From the NCBI GenBank assembly GCA_019244185.1, contig JAFATB010000006.1, positions 186,001 to 250,000 of the forward strand: a stretch of 64,000 nucleotides of DNA, read 5' to 3'. This DNA comes from Acidobacteriota bacterium. GTDB taxonomy: Bacteria; Acidobacteriota; Thermoanaerobaculia; Gp7-AA8. The translations under genes were made by a program, and so were the position numbers. Shown here one piece after another: positions 1 through 64,000 of this stretch (position 1 is the first letter of the stretch; every line of letters begins with the position of its first letter). The notes beneath the pieces were generated by a model. The model was not told the DNA's origin and did no database searches. It worked only from the letters and a program-made list of their open reading frames with translations.

Positions 1-531
1 GTCATAGGTTTGCAGGGCGAGGAATCCGCAGGTGTTCTCGTTGTGGTCGAAGGTGTTCTGCGCAACTTCGGAGATGACGGTCACCACGTCGTAGGCATCG
101 TTCTTACGGTAGCGGAGGCGTGTCCGTAGTAGGCCAACGATCCGGTCGAGGAGTGTCGGCAGTTCTGCACCATTCGTGATCTTCGTGACTTCGAGCAGGA
201 GTGGGTTGGAGCCGTGCAAATGATCGAAGCGATGTTGCGAAGCGTCGTCGTACTCGGGCTCGATCGTGGCGATGCCCTCGATCGCCGCGAGGAAACCAGA
301 CCTGACCAGGTAGGTGCGCACACTTTCGTCTTCAACGCACAATTTGAGCGAGGTACCGCTCTTCCTAACCGCGTGCGCAGCGGCGACAAGTTGCACTAGC
401 GCAGCCGGCGAGATGAAGCGAGCTTCACGTAGATCGAAGGTGTACTCGCCGCCTGCGAAGGGATTGCATCGCGCGAGGAGTTGATCGAAAGAGATCGCCG
501 TGAGAGACCGAATGGAATTGTCGGTGCTCAT
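1..531 (-). CDS. STAS-like + GHKL ATPase-like protein (3' end off window)
   Basis: This gene is absent from the ORF track because its 3' end lies beyond base 1. I translated it from the ATG at 531-529. The first ~85 residues resemble a STAS domain (RFISPAALVQLVAAAHAV, then SLKLCVEDESVRTYLVRSGF). Further on, VVTVISEVAQNTFDHNEN looks like the N-box of a histidine-kinase/anti-sigma type ATPase, where E and N bind Mg-ATP. A STAS module fused to such an ATPase suggests a cytosolic partner-switching regulator, but no partner is visible and the G boxes are outside the window. It is the third gene of a minus-strand operon, starting 6 bases after the stop of the XRE/ImmA gene, so co-translation is likely. 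The domain calls rest on motif recognition only. Confidence 0.7.
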   Translation of the reverse strand, partial: MSTDNSIRSLTAISFDQLLARCNPFAGGEYTFDLREARFISPAALVQLVAAAHAVRKSGTSLKLCVEDESVRTYLVRSGFLAAIEGIATIEPEYDDASQHRFDHLHGSNPLLLEVTKITNGAELPTLLDRIVGLLRTRLRYRKNDAYDVVTVISEVAQNTFDHNENTCGFLALQTYD

Positions 532-537
532 ACGTTC

Positions 538-1656
538 CTAGGGTCGTGACCGGTTCTTGCGTCGGTCTGTTAATGAGACGACTTGTCCTGGGACTTCTGT
601 GCGGCGAGGCGCCGCTTGTGCGCTGAAGATACGGTTGATCCAGAACAGCGGCAGATGGGCATCGTCGGCAAGCGCACGGTGACTGCGGTCGTCGCGGTAC
701 GCGAGGTCTGCCATGTAGTGCAGGGCGCGTGGCGCTTCGATCGGGATGTCAACGGGTTCGCACTTTGTCCATCCGCGTTTTCCCAAGTGCATGCGGAGGT
801 ACTTGTGCTGACGGTCCGAGACGATGTCGAGCTCTCGGGCGCGGTAGAGGATCGCCGACATCGAGACACCCCATCGTGCCTTGAGTTCGGCGAGCTTTGC
901 GAGTGTCACGGGTCGATGGAGTTCGGCGCGGAATGACTCCTCAGGAAAAAGAAACTCCGCACCGAAAAGATATGCCTCGCGTTCGATATCTTGTTCAGCG
1001 TGAAAGGGATAGTGAAGGACGAGATGCCCAAGCTCGTGTGCGAGGGTCAGGCGGATGCGGTCGCCTGGTCTGCTTCCGTTGACGGCGATGACGGGTTTTG
1101 CGCCTTCGACCCAGATCGAGAATCCGTCAACGTTCTCGATCTCTGTTCTGCTTTCGTGGTCTGGGTCTTCGATGACTTCGGGAAGAAAGAAAACGCGGAT
1201 GCCGCTGCGCTCCAGTCGCGAGACGAGACCGCGTACTGGCCCGGTCGCGCTCAGGCCGAGGAGAGTCCGCGTGAGTCGCGCCGCCTCCTGCGGCTGTTCG
1301 GTGGGCATCTTGCCCAACGCGACGCGTGGGGTCTTGAGGCGTGCGGCGAGGAACTCGTAGAGCTCAAAACTTTGCTGCGCGAGCCGGTGTGATTTGGTGC
1401 GTTCGGCCGCGCGGAGCTTGCTAAATTTGCGATACGAGAGCGAACCAAGCGGGAACTCCCAATCCGGTGCGTTCATGAAGAACTCCGCGGGGAAACTCGT
1501 TGCGCGCGTCAGTCGGCGAAGAAAGTCCGGAGAGGGCATGAGCGCGTCGCGCTCGATCATCGCGACCGTCGCTTGCGCGACGTCGCATTTTTCGGCGAGC
1601 TCGCCTTGCGTCAACCCGGAGAGCTCCCGCGCGTGTCGTACACGATCTCCGATCAC
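538..1656 (-). CDS. XRE-family HTH + ImmA/IrrE-type metallopeptidase
   Basis: A 372-residue cytosolic regulator. Residues ~1-57 form a Cro/CI-type HTH (RARELSGLTQGELAEKCDVA, then QATVAMIERD). The middle contains the zinc-protease motif LAHELGHLVLH at about residues 203-213, with a likely third ligand in EREAYLFGAEFLFP; this is the M78 (ImmA/IrrE/RadR) family layout. Family members bind DNA and cleave a partner repressor or antitoxin in response to stress or mobile-element signals. The last ~100 residues are an extra C-terminal region. Its ATG overlaps the stop of the upstream 227-aa gene (1653-1656), and the STAS/ATPase gene follows after 6 bases, so the three form one operon. The substrate is not identifiable; the 227-aa neighbour is the obvious candidate partner (inference). 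Confidence 0.9.
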   Translation of the reverse strand: MIGDRVRHARELSGLTQGELAEKCDVAQATVAMIERDALMPSPDFLRRLTRATSFPAEFFMNAPDWEFPLGSLSYRKFSKLRAAERTKSHRLAQQSFELYEFLAARLKTPRVALGKMPTEQPQEAARLTRTLLGLSATGPVRGLVSRLERSGIRVFFLPEVIEDPDHESRTEIENVDGFSIWVEGAKPVIAVNGSRPGDRIRLTLAHELGHLVLHYPFHAEQDIEREAYLFGAEFLFPEESFRAELHRPVTLAKLAELKARWGVSMSAILYRARELDIVSDRQHKYLRMHLGKRGWTKCEPVDIPIEAPRALHYMADLAYRDDRSHRALADDAHLPLFWINRIFSAQAAPRRTEVPGQVVSLTDRRKNRSRP

Positions 1657-2336
1657 TCCTCGGTTTCCTCGACATCGGCGTCAGGTTCGATTCTGCCGAA
1701 GTCATTGGCGTAGTCTTGGTCTGCAGCATCCGGCACTACTGCTGCCGACGTGCGCACGAGTGTGGCGGCATCAGGAACGCTGATGGCCCACAGCTGTGGA
1801 TACTTCCAGTCGTCGACGTCATCACGATCGTAATCGCTCGGCATCGGGCAGACGAGTTCGAGGGAAACGTCACCGGTGCCATCGACGTCCCAGAGGAGCA
1901 CGAGATTGTGGGCGTTGAAGAACTCCTCCGTGTTGGCGTCGAAGAGGATGCGGTTCTCTTCCAAGAAAGCCTTGCGTGATCCGGATCGGCCAGGCAGTGG
2001 TATGCCGCCTTTTCTGCTCTTCCAGAGCTTGAGTTTTCGCCCGCGATAGAGGATTTCGACGCCGCTCATTGCCATCATGCGTATGCTCGGCGCGGTGTCA
2101 TCATCGGTTACCTCGGTGAGCGTCGCGTCGTACTCTGCTTGACGGAGCAGTCGACAGACATGCCAGCGGACGAGATGGGGAAATAGGTGCGGGTCGAGTG
2201 TGGGGTCACCGTTTTGTTTCTTAGGCGCCCACTCGTCGAAGTGCTGTAGCGCAATCGGTACTGCCTCTTGAAGGAAGCCGTGAATCTTGGAGGGAAGCGG
2301 CTGCAGGTCGTCGAGTGCCCGGATCGCGTCGCTCAT
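1653..2336 (-). CDS. conserved-looking protein of unknown function, partner of XRE/ImmA gene
   Basis: A 227-residue soluble protein with no signal peptide or membrane segment. I recognise no domain. It has an aromatic and basic middle (VEILYRGRKLKLWKSRKGG) followed by a beta-rich segment (NAHNLVLLWDVDG, then VSLELVCPMP), and ends in a very acidic tail (GRIEPDADVEETEE). It is the first gene of the three-gene operon and overlaps the XRE/ImmA start by four bases, which implies translational coupling and a stoichiometric partner. Its start codon lies back to back with the divergent AbiEii reading frame; a 17-bp palindrome at 2354-2370 sits just upstream and could control it. It may be the protein bound or cleaved by the ImmA-type peptidase, but nothing in the sequence proves this. 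Confidence 0.75.
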   Translation of the reverse strand: MSDAIRALDDLQPLPSKIHGFLQEAVPIALQHFDEWAPKKQNGDPTLDPHLFPHLVRWHVCRLLRQAEYDATLTEVTDDDTAPSIRMMAMSGVEILYRGRKLKLWKSRKGGIPLPGRSGSRKAFLEENRILFDANTEEFFNAHNLVLLWDVDGTGDVSLELVCPMPSDYDRDDVDDWKYPQLWAISVPDAATLVRTSAAVVPDAADQDYANDFGRIEPDADVEETEE

Positions 2337-2353
2337 GAGGTGTGTTCTCCGGA

Positions 2354-2370
2354 AGCTGATAATATCAGCT
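2354..2370. promoter_or_regulatory. 17-bp palindrome between divergent operons
   Basis: AGCTGAT-AAT-ATCAGCT is a perfect 7-bp inverted repeat with a 3-bp centre. It lies between the ATG of the 227-aa gene (minus) and the probable GTG start of AbiEii (plus). Its AT-rich centre includes a GATAAT hexamer that could be a -10 box for the plus strand. The XRE/ImmA protein encoded next door is a plausible binder. No binding evidence exists. Confidence 0.45.
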
Positions 2371-2394
2371 CAAAAGGACACGCGCAAGGACTTC

Positions 2395-3303
2395 GTGGAC
2401 CAGAGATATCGCGTGATTCGCGCGATCCAGGCCGGTTACCATGCCCAGCTCATGGATCTCGCGGAGGTTCGCCGCATCGCCATCATCGCCATGTTCGCCG
2501 ATGACTATCTTCTCGACCGCGTCGTGCTCAAGGGTGGCAACGCGCTCAGCCTGGTGTACCGCATCGGCACGCGTACGTCTCTCGACCTGGACTTCTCAAT
2601 CGAAGCTGACTTCCCCGATTCCGACGAAGCGCGAGAAAGGATTTTCCGAGCATTGCGGGCACGCTTCGATTCCGCGGGATACGTTGTCTTCGACGAGACC
2701 TTTGGGCCCCGACCGGCTGTCCAACGGCCGGGTCAGTCGCCGCGCTGGGGCGGCTACTCTGTCGAATTCAAGCTGATTGACCGAGGGCGGTTCGATGAAC
2801 TTCATCGCGACGTCGACGCTCTTCGTCGCCAGTCACTCGTTGTCGGCCCCGCACAAGTGCGCATCTTCACGATTGATCTCAGTCGGTATGAGTACTGCGA
2901 GCCGAAGCGAGAAATGGAGCTGGATAACTTCATCATCTACGTCTACACGCCGGAGATGATCGCGATCGAGAAGGTGCGGGCGATCTGCCAGCAAATGCCG
3001 GAGTATCCGCTCATCGTTCATCATCGTCCGCGTGCACGCGACTTCTACGACATCGCTCTCATCGTGAAAGAATGCAAGGTCTCATTCGCGACACAAGAGA
3101 ATCAACAACTCGTGCGCGACATCTTCGCGGCGAAAGAGGTACCGCTGTCGCTCATCGGCCAAATTGCGTCATACCGGGAGTTTCATCGCGCCGACTGGCC
3201 GAAAGTGGAACAGGCAGTCGCGGAGCAACTCCTTCCGTTCGACGACTACTTCGATTTCGTGCTCGCAGAGACTGCGAAGCTACAACCCCTTTGGAAAGAA
3301 TAA
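2395..3303 (+). CDS. abiEii: AbiEii/AbiGii-type nucleotidyltransferase toxin
   Basis: Toxin half of a type IV toxin-antitoxin system; family members are nucleotidyltransferases that transfer nucleotides to target RNAs and arrest growth. The DNA polymerase beta-like signature is clear: RVVLKGGNALSLVYR followed by RTSLDLDFSIEAD (the paired acidic metal ligands), and the conserved C-terminal block RARDFYDIALI. The track ORF opens at 2287, but that would overlap the divergent gene. I prefer GTG 2395 (302 aa) because AAGGA lies just before it and it gives the usual distance of roughly 40 residues to the VLKGG motif; ATG 2335 is the alternative. The 3' end overlaps the convergent antitoxin gene by 24 bp. 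In classical AbiE loci both genes sit in one operon with the antitoxin first, so this orientation is unusual. Confidence 0.85.
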   Translation: MDQRYRVIRAIQAGYHAQLMDLAEVRRIAIIAMFADDYLLDRVVLKGGNALSLVYRIGTRTSLDLDFSIEADFPDSDEARERIFRALRARFDSAGYVVFDETFGPRPAVQRPGQSPRWGGYSVEFKLIDRGRFDELHRDVDALRRQSLVVGPAQVRIFTIDLSRYEYCEPKREMELDNFIIYVYTPEMIAIEKVRAICQQMPEYPLIVHHRPRARDFYDIALIVKECKVSFATQENQQLVRDIFAAKEVPLSLIGQIASYREFHRADWPKVEQAVAEQLLPFDDYFDFVLAETAKLQPLWKE

Positions 3304-4149
3304 CCGCCACTCAGCGTCATACTCGGGGTCGCGCAGACCATGCGCCAAGTAGAAGTCAAACTTCAGCCCGAGATCCTTCAGTCGCCGCCACCGACTCTCC
3401 TCGTATCCAGCGCGCTGCAGGTAGAACCCAATCGCCTGATGGTACGGATACGCGTACTCGAGACGCTTCAGTGTTGCGAGCAGGACATTCACCGAGAGCA
3501 CTGACTTCGCGGCGGCAAAGGCCTCCAAGACGTGAAAGACACCGCCGGCATATGCCGGCCGCACCGTGCTGTCGATGAGCGTCCGCTCCAGCTTCGTGAC
3601 AGCGAGCTTCTCGCCCGTCGGCCCGTCAAGCTCTCCTACCTCCAACCCTCCGGTGTTCTTGCCGGCGATGACGACAATCTGAAAGTCACTGTACGTGTAC
3701 GCGAGATTCGAGACTCGCTGCTGGTTCCGAAAGGCCCGATCGATCCCCTCCTGCGTCAAGCCCCCCCGCGGCGCTGGCTTGGGCGACTGCTCCTGGTTCA
3801 CGTAGATCGTGCGTGGAAGCTCATTCGTGAGGTTGTGGAGAAAGATCGCCGTACCATGCGAGAGGTACGATCCCGGCTTGATAGAGAGCGCAACCTCGTA
3901 CGGACTGGCCGCTCGCCAGATGTACCGCACGACCGGGGCATACGCGTGGGACTCAAGGCGCACCTCCTGCAGCCCGTGCAAACTCAAGAACCGAATGAAG
4001 TCAGCCGTGGTGGTATTCTGGGCGAGTCGCCAGAAACCCCGTTGCTCACGAAGGATGTCCGCGATCTGCCGAGACGAAAGAGCGCGCAAAGGCTGCTTAT
4101 CGAGCTCAGCAAGAATGTCGCGCTTTGCGATCTGAAGCCGGGTGGCCAT
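3280..4149 (-). CDS. abiEi: AbiEi-type antitoxin / transcriptional autoregulator
   Basis: Antitoxin half of the AbiE pair. The N-terminal ~80 residues form a winged-helix-like region (ALSSRQIADILREQRGFWRL). The middle has the family's cargo-recognition look (YEVALSIKPGSYLSHGTAIFLH), and the hallmark VTKLERTLIDSTVRP lies near residue 190. AbiEi proteins neutralise the toxin without stable complex formation and repress their own promoter by binding inverted repeats. Two perfect palindromes lie upstream of this gene, as expected. The track begins at a TTG; I choose the next codon, ATG 4149, because a TATACT -10 box ends 9 bases upstream, which would give a leaderless or nearly leaderless mRNA. 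There is no Shine-Dalgarno sequence. It is transcribed toward its toxin and overlaps it by 24 bp. Confidence 0.88.
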   Translation of the reverse strand: MATRLQIAKRDILAELDKQPLRALSSRQIADILREQRGFWRLAQNTTTADFIRFLSLHGLQEVRLESHAYAPVVRYIWRAASPYEVALSIKPGSYLSHGTAIFLHNLTNELPRTIYVNQEQSPKPAPRGGLTQEGIDRAFRNQQRVSNLAYTYSDFQIVVIAGKNTGGLEVGELDGPTGEKLAVTKLERTLIDSTVRPAYAGGVFHVLEAFAAAKSVLSVNVLLATLKRLEYAYPYHQAIGFYLQRAGYEESRWRRLKDLGLKFDFYLAHGLRDPEYDAEWRLFFPKGL

Positions 4150-4158
4150 CAACCCAAG

Positions 4159-4164
4159 AGTATA
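4159..4164 (-). promoter_or_regulatory. -10 box TATACT for abiEi
   Basis: On the minus strand TATACT ends 9 bases before ATG 4149. The expected transcription start would fall on or within a few bases of the start codon. The adjoining palindrome (4169-4198) covers the spacer and -35 zone, so a bound AbiEi would block RNA polymerase. Confidence 0.5.
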
Positions 4165-4168
4165 CCGC

Positions 4169-4198
4169 GTCGCGCTAGGTATATATACCTAGCGCGAC
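4169..4198. promoter_or_regulatory. 30-bp perfect palindrome, proximal abiEi operator
   Basis: A perfect inverted repeat with half-site GTCGCGCTAGGTAT and a 2-bp AT centre. It shares the 18-bp core CTAGGTATATATACCTAG with a second palindrome 104 bp upstream but differs in the outer bases. Its position over the abiEi promoter fits the known negative autoregulation of AbiE-type systems through inverted repeats. Confidence 0.75.
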
Positions 4199-4272
4199 AG
4201 GCAATCCGCTCCTCGCTCCGCCGCTCATGAGTTCATCATTCCTCGGCGACTGCTGAGCCCCATGCAGGTCTG

Positions 4273-4302
4273 GTGCTCCTAGGTATATATACCTAGGAGC
4301 AC
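4273..4302. promoter_or_regulatory. 30-bp perfect palindrome, distal abiEi operator
   Basis: Half-site GTGCTCCTAGGTAT, perfectly repeated in inverse, with the same CTAGGTATATATACCTAG core as the proximal site. Centre-to-centre distance is 104 bp, about ten helical turns, so both sites face the same side of the DNA and could be bridged by dimers (inference). Confidence 0.7.
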
Positions 4303-4349
4303 ACCCATCTTCCACATCATCTCTCACCAGTGTACGACGCTGCCTTCGC

Positions 4350-4424
4350 CTGTCCGAGAACTGTCCGAATCACCCGCGCGAACGTGCGCCGTTCGCGCTG
4401 GCCGACTGTCCGAGTTCTGTGCGA
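4350..4424 (+). repeat. two pairs of 11-bp-phased CTGTCCGA repeats (possible integrase arm sites)
   Basis: CTGTCCGA occurs at 4350, 4361 and 4406, with CTGTGCGA at 4417. Each pair is spaced exactly 11 bp, one helical turn, and the pairs are 56 bp apart. They lie just upstream of the tRNA fragment at 4534. Phased short repeats next to an attachment core are typical of tyrosine-integrase arm sites; that function is inferred. Confidence 0.5.
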
Positions 4425-4532
4425 GAACCCATCCCGACCCACCCCTAAGCTGCCCGAACCCTAAACTACGCAACATGCTGAGATCGTTGGTGTTAGGTGA
4501 AATCAGCCGGTATGGGAAGGCGGCTTGAACGC

Positions 4533-4579
<47 letters not shown>

Positions 4580-4597
4580 TTGAATACAAAGAACTTA

Positions 4598-4624
4598 GCC
4601 CGCCGAAAGGCGGGCTATTTTGTT
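4598..4624 (+). terminator. rho-independent terminator downstream of tRNA fragment
   Basis: AGCCCGCC-GAAA-GGCGGGCT forms an 8-bp GC-rich stem with a GAAA tetraloop, followed by ATTTTGTT. It was probably the original terminator of the tRNA-fMet gene, and it now separates the island end from the NTPase region. Confidence 0.85.
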
Positions 4625-4639
4625 GCTGAAAAGGGCGGT

Positions 4640-4722
4640 TTGCCAACGTTTTGCCACCGAGTTTTTTCGGGCTCTGAAGGGCACAGTTATTCTTGCCACC
4701 GGATCGCGCGTTTCGGTGGCAA
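4640..4722. repeat. TTGCCAMCG repeats, two direct (11-bp phase) plus an inverted pair
   Basis: TTGCCAACG (4640) and TTGCCACCG (4651) are spaced 11 bp. A further TTGCCACCG (4693) is paired with its inverse CGGTGGCAA (4714-4722) across a 12-base loop. The set lies on the right of the tRNA fragment and mirrors the phased repeats on its left. It is either a second arm-site cluster (tandem elements sharing one attachment site) or, for the inverted pair, a terminator-like hairpin for the NTPase gene. Otherwise 4625-4754 shows nothing coding. Confidence 0.45.
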
Positions 4723-4754
4723 GGTTGAACGCGGCAGTGCGGTCACGCAGTTGG

Positions 4755-7700
4755 TCAGCGGCTGAACTGTTTCAGCGCGTCTTCATCGCGCTCATTGATC
4801 TTCTTCAGCTGCGCAGCCGTCTTGCGTTCCGCGTAGGCGATCATCGCGCGCGGCTGATCCGTCAAGGCACGTCCTAGCCAGAGCGGATCGCCGCGACGGG
4901 TGAGAAGAAGCGGGGCGCCAGAGTTGATGAGCACCTCCAAAAGCGCCCAAGCCTCTGTACCGCGCGAGGTCGCGAGGTCGTCGAGCAACTGCTTCACGCG
5001 TCGATGATGGACCTGGAACCAAACGGCTGACTGCGCGAACCTCCGGACCATCGGATCCACATCTTCAATCGAAAGCCTCGCGACCATCTCCGAAGCGAAG
5101 TCGTCGAACCACCCGGCGACCTGCGCTCCGGCTGCTCGAACAAACGCGTCGTCGCCCATGAGCATTTTTCCGATGCGCGTGGTGACCTTCGGTTCCTGCT
5201 GGAGCCTACGTAGCGCACGACAGATGTACGGGCGAATCAACGAACTGCGCTCGTGCGGCAAATGTCCCAAAAGCACTTCCGCTCCACGCAGCGCGTCGAT
5301 ATCGATCAGCAAGTCTGGATACGGCGTCCGATCGCCGGTGCTCGACAGAGCAGCGTAAGCCATCTCGAACGCCACCGTCGGCTGCCGATGAATCAGTCCA
5401 CGGATTGCGCCGCAGCGGCCATCGGAGCGTGGGTTTGCTGCGTCGACGAGCAGCACGTCCGTCGCCTCCTCGTTGTCGAGATAGCCGATGGCGTCGTAGA
5501 ACGCGGCCGTCGAACGCCAGAAGTAGCGGTGCTCGCGTTGTGCGAATCGCCACACCACCTCGGCCAGCCGAGTGCGGCCCGACTTGATCACCATCCGCGC
5601 TACAATCCACGCCAGATCGTCGGAGATCCGGAGTGGATCGAGCGCGAGAAGCAACTGCTCGAGCTCATCGAGTGCTTCATCCGTTCCGATCGCGCGCAGA
5701 GCATACGCTACGGACACCGCCTCACGAAGGAAATCGAGCCGGCGGATCGTTGCTACGGGGGTGCTTTCGTCAGTGAGCATCCGGACTGCTGTCAGCACGG
5801 CGCCTTCATCCTCGTAGGGAATACTGCTCAGTGCGAGATCGACGAGCATTTCCACCAGATCCGAGCGTCCGGATACAGCCAGGATTTGGCTCACGCGCGA
5901 ACGCGCTTCAGGATCCTTCAACGCTGCGACCATCGGAGCGATCTCGTCATCTGTCGCCGGAGGTAAATCGACGAGAAGTTCCGCGAGCTCGTCATCGACC
6001 CACAATCGCGAGTCTTCGAACAGCAGTGACCGCACCCGCGAGCGCTCGCCCATCGCCGCGAGCGCACGCAGCGCAGCCATCCGACGCGTCGTGTGCTCGT
6101 CGTCATCTTCACCGGCGCGAGCAATCGCAGCCAATCGTTCGACGGCATCGGACGAAGGCGTGGTAACCATGCTACGGATCTCCGTGCCGCACCACGATTG
6201 GCAGGCGTCGAGTTGATGCAGGAGAAACCGTTCCAGTTCGGCCCCGCCGATGCTCAGAAGCAGCCGGTGCACCTGCCGCACGAAGTGCCGGTCGAGCGTG
6301 TTCGAGCCATGCGGCGTAAACATCACGGCCACCTCGTGCAGCTTCCGCGGCAGCGCTGCGTCTCGCTGCTCGCGCAGTATGCGCAGGCCGTCCCTTGAAT
6401 CGATGGATGCAAGAAGTTCGATCAAGTGCTCCAGATCCGGCGGTGGACGGTCCGGGCGGTCACTGCTCAGCGTACTGTCGATCATTGCCTCCAGACGCTC
6501 GAGCGCGGCATCGATCGTCTGTTCATCGATCTCACGCTCGCCGCCGAAAGCCCCGTGAAGTGCAGCGCAGCTGTATTGGCCCGACTGAAACTTGTCGCGG
6601 ATCGCGGTTCGAGTCCGGTCTGGAATGGTCAGGAGAAGCGGCGACAACCACCAGTCCTCGTAAAAGGACATGCGCTCGACTTCAGACCGTTCGAAGATTC
6701 CGATTGCCACCTCCGGCTTAAGGCGGCATAGGGCGGCGAATGCTTCCTGAGTCACCCAATCGGCTTCGCTGTGAGTCCACTGAATGAGGTAGTCAACCGC
6801 ATCCGAATCGCGATAACGATCAATACAGTCGATTGCCCCGCGGAACCCGTCGTTTCGGAATGCATCGAGAAAGATCGGTTTCAAATCGAACCAGAGTCGT
6901 CGTCCGTCCTCATTCGCCAGGACGGCAACGAGCCACCCAAGGGTCCTCAGCTCTTCACGATCCGTCTTTGCGGTGGTCGCCGTACGGATCCATTCAGGAT
7001 CGACGCGGCAGCATGCTACGAGCGCGTGCTGCGCAAGCTGCTCTCGGTGATAACCCTCTCCGTCTTTCCCAGCGAGCTTACGCTCCCGATACAGCCGCCA
7101 AATGACGTTGAGAAGACCACCGGACGGTTGCAGTCGCGCAAGTTCAAGGCCGGCGTCCTGCACCTCGGCATTCGCGTCCTGCAGCAACGTCAGAACAAAC
7201 GCGGGACCGACTGCAAACCGAGCCGCGACCTCCTTCATGCACAGCCGAGCCTCACGCACGCGATGCCATGGCGCTTCAGGAACGCGCATGCGACTCAGAA
7301 GCGCTGGTAGCAATCCGGGCCCGATCGTGGGGAGCAGCTCTTCATATAGTTTCTGACTGGGAGCATCTTCGAGTGCCTGAAGAACCTCGACGATCTCCTC
7401 AACCGAGCGGCGGTACTGGACCAGCAACCAGACCACGTCCATCGCCACGTATCCAAGATGCCGCTCCCCTTTCTGCCGAGTCCGTCCAAACAGGTCTGCC
7501 ACCACCTCCGCTACCTTCGTTGAACTCCATTTGCCGCGTTCAAGTTGCGCAAGAACGGCACGTGCGACAGCCCAGTTCAGAAATCGATCGTGCGCGAACT
7601 CCACGCCACCGTCGACGTGAACACGCAGCCACCCGAGGCGCTGCAGCCGTAACTGCATCTCGGACGGGATGTGCAGGCCAAGCAGCACGTCTGCAGGCCA

Positions 7701-8914
7701 CGGATACGACTCCGGGCTGTCCAGAAATGCGTTTGCCAAGGTGACGAGTACGCCGACATCCTGCGGATGCTGCGCCTGTCCTTTGGCGGTAGAGACCTGA
7801 CGCCAGAATCGATCGTACAGCTCATATTCATTCGTCGGCTGCCAATTCGCGTCCTCCGACAGCCTGCAATACAAATCGGCCAGAATGGCGCGGCGCAGAA
7901 GTTCGAGGACGTCCTGTGGCACCCCGGCCATGCTCCGACCACGCAGCTGCAACAGCTGCGCAATTCGGACAGGCGCATCTCGCCTACCGCTTGAAGAACT
8001 ACGCGCTCCCGGACCTCGGCGTCCTCGCGGATGCGCTGGGCTGCGTTCTCGTCAGCGGTGAAGGCAACGCGAACGCCCCACTCCCTCCACGGCAGCGCGA
8101 TCAGCGCGAGCGCTTCGTCCACAGATGCCGTCAGGTCGAAGCAGACGGTCAACCAAGGCATCTCGGAGGCGATCGCCGCCTTCGCCCGCCTAACGAGCGA
8201 TTCCCAGTCGAGCGGACGATCGTGGCCTACAATGCGCTTCCAGACTTCGTCGGAGGCACGTTGCAGCGCATCCTCAATCCCCTGCCGAGTTGCAACGAAG
8301 ACGACATTCCCCGCTGCCGCGTTCTCGATGGCGACTTGCGCGAGAAGCGTTGTCTTTCCCATACCGCTTCCACCGGCGAGACAAAGAACCGTCTCGGCCG
8401 ACGGCCAGCTCACGACGCGGCGAACCGTGACCGTCACGTCGTACCGGATTTCTCCCAATCGCCGGTTCAGTTGCGCCAGCGTGGTTTCTCGGAGACCCGG
8501 GAAGCGAGCGAGCGAGATCGTCGGCAGATCCAAGCGGCGCAACAATGTCTCGAGCGTGAAGCGACGCTCCCCGCGGCTCCCGAATTGAAGCAGTAGCCCG
8601 TACAGCTCGCGGGCAACATGCGGAACATCTTCGGCGTGATCGACGTACCCGAGCAGTAACGAGCTCACTCGATCATGCGCATCGTCCGCAGACTGCCGTC
8701 GGATCTCAAACCGGGACAGAAGCGCCCACGTGCGTCGGTATGCGACGTTGTCCGGGGGATCCTCCGATTTCGAAAGACGCGCCGCCACATCGCGGAAGAA
8801 GGTCTCGTACGTGTCATCGACAAAGATGGAATCGGCTACCTCTACGATCCGGCGCGTTTCGCGGAGATCCTCGATGACGGCACGGTCGGCCTGAGACTCG
8901 CGGGAGGATGTCAA
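4755..8914 (-). pseudogene. P-loop NTPase with long HEAT-like repeat region, one frameshift
   Basis: Two track ORFs (7577-9007 and 4755-7952) are one gene split by a one-base indel near 7960. In minus sense, MRLSEL in the first frame continues as AQLLQLRGRSMAG in the second, and the total length (4160 bases) is one base short of a whole number of codons, giving about 1386 aa. I choose TTG 8914 because GGAGG lies 6 bases upstream. A Walker A motif, GGSGMGKTTLLAQV, is near residue 180, with a Walker B-like strand (PWLTVCFDLTAS) about 90 residues later. The last two thirds are helical repeats resembling HEAT (DDEIAPMVAALKDPEARSRV and many more). This is the layout of STAND/NACHT-like sensors, many of which act in phage defence; that role is inferred. 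It could be inactive, corrected by frameshifting, or a sequencing error. Confidence 0.75.
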
Positions 8915-8984
8915 AGCACGCCTCCGCGAACAGTTTGTCGATGCCGACGAGCACCTGCCCGAGCAACCGCCGCGCGAGTGGCAC

Positions 8985-9185
8985 ATGACGACCTCGGGCA
9001 AATTCATCTTCCCTGACTACGAGCCGGTCGATGTCGTCGGGCGAGCGCTGTACTGGCAGGACATTGCGCAGCAACTCGCGCGTCAGCTGCGCCGGCTCGG
9101 TAAGGCAATCAACGCGACGAGTGCCGAGCAACCCGACACCATCGTCGAGCGCGCAATCGTTCGACTTCGAGGTACGTCCGAATGA
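8985..9185 (+). CDS. small protein of unknown function, first gene of four-gene operon
   Basis: A 66-residue soluble protein with a convincing amphipathic helix (WQDIAQQLARQLRRLGKAIN). I recognise no family. The reading frame stays open with protein-like sequence for about 30 codons before ATG 8985, but no ATG, GTG or TTG occurs there, so ATG 8985 is the best start. Its stop overlaps the ATG of the next gene (ATGA at 9182-9185), implying translational coupling. It is divergent from the NTPase gene, with only about 70 bp between the two starts, so both promoters must overlap in 8915-8984 or lie within the neighbouring frames. Confidence 0.6.
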   Translation: MTTSGKFIFPDYEPVDVVGRALYWQDIAQQLARQLRRLGKAINATSAEQPDTIVERAIVRLRGTSE

Positions 9186-9616
9186 ACAGGAAGGAAGTAG
9201 AAGTGCAGGCGCAGGAACGACGCTACAAGAGCATCACGAGGGTTGACTCATCCCGTGTGCACGGATGGTTCGTCCGCGTCGTGCACAACGGAGACACGCA
9301 TCCCAAACTCTTCAGCGACGGCAAGCACGGTGGCCGCGCTGCTGCATTGGCGGCAGCCGTTCGCTGGAGGAACAAGACTGAGCGCGCCATCGGCAAACCG
9401 CGTACCGAACGGATCGTCGTGGCGCGTAAGGCGGGTGCCGGAGTTCGTCGCAAGATCAAAGACGGCAGGCCAGTGTACGAAGTCACCTGGAGTCCGCGGC
9501 CGAAGAAAGTCAGCCGCACCACGTTTTCGATCGCGCTTTACGGCGAACGCGGCGCGCGCGATCTCGCGCACGCTCTGCGTGCCGAAATGGAGCGCCGCTA
9601 CTACGGATATCGATAG
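9182..9616 (+). CDS. AP2-like DNA-binding protein
   Basis: A 144-residue, strongly basic protein. Residues ~13-60 match the bacterial AP2/ERF-like pattern: RVDSSRVHGWFVRVVHNG, then KLFSDGKHGGRAAALAAAV, which is the three-stranded sheet plus helix of that fold. A second, weaker copy may follow (GRPVYEVTWSPRPKKVSRTT, then GERGARDLAHALRAEMERR). Bacterial AP2 proteins are usually linked to mobile elements and homing endonucleases or act as small regulators. It is translationally coupled to the 66-aa gene and followed 2 bp later by the next ORF, so it belongs to the operon at 8985-10435. A regulator of the divergent NTPase is conceivable but unproven. Confidence 0.65.
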   Translation: MNRKEVEVQAQERRYKSITRVDSSRVHGWFVRVVHNGDTHPKLFSDGKHGGRAAALAAAVRWRNKTERAIGKPRTERIVVARKAGAGVRRKIKDGRPVYEVTWSPRPKKVSRTTFSIALYGERGARDLAHALRAEMERRYYGYR

Positions 9617-9618
9617 AG

Positions 9619-9924
9619 ATGAACGATACGAACTTCCTGGATCTCGTCGAGAGCATTCGCCAAGCGGGAAAGATTCATCGCGCGATGCGCCGTCATCACA
9701 AGACCCGCAGCATCGCGGCGGCACGTCGTCTGGCCGAGCGGTGGAGCCGGCCGATCGATCGATGGCCGAATGAACGCGTGCGCAAGGCATGGGTTGAACG
9801 CACGGCGCGCCTCCTCGCCGATACACCGCACCAGTGCTCATCCACCATTCATGGCTGCGGACACAAACGCCAGCTTCTCGGCAGGACGATTCAGGAACGA
9901 AGAGCTGATGAGCGGGACGATTGA
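9619..9924 (+). CDS. small basic protein of unknown function
   Basis: A 101-residue Arg-rich cytosolic protein, predicted mostly helical (NFLDLVESIRQAGKIHRAMRR). No domain is recognised. ATG 9619 comes two bases after the stop of the AP2-like gene, and the 3' end overlaps the next gene by 17 bp, so it is a member of the same operon. The C-terminal part (SSTIHGCGHKRQLLGRTI) is less protein-like, so the true end could differ if an indel is present. Confidence 0.5.
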   Translation: MNDTNFLDLVESIRQAGKIHRAMRRHHKTRSIAAARRLAERWSRPIDRWPNERVRKAWVERTARLLADTPHQCSSTIHGCGHKRQLLGRTIQERRADERDD

Positions 9925-10435
9925 GAAGGCGCGAGCGGTCCTCGCGCAACTGGAACAGACCACCGACGTTCCACGCGACGAGACTGCAGCTGCCTTGCGC
10001 GAGCTCATCGCGCTTGCCGAGGGTGTCTTCGAAGACCTCGACGACTGCAACACCAGAATCGCTCGTGCGGCGAAGGCAATCGGCGCGACGGGTTGTCCGG
10101 TGGATCAGCTGAACGCCGTGGTGCGCTACACCGAGCGCGTGGCACCGCACTTTCGCTACATCGCGGCTTCCGGTGAGCTGATTCACCGGCAGCGTGACGA
10201 GAACGGACTTCTGTCAAGCGAGTTTGTCGGGCCTATCGAGATCCGCCGTAATCGCGACGGTTCGCTGGATGAAGTCGTCGCGCAGAACGTGTTCGTCCAC
10301 CTGGAGCAGATGGCCGACAACTCGTGCTGGATGGGCGTCAGCACGTCCGACAACGCACATCTCATCCACGTCAACTTCTACTCGGATCGAGCAATCGAAG
10401 CGGAAGCTGAGGATCAGCATGCGGAGGAAGAGTGA
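9908..10435 (+). CDS. soluble protein of unknown function, last gene of operon
   Basis: A 175-residue acidic protein from ATG 9908, chosen over the track start at 9770 and over ATG 9851 because AGGA lies about 10 bases upstream and the helical segment starts there (GTIEKARAVLAQLEQTTDVP). The first half is helical; the second half is beta-rich (SEFVGPIEIRRNRDGS, then NVFVHLEQMADNSCWMGV). It ends in an acidic tail (AEAEDQHAEEE). I recognise no family. Its stop is 8 bp from the stop of the convergent nuclease-like gene. Confidence 0.6.
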   Translation: MSGTIEKARAVLAQLEQTTDVPRDETAAALRELIALAEGVFEDLDDCNTRIARAAKAIGATGCPVDQLNAVVRYTERVAPHFRYIAASGELIHRQRDENGLLSSEFVGPIEIRRNRDGSLDEVVAQNVFVHLEQMADNSCWMGVSTSDNAHLIHVNFYSDRAIEAEAEDQHAEEE

Positions 10436-10443
10436 TTGCCTTT

Positions 10444-11394
10444 TTACTTCTTCTTCGGAATCGTGCAGTCGAGAACAACCGGCGTGATGAAGAAGCCCTG
10501 CGGCCGGAAGTCCTCGGCCTGACGGGAGAGATGCGCCTCCATCTCCTCACGCGACCAGGAGTGGCACTGCTTCTTTCGTCCGTCCCCATCCGTCCAAGCT
10601 GAGGCACCGAACCAGGCCACGAGATAGATTCCGAATGGCGACGTCGAACTGCGCAGGTATTTCTCAACGAGCTGCGTTTCCATCGCGGTCGGCAAGTCGG
10701 TGTTCCAGCACCCCTTGACCTCGATCGTAACCACCAGCTTCGGATCGAGGTCGCGTCGCACGCCGCGCCCCACGGCTTCGATCTTGATGTCGGTGAAGAA
10801 ACGGTCGAAGACCTCCACTTCCTTGTTGGTGACCAAGTGCGGAAGCGCCAAATCGTCGTTCAGGAACCTGCGAATCCAGTCTCGAACTGCTCCCTCGTCC
10901 TTGGGTTGATCGTCATCCCACAGATACTTGGCCGTCGGGTCCTCGCTGTGTAGCTGCGCCTGCAGCCGCTGAAGCGACTCGATCACGACCTCCACGAGTC
11001 GCTCCGCATTCTGCACAACGCGGTTTCTTCGATCTGTCGCCAGCGCGAACAGCTCTTCCGGAGCGGGCGGAGTCCACGAATGCGTCTGTCGTTCCTCCTC
11101 CGCCATCATGATGAACTGGTCGTGAATGCGGTTCGGAAACGCGGCTTGGATGCGCCGCAGTTCGTCGACCCTTCCACGCTTGCGGAGAACGTTCAGCACC
11201 TCACTGATCGCGAGGCCGACCTGAGACTCCAGGCCCAGCTCCTCCTGCGCGCGACGCGTGTACAACCAGATCACGAGGTCAGCGATCTCGGAGTCTTTCA
11301 GCCTCGCGATGAATTCGCTGATTTGATCGGGGCCGAGGAGCGATTCGATGAGCTCCTGGCCGGTGTCACCGGCGATACGAACAAACGGCCACAC
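10444..11394 (-). CDS. PD-(D/E)xK nuclease-like protein, possibly 5'-truncated
   Basis: A 316-residue protein starting at GTG 11394. The N-terminal ~100 residues are a helical bundle (ISEFIARLKDSEIADLVIWL, then VLRKRGRVDELRRIQAAFPN), reminiscent of effector-associated or HEAT-like helices. The C-terminal half has a restriction-endonuclease-like core: DRFFTDIKIEA, then KLVVTIEVKGCW, where E-x-K follows a beta strand, then helix TAMETQLVEKYLRS and strand FGIYLVAWFG. This suggests a DNA-cleaving or modified nuclease domain like those at the C-termini of large defence proteins. No Shine-Dalgarno sequence precedes the GTG and the start is abrupt, so it may be the remnant of a larger gene. It is convergent with the four-gene operon. 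Confidence 0.6.
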   Translation of the reverse strand: MWPFVRIAGDTGQELIESLLGPDQISEFIARLKDSEIADLVIWLYTRRAQEELGLESQVGLAISEVLNVLRKRGRVDELRRIQAAFPNRIHDQFIMMAEEERQTHSWTPPAPEELFALATDRRNRVVQNAERLVEVVIESLQRLQAQLHSEDPTAKYLWDDDQPKDEGAVRDWIRRFLNDDLALPHLVTNKEVEVFDRFFTDIKIEAVGRGVRRDLDPKLVVTIEVKGCWNTDLPTAMETQLVEKYLRSSTSPFGIYLVAWFGASAWTDGDGRKKQCHSWSREEMEAHLSRQAEDFRPQGFFITPVVLDCTIPKKK

Positions 11395-11467
11395 CGACGG
11401 GTGGTGGTTTACTTTGAACCTTTACTTGTAACAGGCCACGCGCCAGTTACAACCTACATTGAAACGT

Positions 11468-11606
11468 GGGTGGTGCCACCGTGGGAGTAACCCAGACATG
11501 CAGATGGGAACGTGGAGGTTTGGCTTCACCTGCGCTCGGCTCAAGACCGAGCCGCACCAGACCCCACCACACAACCCGTCCGCTCTTGCAATCGGTGGCA
11601 CCGCCC
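11468..11606. repeat. 139-bp element with 14-bp terminal inverted repeats
   Basis: GGGTGGTGCCACCG (11468-11481) and CGGTGGCACCGCCC (11593-11606) are inverse copies with one mismatch. An inner hairpin, GCTCGG/CCGAGC, lies between them. The direct repeat ACCTACATTG occurs at 11452 and 11616, just outside, like a target duplication though not immediately adjacent. The rest of 11395-11773 holds no gene I can support. Confidence 0.4.
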
Positions 11607-11773
11607 AACCTTGAGACCTACATTGGAGATGGGGAGCGTGCGCATGAGTTAACCAGACTCAGACACTGAGCGGAGCGAGAGGTTGGGCACGCACCGGATT
11701 CCAGACCCGGCAGCACCCAGCGCTCGCATTACCCGTGTTTTGGCAATGCGCACGTTCCCCGACCTCAACCTGT

Positions 11774-11962
11774 TTACTTTCTGGATGGGTCCGGTTTGGT
11801 ACGTCGCTTGCTCTTTGGGAGGGCAGCGCGTTGACGTAGCACATCCCGGTCGGACACCGGTTTCGGACCAGTTTCGGTGTGTTCGATTACTACATCCAGA
11901 ACAGCGCGTGCTGCCTTGATCGGATCACCCCGTGATTTCGACTTCATTGGTTCCTCGCTCAC
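11774..11962 (-). CDS. small basic protein, unknown
   Basis: A 62-residue ORF with a plausible amphipathic core (KAARAVLDVVIEHTETGPKP) and a Lys/Arg-rich tail (LPKSKRRTKPDPSRK). The start could be ATG 11962 or ATG 11947; either overlaps the 3' end of the membrane-protein gene upstream. It would be the third gene of the minus-strand group with the lipoprotein and membrane protein. No family is recognised. Confidence 0.4.
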   Translation of the reverse strand: MSEEPMKSKSRGDPIKAARAVLDVVIEHTETGPKPVSDRDVLRQRAALPKSKRRTKPDPSRK

Positions 11963-12248
11963 AGTCTGTAATTCTGTCTTCGAGCACGCTCAACCAGTCT
12001 TCCAAATCGTTCAACCTTGCTCCCAGACTGCTAAGCCGGGCTTCCAAACGGTACTGTTCTTGTTGTTTGTCCGCTGACTGGATCGATGCATGTTCTACCC
12101 ATAACCAAGCAAGCCACAACATCACGCCGGTTGTCAGCATGAACAGCGAGGCCAGCTTGCCTAGATAGATCAACTGCCTGCGACTGGCAGCAAACACCAC
12201 AACCGCCACCACACCGCACAGCACGTACACCCACCAGCGCGCCCTCAT
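11925..12248 (-). CDS. small membrane protein with C-terminal coiled coil
   Basis: A 107-residue inner-membrane protein. Two hydrophobic helices (YVLCGVVAVVVFAA, then LASLFMLTTGVMLWLAWLWV) are followed by a charged coiled coil (LEARLSSLGARLNDLEDWLS). ATG 12248 overlaps the lipoprotein stop codon (ATGA), so the two are translationally coupled. The architecture recalls small phage or plasmid envelope proteins, but I cannot assign a function. Confidence 0.6.
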   Translation of the reverse strand: MRARWWVYVLCGVVAVVVFAASRRQLIYLGKLASLFMLTTGVMLWLAWLWVEHASIQSADKQQEQYRLEARLSSLGARLNDLEDWLSVLEDRITDCERGTNEVEITG

Positions 12249-12547
12249 GGCGTCGCCGCCACACACCTGAACTGCACCTCCGCCTTTGGATAGTTGCCGA
12301 ACATGTACGGTGAATGACCGGTGAGAGTGTTCACCACCTGTAACATCTTCCCGTGTTCCGCGCAGAACCGACTCGCTTGCAAGGTGATGTCGGCAGTAAT
12401 CGAGTCTGAACCGATAAACCCTGTGGCTCCACGCTTATAAATCCTGTACATGTCCGTGCCGGGCAGCGCAACCACGCCCGTGGTTGAGCCGCATCCCGCG
12501 AGCATCAGCACGGCCTTTGCCACCATACGACGAAAGTGACGGTTCAT
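12245..12547 (-). CDS. small lipoprotein
   Basis: A 100-residue exported protein. The signal peptide ends in the lipobox LAGC (AVLMLAGCGSTTGVVALPG), so Cys at about residue 18 would be lipidated. The mature part contains two cysteines (SRFCAEHGKMLQ and VQFRCVAATP) that could form a disulfide. I choose ATG 12547 rather than the 195-aa track start because GGAGG lies 8 bases upstream and the signal peptide begins there. It heads a minus-strand group with the membrane protein and is divergent from the XRE regulator gene. Confidence 0.75.
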   Translation of the reverse strand: MNRHFRRMVAKAVLMLAGCGSTTGVVALPGTDMYRIYKRGATGFIGSDSITADITLQASRFCAEHGKMLQVVNTLTGHSPYMFGNYPKAEVQFRCVAATP

Positions 12548-12636
12548 GCGGTTTGCCTCCATTCGCTCTGATACCCATAGAATGGATACCGAAAGCATGG
12601 AAAGCAAGCGCTTAACACGAACAACACTTTCGCCGA
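12548..12636. promoter_or_regulatory. divergent intergenic region between lipoprotein and XRE regulator
   Basis: This 89-bp gap must hold the promoters of both genes. It contains CCAT-AGA-ATGG as a short inverted repeat near 12578, which could be an operator of the XRE protein. No strong -35/-10 pair is evident. Confidence 0.35.
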
Positions 12637-12882
12637 ATGGCGGCGCGGAGCCCAGCGGTACAGTTAGTTGGAGCACGATTGAGGGAGTTGCGGAAGTCTC
12701 GCGGACTCTCACAGGAACAACTCGGCCATCTATGCGGACTCGACCGTAACTACGTCGGTCAAATCGAGCGAGGCAACCGCAACCCTTGTTTGGACAACAT
12801 CGTGAAACTGGCAAAGGCGCTCGGCGTAACACCCGCAGACCTGTTCAGCCGGTTCGACCTCGACACGATGAGGGATGTATAA
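12637..12882 (+). CDS. XRE-family HTH transcriptional regulator
   Basis: An 81-residue single-domain repressor. The five-helix HTH is complete: LRELRKSRGLSQEQLGHLCG, then NYVGQIERGNRNPCLDNIVK, then LAKALGVTPADLF. There is no C-terminal sensing domain, as in small mobile-element or restriction-modification controllers. It is divergent from the lipoprotein gene and probably regulates the shared 89-bp region and itself. Its stop codon TAA lies inside the left arm of the inverted-repeat element at 12879-13008. Confidence 0.88.
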   Translation: MAARSPAVQLVGARLRELRKSRGLSQEQLGHLCGLDRNYVGQIERGNRNPCLDNIVKLAKALGVTPADLFSRFDLDTMRDV

Positions 12883-13008
12883 GGGGAATGGGGGTAACTG
12901 GGGCGCGTCCGAACCGCGCTGATGGGAACCGAAGTAGGCGTCAGTTTGTGGAACTGACCAGCCACGCCTCTCAGTACCTGTGACACCAGTTGCCCCCATT
13001 CCCCTTAT
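12879..13008. repeat. 130-bp element with 23-bp terminal inverted repeats
   Basis: ATAAGGGGAATGGGGGTAAC (start of the left arm, 12879-12901) is repeated inversely at 12986-13008 with one mismatch in 23. Inside is a perfect 7-bp hairpin, GTCAGTT/AACTGAC. The left arm begins at the XRE stop codon. The element could fold as a cruciform or act as a strong bidirectional terminator. Confidence 0.6.
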
Positions 13009-13152
13009 CGTTTGAATCCCACCTCGGCGCGTGTATGCCCACGGCAACAGCGCCATCAACCACTACATTCCTGTGGAATACCACCGATCCGGCCATCCGA
13101 CCGGTGTCAAGTCTGGCGTATCCACGTTACGACTCACATTGTAGGTAAGCAT

Positions 13153-13963
13153 ATGAGGAGACTGCCTAAATCCACCCGCACCAGAATTCTTGCTGCTCTC
13201 GTCGAAGGTAATTCCATTGCATCCACCTGCCGACTGGTGGGTGTGGCCAAGCTCACCGTACTGCGGCTACTGGAGGAAGTCGGTGAAGCGTGTACGGCAT
13301 TCAGCGACCGGTTCATTACCGGCATTGAATCGCCGCACGTACAGGTGGACGAGATGTGGGGGTTCTGTCAGCAGAAACAGAAGAACGTATCCCCGGAGAA
13401 TGCGGGCGTTCTGGGGTATGGCAACGTCTGGACCTACATCGCAATAGACTCACGGTCCAAACTGGTAATCACGTGGCGTGTGCGGGCATCGTAACGAGCA
13501 GACCACACGTGACTTCCTGCATGACTTGGCGTCCCGGCTGACTGGACCCGTTACGCTCTCTACTGACGGGTTCATGGGATACGTCAATGCGATACCGGAA
13601 GCGTTTGACGGAACGCTGAACTACGGGGCTGTGGAGAAACTGTACGAGCGTAACCGGTACGTCGGTGCGAACTACACGAACCGAGTGGGAAACCCGTCGA
13701 AGATATCCACGTCCCTCATCGAGCGCCAGAACCTCACGGTGAGAATGTCAAACCGGCGCATGACGCGCAAGACGAACGGTTTCTCGAAGAAACTGTCCAA
13801 CCACATCTACCAGCTGGCAATCAACTTCGTCTACTACAACTTCGTCCGCACTCACGCCACCATCAAGACGACACCAGCGCTTGCAGCCGGGATCATCGAC
13901 TACCAGTTGTCGCTTGCCGATATGACCGAGTTGGCAATCTGGAGCGATGTGCAGGCGGCGTAA
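13153..13963 (+). pseudogene. IS1-type DDE transposase, frameshifted
   Basis: Track ORFs 13012-13494 and 13478-13963 join into one ~270-aa transposase of the IS1-like type. The N-terminus has a helix-turn-helix (ILAALVEGNSIASTCRLVGV), followed by a DDE core: VQVDEMWGFCQQKQKN, then YGNVWTYIAIDSRSKLVITW, then GPVTLSTDGFMGYVNAIPEA, and the C-terminal SLIERQNLTVRMSNRR with FVYYNFVRTHATIKTTPALA. One extra base near 13482 (TGGCGTGTGCGGGCAT) shifts the frame and creates a stop, so the gene is probably inactive; programmed frameshifting is possible but no slippery run is present. ATG 13153 is the family-like start. I found no clear IS1-type terminal repeats immediately flanking it. Confidence 0.85.
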
Positions 13964-14085
13964 ACAGGCACAATTACGCAGGCTGTCCCAATGGTCGGTA
14001 CCGTTGCGGGATTTACACTCCCGGTAGGCTCGCTGCCGTTGCCAGCGATGGGGTTCAACTCCCACAGCCTCCGCAAACCCAGTCT

Positions 14086-14230
14086 AACAGGTGGGGTGAG
14101 TGGAACCATCCAAACTCGCGGTGACGACTACTGCTTGCGGGACGACTTTCCGAACGTCGGCGGCAGTTGTACGTCTGTGACACTTTGGCGAACGGATTTG
14201 GTTTGGATGGTTCCACTCACCCCACCTGTT
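14086..14230. repeat. 145-bp element with perfect 30-bp terminal inverted repeats
   Basis: AACAGGTGGGGTGAGTGGAA (start of the left arm, 14086-14115) is repeated perfectly in inverse at 14201-14230 over 30 bp. The 85-bp interior has no ORF. It shares the pattern TGGGGTRASTGG with the arm of the 12879 element. It is a MITE-like or cruciform-forming element. The stretch 13964-14085 has no gene. Confidence 0.75.
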
Positions 14231-14252
14231 ATGTGCAGACTGCGTTATTTGC

Positions 14253-14258
14253 TATACT
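14253..14258 (+). promoter_or_regulatory. -10 box TATACT upstream of coiled-coil gene
   Basis: TATACT ends 9 bases before ATG 14268, the same hexamer and spacing as for abiEi. No Shine-Dalgarno sequence is present, so a leaderless transcript is likely. Confidence 0.4.
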
Positions 14259-14267
14259 CTCAACCCC

Positions 14268-14594
14268 ATGACGGTCGAAGAGATACGCGTACAGAAAGCA
14301 CTGGCGATGTTGGAAGTGGAAGAGGCCGAGACCGCCCACGCTGCTGCCAGTGAGCACGCCCACGAGTTGCAAGTGGCAACTAGTGAGGCGATCAGTACTG
14401 CCCTCGATATTGCCCGTCGTTTGCCTGTGCAGGTGGATCGACTGCGCGAGACGTTGGCAGGGATTGATCTGGACGGGCTGTCAGAGGCACAGACGCAGGC
14501 CGAACGGTTTCTTGGTGCCGCTGCGGCCGCCCGAGTGAAACTGCGCGAGTTTCAACTACCCGGACGACCTGTTACAAGTGGATGGGGAAAGTAA
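14268..14594 (+). CDS. small coiled-coil protein, unknown
   Basis: A 108-residue acidic protein. Residues ~8-100 are almost continuously helical and Ala/Glu rich (EIRVQKALAMLEVEEAETAH, then ARRLPVQVDRLRETLAGIDL), predicting a coiled coil. There is no signal peptide or membrane segment. It may be a structural or plasmid/phage-type accessory protein. ATG 14268 follows a TATACT box by 9 bases. From 14595 to 14697 I see no further gene. Confidence 0.55.
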   Translation: MTVEEIRVQKALAMLEVEEAETAHAAASEHAHELQVATSEAISTALDIARRLPVQVDRLRETLAGIDLDGLSEAQTQAERFLGAAAAARVKLREFQLPGRPVTSGWGK

Positions 14595-14697
14595 ACCAGT
14601 ACCCGATAACCTGCACCGGTGTGAGTTGGCCGCGTTCGGCCGCAACGTGCATTGTAGCGACGGCAATCTCTCGCGTTTTCAGATACCAAACCCAGGT

Positions 14698-14978
14698 CTA
14701 TCGGTGAAGATCATCAAGGATGATGACCGTCGAACGCCCACCGGTATTCATGAAACTGCCAAACTTCTTTTTCGCCCACCCCAGCGCCGATCCCGCAAAC
14801 GCTTTGAAATACCGAGCGTCGTGTTCTGGCACTGCTCGCCGACCGGATCGCGGCCATTAACCGGGTCGCCGCCCGCAAATGTGTAAGGCGTTGAAGAGTC
14901 TTGATAATTCGGATCCGGCGGCACGAATGTGCCGGTCAAGGAATCCAGCCACCGCTCCCTTGCAGACACGCTAGCCAC
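14698..14978 (-). pseudogene. orphan RHS core-tip junction fragment
   Basis: In minus sense the ORF reads ARERWLDSLTGTFVPPDPNY, then TPYTFAGGDPVNGRDPVGEQ, which is the conserved end of an RHS core. The intact giant gene has ARERWFDAGRGAFLSPDPLG and YTFAGGDPVNDRDPSGLQ at the same place. One frame further the homology continues (KAFAGSALGWAKKKFGSFMN, matching the giant's AWQWAKGAFVGFMNFGG), so an indel splits it near 14830. The fragment stops at 14698 without a recognisable toxin. It is a relic of an earlier RHS 3' end. Confidence 0.75.
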
Positions 14979-15003
14979 TTGACTGCATACAATCGCGGCT
15001 CCG

Positions 15004-15555
15004 CTAAAATCGACTACTTCGGCGGTTGCGTTGCATTATTTTGCGGTTCCGCGCTGCGGTGTAGTCTTTACCGTGGTCAACAGAAGGCGAATCTGAAATA
15101 TCCGAATATGGGCCGTCGGCAGCCATCTCAGGGAAGGCACGCACCGGCACTTCTACGCCTCGGACCTGTGTTACGGGCTCATATTCCACAGGTGCAAACA
15201 TCATCGGTATAAAGTCCGTGGCGAAGAATGTTCCCACTGCTATGGCGCGACTGCGATCCGCAGCCGTGATGGTCGTGAAGCCCTGGCCAGGAACGTACAG
15301 GATCTCGCCGTCTGCATCAGCGCGTGCAACCGCCGCTTCGAACGTCGCGATGTCGTTGACCATCGTCCGCTTCGCGAGTTCGTAATATTCTGTCGTGACG
15401 GTCAAATCGGCCATCTGCGTTTCGTAATCGCCGCCAATCGCGCCGCTCGTGTCGTACCACTTCCGCGCTACTGGCACACGAAGCGGCTGCCTGAACGACC
15501 TACGTTCGGTTCTCGTGAAATCGTCATAGACCTTCTTACCGCGCCCTTTCAGCAT
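15004..15555 (-). CDS. unknown protein downstream of RHS core fragment (possible orphan tip or immunity protein)
   Basis: A 183-residue soluble protein from ATG 15555; the track ORF opens at 15606. It is mixed alpha/beta with clear protein character (TTEYYELAKRTMVNDIATFE, then GEILYVPGQGFTTITAADRS). I recognise no family. Homology to the RHS core stops at about 15567, just before this ORF, so the ORF replaces the normal tip region. It could be an RHS C-terminal domain whose fusion to the core was broken by indels, or an independent immunity-type gene. The next fragment downstream is the RHS junction relic at 14978. Confidence 0.45.
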   Translation of the reverse strand: MLKGRGKKVYDDFTRTERRSFRQPLRVPVARKWYDTSGAIGGDYETQMADLTVTTEYYELAKRTMVNDIATFEAAVARADADGEILYVPGQGFTTITAADRSRAIAVGTFFATDFIPMMFAPVEYEPVTQVRGVEVPVRAFPEMAADGPYSDISDSPSVDHGKDYTAARNRKIMQRNRRSSRF

Positions 15556-15566
15556 CGCGAACCGCT

Positions 15567-16693
15567 CGCGTTTGCGTGGCGTCGACTTTCGTCTGCGCCG
15601 CGTCATGCGGCCGTTCGCCGTGTAGCTCGCCTGCGCGACTCGCCGATGAGCGTGCCGACCGCGCGTAGGTCTTGACGCTCTTCGGGTTGCCCCAGTCGTC
15701 GAAGTCGGTGACGGTCTTCACGCCGTTCGGAGCGAGCGACGACGTCGCGCGGCCGTGGACGTCGTACGCGACGGCGCTCGCGCTGTGGTTGTCGGCCGAG
15801 TAGACGAGGTTGCCCGCGAGGTCGTACGCGTACTGTTCGACGATCGGCGTGCCGCCGGTGGTCGTGGTGCGCTTCGCGATTCGTCCGAGCCCATCCAGTT
15901 CTTCCGTGACCACCGCGCCGCCGGGCAGCATGCGCACGATCTTGCGATTGGTGAGGTCGTAGTCGGTGGTCGTGGTGACGGAGGTGAGGCCCTCGCCCAC
16001 CGCGACGTTGTTCGTCGTCGACTGCTTCACGCGACCGAGCGGGTCGTACGCGAGCGACGTGGTCACGCTGTGGCCGTCCTGCTTGTGCGTGGTCTCGGTG
16101 AGGCGTCCGTTGAGGTCGTACTTGGACGACTCCTCGAGCGAGAGCGACGGGCCGGTGGTGACGCTCGACACCGGACGGCGCCAGCCGTCGAGGTTCGTGA
16201 GCGTCGAGACGCCGCGCTCCTCGTCGACCTTGATCTGATCGGGCCCCGGATACGCGAACTTCGTCTGCAGGCCGGAGGCATCGACGAGCTCCGGCATCGC
16301 GCGCGCGTACTCCGGCGCGGTGGCGTCGCGGAACTTGTAGCTGACTGACGCGTTGCCGCCGGCGTCGGTGCCGCCCGTGCTCGTGACGGTTTTCGGCTGG
16401 CCGTACGCGTCGACTTCGACCGTCGTCGTGATGGCGTCGTTCGTGGCCGCGACGCTCTTCTTCATCGCGCTCGGCTCGGAGGTATGGATCGTGTCGCTGC
16501 CGATGCTGACGCTCTCGAGATACGCGGGACGCGGATTCGACGATGCGTCGTCGTAGCCGAAGGTCCGCTTGATCGGCGTCGCGCCGCTGCCGCTCGTTTC
16601 GCTGGTGAAGAGCACGAAGCCGGGCGCGCCGGGCTCGATCGATTTGTAGGTGTTCGTCGTCGTGCGGATCGTGCTCGTGGCGCCGATGCCGAG
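15567..16693 (-). pseudogene. near-identical duplicate of 1.1 kb of the RHS core
   Basis: This stretch copies 22193-23323 of the giant RHS gene at an almost constant offset of 6624 bp, with only scattered substitutions, a 3-base deletion near 16680 and small indels near 15615-15665 that break the frame. It encodes YD-repeat sequence (SLAYDPLGRVKQSTTNNVAV, YAYDLAGNLVYSADNHSAS). The track ORF 15536-16726 adds non-homologous ends. It has no signal peptide, no stalk and no promoter of its own, so it is an orphan module, not a gene. Such core copies beside displaced tips are known in RHS and CDI loci and can mediate tip switching by recombination. Confidence 0.9.
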
Positions 16694-16740
16694 AGCTCGC
16701 TTCGTCGTTTGTCGTCCTTTGAGCATGCGCCGCGGCCTTC

Positions 16741-17271
16741 CTAATTCAAGTCGTACTCTGCGCCCGAACGAACGCTCGCTGTAAATCGGACGCCGCTTTC
16801 CATTAACTCTTTGCTGATGGTCCGACGTAATAGGATTTCACCTTTGAAAAGCGGCGTTTGATTTCTCGCTCGAACGATTTTGAAGGGCGCCAAAGCGTTC
16901 GCGTCGTCAGTTGCGGTACCGACTTGACCCTGATGACGGCAACGTCGCCGAACCGACCGCCTGACTGATGACCACCGTTGCCGGATTCTGCATTTGATCG
17001 ATTGCACACTTCACTCCGCCACGCCGCTGCGGCACTTCACGGATATTGATCCGCTGGGTCGCAGCCGCGACGAGGTAACTCCGCTCCTGTGCTTGATCAC
17101 CTTTCTGCGCGACTCCGAATGACTCGATAGTTCGACGGAGTTCGCGGTAAACAGTTCCGGCTTATCGAACAACCCGGTAAGAACATACTGCAGTCGTTGC
17201 TCGGCTTCGATCGCAGCCGCTGCCGTTTTCAAGTCTTCATTCACCGCGAAGAACACGATCGATTTGCTCAT
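16741..17271 (-). pseudogene. broken small gene, possible orphan immunity gene
   Basis: Pieces in three frames line up into one protein of roughly 175 residues: MSKSIVFFAVNEDLKTAAAA through LFDKPELFTANSVEL, then TIESFGVAQKGDQAQERSYL through GGVKCAIDQMQN, then ALAPFKIVRARNQTPLFKGE and RRTISKELMESGVRF to the stop. At least two indels separate them (near 17130 and between 16900 and 16990). It is soluble, with no signal peptide. It sits 9 bp downstream of a broken RHS toxin C-terminus, the usual place for the cognate immunity gene. Family unknown. Confidence 0.5.
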
Positions 17272-17280
17272 CTCACCTCA

Positions 17281-17660
17281 CTACTGTTTCGGCTTCGGAA
17301 TCAACACCAGGTGATCACCCGGCTTTGCTGGCGAATGCGCGTCGCGCTTGGTGGCTTCGCGTGTTGTTGGCGTGATCCCATCCGCACGCGTATCCACGGT
17401 GTTGATCCGGAGCGTCCGACCGTTCTTCGTGGCCGTGATGTCACGCCATGACGAACCGCGTCGCGCTCCTCCGGGTCCAGGCAAATACTCCTCTGGCGCA
17501 CGTCCGCCACCGTACGTTACCGTCCACCCTCTTGCTTACAGCTCGTTAGTAATCTGCGCGATCTGCTCGCGCGTCTCAGGGCTGCCAAGACCGCAAGTCG
17601 AGCAAAGATCCCCGCTAAGAACGCTTGCGCTGTAAATTCTCCAGCCTCGCGCTCTTGCTG
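17281..17660 (-). pseudogene. broken RHS/polymorphic toxin C-terminus
   Basis: In minus sense the frame reads GLGSPETREQIAQITNEL, then a stop codon (TAA at 17538-17536), then ARGWTVTYGGGRAPEEYLPG, then RRGSSWRDITATKNGRTLRI and NTVDTRADGITPTTREA, ending PKPGDHLVLIPKPKQ-like. The block around DITATKNGRTLRINTVDT resembles the C-terminal toxin module of RHS and other polymorphic toxins, likely a nuclease. The nonsense codon and a missing upstream junction mean it cannot be expressed as a tip now. It precedes the broken small gene at 17271. Confidence 0.55.
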
Positions 17661-17917
17661 TTCGGGGCTGATATTGCCGGCGATAGCATGCACGCAAAAA
17701 CTTGTTGTACCCCGATGCAGTCGTTGAGCGCGATGAGAGAGACCATCGCGGTACTGCGATCCTGGCCGAGCAATTCGCTTTGCGCCGTCCGAGTCAGTCT
17801 CGTCGATAGTTCGCGGAGTCAGGTCGATGCCGCGCTCTGCTTTTACTTACCCAGCAAAATCCCTTCGGGCAGCTCGCGGCGGCTGATGGCACGGCTTAAG
17901 TGGTCGTAAGAGGCCAT
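17590..17917 (-). pseudogene. decayed small ORF, possible orphan immunity gene
   Basis: ATG 17917 starts MASYDHLSRAISRRELPEGI and meets a stop at 17845. Protein-like sequence continues in other frames (LRELSTRLTRTAQSELLGQD, then MVSLIALNDCIGVQQVF, then SPEQQEREAGEFTAQAFLAG). Several indels are needed to join them. Together they suggest a soluble protein of about 110-120 residues between the live immunity gene and the broken toxin C-terminus. From 17918 to 18050 I see no gene. Confidence 0.35.
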
Positions 17918-18050
17918 CTAGGGCCTTATGTTGTCACAATGTACGGCACTTCGATCCAATCATACTTTGGCGACGTCGCGCTATACCGACCCGGGGCAGG
18001 CAGATACGCATATGCCGTGGTTGGCCCAACGTAGTGGGTGCCGAGGAGCT

Positions 18051-18521
18051 TTACTTAACGGTATTTTCGTCCCAGGCCGCGTTGAAAGCGCGATGCAGCA
18101 AAGGATCATCCGGCCCAGTAGGCAACCATCCGTCCCTGACGTCCGATGAATTGAACCACTGCCATACACGATGGCATTGCTCCTCATAATACTCGCCGAC
18201 AAGGGTCATCCAATCTGAAAATGCTTGGACTCGGGCGTACTCGGCGCTTGAGTCACCGCGCCAACCATCGGGCAGGTACTCGCGCAGAAACCTAGACAAG
18301 GTATCGACTGCGAATGCCCGCATGTCGTCTGACATTTCCGCTTCCTCTTTCAAGAGGAGCTTCAACTGAATCGGCGCCACGGAACTTGAGAGAACCTCAA
18401 TCATCTGATCGAAGGTTTCAGTTCGATGCGACCGAGCAAATTCTGTCGCGCTGCGGTATCCAAGTGCACGCACCCTCGACCGCAATCGTTCGTGCCAGTC
18501 GCCATCCCAAACGTTTGTCAT
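18051..18521 (-). CDS. candidate immunity protein for the RHS toxin tip
   Basis: A 156-residue soluble, acidic protein with no signal peptide. It looks alpha-helical (HERLRSRVRALGYRSATEFA, then LSRFLREYLPDGWRGDSSAE, then EYYEEQCHRVWQWFNSSD). The ATG at 18521 overlaps the TGA stop of the giant RHS gene (ATGA), so it is translated by coupling right after the toxin tip. A small unrelated cytosolic gene directly after an RHS tip is the defining position of an immunity gene; the protein would bind and neutralise the C-terminal nuclease-like domain in the producer's cytoplasm. I do not recognise its family from sequence. It is intact, unlike the small genes further downstream. Confidence 0.65.
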   Translation of the reverse strand: MTNVWDGDWHERLRSRVRALGYRSATEFARSHRTETFDQMIEVLSSSVAPIQLKLLLKEEAEMSDDMRAFAVDTLSRFLREYLPDGWRGDSSAEYARVQAFSDWMTLVGEYYEEQCHRVWQWFNSSDVRDGWLPTGPDDPLLHRAFNAAWDENTVK

Positions 18522-18890
18522 TGTCGAAATGGGACAAACGAGCCTGAAAGGCCATAGTCCCTCATCATTTGCTTGCCAACATCGAAAACTTCAGCAAACG
18601 TCAATGCCCGCCCAAGAAGCTTTTCGCGCTGCGAGATGCGGGACATGATCTGTCGATTCCATTCGCCTTCCCATTTGCGACCAAGGCGATAGTTCCCGCC
18701 TCCGTGAATGGCTTGATGAATCGCTTCGTCCAACTCCAGAGTAAACTGATCAATATCGCGACCCCCTGTGAAACCACGGACCTCAAAGAACGCTCGAAAT
18801 TCTTGAGGAAAAACATGGTGACGAGGATTGCGGACCACGCCGGCACCGCGCGCGCCAGTCTCAGTCACCGCATCCGATTCTGGGCCCTCC
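18518..18890 (-). other. toxin tip: HNH-like domain of DUF2380 / SitA-type appearance
   Basis: After a hydrophobic Gly/Ala linker the protein ends with ARGAGVVRNPRHHVFPQEFR, then DIDQFTLELDEAIHQAIHGG, then KWEGEWNRQIMSRI and VGKQMMRDYGLSGSFVPFR. The HH...F-P-Q-x-F start, the invariant H in the middle and the W-x-x-x-W block recall C-terminal domains of myxobacterial SitA-like toxins and DUF2380 proteins, thought to be nucleases. The match is from memory of the pattern. Confidence 0.55.
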
Positions 18891-21800
18891 CCCAAGGAAT
18901 CGTGCACTGAACTCGCGAGCACAATCGTCGAGACCATCGGGCCACTTCGTGCGCTACGCGCGATCACTCCCGCCGTGGGCAATACTACTCCCGAGCTTGT
19001 CGCAAGTGCCGGTGCAGGAGTTGTCGGCGTGTTCATCGCGGACACTGTCCCGCGCACAGCTGTATAGCCATCAAGCAACGCTGGTGCAGCCGCGCGTGCT
19101 ATGTCTTCTTTGCATCCACTGCTCGAAGCGGCGTCGATTGCCTTTACTCGCTTGTCAACCGCGCCTCCAATAACATATACTGGCGTACCTTCGCCACGTT
19201 CGACAGCCGCGATGGCAAGTGACAGGCTGCGTCGTTCCTGACGACGAGCGTCTGCGGCATTCTCATGCACCCATCCCCCATACCCGAATGTTAGGGTATC
19301 GATGAGTTTCACAGTTTGATCCCCACCAAAGTTCATGAATCCGACGAATGCACCCTTAGCCCATTGCCAAGCGCCCTCCCCTGCCGCTTGTAATGATGCA
19401 AGCGTTGTGTTCTTGCATGGCTTCTGCAGCCCTGAAGGGTCTCGATCATTTACGGGGTCGCCCCCAGCGAAGGTATAAAGGTTTGAAGCGTCGACGTACC
19501 CCAGCGGATCCGGCGACAGGAACGCCCCCCGCCCCGCATCAAACCAGCGCTCCCTCGCGAACACGAGTCCCGTCCCTACCTCCTCGAACGGCAAGGCCTG
19601 GAACGACGACATGAGGATGCTGCGACCCACTGCCGGCTCCGCTGGTGAGCCCAAGGCGGCGAGGGAGGGGGCGGCGTAGGGGGTGGTGGTGGGGTCGGGG
19701 GCGGCGAGGAAGGACGTGAGCGTCGCGAGGGACGCGCGGTATTCGACGGGGAGGGTGGGGGAGGTGTGGATGGGGTGGGCGGTGGTGGCCCAGGTCGGGG
19801 GCGGGAGGATGGGGGTGGCGGTGGACCACGCTTTGGCGCGGAGGGTGTTGGTGACGGCAATCGAGAGCGATTGGACGTCGCCGGTGGGGGACGTGAGCGC
19901 GGTCCACTGGGTGGGGGTGAGGGTCCAGTGGATGGTGTTGGGGTCGGAGAGCGTGGAGGTGACCGTCGCGGTGCGGACGACGTTGCCGCTCGCGGTCACG
20001 GCGGCGAGGCGGGTGCCGGTGGCGAGGGTGGCCTCGTCGAGGGCTTCGGTCGAGCGGATCGAGACCTCCACGGCCGTGAGGTTACCACTCGCGTCTTTGG
20101 TCTTGCTCAGCGTGATGCGATCGATGGCGGCGCCGGCGAGGCTGCTTTCTTCTTCGCCGTAGGCGCCGTCGACGACGGTGCGGGAGATGACTTTGCCGTC
20201 GTCGCCGAGGATGAGCTGGAGGTTGCCGTTGCCGGCTTCGTCGAAGACGGGGTAGAAGTGATGCACGTCGGGCGTCACGCCGTCGGTCACGGTCACCTCG
20301 AGCGGATCGTCGTAGGCGGCGTCGCCGTGGATGAGTTGGCGGAGAAGACCTCCGTTGGCGTCGACGGACGGGTTCGCGCTCGCGCCGGCTTTGTAGACGG
20401 AGACGAGACGGTCGGAGATCGGGTCCCACACGAACGTCGTCTCGGCGGGCAGGCCGTCGGCGAAGAGGACGGCGTCGCGGTTCTCGAGCTTCCAGTCGCT
20501 GTCGAGCGGCGGCATGGAGATGGAGCTCAGCTGCGCATACTCGACGCGGCGGCCGACGATGCGGTTGCTCGCGGCGTAGTCGTAGCGGAAGCGGCGGATG
20601 GTGAGTGACGGCGTCGGGATTTCGGTCGCGGTGATGATGCGGCCGCGGTCGTCGAACTCGTACTGATAGCGGCCATCACCCGTGCGCTCGGCGCCGATGT
20701 AGGTGAACGTGTGCGACTCGCCGTTCGCGGCCACGGTGCCGATGCGGTGTCCGGACAGCTCGTCGAAGTTGAGCGTCGGCGGCGCGGCCGGTTCGACGGA
20801 CGGCGACGGACGCTCGAGCTGCGTGCGGAAGCCGGCGTCGGTGACGTGCTCGATCGACGGATTGCTGCTGTCGTCGTGCGCGGTGACGGTCGTGAGCAGA
20901 CGGCTGCGCGCGTCGTAGGAGTACTCGTTGAAGCGTGTATCGGCGGAGATGCCGAGGAGCTGCTCGCGTTTGATCTGCACGCCGTCGTACGTGATGGCGG
21001 AGCCGCCGACGACGTTGCCGCCGGCGACGATGCGCAGCTCGGAGAGCTGTCCCGCGTTCGCGGTGTCGTAGGTGTACTGACGCTCGATGACGGCCGACGC
21101 GCTCGTCGTCAGCGTACGCACGTTGGGGCGGCCGGCATTGCGGTAGTCGGCGGTGAGCAGCGGCATCGGCGACGGCGCACCGATGAGCGTGCGCGTCATC
21201 GCGCTCACGTTGCCGGCGGCGTCGTGGCTCTCCCCTACCTTCTGCGTCCATTGCGTCGCGCTGGTGGGAAAGCCGCTGTAGGACGGCATCGTCCACGACT
21301 CGCGTTCGCCGTGCACGTTCCAGGTGTGATCCTGCTCATAGGAATCGAGCACGGTCGCCGAGCCGAAGCCGGAGTGATCCTTGAAGCGCGTCTGCTTCGT
21401 GCGGCGCGGGCGATCCTCGAAGTCGTAGTCCTCGAAGACGAGCGCGGCGTCGCGCGTGCGCCATGTGGTGATGCGGCCGGCGGCGTCGTAGTCGAGCTTC
21501 TCGATGAGCTCTCCGCCGTTGCGGCGGATCTCGGTGAGCTGGTTCTTGTCGTCGTAGGTGTAGTTGAAGAGGCGGCCTTGGCGGTCCTTCATCGACGCGA
21601 GGCGCGAGCCGTCGTAGGTCCAGGTCTCCTGCGTGCCGTCGGGATAACGGCGGACGCTCGGACGGCCGAGGAGATCGGACTCGGTCGTTTCGGTGAGGCC
21701 GGTGCCGGTGCCGCCGTCGGACTCGTCGCGATACGACGTGTCGGTGCCGGCGGCGTGATAGCCGTACTTCACTTCGGGGGCGCCCGGCTCGCGTTTCGAG

Positions 21801-24800
21801 AGCAGGTTGCCGCGCGCGTCGAAGTGCTGCCTCGTCGACTCGCGCGCGGGCGGCGCGTCGGCGGTGACGTTGCCGTCCTCGTCGTAGCTACGCTTCCACT
21901 CGAGCGCGCCGGCCTGGTTCCGCGTCGGATTGCCGAGCGTGTCGTAGTCGTACTGCATGTCGATCGGCGAGGTCGCGCCGCGCTCGGTGAGCGTGCCGTT
22001 CTTGACCATGCCGCCGGTGTAGTCGGAGGCGAGGTACTTCGAGAACTCGGTCGTGATGGTCGACGTCGTGCCGGCGCCGGCGATCGAGGACTTGAGGCGT
22101 CCCGCGTCGTCGAAGGCCTGCTTCGCGGCGCGTCCGCTGACGGCGGTCGACGTGATGCGGCCGGCGCCGTCCCACTTCATCTCGCTCTCGCGCGTTTGCG
22201 TCGCGTCGACTCTCGTCTGCGCCGACGTCATGCGGCCGTTCGGCGTGTAGCTCGCCTGCGACTCGCCGATGAGCGTGCCGACCGCGTCGTAGGTCTTGAT
22301 GCTCTTCGGGTTGCCCCAGTCGTCGTAGTCGGTGACGGTCTTCACGCCGTTCGGCGCGAGCGACGCGGTGGCGCGGCCGTGGACGTCGTAGGCGACGGCA
22401 CTCGCGCTGTGGTTGTCGGCCGAGTAGACGAGGTTGCCCGCGAGGTCGTACGCGTACTGTTCGACGATCGGCGTGCCGCCGGTGGTCGTGGTGCGCTTCG
22501 CGACGCGTCCGAGTCCGTCGAGTTCTTCGGTGACGACGGCGCCGCCGGGCAGCATGCGCACGATCTTGCGATTGGTGAGGTCGTAGTCGGTCGTGGTGGT
22601 GACGGAGGTGAGGCTCTCGCCCACCGCGACGTTGTTCGTCGTCGACTGCTTCACGCGACCGAGCGGGTCGTACGCGAGCGACGTGGTCACGGTGTGGGCG
22701 TCCTGCTTGTGCGTGGTCTCGGTGAGGCGTCCGTTGAGGTCGTACTTGGACGACTCTTCGAGCGAGAGCGACGGGCCGGTCGTCACGCTCGACACCGGAC
22801 GGCGCCAGCCGTCGAGGTTCGTGAGCGTCGAGACGCCGCGCTCCTCGTCGACCTTGATCTGATCCGGCCCCGGATACGCGAACTTCGTCTGCAGGCCGGA
22901 GGCATCGACGAGCTCCGGCATCGCGCGCGCGTACTCCGGCGCGGTGGCGTCGCGGAACTTGTAGCTGACCGATGCGTTGCCGCCGGCGTCGGTGCCGCCC
23001 GTGCTCGTGACGGTTTTCGGCTGGCCGTACGCGTCGACTTCGACCGTCGTCGTGATGGCGTCGTTCGTGGCCGCGACGCTCTTCTTCATCGCACTCGGCT
23101 CGGAGGTATGGATCGTGTCGCTGCCGATGCTGACGCTCTCGAGATACGCGGGACGCGGATTCGACGACGCGTCGTCGTAGCCGAAGGTCCGCTTGATCGG
23201 CGTCGCGCCGCTGCCGCTCGTTTCGCTGGTGAAGAGCACGAAGCCGGGCGCGCCAGGCTCAATCGATTTGTAGGTGTTCGTGGTCGTGCGGATCGTCGCG
23301 CTCGTGGCGCCAATGCCGGAAAGCGTCGCCGTCTCCAGCATGCCGTCGGGCACATACGTGAAGAGCATGCGCCGCGTCAGCGACTCGGTCGGCGCGCCGG
23401 ACGGCGTGACCGCGGCCGGCAACGTGCCGAACGGCGTCGTCACCGCGGCGACGTTCGTCTCATCGAGCTGCCTCACGTGCGCGCGGTCGGTGGTGTAGTT
23501 GCCCGGCTGCGGCGTGAGCTCGTAGACGCGCTCCTGGCCGAGAACGTCTTTGGTCGTGGTGTGCGTCGCGTCCGTGTAGGTGAACGTGGCCGACTCGCCG
23601 GTCTTCCACGTCTGCGTCTTCACCTTGTCGCGATCGCTGGTGCTGTACGCGAACGCGACGCGCGGACCCTCGCCCATCGGATCGGTGATGGACGTGAGGT
23701 TCGGCGCGAGCTCGAGCTTGTCGTTGTACGTCGATGCGGGCGTGCCGTAGCCGTATTGCGTAGTCGGACGTCCGGTGCCGGTCTCCGGCAGCGTCGCGGT
23801 GATGAGGCGGCCCGCGTCGTCGTAGTCGTAGTCGACGCGCCCGAGCCAGCTTTCGATCGACTGCAGGCGTCCCGCTTTCAGTCCCGTGCCATCGGGGAAG
23901 TACATGAGGCGCGACACGCGGCCGACCGGATCGATGACCTGCGCGAGGCGGCCGCTGAGATCGTAGAGATAGCGGACGACGTTGCCGGCGTCGAGCGCGT
24001 ACGCGTTCGGCGCGAACTCGTCGGTCTCGTGCACGAGGCGTCCCATCGAATCGAACGCGCTGATGCGCGCCTTCTGATCGACGAGCACCCAACCACGATC
24101 GGTGCGCGAGAGCTTGAGGAAGAGTCCCTTCGGACGCTGGTAGAAGCCGGTGGCGTTGTCGAGCGTGAAGCGCCAGATCTCGCCGGCGCCGTCGCGATAT
24201 TCGACGTCGCCGTTCGGCAGCGCGCGCAGGCGGCGGAAGATCGACGACTCCCACCCCATACCGACCGTGCCGCCGATCGTGCGCGAGCGATACGTGCGAT
24301 CGAACAGGGCGTTCCAGCCGTTGCGGCCGCCCGCATCCATGTCGAGCGCGGAGGTCTCGACTTCGCCCGAATGGAGATACGTCGTCTCCTGCAATGCGCC
24401 GCCGGCTACGGGAGGCGCCTGCGCGGCGACGAGCACGCTCGGCGGACGCACGGTGTCGGCCATGATGGTGGCAAAGCGCGCGGTGAAACGGTTCTCGCGT
24501 CCGAGGTAGGCGTAGCTCGTGCCGGTGAAGACGTTTTGCGCGCAGTCGGTGCCGGCGATGCAGAGATCGGGGCGGATCGAAATCAATCGGCCGTTCGTGT
24601 AGAGCTCCCACACGCGATCCGCTTCGGTCTTGCCGGCGAGATGCGGCGGGCGCGCACACGACGAGCAGCCGCTCGCGGTCTGCAGCGCGGCGAGCGTGGT
24701 GCCCGCGGGCGGCGTCGGCCACTGATAGTTGATGCTGGCGCGCGGATCGGCGATCGCGACGATCCACGGCGAGACGAACTTGTTGAAGCCTTTCTGATGG

Positions 24801-27800
24801 CGCAGCTGCGCGGCCATCGAGTCGGGCACGACGCGCTCGAGATAGAAGTTCGCGTCGGCGCGCGGATCGGGCGCGCCGGAGCGATCTTTCAGACGCAGAT
24901 GCGCGCGCGGGAAGCCTTCCGGCATCTGCTCGGTCGTCGCGCCGAACACGCGCTCGCTCTCGATCGCCGCGACGAGCTTGTTCGCGCCGCCGCTCAGCGA
25001 CTGCGTCATCGCACCCGGCAGCGACACTTCGACGCGGAACGCGGCGAGCGAGCCCTCGGGACCTTTGATGACGCCCGCGGGCGGATCGACGCCGAGCGGC
25101 ACGAGGCCGCCGACTTCCGCGAGACCGTTGCCGTCGCCGACGTCGGCTTTCAGCTGCACGCGCGGATCGATGGCGGCGATGACGCTGGTGGTCTTCTCCA
25201 GCACTTTGCCGACGTAGACGTAGCCGGTGTCGGCGTCGACGACCGGCGCGAGCGTGCCCGACGTGACGCCGGGCGCGGACTTCCAGACGATGCGCGGATC
25301 GTCCGCGCCGACGCCGTACGTGCCGCTACCGTACGTTGCAGTGGACGCGAGCGACGCGGCCACGGTCTTGAAGAGCGCGTTCGCGGGCAGGAGATTGCCC
25401 GTCGAATCGAAGCGTTCGTCGATGCGCGAGAGATCGACGAGCAGCACGCGACCTTCGCCGTCGACGACGGTGGCGAGGTTCGTGCGCGGAATCGCGCGCA
25501 CTGCGGCGGCGCCGCCGGGGATCCAGATGATGTCGACGAGATGCGCGTTCGCAAGCGGGTCGTACGACGGCACCATCGTCGGCGGCGTGCCGCCGATCTC
25601 GACGACGAGCAAGCCGTACTCGTAGCCGGGGACGAGCATGTAGTCGCGCACGACGCGCGTGCCGGCGGTCGAGCCGCGCTGGCCGCGCGGCGGCGCGCCG
25701 GTGACGGACGTGCCGCTGAGCGCCTTGTTGTCCTGCGCCTCGAGCGTCCAGTGGTAGTACGCGGCGCCGGTGAAGCGCGGCGTGGGCTGGCGTCCCGCGG
25801 CTTCCGCGAACTTCGCGCGGAACGGCACGAGGCGCGGATGATCGTGGACATTCGTCGCGGGAGGATCGCCGGGCGTGAAGTAGGTGTTGCGCAGCACGAG
25901 ACCGAACTGCGCGCGCTCGCCGCACGTGTCGGCGTCGCTCGGCGCCGCGGCTTCCGCATCGTTCGCGGGCGGCGCGATCTTCAGATCGAGAATGCCGCGG
26001 CGCTGATCGACGGCGAAGATGTCGAGATCGGGCGAGCCGTCGCGCGTGATGATCGTGGCGTCGGGCGAGAGCGTGAGATCGGGGATGGCGTACGTGTCGA
26101 TCGGATCGCCGCACTCGCTGCGCAGCGCCGCGTTGGTCGCGCGGATCTGCTCGCGCAGCGGCTTGTAGTTCGCGGGCCGCGTCGGATCGTCGTTCGATTC
26201 GACGGCGTTCAAATCGAACACGGCGACGCCGTAGCCGAACAGCGAGATGACGCCGTACGTGCGCTGGTTGCGGATGACGTGGATGCGGTCGTTCTTCCGC
26301 GCGACGATGCCGTTGATCGCCGCGGGCACTCCCGGATGCGCGTCCGCCGACCAGCGCATGTCGAGCGTTTCGTTCTCGACCGTGATGCGCTGCAAGCGAT
26401 ACGGATAGCCTTCCGACATCGCCTGCTGGACGTTGAAGACGCTGAGGTCGTCCGCGTCCGCCGTGGGATCGAACGCGAGCGTCAGATCCTCCGTGTCGTC
26501 CTGCAACAGAATCTGCATCTTGCGCGGCAACGCTTCCGCGCGATCGCTGAGGATCGTCGCGCTGGCGAGATCGAGACCGACCGTCGAGCCGACGCGCCAG
26601 CTGACGATCGCGCCCGCTTTGCCGGTTACCGCGCGCGGGCCCGGCGTGCCGTTCGGCAGGAAGTCTTCGAGGCGGAACGAGCGGACGATGCCGAAGAGAC
26701 CCGAGAGCGCGGTCGCGTAGACGCGGCCGTGACGATCGCTGGCGAGCGCCCAGTATTCGTCGCCGCCGCCCGCCGCGACGCCGATCGGCTGCGTCGACGC
26801 GCCGAGCGACGCGGGGTCCGCGACGTCGTACGCGACGACGCCGCCGTCGAGCGCGGTCATGAGCAGCACGTTGCCGTTGAGCGCCTGATCGCGGATCGCG
26901 CCCTTCGTGAGATCGAACGACGAGACGAGGCCGCCCGGCTCGCGCACGCGGAAGTAGAGATAGACCGGCTCGGCGAGCGGCGCGGTGGGACCGCTCTCGC
27001 CGAGGATCTGACCGATGCGCAGACCGGACTGGTCTTCGACGGTGCTGGCGATGCCGAGGCGATAGCGCATGCCGCGTTGCAATGACGCGGGAAGATCGAC
27101 GAGCACGCGGCGTCCGCCGGAGTCGACGCGGAAGTGCGCCTGCTCGGTGACGGCGGTGTAGACCGGCGCGGCGGCGGCAGGCTCTTTCGCGATCTCGACG
27201 CTGAAGCGCGTGCGGAGGTACGCGTCGATCGCGTCGTCGGATGCGTCGGAGCCGACGGCGATCGGCTCGCTGAAGACGACGGAGAGCGAGGTGTACGGAT
27301 CGACTTCCTTTTCTTCGACGAGCAGCAGCACGCGATCGCCGAGCGCGCCCGCGACTTTCAGCCCGTCGCTGCGCTTGCGGTCGATTGCGCCGTTCGTGAC
27401 GTTGAAGAGCGTGACCTGCAGATCGGCCGGCAGCGGCGTCGACGAGTCGACGGCGGTGATCGAGTCGCCCTCGAGCTTGACGACGAAGTTGCGGATCGAG
27501 ACGGGCGTGTCGCTGGCGATGAGGTCGAGCGTTTCGACGCGGAACGGCGTGCCGTACACGGGATACGGACCTTCGCGATCGGGATTCGGATTCGGAAGGA
27601 TGGCGGCGGCGCCGGGATCGCCGTTCGGAATCGGATCGTAGACTTTCGCGAAGCCCTGCAGTCCGGTCGCGGCGTCGACGCCGACGACCTGGAAGGGCTT
27701 GTTCGTCAGGACCGGAATGGCGATCGTGCCGCGCCGCTCGGCGAGATAAAAGTGCGCGGCGTAGAGCGACTGGAGCGTGTCCCAGAAGAGGTCGTAGCCG

Positions 27801-30800
27801 GCCTGCAGGCCGGTCATCGCGCCCCACGCGACGGACGAGCCGTCGGGCACGCGGATGTCGAGGACGGAGTAGACGCCGCTGCGGTTGACGCCGAGCAGGT
27901 AGTTGCGCAACGCGGAGCCGGTGAGCACGGCGTTCGACGTCACGGCGCGTTTCTGCGTCGTCTGCTGCGTGCCGGACGTCGCGTCGGCGGTGACGAAGCG
28001 GCCGTTGTCGACGCGAACGCTGTCGACGATCATCACGCGCGGACCGCGCACGGAGAGTCCGAGGTAGCCGAGAAGGAAGTTGCGATTCGCGGTGTCGGTG
28101 CCGGCGGGAACCGGGAGCTCGACGTCGAGGCGCTTGTTGGCGACGCCGTCGAATTTCAGCTCGAGGCTGTTCGCGTAGCGCAGCTCGTCGTCGAAATGCG
28201 GCACCGCGGCGAACGCGGTCTGCTGACTCGGCGTCAGCGTGACCATCGTCGCTTTGTCGAACGCGCCCGCGGGAACGCTGACGGTGAGGCCATCGGGCGT
28301 CGTGTACTTCGTATCGAGATCGGCGGGCGCGAGGAAGCCGCGGCCGTCGTCGGTGATGAACGGCGTGAGGCGGAGGATCGCGATGATGGCGTGACTGACG
28401 GGATCGAGAACCTGCAGATCGATGATGTCGTCGACGCTGATGCGGTCGCGCGCATCGAGATGGCCGGCGTCGAACGCGAACGAGCCGTCGGCGGCGACGG
28501 TGGCGTCGTAGGTGACGACGAAGAAGTGATTGCGGCGCACGGCCACGGCCTGAGCGCCGCCGGGCAGCGCGCCGGCGGTACCGCTGATGCGCGACTTGCC
28601 GTTCGCGTCCGGAATGGTGATGTGAATGCGGTCGGCGTGAATCGTGGCGTTCGACGGCGTGGCGCGCGTCGAGAAGGTCGACGTGGAGGTCTGGCCGAAC
28701 GGCGTGCCGGTGGTCGAACGGATCGTCGGCAGCACCGCGATCGCGTACGTCGACGCCGCGCGCAGCGGATCGGTCGCGTTGAAGCGGACGCTGTTCGCGC
28801 CGCCGAGGGAGACCGTGCCGGCGAGCGGCGCATTCGTGGTGAGGTTCGTGACACGGATGCCGTTCGCGACGGACGCGGCGTCGATGGACGTGTCGAACGT
28901 CGCCTGGACGACGAGCGGCGCCGTGACGTCGAGCTCCGCGCCGTCGGCCGGAGCGATGGCGGTGAGATGCGGCGGCTGCGCGGAAAGCGTGAGCGCGCCG
29001 AAGTCGACGAAGGTGTCGGGATCGGGGCTGCCCGTGAAGGCGGATGCGGCGCCGTCGCCGAGCGCCGCGGTGCGCGCCACGAGCGAGAACGGCGCGGCCG
29101 GTTTCGCGGCGACGGGGATGACGAAGACGCCGTCGATGCGCGTGAGATCGCGCACGCCGAGAACGGAGGACATCGGCGCGCCGATGCCGGAGGTGACGCG
29201 CGCGTTCGCGACCGCGGCGCCGCCCGCGCTGCGCACGGTGCCGAAGGCGTATGCGATCGGCGCGTCGGCGACGAGGACGACGTAGCGGCCGTCCCGAACG
29301 ACGCCGTCGAGCGGCAGCTGCGTCGAGACGATCGGGCGCGAGACGAAGACGTTGGAGGTTGACGACGACGATGCCGACATCAGGGCCACGACGCGGAACA
29401 GCACGCCGAACGGCGTCGATGGGAGCACTTCCGCGACGATGACCTGCGCGTTCGCGCTCGCGGACGGCACGGCGATGGTGACGCGCGCGGGCGTGAGGAG
29501 CGCTGGCGCGTGGATCGCGACGCCGTCGGTGGGCGGCGGCTCGTTCGCGCGCGTGAGGCTGAAGGTGAAGCCGGCGGCGACGCGGAAGCCGGGCACGGCG
29601 CCGAGCGACGCGAGCTCGTTGTCGGAGAGCGAAGTCACGGAGGCGTGCAGCGGCTCGGGGGTGGCGGCGGCGGGGACGTCGAGGAGCACGTTGCCGTCGC
29701 CGGGGACGCGGCCGCCGTCCGCGCCCAGGAGCGTGCCGCGGTCGATGCGGCCGGGATAGTCGACGATGCGGATGTGATCGACGCCGTCGCGAAGGATCAC
29801 CGCCTGCGCCTGCGCGGTCGGCGCGAGGTGGAAGTCGGCGACGCCGTCGGTGCCGGCGAGATTGCGATAGATGAGGAGGTCGGTCGCGAACGGCGGATCG
29901 ACGAGCGTGCGGCCGTCGGCGAGGTTGAGCTGCTCGTCGATGAAGGCCTGCACCGCGGTGCCGCTCGGATACGGCTTCGCGCCGTCGGTGGTCAGCGTGG
30001 CGACGGTGCGGCCGCTCGGCAGCACGGCATTCGGATTCAGCGTGAACGAGCGGCCGGTGAGGCGGCAGGTATCGGGCGTGGTGAGGCACGGATTGGCGAC
30101 GCCGGTGAGCGCGGCGCCGGCGCGGGCGACGAGGCTCGAGTTCTTGTCGGCATAGACGAGCGCGTAGTTGCCGGCGGCGTCGATGTCGAAGGACGCGCGG
30201 CCGTCGGAGCCGACGTTTGCGGCGGGGACGACGACGCGCCATTCGTCGGCGCCGCTGTCGTAGTGCACGAGCGCGAGCGACTGCGCGGCGGCGGTGATCG
30301 CGTTCGCGTCGACGACGAAGGTGAGACGCGCGCCGGGCAATGCGATCGGTGACGACGCGTCGTCGATGGCGATCTCCGCGGACGCGAGCGGCGCCCAGCC
30401 GAGCGGCAGAAGACCCGCCAGCGACTGGCCGCCGACGGAGGTGAGGCGCACGCGGTGCGTGCCGGCGAGCGACGTCACGGCGAGCGCGAGCTCGACGCGT
30501 TTGGTGACGGCGGTGTCGGCGCCGTGTTGCAGCGTCAGCGCGGCGTTGTTCGCCTGTTTCTCGTCGCCGCCTTTGGTGAGGCGGATGTCGATCGGGACGA
30601 CGCCGGCGCCAGCGGGGACGACGACCTGGCGCCAGACGGTGGTGTAGCCGGGCGCGCCGGCGCGGACGGTGTAGGCGCCTTCAGGCAGCGCGTACGAGTA
30701 GCGTCCGCGATCGGAGGTGGTCAACGTATTGACTGCCGCGATCTCGAGCTGCGCGCCGGCGAGCGGGCGGCCGTTCGTGGCGTCGTAGACGGCGCCGGAG

Positions 30801-33800
30801 ACGTAGCCGTTGCCGCGTCCCGCGGTCGTGTCGGTGCTGTACGTGAACGTCTGCGTGTAGTCGGCGGTGAGCGAGGCGCCGCCCGCGTCCTTCACGCTCT
30901 TTTTGACGGTCAGGGTGATGTTCTTCGCGGGCAGCGAGGCGAAGGTGATGGTCGCAGTCTGGCCGCCGGTGTCGAGTGCAACGGTCCCGGTGAGCGCGCT
31001 CTCCCCTTCCGGCGTCACGAGCAGCGTGCCCGAGGGCGACGCGATCAGCGACGCGAGGTCCATCGGCTTCGAGAACTGGATGGCGAGCGTCTTCGCGTTG
31101 CGGTCGAGCGTGGCGCCGACGACCTGCAGCGTGGCGCAGCTGAGGCGATAGCAGAGCGCGCGCTCGGCGGAGAGGCTGCCGTCGGCGCCGAGCTCGCGCA
31201 CGCGCACGAGGTGATAGCCGGTCTGGCCAGAGAACGTAAGCGCGGCCTTGAACGCGCCGGTGTCGGAGGCCTGCGCGGTGAGCACGACGCCATCGACTTC
31301 GACGCGCGCCTGCGCGTTCGGCGAGACGCGGCCGGTGATCGTGGTGCCGCTGAAACAGCCGGTGGTCGTGGCCTCGTCGAGAATCGGCGCGTTCGACGGC
31401 GCGCTGCCGCCGGCGGTGAAGGCGAACGTGTACGGCGACGCGAGCGCGCCCCCGGCGACGTCGTGCAGCGATGAGGCGATGGTGGCGGTGTAGCGCACGC
31501 CGGCGCGCAGCGGCTGGTGCGGTGCGAACGTGATCGCGTCGCGATCGACGAAGACATCGCCGTCGACAGGGCCGTCGACGCTGCCGTCGGTGCTCGTCAG
31601 CTGGAACGCGTTCGCGGCGGTGGCGCCGTCGAGCGCGTGATTGAAGAGCACAACCAGCGCGACGCCGCGCTCGACGTCGGCGGCGTCGTTCGCGGGGAAC
31701 GACTCGCGCACGGCCAGCGGCTCGGCGAAGCGGATGACGCGCACGGCATCCGTCGCGTCGCGCGCGTCGGGCGCGGTGACGCGTGCAATCAGCGGGGTGA
31801 TGCCGGAGCTCGACGCCGAGAGCGTGACGTCGGCGGCGAAGGCGTTCGCCGTGAGGGTCGCGTTGACGCCGTTCACCTGCACGGCCGAGCCGGCGTCGCC
31901 GGTGAAGGTGCCGGCGACGCGCACGGCGCCGCTCTGCGTCGACGGCAGGTAGGTGTTGTCGCGCGGCGTGTCGATGGCGATCGACGGGCCGCCGGCGAGC
32001 TGGGTCACGTTCACGCGCGCGGTCGTCTGCGTGCCCGCGGCGTTGCGCGCGGTGGCTTCGATGACGGTGACGGCGGCGCTGGCGACCGGCACGCTCGCCG
32101 TGAACGTGCCGGTGGTGTCGGACTGCGGCGTCGCGGTGGCGGCGCGCGATGTGCCGCCGGCGCTGACCGTGATCGTCGCCGGCTCGACGTTCGCGTACGT
32201 GCCGGTGACGTCGATCGACGACGCCCCGCTGTCGCTGCCGGTGAGCGGCGCGGTGATGCTGAGTTGCGGCGCGGCGGTGAGCGCGCGCACGCGCGTGGTG
32301 GCGATGCCGACGCGCGCCGAGCGCGTCTTCGCGCGCACGGTGAGGACGCTGAGTCCTGGCGCGACGGGGACGTTCGGAACGCTGAACGAATGCGAATCCG
32401 CGCCGTCGTCGGCGACGGTGAATGCGATGCCGTTGACGTCACCGGAAACGACGCCCGCGCCGACGGTGCCGCTGACGGTGACGCTGCTGGTCGTCACGCT
32501 GCTGTTCGCGGCAGGCGACGCGATGGTCACGACCGGATCGTCGTAGCGATAGAGCACGAGCGTGACCGGCGCGTCCGTGGTCGGATTGCCCGACGCGTCG
32601 GCGCAGCGGATGGTGACTTCGTTGCGGCCCGGCGCGAGCGTGGCGTCGCCGCAGAACGAGCCGGCGGCGACGGCGGCCGCGAGGCCGTCGATCAGCACGC
32701 CCGCGGCGCCGCCGGAGCGGCCGCTGATGTGCACGTGCTCGCTGAAGACCGCGGCGCCGTCGGCGGGATCGAACTGCCCGAGGCCGCAGCCGGATACCGT
32801 GGCCGCATTGCCGATGAAGAAGACGCGATCGACGCGCGTCTCGTCGCCGGCCGCGTCGCGCGCGGTGGCGGTGAGCGCGTGGCCACCGTCGGCGAGCGGC
32901 GTGACGCCGGCGGCGACGAGGTCGCCGTCGACGCTGAGCGTGGTCACGAGGCCGTCGGGCTGGTTGTCGGTGACGTCGAGCGCGAGACTCGGCGAGGCGG
33001 CAAAATGCGCGCCGTCGGCGAGGTCGGCGCCGTTCGCGGTGACGCGCAGCACCGGCGGCGTGAAGTCGGCGGTGACGTGGACGGAGACGCTGCTCACCTG
33101 GCCGCGATCGTTCGTGAGCGACGCGGTGATCGTGTTTGCGCCTTCGACGAGCGGGAAATCATTCTTGCGGAACGCGCCGGCGGGATCGAGCGCGACGGTT
33201 GCGCCATTGATCGTGACGCCGCGCGCGGCGGCGGGCGTCAGCACCTGGCCGGCGACGAGCGTCGTCGGACGATTGGTCAACATCTTGTCGACCGGCGCGA
33301 AGAGCAGGAGCCCGTTGCCGCCGCTGTCGCGCACGACGTCGACGGAATCCGACGCGCTGTTGCCGGCAGCGTCGGCCGCGATAGCGACGATCGTGTTCGG
33401 ACCGGCGTCGAGCGGCACCGTCGCGCTGAACGCGCCGCCGGCCAGCGTCGCGGCGACGCCGTTCACGGTGACGCTGACGACGTCGTGGCCGCTGACCGTG
33501 CCCTGCACCTCGACGCGGTCGGCGTCGATCACCGCGTGATCGGCGGGAGTCGTGATGGTCACGACCGGCACGCTGCGATCGATGCGGAACGTGGCCGTGA
33601 CCGTCGCGGACTCGTGGCCGAACGCATCCTTCGCCTTCGCCGTCAGCGTGTAGTCGCCGTCGTTCGTCACTTCGCTTCCCGACGTGAACGGCGCGCCGTT
33701 CAGCGTGGCCGCGATCGTGGCCGCGGAATCGTTCGAACGAATGACGGGCGTGACCGCGCGGCGGTAGACCTGATGCGGCGGGATCGGCAATCCGTTCTCG

Positions 33801-36800
33801 ACGATCTCGACGGACGGCGCCGCGCCGCGGATGGTCAACGTGTAGACCATTCGCGACTGGTTGCCCGCCGCGTCGATCGCGAGGAGCGCGAGCGTGTTCA
33901 GCCCTTCCTGCAGCGCGACCGGCAGCGTGAAGTGCACGCCGTCGACCTGCGCGGTCTGGCCCGTCGATTCGATGACCACGGCGGCCGGCTCGCTCAGCGT
34001 GCCGGTCAGCGACGCCGGCTTCTCGCCGACGGTGGCGTTGTTCGCGGGATCGATCGACGTGATGAACGGCGGCGTGCGGTCGATCGTGAAGGCGACCACC
34101 TTCTCGTCGGAGACGTGGCCCGCGCAGTCGCGCGCCGTCGCGCGCAGCACGTGCGGCGCGGGGAGCTCGTTCGCGATCGCGGTGCCGGAGACGTACGGCT
34201 GGCCGTCGAGCGTGACCGTCAGCGCGGCGCCGGCTTCGTTCGCGCGGACGTCGAGCGCGATCGGCCGGTTCACCACCGGCGCGGCGAACGGCGCGCCGCC
34301 TTCACGCACTTCGACGACGGGCTTCGTGCGATCGATGGAGATCGCGACCGTGGCCGCGGCGGTGTGCCCGGCGAGGTCGACCGCCTCGACGCGGATCGTG
34401 AATTTTCCTTCGTCCGGCGCGGGAATCGTCGCCGTGAACGTGCGGTGGTCGTCGCCGACCGTCGCGTTGACGACCGCCGTTCCCATCGTCACCTTCACGC
34501 TCGCCAGCGACACCTCGGATACCTGCCCGCGCACTTCCACCGCGTTCGTATCGAGGCACGCGTTCGCGGACGGCGCCTCGATCGTCACCGCCGGCGCGAG
34601 CGTGTCGAGCGTCACCGGAATGGCGATGGTCGTGTTGTTGCCGGCGCGGTCGAAGCCGATGGCCTCGATCGTGTTCTCGCCTTCGAGCAGCTCGAGCTCG
34701 ACCGGCGTCGTGAACTTGCGATCGGCGATGGTGGCGTCGATGCCGTTGACTTCGATGCCGATCGCGTCGTCCGCGTCGCCGCTGACGAGGATGCGCGGCG
34801 TGGTGAGGCTCGTGTTCGCGAGCGGGCTCGTGATCGCGATCGCCGGCGGCGTCTTGTCGATGGTGAACGTCACCGGCGGCACATCCGTCGAGAGACCGAC
34901 GCGGTCGGTCACCCTCACTTTCAACGTGTACGTGCCTTCGGCCGTGACCGGCGTCTCCAGCGTGTACGGCTGATCGTTGAGCGTGGCCGTCGTCGTCGTA
35001 TCCGTGGTGTCGGTGATGACCGCGCGCGGCACGACGTCGCGGTTGAAGAACTGGCCGTCGGTCAGCTCCTTTTCGCCTTCCATGAGCGTGACCACCGGCG
35101 CGGTGCGATCGATGTAGAAGACGATCGCGGGGATGGTCGTACTCCACGCCAGCTCGTCGGTGACCGTCGCGGTGAGCGAGTACTTTCCTTCCGCGGTGAT
35201 GTCACCGCCGAACGTGAACGGCTGTTCGTTGAGCAGCGCGGTCGTGGTCGTCGGCGTCGTGTCGCTGACGGTGAGCTCGGGGTGGACGTTGCGGTTGAAC
35301 GCGCCGCCGGCGAACGGCTGGCCGTTCTCCGTCACCGTCACGACCGGCGCGGTCTTGTCGATGGTGAAGGTGATCGGCGGAACGACGGTTGCGTGCCCGA
35401 GGTGATCGGTGACGGTGATCGCGAGGACGTGATCCGCGAGCTCGGTGGAGATGGTGCTGTCGGGCGTCCACGGCGCGTTGTCAAGCGTCGCCGTCGTGGT
35501 CGTGGCGGTGAGGTCGTCGATGTCGAGCTTCGGCTCGACGTCGCGATTGAACTTGCCGCCGGTGAACGCCACGCCGTGCTCGAGCACGTGCACGACCGGC
35601 GCGGACTTGTCGATGATGAACGTGATCGGCGGGAGCGTGGTCGTCCAGTGCGCGGCGTCGGTCACCGAGACCGCGAGGACGTGCTCGCGCTCGTCCGCGA
35701 TCGGCGTCCCGCTCGTCCACGGCGCGCCGTCGAGCGTCGCTTCGACCGTCGTCGCGCTGATGTCGTCGACGGCGATGATCGGCGCGATCGTGTCGCCGAA
35801 CTCGTCGCTGGTCGCGAGCACGCGGTCGCCCACCTTCACGCTGACCGCGGGCGGCGTCGTGTCGACCACGAAGTGCACGGTGGGAACGGTCGTCGACCAG
35901 TTCGCGGCGTCCGTTACCTTGATATCCAACGAATGCGCGCCGTCGCCGGCGATGGGCGTGCCGAGGATGTAGGAGTTGCCGTCGAGCTTCGCGTCGATCG
36001 TGTACGCGGTGAGATCGGAGACCGCGACCTGCGGCAGCGCGGGATGCGCGAGCAGCGCGCCGCTCACGAACGGCGTACCGTTCTCCGTGAGCGTTACGAC
36101 CGGCGGCGTCTTGTCGACGGTGAAGACGATCGGCGGCACGTTCGTGACGAACCCGAGCTCGTCGGTGGCCTTGATGACGAGCACGTGGCGATCTTCGCGC
36201 GTGACCGTCGTCTCCGACGTGAACGGTGCGTCGTCCAGCGTGGCCTCGATCGTGACGTGCGTGGTGTCGTTCGACTCGATCTTCGGCGTAACGTCGCGGT
36301 TGAAGATCGTGTCCGACACGAGCGGCGCGCCTGACTCGGTCACGGTGACGACCGGCGCCGATTTGTCGATCGTGAACGCGATCGGCGGCACCACCGTCAC
36401 CCACCCCAGCTCATCCGTCACCGTCACATTCAGCGTGTAGACGCCCTCGGAGGAGATCTCCTGTCCCGAGGTCCACGGCGTTTCGTGCTGGCCGTCGCTG
36501 AGCGTGGCGTTGGTGATCGTCTCGGTGAGATCGTCGATGCGAACGAGCGGCGTGACGGAGCGCTTGAACTTGCCGCCGGTGAACGGCTGATCGGCGTCGT
36601 CGAGGTGCTCGACGACGTGCACGACCGGCGCGGTCTTGTCGATGACGAAGTGGATTGGCTCGAGCGCGCGCTCGTTGCCGACGTCGTCCTTCACGTGCAC
36701 GACGAGCGTGTAGCGCGCGTCGGCCTCGATGGCCGTGCCGCGCGTGTACGGCTGGTCGTTGAGCGTGAGCGTGTACGTGGTCTCGGTGAGGTCGTCGGCC

Positions 36801-39800
36801 GTGATCTCCGGCGTGATCGCGGCCTTGAACTTCGCGCCGTCCTCGAGGTCTTCGCCGTCGACGCGCACGTGCACGTCGGGCGCGGTCTTGTCGAGCACGA
36901 ACGTGAACGGACCGACGCTCTTGGTGAGCCCGCCCGCGTCCGTCGCCGTCGCGGAGATCGTGTGCACCTTCTCTTCGCTGACGACGCGGCCCGGCGGCAG
37001 CTCGTGATTGTCGAGCAGCACGACGACGTCCGGCGGCTTGCTGAGGTTGTCGTCGGCTTCCGTCGACGGCGTGATGTCGCCCGCGAACTTGAAGCTGTTG
37101 TCGACGAACTCTTTTCCGGGCGCGGCGAAGAGACGCAGCGTCGGCGGCGTGCGGTCGATCGTGAAGTCGGCTTCGACGGTCGTCGACAAACCGGCGAGGT
37201 TCGTGACGACGACTTTCAGGTGATGCTTACCTTCCGGCACGTACGGCGTGTCGAGCACGTACGCCTGGCCGTCGATGGTGGCGGTCTTCGTCGTCTCCGT
37301 TGCGGCGACGACGTGCACGCCGGCGACGACGTCGCGCGTGAACGTTTTGCCCACCGGGAACGGTTGCCCGCTCTCGAGCAGCGACACCTCGGGGGCGTTC
37401 TTGTCGAGATGGAACAGGATCTCGGGCGACGTGGACGTGTTGCCGGCCGCATCGCGCGCGTCGACGACGATCTTGTGGCTGCCGTTCGTCGTGTACAGCT
37501 GGCCGAGGACGTACGGGGCGCCGTCGATGTGCGCGGTGAGCTCGTACGGCGTGATGTCTTCCGCGCTCGCGTTGAGCGCGATATCGCGCGCGAACGACGC
37601 GCCTTCGAGGAGCGGCGTCGTGCCTTCGAACACGGAGATCTTCGGCGGCGTCTGGTCGACGATGAACGTCGCGGAGACGGTGGTCGTCCACTGCAGCTCG
37701 TCGGTCACTTTCACGACCAGCGTGTGCGTGCCTTCCGCGGACACCGGCAGCGACAGCGAGAACGGCCTGTCGTCGAGTGTGGCCTCGGTCGTCCACTGGC
37801 TCGTGTCGCTGACATTGGCGACGACGGTGACGTCGTGCGCGAAGATCGCGCCGGTCGCCGGCAGCGGCTGGCCGTTCGCGACGAGACCGACGACCGGCGG
37901 CTCGGTGTCGACGAGGAGATCGAGCTTCCCGTCGGTGGCGTTGCCGAGCGCGTCGACAGCGTGCACGGTGATGGAGTGCGCGCCTTGCGGCACCGGCGTC
38001 TTCGCCACGTACGGCTGCGTGCCGTCGAGCGTCGCCGTGAACGTGACGGCGGAGAGCGCGTCGGTGACCTGCAGGTCGATCGACGGGACGCGGTTGAAGT
38101 CGCGGCGCACGCTCGTGTCGAGCACGGCGTTGCTCTCGAGGAACTTCACCAGCGGCCCGGTCTTGTCGACGAGCACGCGCACTTCGGCGTCGGTCGTGTT
38201 GTCCGCGCGATCGGTCGCGTGCACGGCGACGACGTGCGGTCCGTCCGTCGCGATCGCGGCGCCGGACGTGTAGTCGGTGCCGTCGAGCTTCGCCGTGTAC
38301 GCGACGCCGGGCAGGTTGTCGGTGACGCTGATGACGACGTGCGCGTCGCGGCCGAACGGCGTCTGCACGTTCGTGTCGAGCGCGGTGCCCGACTCGGAGA
38401 ACGCGATCGCGGGCTTCGTCTTGTCGACGAGCAGAGTCAGCGTCGCGTCAGCGGTGTTGCCCGCGGCGTCAATCGCGTGCACCACGAGCGCGTGCTCGCC
38501 TTCCGCAACGATGTTCGTGTTCGTCGTGTACGGCGCGCCGTCGAGCGTGGCGGTGAAGGTCGCGGACGAGACGGCATCCGTCGCGCGCACGTCGATGGCG
38601 ACGTCGCGGCGGAACTTCTGCAGGTCGCGCGGATCGAGCTTCGTCGCGCCGTCGTAGAACGCGATCACCGGCGCGCTCTTGTCGACGAGTAGCGAGAGCG
38701 TGACGTCGGTGACGTTCCCCGCCTCGTCCGTCGCGTGTACTTTCAGCGCGTGCGTTCCCTCGGCCGTAATCGTCGCGAGCGAGGTGTACGCGGCGCCGTC
38801 GAGCGTGGCTGCCGACTGCACCTGTGTCGTCGCGTCGCTGGCGAGAATCTCGACCGCGGCATCGCGCGCGAACTTTGCCGTCTGCGCGGGATCGAGCGTC
38901 GTGCCCGACTCGCGCAGCACGACCACCGGCGCGACTTTGTCGACGAGCACGTCGAGCGTGGCCGTGGCCGGGTTGCCCGCCTCATCGACCGCATTGACGA
39001 CGATCTTGTGCCACCCCTCCGTCGGGATCGGATCGAGCGAGCGCCACGCGTGGCCGTCGAGCGTGGCCGTGTACGTCGGCGTCGACTGCGCGTCGGTGAG
39101 CCGCACCTCGATGGCCGGATCGATCTTGAACTTCGCGATCGGATCGAGCTTCACGCCCGCCGCGTAGAACGCGATCGTGGGCGCGCCGAGGTCGACGAGG
39201 ATCGTGGCCTGGACGGTGCGGCGGTTGCGCACGCCGTCGAGCGCGTCGACGACAAGGTAGTGCGTCCCTTCCTGCGCGATCGGCGTCTTCGCGACGTACG
39301 GGTGCCCGTCGAGCGTGGCGGTGTACGTCGTCGCGGTCCAGGCGTCCGTTACCTGGATATCAATCGATGGCGGCCGGTTGAATTTCGAATTCGGCAGCGG
39401 CAGCGGCGTGCCCGATTCCGTGAGCGTGACGACCGGCTGCGACTTGTCGACGAGCACCTTCACTTCGCTCTCGACGGCGTTGCCGGCGCGATCGACCGCG
39501 CGCGCGTGAATCGTGTGCAGCCCTTCCGCGGCGATCGGCGTGAGCGGCGTGTACGGAGCGCCGTCGACGGTGGCGGTCAGCGTGGCTACGCCCGACGCGT
39601 CGTCGGTTGCGCGCACGTCGACGCGCGCGTCGTGATCGAGCGCGGTGGTGGTGTTCGGCTGGAGCTGGACGCTTCCTTCGAAGAACGAGATCGCCGGCGC
39701 GGTGTGATCGACCGGCGACTTCGCGGAGAGGTCGTCGACGTACGCGTCGCCTTTCACCGCCGACCAGATGCCGATGCGGCCGCTCTTGAGGCGCGTTGCC

Positions 39801-40447
39801 GCGGCGTCGGTGGCGTCGATCGAGAACGTCGACGGCTCGGTCGTGCCGTCGGCCCAGAAGCGCGCGCGGATGTTCGTCGCGCTGCCGGTGTCGTCGACCT
39901 GGATGAAGAAGCGATACCACGTGTTCGTGGCGGGCGTGAACGCGCTGTCGGTGCGGTTCGCGAGCGTGCCCGCGCCGAAGCCGAAGAGCTGCATCGTCAG
40001 CGTCGGGCCGCCGTTCTGCGACCACAATCCGAGGAGGTAGTACGAGTCTTTCTCCGGATACGAGGAGAGGAACGTGAAGCCGATGCGCGTGTCGCTGCTC
40101 GTGCGGATGAAGCGGCCGCGGTATTCGAAGCGGCCGTTCGTGCTGAAGGTCCTGGTCTGGAGCGTGGAGAACGTGCCGATGCGCGGGTTGTTGCCTTCCG
40201 GTTTGCCGGACGACTGCTTCGTGCCGAAGACGATGTTCGAGCCGTGGTTGCCCTGCGTAGGATCGGGCCAGGTCTTGTACAAGCCGTTGGCCGACGGATG
40301 CGAGCTGCCGATCGACGTGTCGACCCAGCCGTCGGGATTGCGCGGCGAGCCGTAGCTCTGGAAATCGTCGGAGTACGAGACTTCCGTCTGCTGCGCGAAG
40401 AGCGCAGGACAGACGAGGAGAAACGCGAAGAGAACGAGCTTACGCAT
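18518..40447 (-). CDS. giant Sec-secreted RHS/YD-repeat protein with Ig-like stalk and HNH-like toxin tip
   Basis: 7309 residues. A signal peptide (LVLFAFLLVCPALFAQQ) is followed by a LamG-like domain (~20-240), about 25 tandem Ig-like repeats of 70-85 residues (~245-2300), further Ig and SbsA-type Big_5 domains (~2915-3015 and ~3820-3930), a carboxypeptidase-regulatory-like domain (GYVSGAVYDATNGRPLAGAQ, ~3205), a propeller-like region (~4480-5090), then an RHS/YD shell (~5350-6960) ending RERWFDAGRGAFLSPDP. The last ~350 residues are linker plus tip, with HHVFPQEFRAFFEVRGF and ALTFEVFDVGKQMM-like end motifs. The shell would encapsulate the tip, as in RHS, TcC and WapA proteins. There is no PAAR or VgrG-binding N-terminus, so export is by Sec, not T6SS. 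AGGA precedes the ATG. It lies 48 bp downstream of the other giant gene and is coupled to the immunity gene. Confidence 0.92.
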   Translation of the reverse strand: MRKLVLFAFLLVCPALFAQQTEVSYSDDFQSYGSPRNPDGWVDTSIGSSHPSANGLYKTWPDPTQGNHGSNIVFGTKQSSGKPEGNNPRIGTFSTLQTRTFSTNGRFEYRGRFIRTSSDTRIGFTFLSSYPEKDSYYLLGLWSQNGGPTLTMQLFGFGAGTLANRTDSAFTPATNTWYRFFIQVDDTGSATNIRARFWADGTTEPSTFSIDATDAAATRLKSGRIGIWSAVKGDAYVDDLSAKSPVDHTAPAISFFEGSVQLQPNTTTALDHDARVDVRATDDASGVATLTATVDGAPYTPLTPIAAEGLHTIHARAVDRAGNAVESEVKVLVDKSQPVVTLTESGTPLPLPNSKFNRPPSIDIQVTDAWTATTYTATLDGHPYVAKTPIAQEGTHYLVVDALDGVRNRRTVQATILVDLGAPTIAFYAAGVKLDPIAKFKIDPAIEVRLTDAQSTPTYTATLDGHAWRSLDPIPTEGWHKIVVNAVDEAGNPATATLDVLVDKVAPVVVLRESGTTLDPAQTAKFARDAAVEILASDATTQVQSAATLDGAAYTSLATITAEGTHALKVHATDEAGNVTDVTLSLLVDKSAPVIAFYDGATKLDPRDLQKFRRDVAIDVRATDAVSSATFTATLDGAPYTTNTNIVAEGEHALVVHAIDAAGNTADATLTLLVDKTKPAIAFSESGTALDTNVQTPFGRDAHVVISVTDNLPGVAYTAKLDGTDYTSGAAIATDGPHVVAVHATDRADNTTDAEVRVLVDKTGPLVKFLESNAVLDTSVRRDFNRVPSIDLQVTDALSAVTFTATLDGTQPYVAKTPVPQGAHSITVHAVDALGNATDGKLDLLVDTEPPVVGLVANGQPLPATGAIFAHDVTVVANVSDTSQWTTEATLDDRPFSLSLPVSAEGTHTLVVKVTDELQWTTTVSATFIVDQTPPKISVFEGTTPLLEGASFARDIALNASAEDITPYELTAHIDGAPYVLGQLYTTNGSHKIVVDARDAAGNTSTSPEILFHLDKNAPEVSLLESGQPFPVGKTFTRDVVAGVHVVAATETTKTATIDGQAYVLDTPYVPEGKHHLKVVVTNLAGLSTTVEADFTIDRTPPTLRLFAAPGKEFVDNSFKFAGDITPSTEADDNLSKPPDVVVLLDNHELPPGRVVSEEKVHTISATATDAGGLTKSVGPFTFVLDKTAPDVHVRVDGEDLEDGAKFKAAITPEITADDLTETTYTLTLNDQPYTRGTAIEADARYTLVVHVKDDVGNERALEPIHFVIDKTAPVVHVVEHLDDADQPFTGGKFKRSVTPLVRIDDLTETITNATLSDGQHETPWTSGQEISSEGVYTLNVTVTDELGWVTVVPPIAFTIDKSAPVVTVTESGAPLVSDTIFNRDVTPKIESNDTTHVTIEATLDDAPFTSETTVTREDRHVLVIKATDELGFVTNVPPIVFTVDKTPPVVTLTENGTPFVSGALLAHPALPQVAVSDLTAYTIDAKLDGNSYILGTPIAGDGAHSLDIKVTDAANWSTTVPTVHFVVDTTPPAVSVKVGDRVLATSDEFGDTIAPIIAVDDISATTVEATLDGAPWTSGTPIADEREHVLAVSVTDAAHWTTTLPPITFIIDKSAPVVHVLEHGVAFTGGKFNRDVEPKLDIDDLTATTTTATLDNAPWTPDSTISTELADHVLAITVTDHLGHATVVPPITFTIDKTAPVVTVTENGQPFAGGAFNRNVHPELTVSDTTPTTTTALLNEQPFTFGGDITAEGKYSLTATVTDELAWSTTIPAIVFYIDRTAPVVTLMEGEKELTDGQFFNRDVVPRAVITDTTDTTTTATLNDQPYTLETPVTAEGTYTLKVRVTDRVGLSTDVPPVTFTIDKTPPAIAITSPLANTSLTTPRILVSGDADDAIGIEVNGIDATIADRKFTTPVELELLEGENTIEAIGFDRAGNNTTIAIPVTLDTLAPAVTIEAPSANACLDTNAVEVRGQVSEVSLASVKVTMGTAVVNATVGDDHRTFTATIPAPDEGKFTIRVEAVDLAGHTAAATVAISIDRTKPVVEVREGGAPFAAPVVNRPIALDVRANEAGAALTVTLDGQPYVSGTAIANELPAPHVLRATARDCAGHVSDEKVVAFTIDRTPPFITSIDPANNATVGEKPASLTGTLSEPAAVVIESTGQTAQVDGVHFTLPVALQEGLNTLALLAIDAAGNQSRMVYTLTIRGAAPSVEIVENGLPIPPHQVYRRAVTPVIRSNDSAATIAATLNGAPFTSGSEVTNDGDYTLTAKAKDAFGHESATVTATFRIDRSVPVVTITTPADHAVIDADRVEVQGTVSGHDVVSVTVNGVAATLAGGAFSATVPLDAGPNTIVAIAADAAGNSASDSVDVVRDSGGNGLLLFAPVDKMLTNRPTTLVAGQVLTPAAARGVTINGATVALDPAGAFRKNDFPLVEGANTITASLTNDRGQVSSVSVHVTADFTPPVLRVTANGADLADGAHFAASPSLALDVTDNQPDGLVTTLSVDGDLVAAGVTPLADGGHALTATARDAAGDETRVDRVFFIGNAATVSGCGLGQFDPADGAAVFSEHVHISGRSGGAAGVLIDGLAAAVAAGSFCGDATLAPGRNEVTIRCADASGNPTTDAPVTLVLYRYDDPVVTIASPAANSSVTTSSVTVSGTVGAGVVSGDVNGIAFTVADDGADSHSFSVPNVPVAPGLSVLTVRAKTRSARVGIATTRVRALTAAPQLSITAPLTGSDSGASSIDVTGTYANVEPATITVSAGGTSRAATATPQSDTTGTFTASVPVASAAVTVIEATARNAAGTQTTARVNVTQLAGGPSIAIDTPRDNTYLPSTQSGAVRVAGTFTGDAGSAVQVNGVNATLTANAFAADVTLSASSSGITPLIARVTAPDARDATDAVRVIRFAEPLAVRESFPANDAADVERGVALVVLFNHALDGATAANAFQLTSTDGSVDGPVDGDVFVDRDAITFAPHQPLRAGVRYTATIASSLHDVAGGALASPYTFAFTAGGSAPSNAPILDEATTTGCFSGTTITGRVSPNAQARVEVDGVVLTAQASDTGAFKAALTFSGQTGYHLVRVRELGADGSLSAERALCYRLSCATLQVVGATLDRNAKTLAIQFSKPMDLASLIASPSGTLLVTPEGESALTGTVALDTGGQTATITFASLPAKNITLTVKKSVKDAGGASLTADYTQTFTYSTDTTAGRGNGYVSGAVYDATNGRPLAGAQLEIAAVNTLTTSDRGRYSYALPEGAYTVRAGAPGYTTVWRQVVVPAGAGVVPIDIRLTKGGDEKQANNAALTLQHGADTAVTKRVELALAVTSLAGTHRVRLTSVGGQSLAGLLPLGWAPLASAEIAIDDASSPIALPGARLTFVVDANAITAAAQSLALVHYDSGADEWRVVVPAANVGSDGRASFDIDAAGNYALVYADKNSSLVARAGAALTGVANPCLTTPDTCRLTGRSFTLNPNAVLPSGRTVATLTTDGAKPYPSGTAVQAFIDEQLNLADGRTLVDPPFATDLLIYRNLAGTDGVADFHLAPTAQAQAVILRDGVDHIRIVDYPGRIDRGTLLGADGGRVPGDGNVLLDVPAAATPEPLHASVTSLSDNELASLGAVPGFRVAAGFTFSLTRANEPPPTDGVAIHAPALLTPARVTIAVPSASANAQVIVAEVLPSTPFGVLFRVVALMSASSSSTSNVFVSRPIVSTQLPLDGVVRDGRYVVLVADAPIAYAFGTVRSAGGAAVANARVTSGIGAPMSSVLGVRDLTRIDGVFVIPVAAKPAAPFSLVARTAALGDGAASAFTGSPDPDTFVDFGALTLSAQPPHLTAIAPADGAELDVTAPLVVQATFDTSIDAASVANGIRVTNLTTNAPLAGTVSLGGANSVRFNATDPLRAASTYAIAVLPTIRSTTGTPFGQTSTSTFSTRATPSNATIHADRIHITIPDANGKSRISGTAGALPGGAQAVAVRRNHFFVVTYDATVAADGSFAFDAGHLDARDRISVDDIIDLQVLDPVSHAIIAILRLTPFITDDGRGFLAPADLDTKYTTPDGLTVSVPAGAFDKATMVTLTPSQQTAFAAVPHFDDELRYANSLELKFDGVANKRLDVELPVPAGTDTANRNFLLGYLGLSVRGPRVMIVDSVRVDNGRFVTADATSGTQQTTQKRAVTSNAVLTGSALRNYLLGVNRSGVYSVLDIRVPDGSSVAWGAMTGLQAGYDLFWDTLQSLYAAHFYLAERRGTIAIPVLTNKPFQVVGVDAATGLQGFAKVYDPIPNGDPGAAAILPNPNPDREGPYPVYGTPFRVETLDLIASDTPVSIRNFVVKLEGDSITAVDSSTPLPADLQVTLFNVTNGAIDRKRSDGLKVAGALGDRVLLLVEEKEVDPYTSLSVVFSEPIAVGSDASDDAIDAYLRTRFSVEIAKEPAAAAPVYTAVTEQAHFRVDSGGRRVLVDLPASLQRGMRYRLGIASTVEDQSGLRIGQILGESGPTAPLAEPVYLYFRVREPGGLVSSFDLTKGAIRDQALNGNVLLMTALDGGVVAYDVADPASLGASTQPIGVAAGGGDEYWALASDRHGRVYATALSGLFGIVRSFRLEDFLPNGTPGPRAVTGKAGAIVSWRVGSTVGLDLASATILSDRAEALPRKMQILLQDDTEDLTLAFDPTADADDLSVFNVQQAMSEGYPYRLQRITVENETLDMRWSADAHPGVPAAINGIVARKNDRIHVIRNQRTYGVISLFGYGVAVFDLNAVESNDDPTRPANYKPLREQIRATNAALRSECGDPIDTYAIPDLTLSPDATIITRDGSPDLDIFAVDQRRGILDLKIAPPANDAEAAAPSDADTCGERAQFGLVLRNTYFTPGDPPATNVHDHPRLVPFRAKFAEAAGRQPTPRFTGAAYYHWTLEAQDNKALSGTSVTGAPPRGQRGSTAGTRVVRDYMLVPGYEYGLLVVEIGGTPPTMVPSYDPLANAHLVDIIWIPGGAAAVRAIPRTNLATVVDGEGRVLLVDLSRIDERFDSTGNLLPANALFKTVAASLASTATYGSGTYGVGADDPRIVWKSAPGVTSGTLAPVVDADTGYVYVGKVLEKTTSVIAAIDPRVQLKADVGDGNGLAEVGGLVPLGVDPPAGVIKGPEGSLAAFRVEVSLPGAMTQSLSGGANKLVAAIESERVFGATTEQMPEGFPRAHLRLKDRSGAPDPRADANFYLERVVPDSMAAQLRHQKGFNKFVSPWIVAIADPRASINYQWPTPPAGTTLAALQTASGCSSCARPPHLAGKTEADRVWELYTNGRLISIRPDLCIAGTDCAQNVFTGTSYAYLGRENRFTARFATIMADTVRPPSVLVAAQAPPVAGGALQETTYLHSGEVETSALDMDAGGRNGWNALFDRTYRSRTIGGTVGMGWESSIFRRLRALPNGDVEYRDGAGEIWRFTLDNATGFYQRPKGLFLKLSRTDRGWVLVDQKARISAFDSMGRLVHETDEFAPNAYALDAGNVVRYLYDLSGRLAQVIDPVGRVSRLMYFPDGTGLKAGRLQSIESWLGRVDYDYDDAGRLITATLPETGTGRPTTQYGYGTPASTYNDKLELAPNLTSITDPMGEGPRVAFAYSTSDRDKVKTQTWKTGESATFTYTDATHTTTKDVLGQERVYELTPQPGNYTTDRAHVRQLDETNVAAVTTPFGTLPAAVTPSGAPTESLTRRMLFTYVPDGMLETATLSGIGATSATIRTTTNTYKSIEPGAPGFVLFTSETSGSGATPIKRTFGYDDASSNPRPAYLESVSIGSDTIHTSEPSAMKKSVAATNDAITTTVEVDAYGQPKTVTSTGGTDAGGNASVSYKFRDATAPEYARAMPELVDASGLQTKFAYPGPDQIKVDEERGVSTLTNLDGWRRPVSSVTTGPSLSLEESSKYDLNGRLTETTHKQDAHTVTTSLAYDPLGRVKQSTTNNVAVGESLTSVTTTTDYDLTNRKIVRMLPGGAVVTEELDGLGRVAKRTTTTGGTPIVEQYAYDLAGNLVYSADNHSASAVAYDVHGRATASLAPNGVKTVTDYDDWGNPKSIKTYDAVGTLIGESQASYTPNGRMTSAQTRVDATQTRESEMKWDGAGRITSTAVSGRAAKQAFDDAGRLKSSIAGAGTTSTITTEFSKYLASDYTGGMVKNGTLTERGATSPIDMQYDYDTLGNPTRNQAGALEWKRSYDEDGNVTADAPPARESTRQHFDARGNLLSKREPGAPEVKYGYHAAGTDTSYRDESDGGTGTGLTETTESDLLGRPSVRRYPDGTQETWTYDGSRLASMKDRQGRLFNYTYDDKNQLTEIRRNGGELIEKLDYDAAGRITTWRTRDAALVFEDYDFEDRPRRTKQTRFKDHSGFGSATVLDSYEQDHTWNVHGERESWTMPSYSGFPTSATQWTQKVGESHDAAGNVSAMTRTLIGAPSPMPLLTADYRNAGRPNVRTLTTSASAVIERQYTYDTANAGQLSELRIVAGGNVVGGSAITYDGVQIKREQLLGISADTRFNEYSYDARSRLLTTVTAHDDSSNPSIEHVTDAGFRTQLERPSPSVEPAAPPTLNFDELSGHRIGTVAANGESHTFTYIGAERTGDGRYQYEFDDRGRIITATEIPTPSLTIRRFRYDYAASNRIVGRRVEYAQLSSISMPPLDSDWKLENRDAVLFADGLPAETTFVWDPISDRLVSVYKAGASANPSVDANGGLLRQLIHGDAAYDDPLEVTVTDGVTPDVHHFYPVFDEAGNGNLQLILGDDGKVISRTVVDGAYGEEESSLAGAAIDRITLSKTKDASGNLTAVEVSIRSTEALDEATLATGTRLAAVTASGNVVRTATVTSTLSDPNTIHWTLTPTQWTALTSPTGDVQSLSIAVTNTLRAKAWSTATPILPPPTWATTAHPIHTSPTLPVEYRASLATLTSFLAAPDPTTTPYAAPSLAALGSPAEPAVGRSILMSSFQALPFEEVGTGLVFARERWFDAGRGAFLSPDPLGYVDASNLYTFAGGDPVNDRDPSGLQKPCKNTTLASLQAAGEGAWQWAKGAFVGFMNFGGDQTVKLIDTLTFGYGGWVHENAADARRQERRSLSLAIAAVERGEGTPVYVIGGAVDKRVKAIDAASSSGCKEDIARAAAPALLDGYTAVRGTVSAMNTPTTPAPALATSSGVVLPTAGVIARSARSGPMVSTIVLASSVHDSLGEGPESDAVTETGARGAGVVRNPRHHVFPQEFRAFFEVRGFTGGRDIDQFTLELDEAIHQAIHGGGNYRLGRKWEGEWNRQIMSRISQREKLLGRALTFAEVFDVGKQMMRDYGLSGSFVPFRQ
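19560..24400 (-). other. RHS/YD-repeat shell of the giant toxin
   Basis: Dozens of YD-type units (YLYDLSGRLAQVIDPVGRVS, YAYDLAGNLVYSADNHSAS) run from about residue 5350 to the core-end motif RERWFDAGRGAFLSPDPLGY. This is about 1600 residues, long enough to build a closed cocoon around the tip. The part at 22193-23323 is duplicated at 15567-16693. Confidence 0.9.
33000..39720 (-). repeat. about 25 tandem Ig-like repeats (stalk) in the RHS giant
   Basis: Each repeat begins near (V/I)DKTAPVV, has a TLDGxPYT hairpin, and ends near VxATDxxGN or VKVTDELG. I counted about 25 boundaries between residues ~245 and ~2500. At DNA level the repeats are similar but not identical. They would form a long rigid stalk holding the RHS shell away from the cell. 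Confidence 0.85.
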
Positions 40448-40495
40448 GTGATTCCTGGTTGTGTTGGACCCGGACCTGACGATGGACCTGAACGA

Positions 40496-43400
40496 TTACC
40501 GCAACCCCGCCGCGCGTCCGTGCGCATTGCGCCGGTACGCGTTGGCGAAGTCGAAACGAGACTGCGTAGAAGTTGATGACGACGATGAACTCGACGACGA
40601 CAGCGCCGCCGCTTTCGGCGCCGACGGCGTCGCCAGCGCGCGCAGCGTCTGCAGCGACGACCACACCTGCACCTCGGCGAGGTTGATCGCGAACTGCGAG
40701 CTCGCCGTCATCTGCACGCGCACGTAACGCCCCGTGCGCCCGATCGGGAACGTCTTGCCGCCGATCAGCACCGGCGTGCCGTAGTAGTACGCGGCGACCT
40801 TCGGATCGGCGAGCGCCTCCGCGGTCGTGCTGCCCGCGATCGGCTCATCCGAAACGAAGATGTAGAAGTTCGTGAGGAAGTGCGGCGGCCAGTCGAGGCG
40901 ACCCCAGACGTCGATCGAGTCGATGGCCTGCACCGAGCAGAGGTCGACGCTCCACCACTCCTCGAGATTCGCGGTGGTGTGGTTGATCGAGTACTCGCTG
41001 CCGAGCACGCCGTTCGTGTTCGCGTTCACGGCGAGCCACGGACCGTAATCCTGATACGTCGACGACTGGGTCGCCTTGCGTCCCGCGGAGAGGTTCACGC
41101 GCTGCGGCGAGACCGGCGCCCACACCTGCACCTCGGCCGGATGCAGATACTCCTGACCGCTCAGCTGCACGCGGACGTAACGGCCGGTGCGGCGCACGTC
41201 GAACGTCGACGGGCGCTGCGCGTTCGGATAGTAGAAGTACGAGGTGACGCCGGACTGCGCGAGCGTCGCGTTGAGATCGCCGGACGTGAACGGCGTGTCG
41301 GAGACGTGGACCCAGAAGCGCGAGAGACGCTCCTGGCAGCACATGTTGAAGCCGCCGTTCCAGACGTCGATGGCGTCGATCGGCTGCACGGCGCCGAGGT
41401 CGACCTGCCACCACTCCTGCGGCGCGTTGCCGGTGTGCGCGTACGAGTACATGTCGCCGTCGACGGGGTACTCGGCGCAGTTGTACGGGCAGGGCGACGG
41501 TGCGGCGGCCTCGCGGCCGTTGACGCTGAGCCACGACGACATCGACGTCGGCTTGTGGTACGCGAGGTTGACGCGCGTGACTTTGGCAACGCGGTCGAAC
41601 CAGGCCTGGCCGTCGTAGATGACGAACGACATGCCGCGGAGGCTCATGCCGGCCATCTGCATCGACGACACGGGGATCTCCAGACGAACCCACTCACCGG
41701 CTTTCGGCATGGAGCCCATGCGGCGGCGCTCGACGGTTCCGTCGGTGCCGTAGGCCACGAGGTCGTCGCCCCAGTATACGCGGCGGCTCCAGCCGCCGTC
41801 GTTGAACTCGAGCATGAGCTCGCGCGGCGGCGCGCATGGATCGATGAGAGCGTAGACGACGATGACGTCGTCCATGCCCAGCGTCATCGTTGCGGACGCG
41901 GAATCGAAGTGGCTCTGATGGCTGCCGCCGCCGTTCGGAACGTTCATCGACAGCGTGCCGCTCGCGGCCTGCGCGGAGCTCCAGTCGAACGGCGTCCGCT
42001 CGACGCCGCCCGCGGGGAGCGCGTCGTCGAACCAGACGGTCTCGCCCGGCAGATACGACGGCTTCGCGGCCTTGCCGAGGACGCAGGCGGCGTCGCCGAT
42101 GGCATCGAACCACGCCTCACCGCCGTCGACGGAGATGGTCAAGCTGTTGACGTTCGTCGCGGACGTAATGCCGAGCGACGAGGCGAGGACTTCGAGACGC
42201 GTCCAGACGCCGCCCGCGGGCAGTGCGGCGAGCTGCACCTGCGTCGCGGCAGGCGTGAGGCGCGACTCGCCCCACGACGCGCGCCATTGCGTGGTGCCGT
42301 CGCTCCACGTGGCGAGGATCTGCCGCGGCGGATCGCACGGATTGACGAGCGCGTAGAGCACGAGGTTGTCGTCCGGCTGCACGCTCATCGGCGCGGCGTT
42401 CGCGAACGTCCACGAGCGCGCGCCGCTGCCGGCGGCGAAGTGCAGCGCAAGCGAGCCGGCGGCGACCTGCGTCGCGTCGAACGTGGCGTCGCCGCTCGCG
42501 TTCGCGCCGGAAGGCGGCGCGTCGTCGATCCACATCGTGGCCAGCGGCGTCGACGACGGACGCGCGACGCTGGCGAGCGTTGCGCACGCGTTCAACGTGA
42601 GCGAGGCGCTCTTCGAGGCGCCGTACGTCGCGAAGACGCTCGCGGTCGTGGCGGCGCCGACGCGGTCGGTGGTGACGGTGAAGGTGACCTGCGACGTGCC
42701 GGCCGGCACGAGCACCGCCGGCGGCACGTGCAGCTGCGTCGTGCTCGCGGCGAGCGACACGAGCGCGCCGCCGGCGGGCGCGGCGGAGCCGAGGGTGACG
42801 GTCGCATTGACGCTCGCGCCGCCTTCGACCGCGTTCGCGTCGAGCGCGAGCGATGCGAGCGCGCCGTTCGTGCCGGCGACGTTCAGCGCCGCGATCTTCG
42901 TCTGCTGATAGCGCGCGGTGATCGTGGCGGTGACGTTCGATGTGGACGCAGCCGTTGCGATCGAGAACTGCGCGGTGGTCTGGCCCGCGGCGATGGTGAT
43001 CGAGGGAGGCAGCGTCACGGAGCTCGCGGAGCTCGTGAGCGTGACGACGATGCCGCTGCTGCGCGCGGGCGTTGCGAGTCGCACGGTTCCGAACGTCGAC
43101 TCGCCGGCGTTGACGCTCGACGGTTCGATGGTCAGCGTCGAGAGCTGGTTGGCGTCGACGATGGCGCCGTTGACGGCGACGGTCGACGAGAGCGGCGCGA
43201 CGTGCGAGTCGGTGGCGGTGAGCGTGAACGCATCGCCGCCCTGCCCGCCCACGGAGATGCGGAACGAGCCGTCGGACGCGGCGGGGCCGCTGTAGATCGC
43301 GCCGGTGCGGACGTTCTTCGCCGCGAGATGAATGGGCGTGTCGGGATCGATGACGGCGCCCGCGGGGCCGGTGACGAAGTCGCCGCCGGCATCGCTGGTG

Positions 43401-46400
43401 ACGACGATCTGCGCGCGCTTCGACTGGGGGAACTGCGGCGCGCCGCTGTTGCCGGTGAAGGCGACGCCTTCGGGGATCGTGACGAGTCCCTGTTCGTTCG
43501 CGACGTAGAGCACGCCGTTCACCAGCGCGACGTCGAAGGCGTTGCCGCTCGTCTGCTGGCGCCCGAGGTAGCGCGGCGCGTTCGGATCGGTGATGTCGTA
43601 GAAGAGCGCGCCGAGCATGAGACCGCCGAAGACGGCGCGGTTGCCGCTCACGGCCACGCCCTGCGTCATCGCGCCGTTGGAGAAGACGCTCTTCACGACC
43701 GGCGATGCGGGATTCGATAGATCGACGACGGCGATCTTGTCGCCGTAGCCGGCGAGATAGAGCGTGTCGCCGGAGATCGCGCCGCGGAACGCGGAGAAGT
43801 TCGGGATGTCGACGTCGGCGAGCTTCACGAGGTTGTTGACGTCGCGGTGGTCGATGACGATGACGTCGTGCGACGGCGCCTGCGTGGCGACGAGGTAGTC
43901 GTCGCCGAACGCGAGCAGGCTCTCGAGCTGCGTGCCGGGCGTCGTGTCCTGCTCGTGCACGAGATGCGGCGACGCGGGATTGCTGACGTCGTAGACGCGG
44001 ATGCGGCCGTCGTTGTGCCCGAAGTTGACGGAGGTGAACGCATAGTTGCCGGCGACGGCGACGCCGAGATCGCCCGCGTCGAGGCCGACGCAATGGCGCG
44101 TCGACGTCGAGCTGGTGAGATCGATCGTGCAGAAGTCGTACGAGCCGACGTACGCCCAGCCGTCGCGCACGGCGAGGCCGTACGACGAGCCTTCCGCGGC
44201 GGCGAGCGTCCACTTGTAGACCGGCGCCGCGGGGTTGCTGATGTCGAAGACCGCGAGCTCGTTGTTCGAGCCGGAGATGCCTTCGTCGGCCCACTTCGCG
44301 ACGGCGAGCCAGTGGCCGTCGGTGCGTACGGTGCGCGCGCGATACGTGCCGCCGCCGAACGGGAAGTCGGTCATCGACGCGCCGAACGGCACGAAGCCGG
44401 CGTTCGTGGTGATGCTCGCGCGGCCGACGACGTCGTACGCGGTGACGTCGATGGCATCGCCGGACGATGCCGCGATCGACGCGTCGAAGCTGCCGTCGGC
44501 GCGCACGGCGAAGCCGGTGGCCGTCGCGCCGGTGGTGCGGTTCGTCACGGTGACGGTGAGCGGCGCGGCGCCGCTCACGGCGGTCGCGCGGCCATGCACC
44601 GCGGTGTCGCTCGCGCCGCGTGTCAGCGTGAGATCGACCGCGGAGACCTGCGGCGCGACGGGGAGCTTCGCGTAGGCGATGCCGAGGTCGTTCGCGACGT
44701 AGGCGTGGTTCGCGTAGAAGAGGACGTCGCGCGCGGTGCCGCCGAACGGAATGGTGCGCTCGAAGAACGGCGCCGCGGGCGAGGTGATGTCGTACTGCGC
44801 CAGGCCGTAGCTTCCCGCCGCGGGGAATGCTTCGGTGCCGACGATGGCGATGCCTTCGCTGCCGTCGTCGGTGTGAATGGCGCGGCTCAGCACGACCGGA
44901 TGCGCGGGGTCGCTCACGTCGACGGCCGCGGTCTGATATGCGTTGGTGAGATACAGCGTCTTGCCGTTGAGGCGTCCGCGTGACGTGCGGAAGTCGGGCA
45001 GGTCGAGGTCGGCGACGGTGACGATGTTGTTGACGTCGCGGACGTCGAAGATCATCAGATCGTGGCCGCTATAGCTGAGGCCCGCGAGGTAGCCGTTGCC
45101 GAGGTCGATGAGGCGCCAGAAGAACGAGCCGAAGCCGCTGCCCGGCACCATGGCCTGCTCTCGGATCAGGCGTGCATTCGCGGGATCGGCGACGTCGTAC
45201 ACGCGCAGGCGGTAGTCGCTGTTCGTCGCCACGTACATGTAGCGATTGACGAGCGCGAGGCTGAGCGCGCCGATCGAGCCGTAGCAGTTCTTCGTCGCGG
45301 ACGGGTTCGCGTAGTTGACGGTGCAGAAGTCGTACGACGCGATGTACGCCCAGCCGTCCACTGCTGCGACGTCGTAGATGGCGGTGTTGCCGGCGGAGAG
45401 CGAGCGCACGAACGCGGGGTGATCGGGATCGCTGACGTCGAGCAGCGCGATGCGGTCGCTGTCGCCGTTGCCCGCCCCACCGCCCGCGCCGGAGACGAGG
45501 AGCGTCGTGCCGTCGCGCACGACGTTGCGCGCGCGGAACGAGCCGTCGACGCCCCACGACGACTGGCTGAGCTGCGTGACGACGACGGACGAGTGCAGCA
45601 CGAGGTCGCCGACGTTGGTGATGCCGTCGGCCACGGGAGTCGTTGCGGCGGAGGCGCCGCTGAGCGTGGTGCCATCGGCGAGCGTCAGCGTCGCGTTGCA
45701 CGTGATCGCGCCGGTGGCCGGCATGTTCGCGATCGAGAAGAAGCCGCTCGCGTCGGTGGCGACGCTGGTCGTGTCGCAGGTGACGGCGGCGTTCGCGACG
45801 GCGTGCGCGCGCTCGTCGAGCACGCGGCCGGTGACGGTGGTGGTGTAGGTGCCGGTGGCGAGGACGTGCAGCGTGGCGGTCTTCGTCGTCGTGCCGAGCG
45901 TCGCGGTGATGGTGACGTTCGCGGCGTTCGGTGACGACGGCGTGGCGATCGTGAATTGCGCGGAGGTCGCGCCGCCGGCGATGGTGATCGTGGGCGGCAC
46001 GGTCGCGGCGCCCGACGAGCTCGCGAGCGCGACGACGACGCCGGCGCTGCGCGCGGGCTGGAGCAGTTGGACGGTGCCGGTGGCGCTCGTGCCCGCGACG
46101 ACGTTCGCCGGTGCGATGCCGAGCGCGCCGAGGCCGTTCTGCTCGACGATCGTGCCGGCGACGGGGATCGACGGCGACGCGAGCGGGAAGGCGTGCGTGT
46201 CGGTCGCGCGGACGGTGAAGGTGTCGCCGGCGCGCGCGACGAGCGGGATCGTGAACGAGCCGTCCGCCGCGGCGTCGACCGGCGTCGTCGCCTGACCGGT
46301 GCGCAGGTTCGTGGCCACGACGTGGATGGGCGTGTCGGGATCGACGACGGCGCCGGCCAGCGCGACGATCGCGTCGCCGTTCGACGTCGACGTGACGGCG

Positions 46401-49400
46401 ATCTGCGCGCGTTTCGCGGCGGGGAACTGCGGCGCGCCGCTGTTGTAGAGATGCGACGACGCGCCGTCTTCGCTGAGCGACGCGGTGTCGACGCGGTCCG
46501 CCGACTGCAGCCTCGCACCGAAGAGACGGACGGTGTCGAAGCGCTGCACGCCGTACCAGGCGTCGCCTGGTTGGATATCCATCGATTCGCCGGCGTTCGG
46601 CGCGAGCGTGAGGATGTTGCCGTTCGTGGCGGCGATGCGCCACACGCCCTTCACGCCGTTCGCGTTCGCGATCTCGACCCAGTGTCCGGCGAAGAACGGC
46701 AGGACGTTGAAATCCGTGACGAGCGTGGCGCCGTTCGAGCCGTTCTGCGCGACGCCGTTGCCGAGCGACGGCAGATCGGTGATCGCGCTCGTGGCTACGC
46801 CCGCGGCATCGATGGTGAGCTCGCCGTACGTCGACTGCGCGCGGTGGAGGAGGATGCTGCCGGGCGCGCCGGCCGCGGTGACGCACGCGCCGCCGGTGTG
46901 GCCCGCGCGGGCGAGGAGCGCCGGGAGCGCGCTCGCGCTGTCGGTGGTCTCGATGGCGATCGCACCGCCGCCGCCGCTGGCGCAGCCGTCTCCGCCAATC
47001 GTTTCGATGCTGCCGCTGCCGGTCACGCTGCCCGCGGTGATCCAGACCGAGCCGCCCGCGCCGGCGCCGAGAGTGCTCTGCCCCGTGTTCGCGCCGTTCG
47101 CGCGGATCGCGCCGTGCACGGTGACGCGCGCGGCGCGGATGCGCACCACGCCGCCGCCGGAGGCGATGCCGGTGTCGGTGCCCGCGCCGCCCGCTTCGCT
47201 CGGACGGTCGATGCTGCCGTAGGTCTTGAGCGACGCGACCTTGCCGCCGCGGCCGATGTGCGACGCGCCTTCTTCGCCGCCGACGCCGGCGACGCCGGGA
47301 TACGAGCCGCGCAGCGTGTAGCCGCGCGCGGTCGTGTCGATGGCGCCGCCCGCGTCGACGCGCACTTCGTTCGCGGCGTCGATGGTCAGCGAGCCGCCGG
47401 TCGGATGCGTGAGCGTCGACTGCGCGTGCACGACGACGCCGGTGGCGCTGACGCGCGTCGCGGCGACGGTGCCGAAGACGTCGTACGTCGTCGCCTCGAT
47501 CGGATCCCAGGAGACGATCGTGACGTCGCGCGCGGTGACGGTGTCGAAGCGATAGAGACCCTGCCACTGATCGCCGGCGACGATGTTGATCGACTCGCTG
47601 CCGTTCGGCGCGAGCGTCAGCGTGCGTGCGCTGATCGCTGTGATGCGCCACGTGCCCTTCACGGTGCCGTCGGGCGCGGTGATGCGAATCCAGTGGCCGG
47701 CAAAGTACGCGGGCACGTCCGTCGCGCGATCGGTGACGAGCGTCGCGCCGGTCGAGCCGGCGAGCGCGAGGCCGCTGCCGATACCTTCGAGCTCGACGCG
47801 GTCGTTCGCGCGGCCCTTCGCATCGAAGGTCACGTCGCCGAACGTCGCGCCGGAGCGTTTGATGAAGACGCTGCCCGCGCCGCCGGCCGCGCGCGTGCAG
47901 CCGGCGAACGCACCGGGACGCGCGTACGCCGCGGGGACGACGCTCGAGGGGTCGCTGTACTCGATGGCGATTGCGCCGCCGCCGCCGGTGCTGCAGGCGC
48001 CGCTGCCGCCGTCGGCTTCGATCGAGCCGCCGCCGGCGATCCTCGCCGTGGTGATCCAGACCGAGCCGCCGCCGCCGGAGCCGAGACCGCTGCCGGCATC
48101 GGTTGCGCCGTTCGCGCGGATCGCGCCGTCCACGACGACGTTCGTCGCGTTAACGCGGATCGCGCCGCCGCCCCAGCCGCCGCCGGTGTCGGTGCCGCCG
48201 GAACCGAATTCCTGCGGGCGATCCACACTGCCGTAGGTGCGGTGGTCGTCGGCTTCCCCGCCGCCGCGTCCGATGTGGCCGCCGCCTTCATCCCCGTTGA
48301 CGCCCGGCACGCCGGGGTACGAGCCGCGGTTCGTGTAGCCCTTCGCGGTGGCGTCGATCGACGCGCCGCAGGCGACGTAGAGCGTCGACACGCTGATGGC
48401 GAGCGGCTGCTCCTGCATCGGCGCGAGGACGGCGTTGCCGAGGAGCGCCACGCGATCGAAGGTGTGCGCGCCGGCGATCGTCAGCGTGACGCCGTCGAAG
48501 ACCGCGATGCTGCGGTGCTCGTACGCGCTGTCGGCCGCGGTGATGGTGCCGCTGGAGCGGATCTCGACCGCGCCCTTCATGACCGTGAAGGAGCCGTCGA
48601 CGGACGCGGTCGTGCCGGACGCGGTGGTGGCGACGACGTGCGTCGGCAGCTGCGTGCCGTCGGCGAGGTCGGGCACGGTGAACGTCGCTTCCCAGACGTC
48701 GTTGCCGAGCGGCGCAGCCTGTACGGTCGTACCGCTCACCGTGAGCTCGACCTTGCGAATGACGTTCGCGGGAGTCGGCGCCTTCGCGACGACGCGCAGC
48801 TTCGCGGCGTAGCCGGCCGGGAAGAGCGCGTCGCTGCCCGCGCACTGCCACGCGAGCGACGGCGCGTTCGCGTCGACGACCGGATGGATGACGAGCGGGA
48901 TCGCATTCGCGCTGCCGCTGTTGCCGTTGTTGTCTTCGGCGCTGACGACGAGATCGCGCGTCACATCCTGCGTGCCGTCGACGAACGGCACCGGCAGTTG
49001 CGCGCTGTACGTGTCGCCGCTGCCGTGCGCGAGCTCGTACGTGTTGCCGTCGAGCGTCGCGAAAACGCGCTTCACGCCGGAGTCGGTGTCGGTGACGGTT
49101 GCGGTGACGACGATCGGCGCGGACTGCCCTTCGGTGAACGCGGCGTTCGGCACCGGCGAGGTCACGGCGATCGACGGCGCGGTGTGATCCTTCACGATCT
49201 GCAGCGTGCCGGTGACGGAGACGCCGCCCCACGTCGCGGCGATCGGCGCCGAGACCGCGTTCGCGACGGGCGTCGTGGCGACGTTGAATGTCGCCGTCGT
49301 GGCGCCGCTCGGAATGACGACGCTGGACGGAATCGCGACGGCGCTGCTCGTCGTCGACAGCAGCACGAGCACGCCTTCGCTGCCCGCGGGAGCGCGCAGC

Positions 49401-52400
49401 GTGACGGTGCCGGTGGTCGAGCCGCCGCCGGTGACTTCGCCGGGGAACGTGACCGATGCGACGCCGAGGTTCGCCGGGATCGCGCCGATGGAGATCTCGC
49501 CGGTGGTGAGGCGGAAGACGTTGCGGTCGCGCGCGGCGATGGTGACGGCGTCGCCCGCGGCGCCGTCGAACGGAACGCGGAACGAGCCGTCGGCGGCGGA
49601 CGGACGCGTGCGCGTGCCGTACGCGGTCGAGTAGAACTCGACGTTGTCGAAGTACATCCAGTCGTCGCGGAAGCCGAAGGTGAATTTCGCCGACGGCGGG
49701 ACGACGGTCTTGAGCTCGTACACCAGCGCGTCGTTGACGTACCACTGCACCGAGTCGGGCGTCTTCTCGAGGCGGAAACGCGTCGACGCGTCGAGCGTGC
49801 CCTGCGTGAAGCCGGAGTTCGCCCACGCGCCGTTCGGCCAGACTTCCCAGCGGTTGCCGGTCGGGAAGTGGAAGTAGTGGTTGGCCACGCCGATGAATGC
49901 GAGGTTGTTGGGGCTCCGATCGTTGAAGGTGAGGTACGCGGAGTCGCCGACCTCCGGCGTCTCGATCGTTCCCGGCGCCTGATTGAAGTTCGGGATCTTC
50001 TGCAGGCGCAGTCCACCGCGGTTCGGCGCGAGCTCGATGAATGACGCGTTCTGCAGCAGCTCGGCCGTCGCCGGCAGCGCGGGACGCGCGGTGTTGCGCG
50101 CGAAGACGTCGACGCCCTCGGCATCGCGCACCGCGCCGGCGGCGCCGGCGAGCACCGGACCGGTGCGTCCCTGTTCGATCGTCACCTTCGACGCGTCGAT
50201 CGCCGGGCCGCTCGCGTTCGTGACGAGCGATGAATCGGCCGCGACCGCCGGCGCGTTGGCGGATTCGATCGTGTCGCGCGAGAGCACGTGCGCGCCGCCG
50301 CGCACCGTGACGTGATTGAAGCGATAGACGCCGCGCAGCTGATCGCCCGGCTGCATGACGACCGGGCTGCCGTCGGTGGACGCGAGCGTGATGCGCGGCG
50401 CGGTGCGGACGAGCGTCACGTTGCGCCAGTCGGTGTCGAACGCGAAGAGGAACTCGCTGAACTCGGTGTCGACGTAGCGCACGACGTTGCCGCTGTAGAT
50501 GCCGCCGTACGCGTTCGCGTAGACCGAACCGCCGACGAGTTCCGCGACGGCGATGCCGCCGATCGATCCGCACGTCGTGCCGCAGGTGAGGCGGCGCACG
50601 TCGTAGATGTGCGGGCTGTTCTTGCGGAAGCTCGCGAAGACGCGGTCGCTCGCGTCGGGCGTGAACGGCACGAACGGACGGCCGTCGTCGTTGTCGTACG
50701 ACCACTGACCGTTCTCGAATTTCGTCATGGCGATCTTCCGCCCTTCGACGAAGCCGCCCGGCCGATAAACGAGATAGCCGTCGTACGCGATCTGATCGTT
50801 GCCGAACCAGAACGAGGCGGACGGCGTGGCCGCCTGCGGATCGTTCTCGATCGACGCGATGCGATACGTCCCGCGAATCGTGCCGTCGGGCGCGACGACG
50901 CGCGCCCAGTTGCCGACCTGGAACGGCTGGATGTACGCGCGGTTCGCGAGCGTGGCCGTGCCGTTGCTGACGGAGGCGATCGTGTGCGCGCCGAGCCACG
51001 GGAGATCGGTCTCGACGCCGGTGCCGAAGCCGGCGTTGTCGATCACGAGATCGCCGAGCGCGGCGCCGTTCGCACGGATGAACACGGAGCCGGCGGCGCC
51101 GGGACGTCCGCTGTTCGTGCGCCCGCCGCGCGCGACGAGGTGATCGGCGATCGTGCCGCCGAGGGAGCCGTACTCGATGGCGATCGCGCCGCCGCCACCG
51201 CCGCCGCGGTTGTTGTTGTCGCCGCCGCCGCGCGCCTCGATCGAGCCGCCGCCGGCGAGGCGTCCGCGCGTGGTGAGGTAGACGGAGCCGCCGGCGCCGG
51301 GGCCCCACGTGTCGTTGTCGATGCCGTTCGCGCGGATCGCGCCGTCGACGGTGACGAACGTCTCGACGTCGAGACGCAGCACGCCGCCGCCGGTCGTGGC
51401 GTAGTTCGGATCGATGGTGTGGCCGCCGCCGCCCTTCTCGGCCGGATGCTCGATGCTGCCGTACGTGCCGCCGCCCGGAGGCGACCACTCGCCGCCGCGT
51501 CCGATGTGGCCGCCGCCCGACGAGTCGGTGGGCGTGGCGCTGCCGGGATACGCGGTGACGCCCGGATAGCCCTGCGCGCTGACGTCGATCGCGCCGCCGC
51601 AGGCGACGAAGAGGCGCTGCACGGAGACGACCGGCAGCGGAGTGCCGTCGGCGACCTGCTGCTGTTCGACCTTGCCGCCGTCGAGCACGATGAGGTTGCG
51701 CAGGTGCTGCTCGCCGGAGAGCACGAGATCGCCGCCGGCGCGCACGACGACGTCGCGGTTCTGATAGCCGGCGTCGAGCGGCGTGACGACCGAGCGCGTG
51801 CTGACGTCGATCGCGTTCGCGACGGCGGTGAAGCTGCCGAGGAGCACGGCCTGGTTGCCGCCGGCACTGGTGGCGGTGACGCGGACGTCGAAGGACGTGT
51901 CGTTCGCGGTGCCGCCCGGGATCGTGTAGCGGATCTCGTACTGATCGGAGCCGCCGATGCGGGAGGCGAGCACCGGCGTCGCGCCGTTGATCGAGAACTC
52001 CACGCGCTCGACGCCGTTCGACGGCGACGATGGCGTCGCGGTGACGCGCAGCGGGAACTCGTAGCCGAGCGGATAGCTCGCGTTCGGACTCGCGCAGACC
52101 CACGCCAGCGCGGCCGCGTTCGGATCGACCAGCGGCTTGATGTAGACCGTCAGCGTGCGCGACTCCGTGTTGCCGTCGTAGTCGATCGACGTGACGGTGA
52201 GCGTCTTCGCGATCGGCTCGCTGCCGTCGACGCTCGGCACGTTCAGCGTCCGCCGATAGACGTCGCCGCCGGCGTACGTCAGGTCGCTCGTGACGCCATC
52301 GAACGTGACCGTCACGCGCTGCACGGCCACCTCCGCATCGCTCGACGTCGCCTCGACGACGAACGTCGCGCCGGTGCCTTCCTGCAGTTGCGCGTTCGGC

Positions 52401-55400
52401 TGCGGCGTCGCGACCGCAAGCGACGGCGCGAGCGTGTCTTTCAGGATGTGAACGGTCTTCGTCTGCGTCGTGGCGATGCGGCCCGGCACGTCATCGAGCG
52501 CAGAGAGCGTGAGCGTGACGTCGCTGCCCGACGGCGCCGATGACGGGATGGCGACGCTGAACGTGCGCGTCATCGTCTGCGGCGTCGGACGCGTGGCGGT
52601 GCCGGACGTGACGCTGCCCTGCGACGACGCGAGCGCGAGCGAGGTGACGGCCACGTCGTCGGACGCGGCTGCGCTGACGTCGATGTTGTGATTCGCGTAC
52701 GTCTCGGTCGCGCTGACGTCGAACGCGTCGATGACCGGCGCGGCGTTGTGGATGATGTTGAACGCGAGCGGCGCGGACTCGGCGACGCGGCCGGCGCGAT
52801 CCGTTGCGTAAAGTTTCAGCGTCGTCGCGCCGAGCGGCGCGTCGTTCGGAATGGCGATGGTGAGCGTCGTGTCGCCGAGCGGTGAGACGAAGTTCGGATA
52901 CGCGAAGACGTCGACCGGCTGCACACCGAGCGTCGCGCGCAGCTGGCGGATGCCGGACGCGCTCTCCGCCGTGACGTGCACGGTGATGGTCGTGTTCTGC
53001 GCGACGCTGCTGCCGGCCGCGGGATCGCTCGAGACGAGCGTCAGCGCGAACGGATCGTTCGGACGCACGATCGACGCGGACGGATCGACGGTGAGCGTGC
53101 CGGACGGCTCGCTGTCGAAGCGCGCCAGCACGCGGGGACCGATGGTGATGCTGTCGAACGCGCCGCCGCCGATCGGCGTGGCCGCGGTGCGGTGCGCGGT
53201 CGCGGGAACGCGATCGTCGAACGAGGAGACGACGAGCTCGCCGAGCGTCGCACCCGGACGCACGAGGTAGATCGTGCCGGCGCCGCCGTCGACGTGCGCT
53301 TCGTTGTCCGCGCCGGTGTGACGTCCTCCGCGCGCCTGGATCGCGGAGAGCGCCACTTCGAAGCGGTCGCTTGCACGGAGCTCGATACGTCCGCCGCCCG
53401 CGCCGCGATCGAGGTTGTTCTCCGCGCCGCCGTCGGCGCCGTTCGCGCTGATGCGCGTCCACGGACCGGTGATGAGCGCGTGCGCGCGGAGCGAGATCGT
53501 GCCGCCCGAGCCGAGCATCCAGAACGTGGAGCCGGACGGCGGCTCGCCGTCGGCGAGCACGGGTCCCGCGAGCACGAAGCGCGCGAGTCCGCTGCCGCCG
53601 CGCAGGAGCACCGCGCCGCCGCCGTTCGAGCCGGGACGATCGCCGCCGCTCGGCTGCGCGCCGCCGCCGCTCCCGAAGTCGACAGGATCGGTGATCGAGC
53701 CGTAGGTCGCGTTGGTCGTGCCGACGTACGAGCCGCCGATGCCGCCGTACGAGGCGTCGGCATTCGCCGCACCGTTGCCGGAGCGCGTGCGGCCGAGGCG
53801 CGAGGCGTTGCCCGGCGTGCGGTCTTCGCGGCCGTGGAGGCCGCCGAGGTAGCCGCGGCCGGTCAGGTCGACGCGGGAGTCGGCGTCGACGAAGAGATGA
53901 TCGGCGATGGTGAGATCGAGCTTCGTCTCTTCGGGATTCGAGAGCACCGCGCCGTCGACGAGCACGAGGTCTTTCAGCGCGAGCGGAACGGAGACGTAGA
54001 CGCGCACGCCGCGCACGAGGACGCTGCGGTTCGCGTACTGATCGGCGGTGATGGACGAGATGTTGATGTTGGCGCTGATGACGCGATCGACGTCGACCGG
54101 ATCGATGGTGATGGGCAGCTCGACGCTGTGCGACGGATCGGCGTCGTCGACGATCGCCTTGACCGTGAACGGCGTGCGATCGGCGGGGAACGTGAACGCG
54201 ACGCGCGCCTCGAAGACATCCGACGTGCCAGCGCGCAGCGTGGCGTCGACCGGCGCGGCGAGCGCGGTCGACTCGAAGCGGACCGACGTGACCTTCACGT
54301 CGTCGGTCGCGCGCACGCGCAGCGTGGTCAGCCAATCGGATTGATTCGCCGGCAGCGCCGCGCCGTCGAGCGGCGTGATCCAGGCCGCGGTCGGGATCGT
54401 GGCGTCGTCGACGCGGTCGTAGATCACCTCGTGCGTGTCGGTGGTGACGTTGTCGCGCTGGTCGTAGACCGAGACGGCGACGGGCACGCGCGTGTCGGCG
54501 TTGCGCGGCGGCACGGTGACGCTCTTGCGGAACGTGGTGATGCCGGTCGCGGAGTCGAACGAGCTCGTGACGCCGCTCTGCGCGACGCCGCCGACGCTGA
54601 TCGTGGCGCGGGCGATGCCGGTCTCCGCGTCGCGCACCTGCAGCTCGATCGTGTAGCTGCCGCTCGCGGTGTTGTACTGGTAGTGCGTCTCCGCCTTCGG
54701 CGTGAAGGCGACGATCTCCGGCTTCGTCGTATCCGCGAGCACGGTCAGCGGCACTTCGGCGATGCCGGATTTGTTGACGGAATCCGTCGCGGTGACGACG
54801 AGCGTCGCGGCGCCGTCCTTCAGCGTCGCGGGCAGCGTCCAGTCGAAGCTCGCGTCGGGGAACGGCACGGCCGTCGAAGGACGGGTGATGTTCTGCGAGC
54901 CGACGATCTGGTGCAGCGCGTCGCCGTTCGTCGCGGTGCCGCGCAGCTCGAGCGCGAGCGTGACTTTCAGCCCCTCGTCGTGGAACGCGACGGTCGTGTG
55001 CACGGCGTGCGTGGGGTACGCGGCGTCGGGCGTGTTGGTGACGAGAATGTCGCGCGGCGGATCGTTCGGCAGCACGTTCCAGGTGTGGACGTCGGGCGCC
55101 GGACTGCTGTTGCCGGAGAGATCGGTGGCGACGGCCTGCAGCGTGAACGTCGAGCCGGTGGTCGTCGCGGCCGGCGCGGCGAAGCTGTACGCGAACGGCT
55201 TCGTGCGCACGCGGGCGATGGCCGTGCCGTTCGCATCGAGCCAGTCGACGTAGGCGATGTCGTTCGACTCGTCGTCGGTGCCGTCGTCCGTCACGCGGAC
55301 GCTGGCGGTGTAGAGCAGTTCGGAGACGAGGTTGTCGTCGCTGCTGGTGATCCTGGCGATCGGCTTCTTCGTGTCGAAGGAGAAGAACTCGAAGACGCGG

Positions 55401-58400
55401 TCGTCCTTCTGCACGTTCGGCGGCGTCTGCGTGTCGCGCGCGCCGCTGACGGTGAGGCGGTAGAACGACGACTCGGCGATGGCCACGCCCCGCGGCGCGA
55501 TGACGAACGTCGTCGCGTCGGCGGGATCGGGGAACGCGGAGATCGGCAGGACTTCGACGGCGTTGCCCTTGTACGCGTCGAGATTCTCGAGGCGCACCAC
55601 GCCGCCGATCTCGAACGAGTTCGCGGCGATGGCCTTGTTGAACTTCACGCGGAACGTGGCGCTGGCGGGGATCGGCTCGGTCTCCGCCGGATCGACCTTC
55701 AGCACCGCGGGCTCGGTGTAGTTGACGGTGGTGAAGCTCGAGCCGACCGCGGTGAGCATCGGGTTGCCGGTCGTGTCCTGAATACCGGCGGGGATGGCCA
55801 GTCGATAGAGCACGTTGCTCTTGAGCGGGAACTTCTGGCCCGCGCCCGGCGGCGGCGGGACGAGCTTGACGATGAACGTCCCATCGGGACGCACCGACGG
55901 CTCGACCGTGCACGCGACGAGCGAGCTGTCGTCGGTCGCGAGCAGTTGGAACCACGAGCCGTTGAGATACGCGGCCGCGAGTTGCTCGCTGAAGGTGATC
56001 GTGATCGGCGTCGACGGCGAGACGCTGGTGGCGTTCGCCGGCGGATCGATCGACAGTACGCGCGGCGGCGTGGCGTCGATGCGCACGCGCGGCACGACGA
56101 TCGTCCCGGTCGTTCCGTCCGCGACCGGCACCGTGCGCGTGGCACCGATGGTCGTGTCGTCGGGGCCGTAGAACGTGAACGCGAGCGTGGTGCCGCCGAC
56201 CGGAATGCCGGTGAAGCGGTACGCGCCGTTCGCATCGGTGAGCGTTTCGAGGCGCAGCGGCTGCGAGAGACGCGAGGTCACCAGCAGCAGCACGCGCGTG
56301 CCGGCGGACGGAGTTCCGTTGCCGATCTCCGCGTCGACGCCGCCTTCGACACTCGCGTTCGAGCCGAGGTTAAGCGTGAGCTGGAGCGGTTGCGAGCGGC
56401 TCACCAGCGAGCCGCCGCCGGACGCGGTGACGTTGCCCTTCGACGCCGACGCGGTGATCCAGCCGAACGGCACGCCGGGCAGCGTGACGCTGCCGGTTGA
56501 CGGCGTAAACATCGTGCGGTTCCCGATGCCCGGCGCGAAGAGGTCCACCTTCGCGTCCTCGACCGGATTGCCGCTGCCGTCGAGCACGTGCACCTCGACG
56601 GTTCCCGACGTCGGCAGCACGACGTCTTCCGTTTTCTCGAGCGCGCCGCCGAAGCCGCCGCCGCCTTTCACGACGCGCCCTTCGCCGCCGAGCTCGCGGA
56701 CCTCGAAGCCGTAGCCGGACGAGGCGAGCATCTTCCGGAAGATGGTCGGGTTGCCCTGCTGCCCGCGGTAATACGGCACCGGCCCCCAGATCAGATCGCC
56801 CTGCCACACCGTGACCTCGGCGAGCGGCGCGAGGTCGCCCGCCGCGCCGTTGTCGAGCGGCAGATGCACGCGCACGGTGAGCGTGGCCGTGCGCTCGAGC
56901 TCGAGGTGGATGTTCTTCTGCTCGGGCACGAGCGTGCTGATGAAGAGTCCGGACGGACCGACCGCGCGGCGCAGCGAGCCGATCTCGTACGCGATCAGCG
57001 AGAACGGACCTTCCGGCACGCCGTTGAAGACGAACGCGCCGTCGACGTCGGTCGACGCGGCGGCGCTGCTGCCGGTGGCCTGCAGCTGGACGGGCATGCC
57101 CTTCGACGGCAGCCCCGGCGTCGGCTCGCTTTCCGGATCGGTGAGCGTGCCGGAAACGAGTCCGCGGAACTCGAGCTGCACGGTGACGGGCACGGTGCTG
57201 CCCGCGGCGACGTCGAAGTCGACGGCGTGTCCCGCGCGTCCCGCGGACTTCGAGTACGCGACGATCGTGTAGCGGCCCACCGGCACGCCGTCGAAGAACG
57301 CGACGCCGTTGTCGTTGGTGCTCGTAAAGTCGAAGCGTCCGCTGCCGCGCAAGAGCGCGACTTCGGCATTGGCGACCTTCGCGAAGCCGAGGAGCGGATC
57401 GGTGACCGTGACGCTGACGGCACCGGTGCCCGCGCCGCCGATGCGCACTTGCACGCTGCGCTGCGTGGCGTCGCCCTCGTCGCTGAGATGTCCCTGGTAG
57501 TCGCCGCGCAGTTCCTGATTCGTGGGATCGACGGCGGTGATGCGGAAGTCACCGGTGAAGACGTTGCTGACCACGAAGCGGCCGTTGATGTCGGCCTGCA
57601 GCGGATCCTGCGGCGTGCCGATGGCGCGGTACGGCCAGGCCAGCTCGCGCAGCCAGTAGCGCGCCAGCGGCACCTTCACGCCGTTTTGGTCAAGCACTTG
57701 ACCTTCCACCGTCGACTGCGTGCGCATGACGATGACGAGGTTCGAGACGGGGCCGCCACCGCCCGGCGTCGCGCCGCCGACGATGCCGGTGCGATAGACG
57801 CCGTCGCGCTCGAGGTCCGCGACGATGGTGAACGGCGTGCCCGCGGCGACCGCGGCGAAGCGGAACGTGCCGTCGGGATTCGTGATCGCGGGCGCGTATG
57901 TCGCGCGGTCGGTGTAGAGGCGCACGGTCGCGCCGGACACCGGCGTCACGCCGTCGTGCGCGTAGACGCGGCCGGTGACGTCGCCGATCGTGGAGAGGCG
58001 CAGCGTCACGTTGCGGACGTCGCCGTCGTACGCGAGATACGCCTGGCCCGCCGCGAAGCCGGCCGGATTTCGCACCGTGGAGAGGCCGACGTTCTGCCGC
58101 GCCGGCACGTTGTGGAAGGTGACGAGGCCCGTTTCGGAGTCAGGCGTGCCTTCGAACGTCTTCGGACGGAAGCCCTGCTCGGCCTCGTCCCACACGCTGT
58201 ACGACATCGCGATCGGCCCGAGGACCTGCGCGTAGCACGGAGGCGTGGAGCACGGCTGCTCGATTTCCGTGCGCACGACGATCGTGCCGGAGCCGGGCAG
58301 GTGGAGATCGGTGACGCCGACCTGGCCGCCGAAGTCGACGCGCACGTTGCCGCTCGCGGCCTGATCGCCGTACGGCGAGTTGCCGCCGGACGGCACCGCC

Positions 58401-61400
58401 ACGACGTCGACCTGCTGCGGCACGCGCATGTCCGGCAGCTCGTAGACGCCGTCGCCGCGCGGCGTGAAGCTGGTCGCGGGGAAACCGGGCCAGATCACGC
58501 GGTAGCCGGTGACCGGCTCGCCCTGCGGCCCATAGAGACGGATGCGCATCGTGGCCGTGCCCGCGGGCTCGGTGCTGCGCAGCTTCATGTTGAAGTGATT
58601 CGAGCCGGCGACGAGCGTCGGCACGCTGAAGTAGCCGCGGCGTCCGGTCGCGGGATCGAAGACGCTGATGCGGCGCTCCGCCGCCGACAACGGCAGATCG
58701 GCGATCGTGTACGAGCCGTCGGGATTCGTGGTGACGGGCGAGACGCGGTCGATGGTGACGATGGCGCCGGCAGCCGGCGCATCCTTCGACGCATCGCCCG
58801 GCGCCGCCGGGTCATCGCGGATCACGACGCCTTCGAGCGTCGCCGTCTCGACGTTCGGCGCCGGCACGGAGAGGACGAGCGTCTGCTCGAGCGTCTGGTC
58901 GGGACGCAGCTCGACCTCGACGCCCGCGCCGTTGCGGCTGATGCCGAAGTCGGCCGCGAGCACCGACACGACGCCCGCGGGGATACCGCTGAAGAGGAAC
59001 GTGCCGTCGGCGTCCGTGCTGCCGTCGCGCAGCGCGTAGCCCTGCGCCCAGACGCCGACGAGCGCGCCGGCGACGGGCGCGTTCGTGTCGGAGCGGCGCA
59101 CGATGACGCGCACGCTGCCGAGTCCCGGCGCATCGCGTTTCACGATGACGAGGTCCTGCGTCACGACCTCGCCGGCGACGCGGATCTGGTTCGCGGCGAA
59201 CGTCGGACGCCCGTCGTTGTCGAAGACCGAGAACGTGAGCGGCCCCACCGGCAAGTCGCCGATGTCGTAGTTGCCCGCGGCGTCGGTCCGGCCGTGCCGC
59301 ACCTGATCGAACATCGTGCTGCCGATGGTGACGTCGACGTCCGCCACGACCTCGCCGTCGCTGTAGCGCACCTGTCCGCGCGCGCGGCCGCGGCCGAGGA
59401 ACTGGAGGTTGACAGTGTGAACCTCGCCGGGGAGACGCACCGCCCCTTCGAGCTTCGCGCTCTTCCCTTCCGCCTCGGCACTGAGCGCGTAGCCGCCGTA
59501 GATGCCGCTGTCGGCGTCGCGCGGAACGAACTCGTAGAGGAAACGTCCGTCGGCGCCGGTGACGTCGATCTGCTCGCCGCCGGTCTCGCCCGTCATCCGC
59601 ACGAGTACGTTCGGGATGACGCTGTTGTCGCCGCGCAGCACGAGGCCGGTGAGGATCGCGCCGGGACGATCGTTGTCGATCCGAGGCACGACGTCGCTCA
59701 CCGCGAACGTCACCGCCGGCGCCGAGATGTCGTGAATCGCGTCGACGGCGAGGAGGTACTGCGCATTGCGCGAGAGCGCTTTGTCGAAGGTGACGTTGAT
59801 GATCTTCGCGTCGTCCTGCAGCGCGGCGCCGGGGATCTGCAGCTGCGCGTTCGGATCGGACGGGACGTTCTTCCGCGTGACGTGGTAATTCGCCTTCGGC
59901 ACGTCGACCGTGAGCGCGAACTGATCGCGCAGCGTCGCCGCGTCGCTGATGCGGACCGGCCGGTTGAAGAGCAGCGAGACGATGTGCCCGCGGTCGTCGA
60001 GATGGAGGTCCTGCGCCGCGCCGATGACGCGCAGTGGCGTCTGCGGCACGACGTTGACGGTGGCAACGCCGACGGCGTTCTTCACCACCAGCGCGTGCGA
60101 GCCGCGCACGACGTCGACGTCGACCGCGACGCCGGGCGTGGCGCCGGTGATCGCGAGATCGGTGCGCAACTGCACGCCGTCGTTCGCGTCGGGATAAATG
60201 AGGTGCAGCGTGAACGACGCCGCCGCGGGAACGACGGACACGCGCAGCGTTTCGTTCGGCCAGCGTCCGACCAGCGCGAGCTCGCCCACATCGCCGCCGG
60301 CATTGAGTCGCGTGAGCTGCGCGTACGGCAGCGTGCGAATCCACCCCTCCGCCGCTTCCGCCGGAACGTCGGCGCGCGTGCCGGTCGCGAGCGCCGTCAC
60401 GGACACCGCGTATGGCCGCGCGGCGCCATCGACATTCGCGCCGTGCGCGTACGCGAAGAGGAACCCGGTGCGATGCGACGTCGCCGCGGCGAACTCGCTC
60501 ACGAATTGCTGCGGCGTCTCGCCGTTCGAGAACGCCTGTGTCTCGAGCTGCCGCGCCATCGCCGCTTCCGCGCGTCGCCCCGACTCCTCGGCACGGCGCA
60601 GGTCGTCCCACTCCCGCAGCTCCGGCGCCGTGTTCGCCTGATCGACGCGCTCCGCGTTGCCGAGCAGATCGAGCGCGAGCTGGAAGAACGGCTCGCGATT
60701 CTCGAGCGGATCGCTGGCGCTGAGATCGCGCCGCGCGACGAAGATCCGCTGCCCCGCGCGCGCGATCTGCTGCGCGCGCGTGAAGACGTCCGTCTTCAGC
60801 ACGCGCGGGAACTTGGCCGTCGCCTGCGTGAGCGGCGCCGTGGCCAGGCTGTAGCCGAGGCCGAGGAGCTGCATGTTCGCGTCGACGAAGTCGGAGGGCA
60901 GATAGCGCGCGTAGTACGGCAGCACGAGCGTCGCCGGCGACAGCGGAATGCCGGTCGCGCTCACGCCCATGGTCAGCTTCACGCTCGCGCCGACCGTCTC
61001 GTCGTTCGCCACGCCGGCGGCGGCGAACACTTTCCCCGTGATCTTCGAGTTGAGCTTGTACGGCACCGGCTTCATCTCGCCCGGCTGGAGGTCGAGCTCC
61101 GCGGTTGGCGCCGTGCCTTCCTCGCGGCAGATGTTCTCCGCCGCCGCGCCGGAGGTGCACGCCGGGATCTGCGAGAGGTCGAGGAGCACGTGCTGGAAGT
61201 TCGCGCTGAGGTTCGTGACGAAGGCGTACGCGGTGTACCTCTCGTCCTTGCGCACGGTGTCGGGGTGGGAGAAGTTGATCTGGAAGCGCGGGTCGCTGAC
61301 GACGAGCGTCGTCGAGACGTGGCCGCGCAGCGGGAAGTCGGGCTGGCCGGGCTGCTGGTACGTCGCGTTCACTTCGACGTTGACGCTGTGCGTGCCCGCC

Positions 61401-62428
61401 TTGAGCGCCTCGAGCGTCCATTCGGCGCTGCCGCGTCCCGCGGCGACGAGGAAGCTCGCGCCGGTGCTCTCGTCGACGATCGGCACCGGCTGCCCGAGGG
61501 AGACCGCGGGGACGACTTTCGACACGCGCAGCTGCGTCGGCGTGCCGATCGTCGCCGTGACCGAGTCGAGGCGGATGTTGCTGCCCGCGGGCGCGCCGTT
61601 GTCGACTTGCAGCACGACCGCGAAGAACTGGTGCAGCACGCCGAAGCCGGTCGGCACGACCAGCGCCGCCGGAATCGAAGGCCGCCCCGGCCGCCCTTCG
61701 TGATCGAGCCCGTCGCCGCCGTCAGGTGGTCCGCCATCGAGCTCGAACGTCGCCACCGAGGGCGGCTCGAAGCGCGGCGGACGCGCGTTCACCGGCACCG
61801 GCGGAATCGTGTACTGCGACTCGCGCGGCAGCGGCGTGACCTCGTGCGTGCGGCGGTCGATGATCACGGGATACGGGATCTCGACCGTGGTCTGGTCGAC
61901 GCCGAAGATGAACGTGTATTCGTAGACGTCGTAGTTGCGCGCGTCGACGACGATGCCGCGCTGGCGCAGCTCGTCGGGCGTCAGCTGTCGCACGCGCACG
62001 TGTGTCTCGAGCACGTCGCTGACGTTGATGATCGCGAACGACGGGACGGCCTGCTGGAGGAACGCGCCGTCCGCGCCGACGAGGCGGATGTTCTGCAGCT
62101 GATAATCCCCCTTCGCATGCAGCGCGGGGATCGCGAACGCGCGGCCGGGCGTCGTCGCGAGCGTGATCGGAGTGGTGATGCCGGGGCCGGTGAGCTCGCC
62201 GAGCGCGGAGAGCCCGTTCGCGGGCGGCGCCTCGTCGCCGGTCTTGCCGCCGAAGAGCGTCTGCACGTACGGCGGAACGTCGACGGCGGTGACGACCGGG
62301 TTGCGATCGACTTCCAGGCCGAGGCCGAGGATGTCGAGATCGGCTTTGGCGACCTCGCCGGCCGCGAGGGGGACGGCGAGGAGCGCGAGAAGACAAAAGA
62401 CTCCAATGCGTGTCTGACGGAGGCGCAT
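40496..62428 (-). CDS. giant secreted multidomain adhesin-like protein (7310 aa)
   Basis: Signal peptide (IGVFCLLALLAVPLAAGEV), then a ~900-residue N-terminal region with no recognised domain. Residues ~910-2100 hold many carboxypeptidase-regulatory-like modules (GALVGVWAQGYALRDGSTDA, TTNPDGSYTIADLPL). Two Big_5/SbsA-like domains follow (~2120-2340), then Ig-like modules. Four glycine-rich solenoid-like modules (YGSIEHPAEKGGGGH type) lie at ~2810, ~3545, ~4650 and ~5000. Two blocks of LVIVD-like propeller repeats (~5610 and ~6010) come next, and the protein ends in two discoidin (F5/8 C)-like carbohydrate-binding domains (~6950-7260) and a Ser-rich tail. No anchor or secretion domain is seen. 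It is a surface or extracellular scaffold or adhesin; a role as partner of the RHS giant is inferred from the 48-bp gap. The gene starts 21 bp after the small exported protein gene. Confidence 0.9.
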   Translation of the reverse strand: MRLRQTRIGVFCLLALLAVPLAAGEVAKADLDILGLGLEVDRNPVVTAVDVPPYVQTLFGGKTGDEAPPANGLSALGELTGPGITTPITLATTPGRAFAIPALHAKGDYQLQNIRLVGADGAFLQQAVPSFAIINVSDVLETHVRVRQLTPDELRQRGIVVDARNYDVYEYTFIFGVDQTTVEIPYPVIIDRRTHEVTPLPRESQYTIPPVPVNARPPRFEPPSVATFELDGGPPDGGDGLDHEGRPGRPSIPAALVVPTGFGVLHQFFAVVLQVDNGAPAGSNIRLDSVTATIGTPTQLRVSKVVPAVSLGQPVPIVDESTGASFLVAAGRGSAEWTLEALKAGTHSVNVEVNATYQQPGQPDFPLRGHVSTTLVVSDPRFQINFSHPDTVRKDERYTAYAFVTNLSANFQHVLLDLSQIPACTSGAAAENICREEGTAPTAELDLQPGEMKPVPYKLNSKITGKVFAAAGVANDETVGASVKLTMGVSATGIPLSPATLVLPYYARYLPSDFVDANMQLLGLGYSLATAPLTQATAKFPRVLKTDVFTRAQQIARAGQRIFVARRDLSASDPLENREPFFQLALDLLGNAERVDQANTAPELREWDDLRRAEESGRRAEAAMARQLETQAFSNGETPQQFVSEFAAATSHRTGFLFAYAHGANVDGAARPYAVSVTALATGTRADVPAEAAEGWIRTLPYAQLTRLNAGGDVGELALVGRWPNETLRVSVVPAAASFTLHLIYPDANDGVQLRTDLAITGATPGVAVDVDVVRGSHALVVKNAVGVATVNVVPQTPLRVIGAAQDLHLDDRGHIVSLLFNRPVRISDAATLRDQFALTVDVPKANYHVTRKNVPSDPNAQLQIPGAALQDDAKIINVTFDKALSRNAQYLLAVDAIHDISAPAVTFAVSDVVPRIDNDRPGAILTGLVLRGDNSVIPNVLVRMTGETGGEQIDVTGADGRFLYEFVPRDADSGIYGGYALSAEAEGKSAKLEGAVRLPGEVHTVNLQFLGRGRARGQVRYSDGEVVADVDVTIGSTMFDQVRHGRTDAAGNYDIGDLPVGPLTFSVFDNDGRPTFAANQIRVAGEVVTQDLVIVKRDAPGLGSVRVIVRRSDTNAPVAGALVGVWAQGYALRDGSTDADGTFLFSGIPAGVVSVLAADFGISRNGAGVEVELRPDQTLEQTLVLSVPAPNVETATLEGVVIRDDPAAPGDASKDAPAAGAIVTIDRVSPVTTNPDGSYTIADLPLSAAERRISVFDPATGRRGYFSVPTLVAGSNHFNMKLRSTEPAGTATMRIRLYGPQGEPVTGYRVIWPGFPATSFTPRGDGVYELPDMRVPQQVDVVAVPSGGNSPYGDQAASGNVRVDFGGQVGVTDLHLPGSGTIVVRTEIEQPCSTPPCYAQVLGPIAMSYSVWDEAEQGFRPKTFEGTPDSETGLVTFHNVPARQNVGLSTVRNPAGFAAGQAYLAYDGDVRNVTLRLSTIGDVTGRVYAHDGVTPVSGATVRLYTDRATYAPAITNPDGTFRFAAVAAGTPFTIVADLERDGVYRTGIVGGATPGGGGPVSNLVIVMRTQSTVEGQVLDQNGVKVPLARYWLRELAWPYRAIGTPQDPLQADINGRFVVSNVFTGDFRITAVDPTNQELRGDYQGHLSDEGDATQRSVQVRIGGAGTGAVSVTVTDPLLGFAKVANAEVALLRGSGRFDFTSTNDNGVAFFDGVPVGRYTIVAYSKSAGRAGHAVDFDVAAGSTVPVTVQLEFRGLVSGTLTDPESEPTPGLPSKGMPVQLQATGSSAAASTDVDGAFVFNGVPEGPFSLIAYEIGSLRRAVGPSGLFISTLVPEQKNIHLELERTATLTVRVHLPLDNGAAGDLAPLAEVTVWQGDLIWGPVPYYRGQQGNPTIFRKMLASSGYGFEVRELGGEGRVVKGGGGFGGALEKTEDVVLPTSGTVEVHVLDGSGNPVEDAKVDLFAPGIGNRTMFTPSTGSVTLPGVPFGWITASASKGNVTASGGGSLVSRSQPLQLTLNLGSNASVEGGVDAEIGNGTPSAGTRVLLLVTSRLSQPLRLETLTDANGAYRFTGIPVGGTTLAFTFYGPDDTTIGATRTVPVADGTTGTIVVPRVRIDATPPRVLSIDPPANATSVSPSTPITITFSEQLAAAYLNGSWFQLLATDDSSLVACTVEPSVRPDGTFIVKLVPPPPGAGQKFPLKSNVLYRLAIPAGIQDTTGNPMLTAVGSSFTTVNYTEPAVLKVDPAETEPIPASATFRVKFNKAIAANSFEIGGVVRLENLDAYKGNAVEVLPISAFPDPADATTFVIAPRGVAIAESSFYRLTVSGARDTQTPPNVQKDDRVFEFFSFDTKKPIARITSSDDNLVSELLYTASVRVTDDGTDDESNDIAYVDWLDANGTAIARVRTKPFAYSFAAPAATTTGSTFTLQAVATDLSGNSSPAPDVHTWNVLPNDPPRDILVTNTPDAAYPTHAVHTTVAFHDEGLKVTLALELRGTATNGDALHQIVGSQNITRPSTAVPFPDASFDWTLPATLKDGAATLVVTATDSVNKSGIAEVPLTVLADTTKPEIVAFTPKAETHYQYNTASGSYTIELQVRDAETGIARATISVGGVAQSGVTSSFDSATGITTFRKSVTVPPRNADTRVPVAVSVYDQRDNVTTDTHEVIYDRVDDATIPTAAWITPLDGAALPANQSDWLTTLRVRATDDVKVTSVRFESTALAAPVDATLRAGTSDVFEARVAFTFPADRTPFTVKAIVDDADPSHSVELPITIDPVDVDRVISANINISSITADQYANRSVLVRGVRVYVSVPLALKDLVLVDGAVLSNPEETKLDLTIADHLFVDADSRVDLTGRGYLGGLHGREDRTPGNASRLGRTRSGNGAANADASYGGIGGSYVGTTNATYGSITDPVDFGSGGGAQPSGGDRPGSNGGGAVLLRGGSGLARFVLAGPVLADGEPPSGSTFWMLGSGGTISLRAHALITGPWTRISANGADGGAENNLDRGAGGGRIELRASDRFEVALSAIQARGGRHTGADNEAHVDGGAGTIYLVRPGATLGELVVSSFDDRVPATAHRTAATPIGGGAFDSITIGPRVLARFDSEPSGTLTVDPSASIVRPNDPFALTLVSSDPAAGSSVAQNTTITVHVTAESASGIRQLRATLGVQPVDVFAYPNFVSPLGDTTLTIAIPNDAPLGATTLKLYATDRAGRVAESAPLAFNIIHNAAPVIDAFDVSATETYANHNIDVSAAASDDVAVTSLALASSQGSVTSGTATRPTPQTMTRTFSVAIPSSAPSGSDVTLTLSALDDVPGRIATTQTKTVHILKDTLAPSLAVATPQPNAQLQEGTGATFVVEATSSDAEVAVQRVTVTFDGVTSDLTYAGGDVYRRTLNVPSVDGSEPIAKTLTVTSIDYDGNTESRTLTVYIKPLVDPNAAALAWVCASPNASYPLGYEFPLRVTATPSSPSNGVERVEFSINGATPVLASRIGGSDQYEIRYTIPGGTANDTSFDVRVTATSAGGNQAVLLGSFTAVANAIDVSTRSVVTPLDAGYQNRDVVVRAGGDLVLSGEQHLRNLIVLDGGKVEQQQVADGTPLPVVSVQRLFVACGGAIDVSAQGYPGVTAYPGSATPTDSSGGGHIGRGGEWSPPGGGTYGSIEHPAEKGGGGHTIDPNYATTGGGVLRLDVETFVTVDGAIRANGIDNDTWGPGAGGSVYLTTRGRLAGGGSIEARGGGDNNNRGGGGGGAIAIEYGSLGGTIADHLVARGGRTNSGRPGAAGSVFIRANGAALGDLVIDNAGFGTGVETDLPWLGAHTIASVSNGTATLANRAYIQPFQVGNWARVVAPDGTIRGTYRIASIENDPQAATPSASFWFGNDQIAYDGYLVYRPGGFVEGRKIAMTKFENGQWSYDNDDGRPFVPFTPDASDRVFASFRKNSPHIYDVRRLTCGTTCGSIGGIAVAELVGGSVYANAYGGIYSGNVVRYVDTEFSEFLFAFDTDWRNVTLVRTAPRITLASTDGSPVVMQPGDQLRGVYRFNHVTVRGGAHVLSRDTIESANAPAVAADSSLVTNASGPAIDASKVTIEQGRTGPVLAGAAGAVRDAEGVDVFARNTARPALPATAELLQNASFIELAPNRGGLRLQKIPNFNQAPGTIETPEVGDSAYLTFNDRSPNNLAFIGVANHYFHFPTGNRWEVWPNGAWANSGFTQGTLDASTRFRLEKTPDSVQWYVNDALVYELKTVVPPSAKFTFGFRDDWMYFDNVEFYSTAYGTRTRPSAADGSFRVPFDGAAGDAVTIAARDRNVFRLTTGEISIGAIPANLGVASVTFPGEVTGGGSTTGTVTLRAPAGSEGVLVLLSTTSSAVAIPSSVVIPSGATTATFNVATTPVANAVSAPIAATWGGVSVTGTLQIVKDHTAPSIAVTSPVPNAAFTEGQSAPIVVTATVTDTDSGVKRVFATLDGNTYELAHGSGDTYSAQLPVPFVDGTQDVTRDLVVSAEDNNGNSGSANAIPLVIHPVVDANAPSLAWQCAGSDALFPAGYAAKLRVVAKAPTPANVIRKVELTVSGTTVQAAPLGNDVWEATFTVPDLADGTQLPTHVVATTASGTTASVDGSFTVMKGAVEIRSSGTITAADSAYEHRSIAVFDGVTLTIAGAHTFDRVALLGNAVLAPMQEQPLAISVSTLYVACGASIDATAKGYTNRGSYPGVPGVNGDEGGGHIGRGGGEADDHRTYGSVDRPQEFGSGGTDTGGGWGGGAIRVNATNVVVDGAIRANGATDAGSGLGSGGGGSVWITTARIAGGGSIEADGGSGACSTGGGGAIAIEYSDPSSVVPAAYARPGAFAGCTRAAGGAGSVFIKRSGATFGDVTFDAKGRANDRVELEGIGSGLALAGSTGATLVTDRATDVPAYFAGHWIRITAPDGTVKGTWRITAISARTLTLAPNGSESINIVAGDQWQGLYRFDTVTARDVTIVSWDPIEATTYDVFGTVAATRVSATGVVVHAQSTLTHPTGGSLTIDAANEVRVDAGGAIDTTARGYTLRGSYPGVAGVGGEEGASHIGRGGKVASLKTYGSIDRPSEAGGAGTDTGIASGGGVVRIRAARVTVHGAIRANGANTGQSTLGAGAGGSVWITAGSVTGSGSIETIGGDGCASGGGGAIAIETTDSASALPALLARAGHTGGACVTAAGAPGSILLHRAQSTYGELTIDAAGVATSAITDLPSLGNGVAQNGSNGATLVTDFNVLPFFAGHWVEIANANGVKGVWRIAATNGNILTLAPNAGESMDIQPGDAWYGVQRFDTVRLFGARLQSADRVDTASLSEDGASSHLYNSGAPQFPAAKRAQIAVTSTSNGDAIVALAGAVVDPDTPIHVVATNLRTGQATTPVDAAADGSFTIPLVARAGDTFTVRATDTHAFPLASPSIPVAGTIVEQNGLGALGIAPANVVAGTSATGTVQLLQPARSAGVVVALASSSGAATVPPTITIAGGATSAQFTIATPSSPNAANVTITATLGTTTKTATLHVLATGTYTTTVTGRVLDERAHAVANAAVTCDTTSVATDASGFFSIANMPATGAITCNATLTLADGTTLSGASAATTPVADGITNVGDLVLHSSVVVTQLSQSSWGVDGSFRARNVVRDGTTLLVSGAGGGAGNGDSDRIALLDVSDPDHPAFVRSLSAGNTAIYDVAAVDGWAYIASYDFCTVNYANPSATKNCYGSIGALSLALVNRYMYVATNSDYRLRVYDVADPANARLIREQAMVPGSGFGSFFWRLIDLGNGYLAGLSYSGHDLMIFDVRDVNNIVTVADLDLPDFRTSRGRLNGKTLYLTNAYQTAAVDVSDPAHPVVLSRAIHTDDGSEGIAIVGTEAFPAAGSYGLAQYDITSPAAPFFERTIPFGGTARDVLFYANHAYVANDLGIAYAKLPVAPQVSAVDLTLTRGASDTAVHGRATAVSGAAPLTVTVTNRTTGATATGFAVRADGSFDASIAASSGDAIDVTAYDVVGRASITTNAGFVPFGASMTDFPFGGGTYRARTVRTDGHWLAVAKWADEGISGSNNELAVFDISNPAAPVYKWTLAAAEGSSYGLAVRDGWAYVGSYDFCTIDLTSSTSTRHCVGLDAGDLGVAVAGNYAFTSVNFGHNDGRIRVYDVSNPASPHLVHEQDTTPGTQLESLLAFGDDYLVATQAPSHDVIVIDHRDVNNLVKLADVDIPNFSAFRGAISGDTLYLAGYGDKIAVVDLSNPASPVVKSVFSNGAMTQGVAVSGNRAVFGGLMLGALFYDITDPNAPRYLGRQQTSGNAFDVALVNGVLYVANEQGLVTIPEGVAFTGNSGAPQFPQSKRAQIVVTSDAGGDFVTGPAGAVIDPDTPIHLAAKNVRTGAIYSGPAASDGSFRISVGGQGGDAFTLTATDSHVAPLSSTVAVNGAIVDANQLSTLTIEPSSVNAGESTFGTVRLATPARSSGIVVTLTSSASSVTLPPSITIAAGQTTAQFSIATAASTSNVTATITARYQQTKIAALNVAGTNGALASLALDANAVEGGASVNATVTLGSAAPAGGALVSLAASTTQLHVPPAVLVPAGTSQVTFTVTTDRVGAATTASVFATYGASKSASLTLNACATLASVARPSSTPLATMWIDDAPPSGANASGDATFDATQVAAGSLALHFAAGSGARSWTFANAAPMSVQPDDNLVLYALVNPCDPPRQILATWSDGTTQWRASWGESRLTPAATQVQLAALPAGGVWTRLEVLASSLGITSATNVNSLTISVDGGEAWFDAIGDAACVLGKAAKPSYLPGETVWFDDALPAGGVERTPFDWSSAQAASGTLSMNVPNGGGSHQSHFDSASATMTLGMDDVIVVYALIDPCAPPRELMLEFNDGGWSRRVYWGDDLVAYGTDGTVERRRMGSMPKAGEWVRLEIPVSSMQMAGMSLRGMSFVIYDGQAWFDRVAKVTRVNLAYHKPTSMSSWLSVNGREAAAPSPCPYNCAEYPVDGDMYSYAHTGNAPQEWWQVDLGAVQPIDAIDVWNGGFNMCCQERLSRFWVHVSDTPFTSGDLNATLAQSGVTSYFYYPNAQRPSTFDVRRTGRYVRVQLSGQEYLHPAEVQVWAPVSPQRVNLSAGRKATQSSTYQDYGPWLAVNANTNGVLGSEYSINHTTANLEEWWSVDLCSVQAIDSIDVWGRLDWPPHFLTNFYIFVSDEPIAGSTTAEALADPKVAAYYYGTPVLIGGKTFPIGRTGRYVRVQMTASSQFAINLAEVQVWSSLQTLRALATPSAPKAAALSSSSSSSSSTSTQSRFDFANAYRRNAHGRAAGLR
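40640..41600 (-). other. two discoidin (F5/8 type C)-like domains
   Basis: Tandem units open with RVNLAYHKPTSMSSWLSVNG and RVNLSAGRKATQSSTYQDYG. Each contains the typical EWWQVDLGAVQPIDAIDVWN / EWWSVDLCSVQAIDSIDVWG strand and ends in GRYVRVQ. These fold as galactose-binding-like jelly rolls, usually for glycan or surface binding. Confidence 0.85.
43130..46450 (-). repeat. internal duplication: propeller block + SGAPQFP Ig-like module
   Basis: The segment with SGAPQFPAAKRAQIAVTST, DPDTPIHVVATNLRTG and TITIAGGATSAQFTIAT (about 46440-45860) recurs as SGAPQFPQSKRAQIVVTSD, DPDTPIHLAAKNVRTG and SITIAAGQTTAQFSIAT (about 43440-42930). A propeller with DVSDPAHPVVLSRAI-type repeats is nearby in each copy. 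This points to duplication of a roughly 3-kb unit. Confidence 0.7.
46790..54000 (-). repeat. four glycine-rich solenoid-like modules
   Basis: Modules at about 54000-53260, 51800-51010, 48480-47790 and 47440-46790 each run GGGHIGRGGE-like, TYGSI, GGGVLRLDVETFVTVDGAIR, GSGGGGSVWITTARIAGGGS, GGGGAIAIEY, GSVFIKRSG. The pattern suggests beta-helix/solenoid folds rich in Gly turns. Copies three and four are closest to each other. Confidence 0.7.
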
Positions 62429-62449
62429 GCAGGTGCTCGGCGCGGGCGG

Positions 62450-63307
62450 CTAGTGGGATTCGGGTTGAATGCGGGAGGGAAGCTGATCGAGCTCGCGGAG
62501 CTCGCGCGCGACGCGGACCGCCGGCGACTCGACTTTCCGCGCGCCCGGCGGAATCAGCTTGAGCTCCTCGGGCGCGAGCTCGCTGCGCACATCCAGCACA
62601 CTGTTGCGCATCGTCACGCGGGAACCGGCCGCGTCGATGGTGATGCTCGTTTCGAACGGCAGCGCGTAGTCGTCCTGCGCGGCGATGCCGTTTGCGGATT
62701 TCGCGCGATGCGCCGGATCGCCGTTCGTGGCGACGCGCAGAATCGCGTCGTGCTCCTCGCGGCGCGGATTGGGATACGCCGCGCCGATGAGGACCTCGAG
62801 CGCCGCGCGCGAGAGACGCGTATTGCGGTCGACGCCGATGTCGAGGGTGAGCTTGTCCGCGCCGTCGCGCGAGAGCTCGAACGAGTCGAGCGAGCGGCCA
62901 TTGCGCGTGCCTATTGTGCCGCGCGGCGTCGCCGTCCACGCCGCCGCGGATTTCTGTTGGGTCGCCGCCGGCTGCGCTTTCGCCAATGCATCGAACGGCG
63001 TAATGCTGTAGGTCCCCGCGCCGCGATCGATTTCCGTCAGCTGCTGCCGCGCATAATCCGCAATGACCACGCGCGCGCCGTTGACGGTGACGACTTCATC
63101 GCCCGCACAATACTGCTCGAACGTCGTGACCGTCTTCGCAATGGGATCTTCGACGCGCCGCACAATGTGCAGCGGCCGCGGGAACAATGCCTCCGCCGCC
63201 CGCACACCCGGCACGAACGCAGACACCACCACTGCCGCGCCGGCGACGAGCCGCACGAACAGTCTCCCCCGCCACACCCCCGAAAACACGGGCGTTTTGG
63301 ATTCCAC
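62450..63307 (-). CDS. exported protein of unknown function, first gene of giant-protein operon
   Basis: 285 residues from GTG 63307. The track start at 63409 adds 34 residues that are not signal-like, whereas from GTG the protein begins with a basic n-region and hydrophobic core (LFVRLVAGAAVVVSAFVPGV) ending RAAEA. A purine-rich GAGAGAGA stretch lies upstream. The mature part has the look of a periplasmic beta-protein (DEVVTVNGARVVIADYARQQ, then DYALPFETSITIDAAGS). I recognise no domain. It lies 21 bp ahead of the 7310-aa gene on the same strand and is probably its co-expressed periplasmic or outer-membrane helper. Confidence 0.7.
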   Translation of the reverse strand: MESKTPVFSGVWRGRLFVRLVAGAAVVVSAFVPGVRAAEALFPRPLHIVRRVEDPIAKTVTTFEQYCAGDEVVTVNGARVVIADYARQQLTEIDRGAGTYSITPFDALAKAQPAATQQKSAAAWTATPRGTIGTRNGRSLDSFELSRDGADKLTLDIGVDRNTRLSRAALEVLIGAAYPNPRREEHDAILRVATNGDPAHRAKSANGIAAQDDYALPFETSITIDAAGSRVTMRNSVLDVRSELAPEELKLIPPGARKVESPAVRVARELRELDQLPSRIQPESH

Positions 63308-63348
63308 GGATTGTCTCTCTCTCTTGGTTGGACCCTTGTGAGCCGCGC

Positions 63349-63377
63349 AGGATAGACGATTCCCCGGAAGTCCGCAA
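63349..63377 (-). promoter_or_regulatory. possible promoter of the giant-protein operon
   Basis: On the minus strand TTGCGG (63377-63372) and TATCCT (63354-63349) are separated by exactly 17 bp, ending about 40 bp before GTG 63307. The -35 matches the consensus weakly, the -10 moderately. If real, it drives a transcript of more than 45 kb. The rest of 63308-63555 shows no other feature. Confidence 0.4.
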
Positions 63378-63555
63378 CGGCTTTTTTCGGTAAATGCAAC
63401 GATTGCCATTGTGCAAAACGCGACGCGTCCACAGTCAAACAGCAGCCGAAATCAGGCTTCTATCGCGTAAGACGCGTGACGACGATGCGGCGGCCGCGAC
63501 TCCAATCGTGACGCACCTCCTTGACCGCATCCCCGCGCGCTGCTAAAGAACAGCC

Positions 63556-64000
63556 ATGCGACAACTCGGTCTCGTTCTCCTCGCGCTCGCGATGGCTCTG
63601 CCTCTCTCCGCCACGGAGCCCAATCCTTCCACCGCGCAGCGCGCGGAGCTCGAGAAGCTGCTCGCGGCCATGGACATGGACAAGTCGATGCACGACACGA
63701 TCGACGCGATGTACAAGAGCATCGAGCAGCAGTACGCGCAATCGGCCGAGGCGAACGGGAACGATCCGGAGGACGTGGCGGAGGCGAAGGAACTGTTCGC
63801 GGCGTTCCGCGAGCGCGCGGCGAAGATCGACTTCGGCGGCGACCTGCACGAGGCGGTGGTCCGCCTCTATGCGAAGTATTTCAATGAGAAGGAAATCGCG
63901 GACCTCACCGCGTTCTATCAGTCGCCCACCGGCCACAAGGCGGTGACGCTCATGCCGCAGCTGATGACGGACGCCATGCAGATGGGCGGACAGCATCTCT
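63556..64000 (+). CDS. DUF2059-type exported protein (3' end off window)
   Basis: Not in the ORF track because it runs past base 64000. It starts at ATG 63556 with a signal peptide (LGLVLLALAMALPLSATEP). The mature part is helical (LEKLLAAMDMDKSMHDTIDA) and carries the DUF2059 hallmark LYAKYFNEKEIADLTAFYQS followed by PTGHKAVTLMPQLM. This family is exported and of unknown function, common in Gram-negative bacteria. It is divergent from the giant-protein operon across 248 bp. At least 148 residues are visible, close to the usual family length, so little is missing. Confidence 0.88.
   Translation, partial: MRQLGLVLLALAMALPLSATEPNPSTAQRAELEKLLAAMDMDKSMHDTIDAMYKSIEQQYAQSAEANGNDPEDVAEAKELFAAFRERAAKIDFGGDLHEAVVRLYAKYFNEKEIADLTAFYQSPTGHKAVTLMPQLMTDAMQMGGQHL

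Follow-up and report, generated by a model that had tools for sequence, protein, structure and literature searches.

A pair of convergent genes of the AbiE type, preceded on the abiEi side by two long perfect palindromes, was located in the window, which is the whole 64-kb stretch of DNA that was analysed (Table 1). The identity of the gene downstream of the palindromes, named abiEi by an earlier sequence-only reading, was confirmed by PADLOC and by an AlphaFold model of its product (mean pLDDT of 96.6), for which the top matches in the PDB obtained with Foldseek were the AbiEi of S. agalactiae (6y8q, 1.3e-5) and Rv2827c of M. tuberculosis (1zel, 2.1e-5). The protein has the N-terminal winged helix and the AbiEi C-terminal domain of the AbiEi-fold antitoxins. 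The Pfam family AbiEi_1 (PF09407) matched 26 of 46 relatives and gave no match with the window protein itself. The partner expected for a type IV AbiE system was recognized by the AbiEii family (2.9e-21, 76.9 bits versus a cut-off of 22.5), and the true start of this gene is probably located inside the open reading frame listed.

Table 1. Genes and palindromic features of the abiE locus (positions within the window).
Feature	Position	Strand	Remarks
abiEii nucleotidyltransferase toxin ORF	2287..3303	+	Convergent to abiEi; Pfam AbiEii PF08843 (DUF1814)
Overlap of the convergent abiEi/abiEii 3' ends	3280..3303		24 bp
abiEi-type antitoxin / DNA-binding regulator	3280..4152	-	290 aa; PADLOC AbiEi 1e-18; AF2 + Foldseek
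Proximal palindrome, GTCGCGCTAGGTATATATACCTAGCGCGAC	4169..4198		Perfect, 30 bp; inner edge ~17–20 bp upstream of the abiEi start
Core of the proximal site	4175..4192		18 bp, common to both sites
Distal palindrome, GTGCTCCTAGGTATATATACCTAGGAGCAC	4273..4302		Perfect, 30 bp
Core of the distal site	4279..4296		18 bp, common to both sites

A ~38-kb island in a tRNA-Met gene has the abiE locus at one of its ends. The intact gene lies at C6 152398-152474 (region G000:C6:152398-152480), and a 52-bp copy of its 3' part, 96% identical, was found at positions 4533-4584 of the window. The first half of this island has a G+C content of ~60%, compared with 68% in the flank. A second toxin-antitoxin-like pair, formed by an RmrA-like gene (HTH + M78 peptidase, PADLOC 2e-66) and an RmrT-like gene (7e-6), adjoins abiEii at positions 538-2336, and the stretch that separates the RmrT-like gene from abiEii contains an inverted repeat of 17 nt, AGCTGATAATATCAGCT (2354-2370), possibly an operator of that side of the locus. 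Additionally, a 1065-aa HEAT-repeat protein overlaps an ORF with a STAND/NACHT-like P-loop region at positions 4755-9007, and the two are possibly one frameshifted gene.

In the published abiE (PMC3985639), the two genes form a bicistronic operon that starts with the regulator, an arrangement that was not found at the window locus. AbiEii was also convergent in 44 of the 46 relatives in which it was detected, with 3' overlaps mostly of 24–39 bp, and in the plasmid copies read, except for that of S. suis, where it is divergent. Therefore, the proteins are of the AbiE type, but their genes are arranged differently. The loci lacking a convergent AbiEii mostly had another toxin module nearby, namely an antitoxin-AbiEii operon (divergent), HipA, PemK with an HTH/M78 protein, or Fic. 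Nine palindrome-bearing AbiEi-like regulators (L183, L187, L184, L195, L191, L153, L170, L188, and L194) were observed beside HipA, PemK with HTH/M78, Fic, or DUF6088-AbiEii, usually in divergent orientation and with the palindromes in between.

The two palindromes of the window have CTAGGTATATATACCTAG in common, and the distance between their starts is 104 bp. Their length, perfection, shared 18-bp core, spacing and coordinates, as given by the sequence-only reading, were all exact on recomputation. When folded as single-stranded DNA, the proximal palindrome formed a 13-bp stem with a TATA loop (-15.1 kcal/mol), and the distal one reached -13.1 kcal/mol. All the remaining perfect gapless palindromes of the window are of 18 bp or less. 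Allowing up to three mismatches, no third match of the 18-mer core was detected in the window (0 expected from shuffled sequences), and just the two window copies were found in the 5.3-Mb genome. The proximal site had also been said to cover the promoter. This is plausible, but a sigma-70 consensus scan recognized no promoter at the window site; a sigma-70 promoter overlapping the proximal palindrome was seen in several relatives (L186, with TTGACA-17-TATAAT, L138, L179, and L181).

Relatives of the window protein were gathered by two conserved peptide patterns in a scan of one genome per species (84,980 species), which yielded 59 relatives, a sample that differs from the whole AbiEi superfamily and includes many metagenome assemblies. 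Adding the window and another relative gives the 61 loci analysed, 57 of which had at least 150 bp of upstream sequence. By their assigned names they belong to ~ten phyla, including Acidobacteria, myxobacteria, Planctomycetota, Proteobacteria, Bacillus-type Firmicutes, Hymenobacter, Chloroflexi, and others. A total of 107 palindromes were found upstream of abiEi in 54 of the 61 loci, mostly of 28–60 bp, the commonest half-length being 14–17 bp and the maximum 30; only 13 were shorter than 28 bp. Their position just upstream of the abiEi start was kept across phyla despite changing flanking genes.

Within the same phylum, close AbiEi relatives were present in three other genera (60, 49, and 38% identity), each with two or three long palindromes upstream that have the centre GGTATATATACC and entirely different arms. 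Examples of the palindromes are TCCCTTCTCCTAATAGGTATATATACCTATTAGGAGAAGGGA (L145) and ACCATCGAGATCCCCAGGTATATATACCTGGGGATCTCGATGGT (L158). The centres of the distant clades were GGTACGCGTACC in Hymenobacter, AGTATATATACT in Bacillota, and GCATGCATGC or GCGTTAACGC in Burkholderiales, also in palindromes mostly of at least 28 bp. The plasmid relatives (Bacillota, Bacteroidota, and Pseudomonadota) showed the same layout as the chromosomes, with clade-specific cores and palindromes mostly of at least 28 bp.

The palindromes are dedicated to abiEi. Among 396 genomes of the phylum, the 14-mer AGGTATATATACCT had five occurrences, each of them upstream of abiEi, and a covariance model of the palindrome (R1) gave matches of at least 38 bits in these genomes only at the four loci that hold a close AbiEi relative, immediately 5' of abiEi. 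In 27 further genomes with a relative, all the matches with E<=0.01 were confined in each genome to a single contig, the one carrying abiEi, and coincided with the palindromes mapped upstream of it. Similarly, 103 sites with GTATATATAC centres were counted in the ~480-bp upstream windows of 50 loci versus 2 in 376 kb elsewhere, and 84 long palindromes in 29 kb of upstream sequence versus 3 in 424 kb of the remaining loci, which corresponds to a ~400-fold higher density. The sequence-only reading had asked for a search of the core elsewhere, a dispersed repeat at unrelated bacterial loci being the result that would have spoken against it; no copies were found at unrelated chromosomal loci of the genomes searched, and a dispersed repeat, either REP or a mobile palindrome, was rejected.

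The palindromes consist of a fixed core and of arms that vary freely while mirroring each other. Counting from the centre, positions 1–5 were nearly fixed, position 6 was mostly G, position 7 was A or T, and from position 8 onward the conservation was ~0–0.1 bit each. Arm positions 6–9 were more alike within loci (0.88, 0.57, 0.63, and 0.47) than between loci (0.56, 0.41, 0.27, and 0.27), so that the inner ~18 bp (positions 1–9 of each half) were kept within a locus. From position 10 outward the likeness within loci was near background, with a slight excess at position 14 on which nothing was built, and the arms beyond the core carried no sequence signal, even between the palindromes of a single promoter. 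Since the additional likeness within loci was restricted to positions 6–9, a pattern expected when each site is recognized by the protein of its own locus, the part read as sequence is bounded to ~18 bp in this clade. In the relatives from Burkholderiales and in those on Bacillota plasmids the outer arm was also partly conserved, so the length read by the protein differs by clade.

The alignment A2 shows covariation of the arms, but its rows had been selected as perfect palindromes, and therefore the unbiased figure for pairing was taken from the 103 sites, which had been picked solely by their 10-bp centre. In these, positions 8–14 paired in 87% of the cases (81–93% depending on the position) at ~0 bits of sequence conservation, which supports, at many more than two sites, the earlier suggestion that palindromy itself is selected. 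Pairing then decayed to 71% at position 15 and 57% at position 16 and reached background by ~25. The mismatches at positions 8–14 included 16 G-T and 20 A-C of 721 cells, and because both types were equally rare, the pairing constraint acts on DNA and not on transcribed RNA. AbiEi sequence recognition alone does not explain this constraint on the arms. The length of the arms showed no relation to G+C content (rho 0.06, p 0.60), and a threshold of hairpin stability thus found no support.

A concerted change of both arms was observed in four genomes of the Corallococcus group, in which abiEi is 78–89% identical at the DNA level. The orthologous palindrome has the constant centre CCCAGGTATATATACCTGGG and the outer left arms CAGGCGGAGTG, GGCGGAGTG, AAGCGCAGTG, and ACCATCGAGATC, and in each case the right arm is an exact mirror image, so both arms change together and as whole blocks. 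Moreover, the locus L192 differs from L180 (99.5% protein identity) by a 61-bp deletion that fuses the distal left half to the proximal right half, a difference that may be an assembly artefact. The hybrid is possible natural evidence for recombination at the shared core, and the deletion suggests one reason why the arms of neighbouring sites differ, since identical sites would recombine more easily.

Palindromes with the same core were also found in phage sequences. In viral contigs, the 14-bp core extended to palindromes of 24–46 bp at 11 of 90 distinct sites, and 13 of the 90 reached at least 20 bp. With a control core matched in composition (AGGATATATATCCT), 0 of 98 sites did so, and a core-driven artefact was rejected. 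With a second core variant, TGGTATATATACCA, 3 of 97 sites were of at least 28 bp. The contigs L016, L017, L015, L039, L081, L091, L094, L121, L426, L376, and L428 each had a single palindrome of 26–46 bp with the GGTATATATACC core, mostly intergenic, and no abiE on the contigs checked; that of L121 lies at a convergent gene end, with a run of T behind it, and may be a terminator. No AbiEii and no convincing AbiEi (one weak match, E 0.0084) were present in the 11 contigs of the first set, and no AbiEi relative was detected in the searches made of viral contigs and annotated phages. With abiEii absent from these records and abiEi absent at usable significance, a phage-borne abiE as the carrier of the palindromes was rejected. 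A PHROG search of the genes beside them revealed no common function.

The operator and autoregulation reading proposed earlier is supported by the position of the palindromes upstream of abiEi, where they occur at most of the loci and not elsewhere in the genomes searched. They are very probably dedicated autoregulatory operators of a convergent subfamily of AbiE (type IV toxin-antitoxin) with arms that are palindromic whatever their sequence. The palindromes of the phage contigs, where neither abiEi nor abiEii was detected, and the missing sigma-70 consensus at the window site speak against this reading, and so does the fact that DNA-binding proteins have no need of palindromic arms of free sequence. 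The AbiEi of S. agalactiae and Rv2827c of M. tuberculosis are autorepressors acting on inverted repeats over the promoter (PMC3985639, PMC7319586); the former uses two 23-bp repeats with positive cooperativity and the latter four repeats with negative cooperativity (PMC7319586). By homology with these proteins, a dimer of the AbiEi-like winged-helix antitoxin would bind each palindrome, reading its inner ~14–18 bp, and at the proximal site, over or next to the abiEi promoter and start region, it would shut abiEi off. The one to three distal sites, mostly 40–140 bp further upstream, could strengthen the repression by cooperation or bending. Because abiEii is convergent, such a loop would tune the supply of the antitoxin alone and not that of a whole operon. 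Outside the core read as sequence, the arms would have to mirror each other to at least 14 bp per half, in any sequence.

Two explanations, both compatible with the operator reading, concern only why the arms match. It is possible, although less likely than not, that the arms are functionless and are equalised by template-switch copying after a fold-back at the TATATATA centre, perhaps aided by tightly bound AbiEi. Template switching is known to homogenise and extend the arms of inverted repeats (PMC8604942, PMC3820800), and the whole-block changes of the Corallococcus group, the independence of arm length from G+C, with no visible threshold of hairpin stability, and the long tail of arm lengths beyond 14 bp per half are as expected from copying. 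However, neutral copying has no step such as the drop in pairing after position 14, palindromes shorter than 28 bp are few, and of the 90 viral-contig sites built on this 14-bp core, 77 do not exceed 18 bp, so the core alone is no driver. The other explanation, a rather unlikely one, is that arms of any sequence let the AT centre extrude as a cruciform or hairpin, under negative supercoiling or in single-stranded DNA, and so switch AbiEi binding and promoter activity. The palindrome itself, and not its outer sequence, would then be the selected signal, and the phage copies may be AbiEi decoys, which is put forward with the same reserve. Palindromy at the DNA level without sequence conservation, the AT-only centre, the minimum of ~28 bp and the ideal stems of 13–21 bp are consistent with extrusion. 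Transcription leaves negative supercoils upstream of a gene (the twin-domain principle), as that of abiEi should do here. By contrast, the lack of correlation between arm length and G+C argues against a cruciform, and duplex DNA is the usual target of winged-helix folds such as that of AbiEi. The fall in pairing past position 14 speaks for selection up to that point, and the tail beyond it for a copying process. In place of a cruciform or hairpin function, the matching arms may thus stem from copying by template switches with the inner 28 bp then under selection.

Two further explanations do not take the palindromes as DNA operators. Transcribed hairpins, acting as an attenuator, an sRNA or a tRNA-minihelix mimic for the AbiEii toxin, would fit a variable stem with a constant tip, which is typical of RNA hairpins, and several proximal palindromes touch the start codon or the ribosome-binding region. 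Yet an RNA stem would favour G-U, and the mismatch counts above show no such excess; no Rfam family matched at the gathering score, and the terminator pattern is absent at the window site. An RNA element is thus highly improbable and was rejected. A recombination or mobile-element site (an insertion palindrome, an att-like site or a hairpin telomere) that merely accompanies abiEi on islands could be suspected from the location of the locus at the end of the tRNA-Met island, from the similar palindromes in phage contigs, and from the breaks at palindrome cores in L180/L192 and L142. This reading appears largely refuted by the exclusive linkage to abiEi in the 396 genomes, and it is extremely improbable, as the palindromes hold their place just before the abiEi start in different phyla, whatever the flanking genes, and chromosomes and plasmids share one layout.

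Operators are usually viewed as sequences read by a protein. In the palindromes of abiEi, mirror symmetry is kept while the outer letters drift, even between the sites of one promoter, and such sequence-free mirrored arms are not expected of ordinary protein-binding sites. They provide a natural set of more than 100 sites from many phyla for asking what DNA palindromy does in living cells. Additionally, the convergent AbiE subfamily obtains a simple marker, since one 14-mer picks exactly the loci with close AbiEi relatives among the 396 genomes, and the same regulator is also found beside HipA, PemK, Fic, and divergent AbiE operons. Neither convergent AbiE nor hypervariable palindromic operators were found described in the open-access literature searched.

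Among known systems, the template-switch mutation of quasi-palindromes (PMC3820800, PMC8604942) shares with these palindromes a concerted change that leaves the two arms of an inverted repeat identical; it is described as a mutation, and not as a conserved regulatory site of minimum length beside one gene family. Rv2827c-Rv2826c (PMC7319586) has in common two sets of inverted repeats upstream, one of which overlaps the promoter in M. tuberculosis, and the fold match to 1zel, whereas it differs in its tandem 23-bp repeats with 13-bp gaps within pairs, its half-sites that fit a consensus, and its operon. With the abiE operator of S. agalactiae (IR1/IR2; PMC3985639) the family shares a winged-helix antitoxin of the AbiEi fold and inverted repeats upstream of its gene, and putatively also their overlap with the promoter and autorepression. 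In S. agalactiae there is one pair of repeats (23 bp-N3-23 bp, with 4 mismatches) and an abiEi-abiEii operon overlapping by 4 nt (PMC3985639), whereas the family of the window has gapless perfect palindromes, usually two or three, with a fixed centre and free arms, before a convergent gene pair.

Follow-up and report, generated by a model that had tools for sequence, protein, structure and literature searches.

The locus

The window, by which we mean the whole 64,000-nt stretch of Acidobacteriota DNA that was analysed, carries an intact open reading frame whose product, protein A, is 7,309 residues long (Table 1). Read from its N-terminus, A consists of a signal peptide, a globular domain, an array of Ig-like units, a Big_5 domain, a transthyretin-like domain, a conserved core, an RHS/YD shell, and a tip. 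An earlier note on this DNA had recognised the signal peptide, the Ig array, the RHS shell, and an HNH-like tip, all of which are borne out by sequence inspection, profile searches, and Foldseek; the gene for a second giant, protein B, and a displaced cassette downstream of A had escaped it.

Table 1. Features of the window (residue numbers refer to protein A unless stated otherwise)
Feature	Position in window	Strand	Basis
Protein A, 7,309 aa, predicted Sec-exported giant RHS polymorphic toxin	18518..40447	-	ORF; Pfam/TIGR profiles
Predicted Sec/SPI-type signal peptide without lipobox, residues 1-19	40391..40447	-	sequence; hydropathy scan
N-terminal globular domain, residues 20-245	39713..40390	-	comparison with homologues
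Ig-like stalk, 27 units of ~84 aa, residues 246-2814	32006..39712	-	custom HMM; Pfam Big_13/Glucodextran_B
Big_5 Ig-like domain, residues 2909-3011	31415..31723	-	Pfam
Carboxypeptidase-regulatory (transthyretin-like) domain, residues 3216-3278	30614..30802	-	Pfam 1.9e-4, below gathering score
Conserved core, residues 3300-5360	24368..30550	-	profile search of relatives; structure prediction
RHS/YD shell, residues 5361-7007, DUF6531 at start, RHS core at end	19427..24367	-	Pfam/TIGR/PDB profiles; Foldseek
Autoprotease motif, R6967, D6980 (DPLG), D7003 (DPSG)	19439..19549	-	motif read; homologue comparison
Polymorphic tip, residues 7008-7309; predicted SitA6/DUF2380-type nuclease at 7208-7304	18521..19426	-	profiles; GC
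Candidate immunity protein, 156 aa	18051..18521	-	ATGA overlap with A (4 bp)
Shell fragment, displaced; DNA 96.2% identical to the part of the A gene at 22191-23318	15567..16691	-	DNA comparison
Remnant of RHS core and pre-toxin region, displaced; 54% and 39% identical in aa to A 6962-7094	14602..14970	-	aa comparison
Protein B, 7,310 aa, putative giant exported partner	40496..62428	-	48 bp upstream of A; Pfam
B N-terminal region, ~950 aa, conserved	59429..62368	-	comparison with relatives
Protein C, small, probably secreted, ~260 aa after likely later start	62450..63409	-	conservation upstream of B

The signal peptide of A reads MRKLVLFAFLLVCPALFA, with cleavage before QQ. By hydropathy scan it is of the cleavable Sec type that characterises Sec/T2SS-exported RHS toxins, and a Sec-type signal with no lipobox is likewise seen in 16/16 homologues with a readable N-terminus (17 proteins in all). 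No lipid or cell-wall anchor was found in A. The compact domain that follows opens with a stretch, DDFQSYG..P.GW, common to several homologues, and has no Pfam or PDB match; the LamG-like identity once suggested for it is supported by neither database and was dropped.

With a custom profile built on the repeats of A itself, 27 Ig-like units are found, of which about 25 score strongly, so that the previous count of about 25 was right. In Pfam, the stalk matches Big_13 (E=7.8e-70) and Glucodextran_B (E=3.2e-68) far above chance level. OmpL47 “beta-barrel” hits represent Ig-type repeats, and we do not read them as evidence of a barrel. An Ig domain is roughly 4 nm long, and the 27 units, if extended, could span about 100 nm. 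We infer, as the earlier note did, that the stalk plausibly serves as a reach device; among homologues the custom profile detects anything from 0 to 28 units, though some of these proteins are truncated where a contig stops, and the profile misses divergent units.

Conserved core and RHS shell

The conserved core contains a second Big_5 domain (residues 3824-3927), followed by a low-confidence region of mixed Ig/FN3-like and beta-propeller-like character. Structure prediction, which had been proposed as a check, gave a mean pLDDT of 52 for residues 4172-5360, with Foldseek matches mostly at TM <=0.1 over the query, and mixed Ig/FN3-like and propeller-like strands are all that we conclude there, at low confidence. 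Immediately ahead of the shell, at residues 5260-5267 (window about 24647-24670), lies the sequence GCSSCARP, in which the G, the P, and the two C are the same in all aligned homologues of the family and order.

The shell itself is recognised by RHS_repeat (Pfam, 1.5e-21) and by the RHS core model TIGR03696 (1e-10), and the spacing of its autoprotease residues matches that described for teneurin-like and RHS proteins (PMC13018210). The motif is retained, with small substitutions, in 11/11 homologues examined; A thus combines YD/RHS repeats with an RHS core bearing a DPxG autoprotease, as RHS polymorphic toxins do. In the structural model, residues 6130-6520 form a regular strand ladder at a pLDDT of mostly 70-90, and Foldseek gives nothing but Rhs, teneurin-like, Tc, or teneurin shells among the top 40 matches. 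As a whole the model is not closed (mean pLDDT 50, TM <0.2 over the query), and the predicted YD-shell fold is supported locally, not globally.

Might A instead be a diverged bacterial teneurin-like protein? Such proteins, described in 2026, comprise BIG, TTR, TIP, FN-plug, and NHL modules, a YD shell, a variable toxin, and an immunity gene, and they occur in Acidobacteriota too (PMC13018210). The order of the recognisable parts of A is the same, from BIG repeats and a TTR-like N-terminal module through a YD shell with a DPxG autoprotease to a polymorphic tip and a downstream ORF (a candidate immunity gene in A), and the shell profile matches the solved teneurin-like protein (9ifo/9pt5) at 1e-20 and teneurins at ~1e-10. 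However, the C-terminal half of the shell lies closer to T6SS Rhs shells, its best PDB matches (up to 2e-40), and the FN-plug and NHL modules that should directly precede a teneurin-like YD shell are not recognisable in A: the pre-shell region has no PDB match to those of teneurin-like proteins or teneurins even at E=10, and its fold model is too poor to decide the matter. Teneurin-3 ranks fifth in the fold search with the middle region at a TM of 0.07, which is not evidence. The earlier label “teneurin-like” therefore holds for domain order and not for sequence homology to FN-plug/NHL, and we regard membership of this group as unlikely.

The tip, its candidate immunity gene, and displaced pieces

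The last ~100 residues of A match DUF2380 (1.2e-9, 38.3 bits against a gathering score of 26.3) and, under the strict cut-off of that model, TIGR02269/SitA6 (6e-7, positions 120-185 of 209). Together with an HNH/AHH-like pattern, HHVFPQE...HQAIH, these matches predict a SitA6/DUF2380-type HNH/AHH nuclease. The 156-residue protein encoded next has no family match in Pfam or TIGR, and PADLOC returned nothing for it or for the tip; its position, typical of immunity genes, makes it the likely immunity gene.

Homologues of A residues 3300-5349 were found in 41/148 related genomes, and those named are Acidobacteriota. Identity between A and its homologues is 56-62% before the second DPxG motif and at alignment background just after it; at the same shell/tip border, GC content drops from 0.68-0.72 in the shell region to 0.56 in the tip. 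The homologues end instead in a Tle1-like phospholipase (6.5e-35), an XOO_2897-type deaminase (2.5e-18), a Tle3-like lipase (5e-5), or, in several further cases, a tip of no known family, and their bodies align although the tips are unrelated. A SitA6-type tip is seen in only one of the 148 relatives, namely the genome to which this window belongs. Many homologues have a small ORF directly behind them, often with an overlap. With a variable C-terminal toxin domain on a conserved body, A is, as judged from these predicted proteins, a polymorphic toxin whose homologues retain the body with unrelated tips.

Broken rhs pieces lie downstream of A. Compared one piece at a time, they consist of a stretch of 1,130 bp from the shell gene and a diverged RHS-core/pre-toxin remnant, which are the displaced-cassette signature of RHS toxins. 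An IS1-like transposase, read from translation in two overlapping frames (window 13012-13963, + strand), adjoins these pieces. Farther along, at 541-2336 and 3283-4152 (- strand), are candidate anti-phage genes, including an RmrA-like HTH/ImmA-type protein (2e-66), a weak RmrT, and an AbiEi-like protein (1e-18), and at 4755-9007 (- strand) a HEAT-repeat protein and a weak STAND/NACHT-type NTPase are encoded in overlapping ORFs, giving the surroundings a defence-like character.

A putative giant partner, protein B

Behind a Sec-type signal, protein B has seven CarboxypepD_reg domains, Ig-like (Big) domains, and an LVIVD propeller, and it ends in two F5/8C domains. Its N-terminal ~950 residues are conserved (29-56% identity) and have no informative match in Pfam or the PDB. 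Apart from one weak local match, B is not homologous to A; that the two are nearly equal in length (7,309 and 7,310 aa) is probably coincidence. Upstream of B, protein C is conserved in eight loci examined, all within the family or order.

B occurs in 46/148 genomes and in 39/41 of those with A (Fisher p=4e-26, a value that ignores genome kinship). In seven genomes it lies directly upstream of A, often at less than 50 bp or overlapping; it is within about 1.2 kb of A in another genome and at both copies in G081, and three more genomes carry the two genes on the same contig. In one genome a masked stretch separates A and B on a single contig, and the exceptions are two genomes in which the genes are on different contigs and are not adjacent where visible. 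On one contig of G081 (C25), an A-type ORF of 4,819 aa stops ahead of the shell and is overlapped by a second exported giant of 2,791 aa, a possible two-chain version. In a phylum-wide sample, B was present in 44/396 genomes. In other classes it may stand alone (three genomes) or precede another giant, some of these having YD repeats (two genomes). B thus goes back further than A or is spread more broadly.

This distribution bears on a second alternative, in which A and B serve mainly as adhesins or as part of the matrix, the RHS end with its tip being an accessory or a tag for self-recognition rather than a weapon. In its favour, both arrays of Ig units and the F5/8C discoidin domains and propellers are modules of the adhesion type, and B, besides being the more widespread of the two, can do without A. 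Yet the homologue tips belong to known toxin enzyme families, several with an adjacent immunity-type gene, and we judge this reading slightly less probable again than the teneurin-like one. A further counterpoint, possible in principle, to seeing a weapon here is an RHS core that has no toxin activity.

Export route

T6SS-delivered Rhs effectors have a PAAR or VgrG domain or an EagR chaperone. A contains no PAAR or VgrG domain, the window has no PAAR or chaperone gene, and EagR (PF08786) was not found in the genome. The search for T6SS genes that the earlier note had proposed did locate a T6SS cluster at 120-143 kb of the contig that carries A, about 61 kb away and unlinked to it, with VipA at 125.6 kb, Hcp- and VgrG-like ORFs seen in translation, and, at 143 kb, the genome's only PAAR gene, a separate 157-aa ORF. 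Genomes with A do have a T6SS somewhat more often (Fisher p=0.002), yet just 12/41 of them encode VipA; the 29/41 that lack it include three genomes that are 99-100% complete. Since most genomes with A do not have VipA, the T6SS is not needed for the A family.

The signals and the lack of VipA in most of these genomes therefore support Sec export of A rather than T6SS delivery, and with it the main line of the earlier note, a predicted Sec-exported, stalked RHS toxin in a diderm. That note had named a PAAR-like fold, a linked T6SS chaperone gene, or the lack of a predicted YD-shell fold as evidence against its view; none of these was encountered. That A is cargo of the genome's own T6SS, with an incidental hydrophobic segment at its N-terminus, is a possible counterpoint, in favour of which are the T6SS genes on the same contig and the Tle1/Tle3-type tips of some homologues, but A's own make-up, the complete genomes without VipA, and a classical cleavable-type signal on every readable N-terminus make it very improbable.

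RHS proteins at four other loci of this genome also begin with Sec-type signals, so RHS proteins with Sec-type signals are a lineage habit and not a singular event. At one of these loci (contig C2, 309000-328000), two RHS proteins of ~1,910 aa, each of the Sec type, are encoded in tandem and differ in their tips. Elsewhere (contig C7, 3000-19000), a 2,100-aa RHS protein with an SpvB/TcB-like start has, by eye, no signal peptide.

Proposed mechanism and significance

We propose for A the role of an RHS polymorphic toxin, exported by Sec and displayed on the surface or in the matrix, that Acidobacteriota would direct against neighbouring, probably related, bacteria, and we put the probability of this reading at roughly two in three. 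The nuclease tip would be enclosed by the shell and released by cuts at D6980 and D7003, while the stalk and protein B would keep the shell at a distance from the cell. On contact, the tip would enter the neighbour, and cells having the cognate 156-aa protein would survive. On this reading, the tip has been swapped through recombination at the shell/tip border, and a displaced rhs 3' fragment has stayed behind downstream.

More tentatively, and as something we would at present bet against, B and A might form a dedicated two-giant surface weapon of Acidobacteriota, B, with its unclassified N-terminal region of ~950 residues, being the conserved anchor or export partner and A the exchangeable arm of stalk, shell, and toxin. 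It is an equally speculative part of this idea that delivery would be contact-dependent and distinct from T5SS, T6SS, outer-membrane exchange, and known teneurin-like proteins.

For surface-displayed RHS and teneurin-like toxins, the delivery machine is not known (PMC13018210). A Sec-RHS family co-inherited across a class with a conserved giant partner offers a concrete candidate for the missing delivery piece, and stalks of 0 to 28 detected units offer a natural series for the study of reach. The A/B pair would also account for some of the giant genes that these soil bacteria carry. The conserved partner B is the unexpected part and the one most worth following.

Comparison with known systems

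WapA of Gram-positives is a Sec-exported RHS toxin with an immunity gene. A resembles it in that general sense, which is as far as the earlier description “WapA-like” carries: A differs by its diderm host and Ig stalk, no Gram-positive cell-wall-binding N-terminus was found in it, and the hosts of its homologues are Acidobacteriota. The likeness to CdiA, a long stalk with an interchangeable C-terminal toxin, is one of analogy; A has no match to a TPS domain or FHA repeats, and there is no CdiB or barrel partner among the neighbouring proteins scanned in the window.

The SitA6 toxins of Myxococcus bear AHH nucleases (PMC8546572), and the C-terminal nuclease of these myxobacterial proteins (TIGR02269/PF09533) is homologous to the tip of A (profile positions 100-183 of 187). 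Unlike them, A is a non-lipoprotein with neither lipobox nor escort domain and carries the nuclease on an RHS body. Membership of A in the SitA group was rejected because the match is limited to the toxin domain.

The closest precedents are the Sec/T2SS-exported RHS toxins tabulated in 2012, some of them with N-terminal laminin-G anchors (Zhang et al., PMC3482391), so that the singularity of a Sec-exported RHS protein in a diderm had been overstated. Like A, these toxins combine a signal peptide, an N-terminal anchoring or adhesion module, RHS repeats, a C-terminal HNH-type toxin, and an immunity gene (a candidate in A). A differs from them in its extreme size, its ~27-unit Ig stalk, its conserved core (residues 3300-5360), and its co-inherited giant partner. 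From the teneurin-like proteins it is set apart, beyond the missing sequence match to FN-plug and NHL, by an SPI-type signal where theirs is SPII, by a far longer stalk, and again by protein B. We therefore place A, on its predicted features, among the Sec-exported RHS polymorphic toxins, as a probable member whose architecture is a new variant, and outside the teneurin-like proteins. No description of a giant RHS/partner pair in Acidobacteriota was found in the open-access literature: the type of toxin is known, and the build of A and its pairing with a second giant appear to be undescribed.
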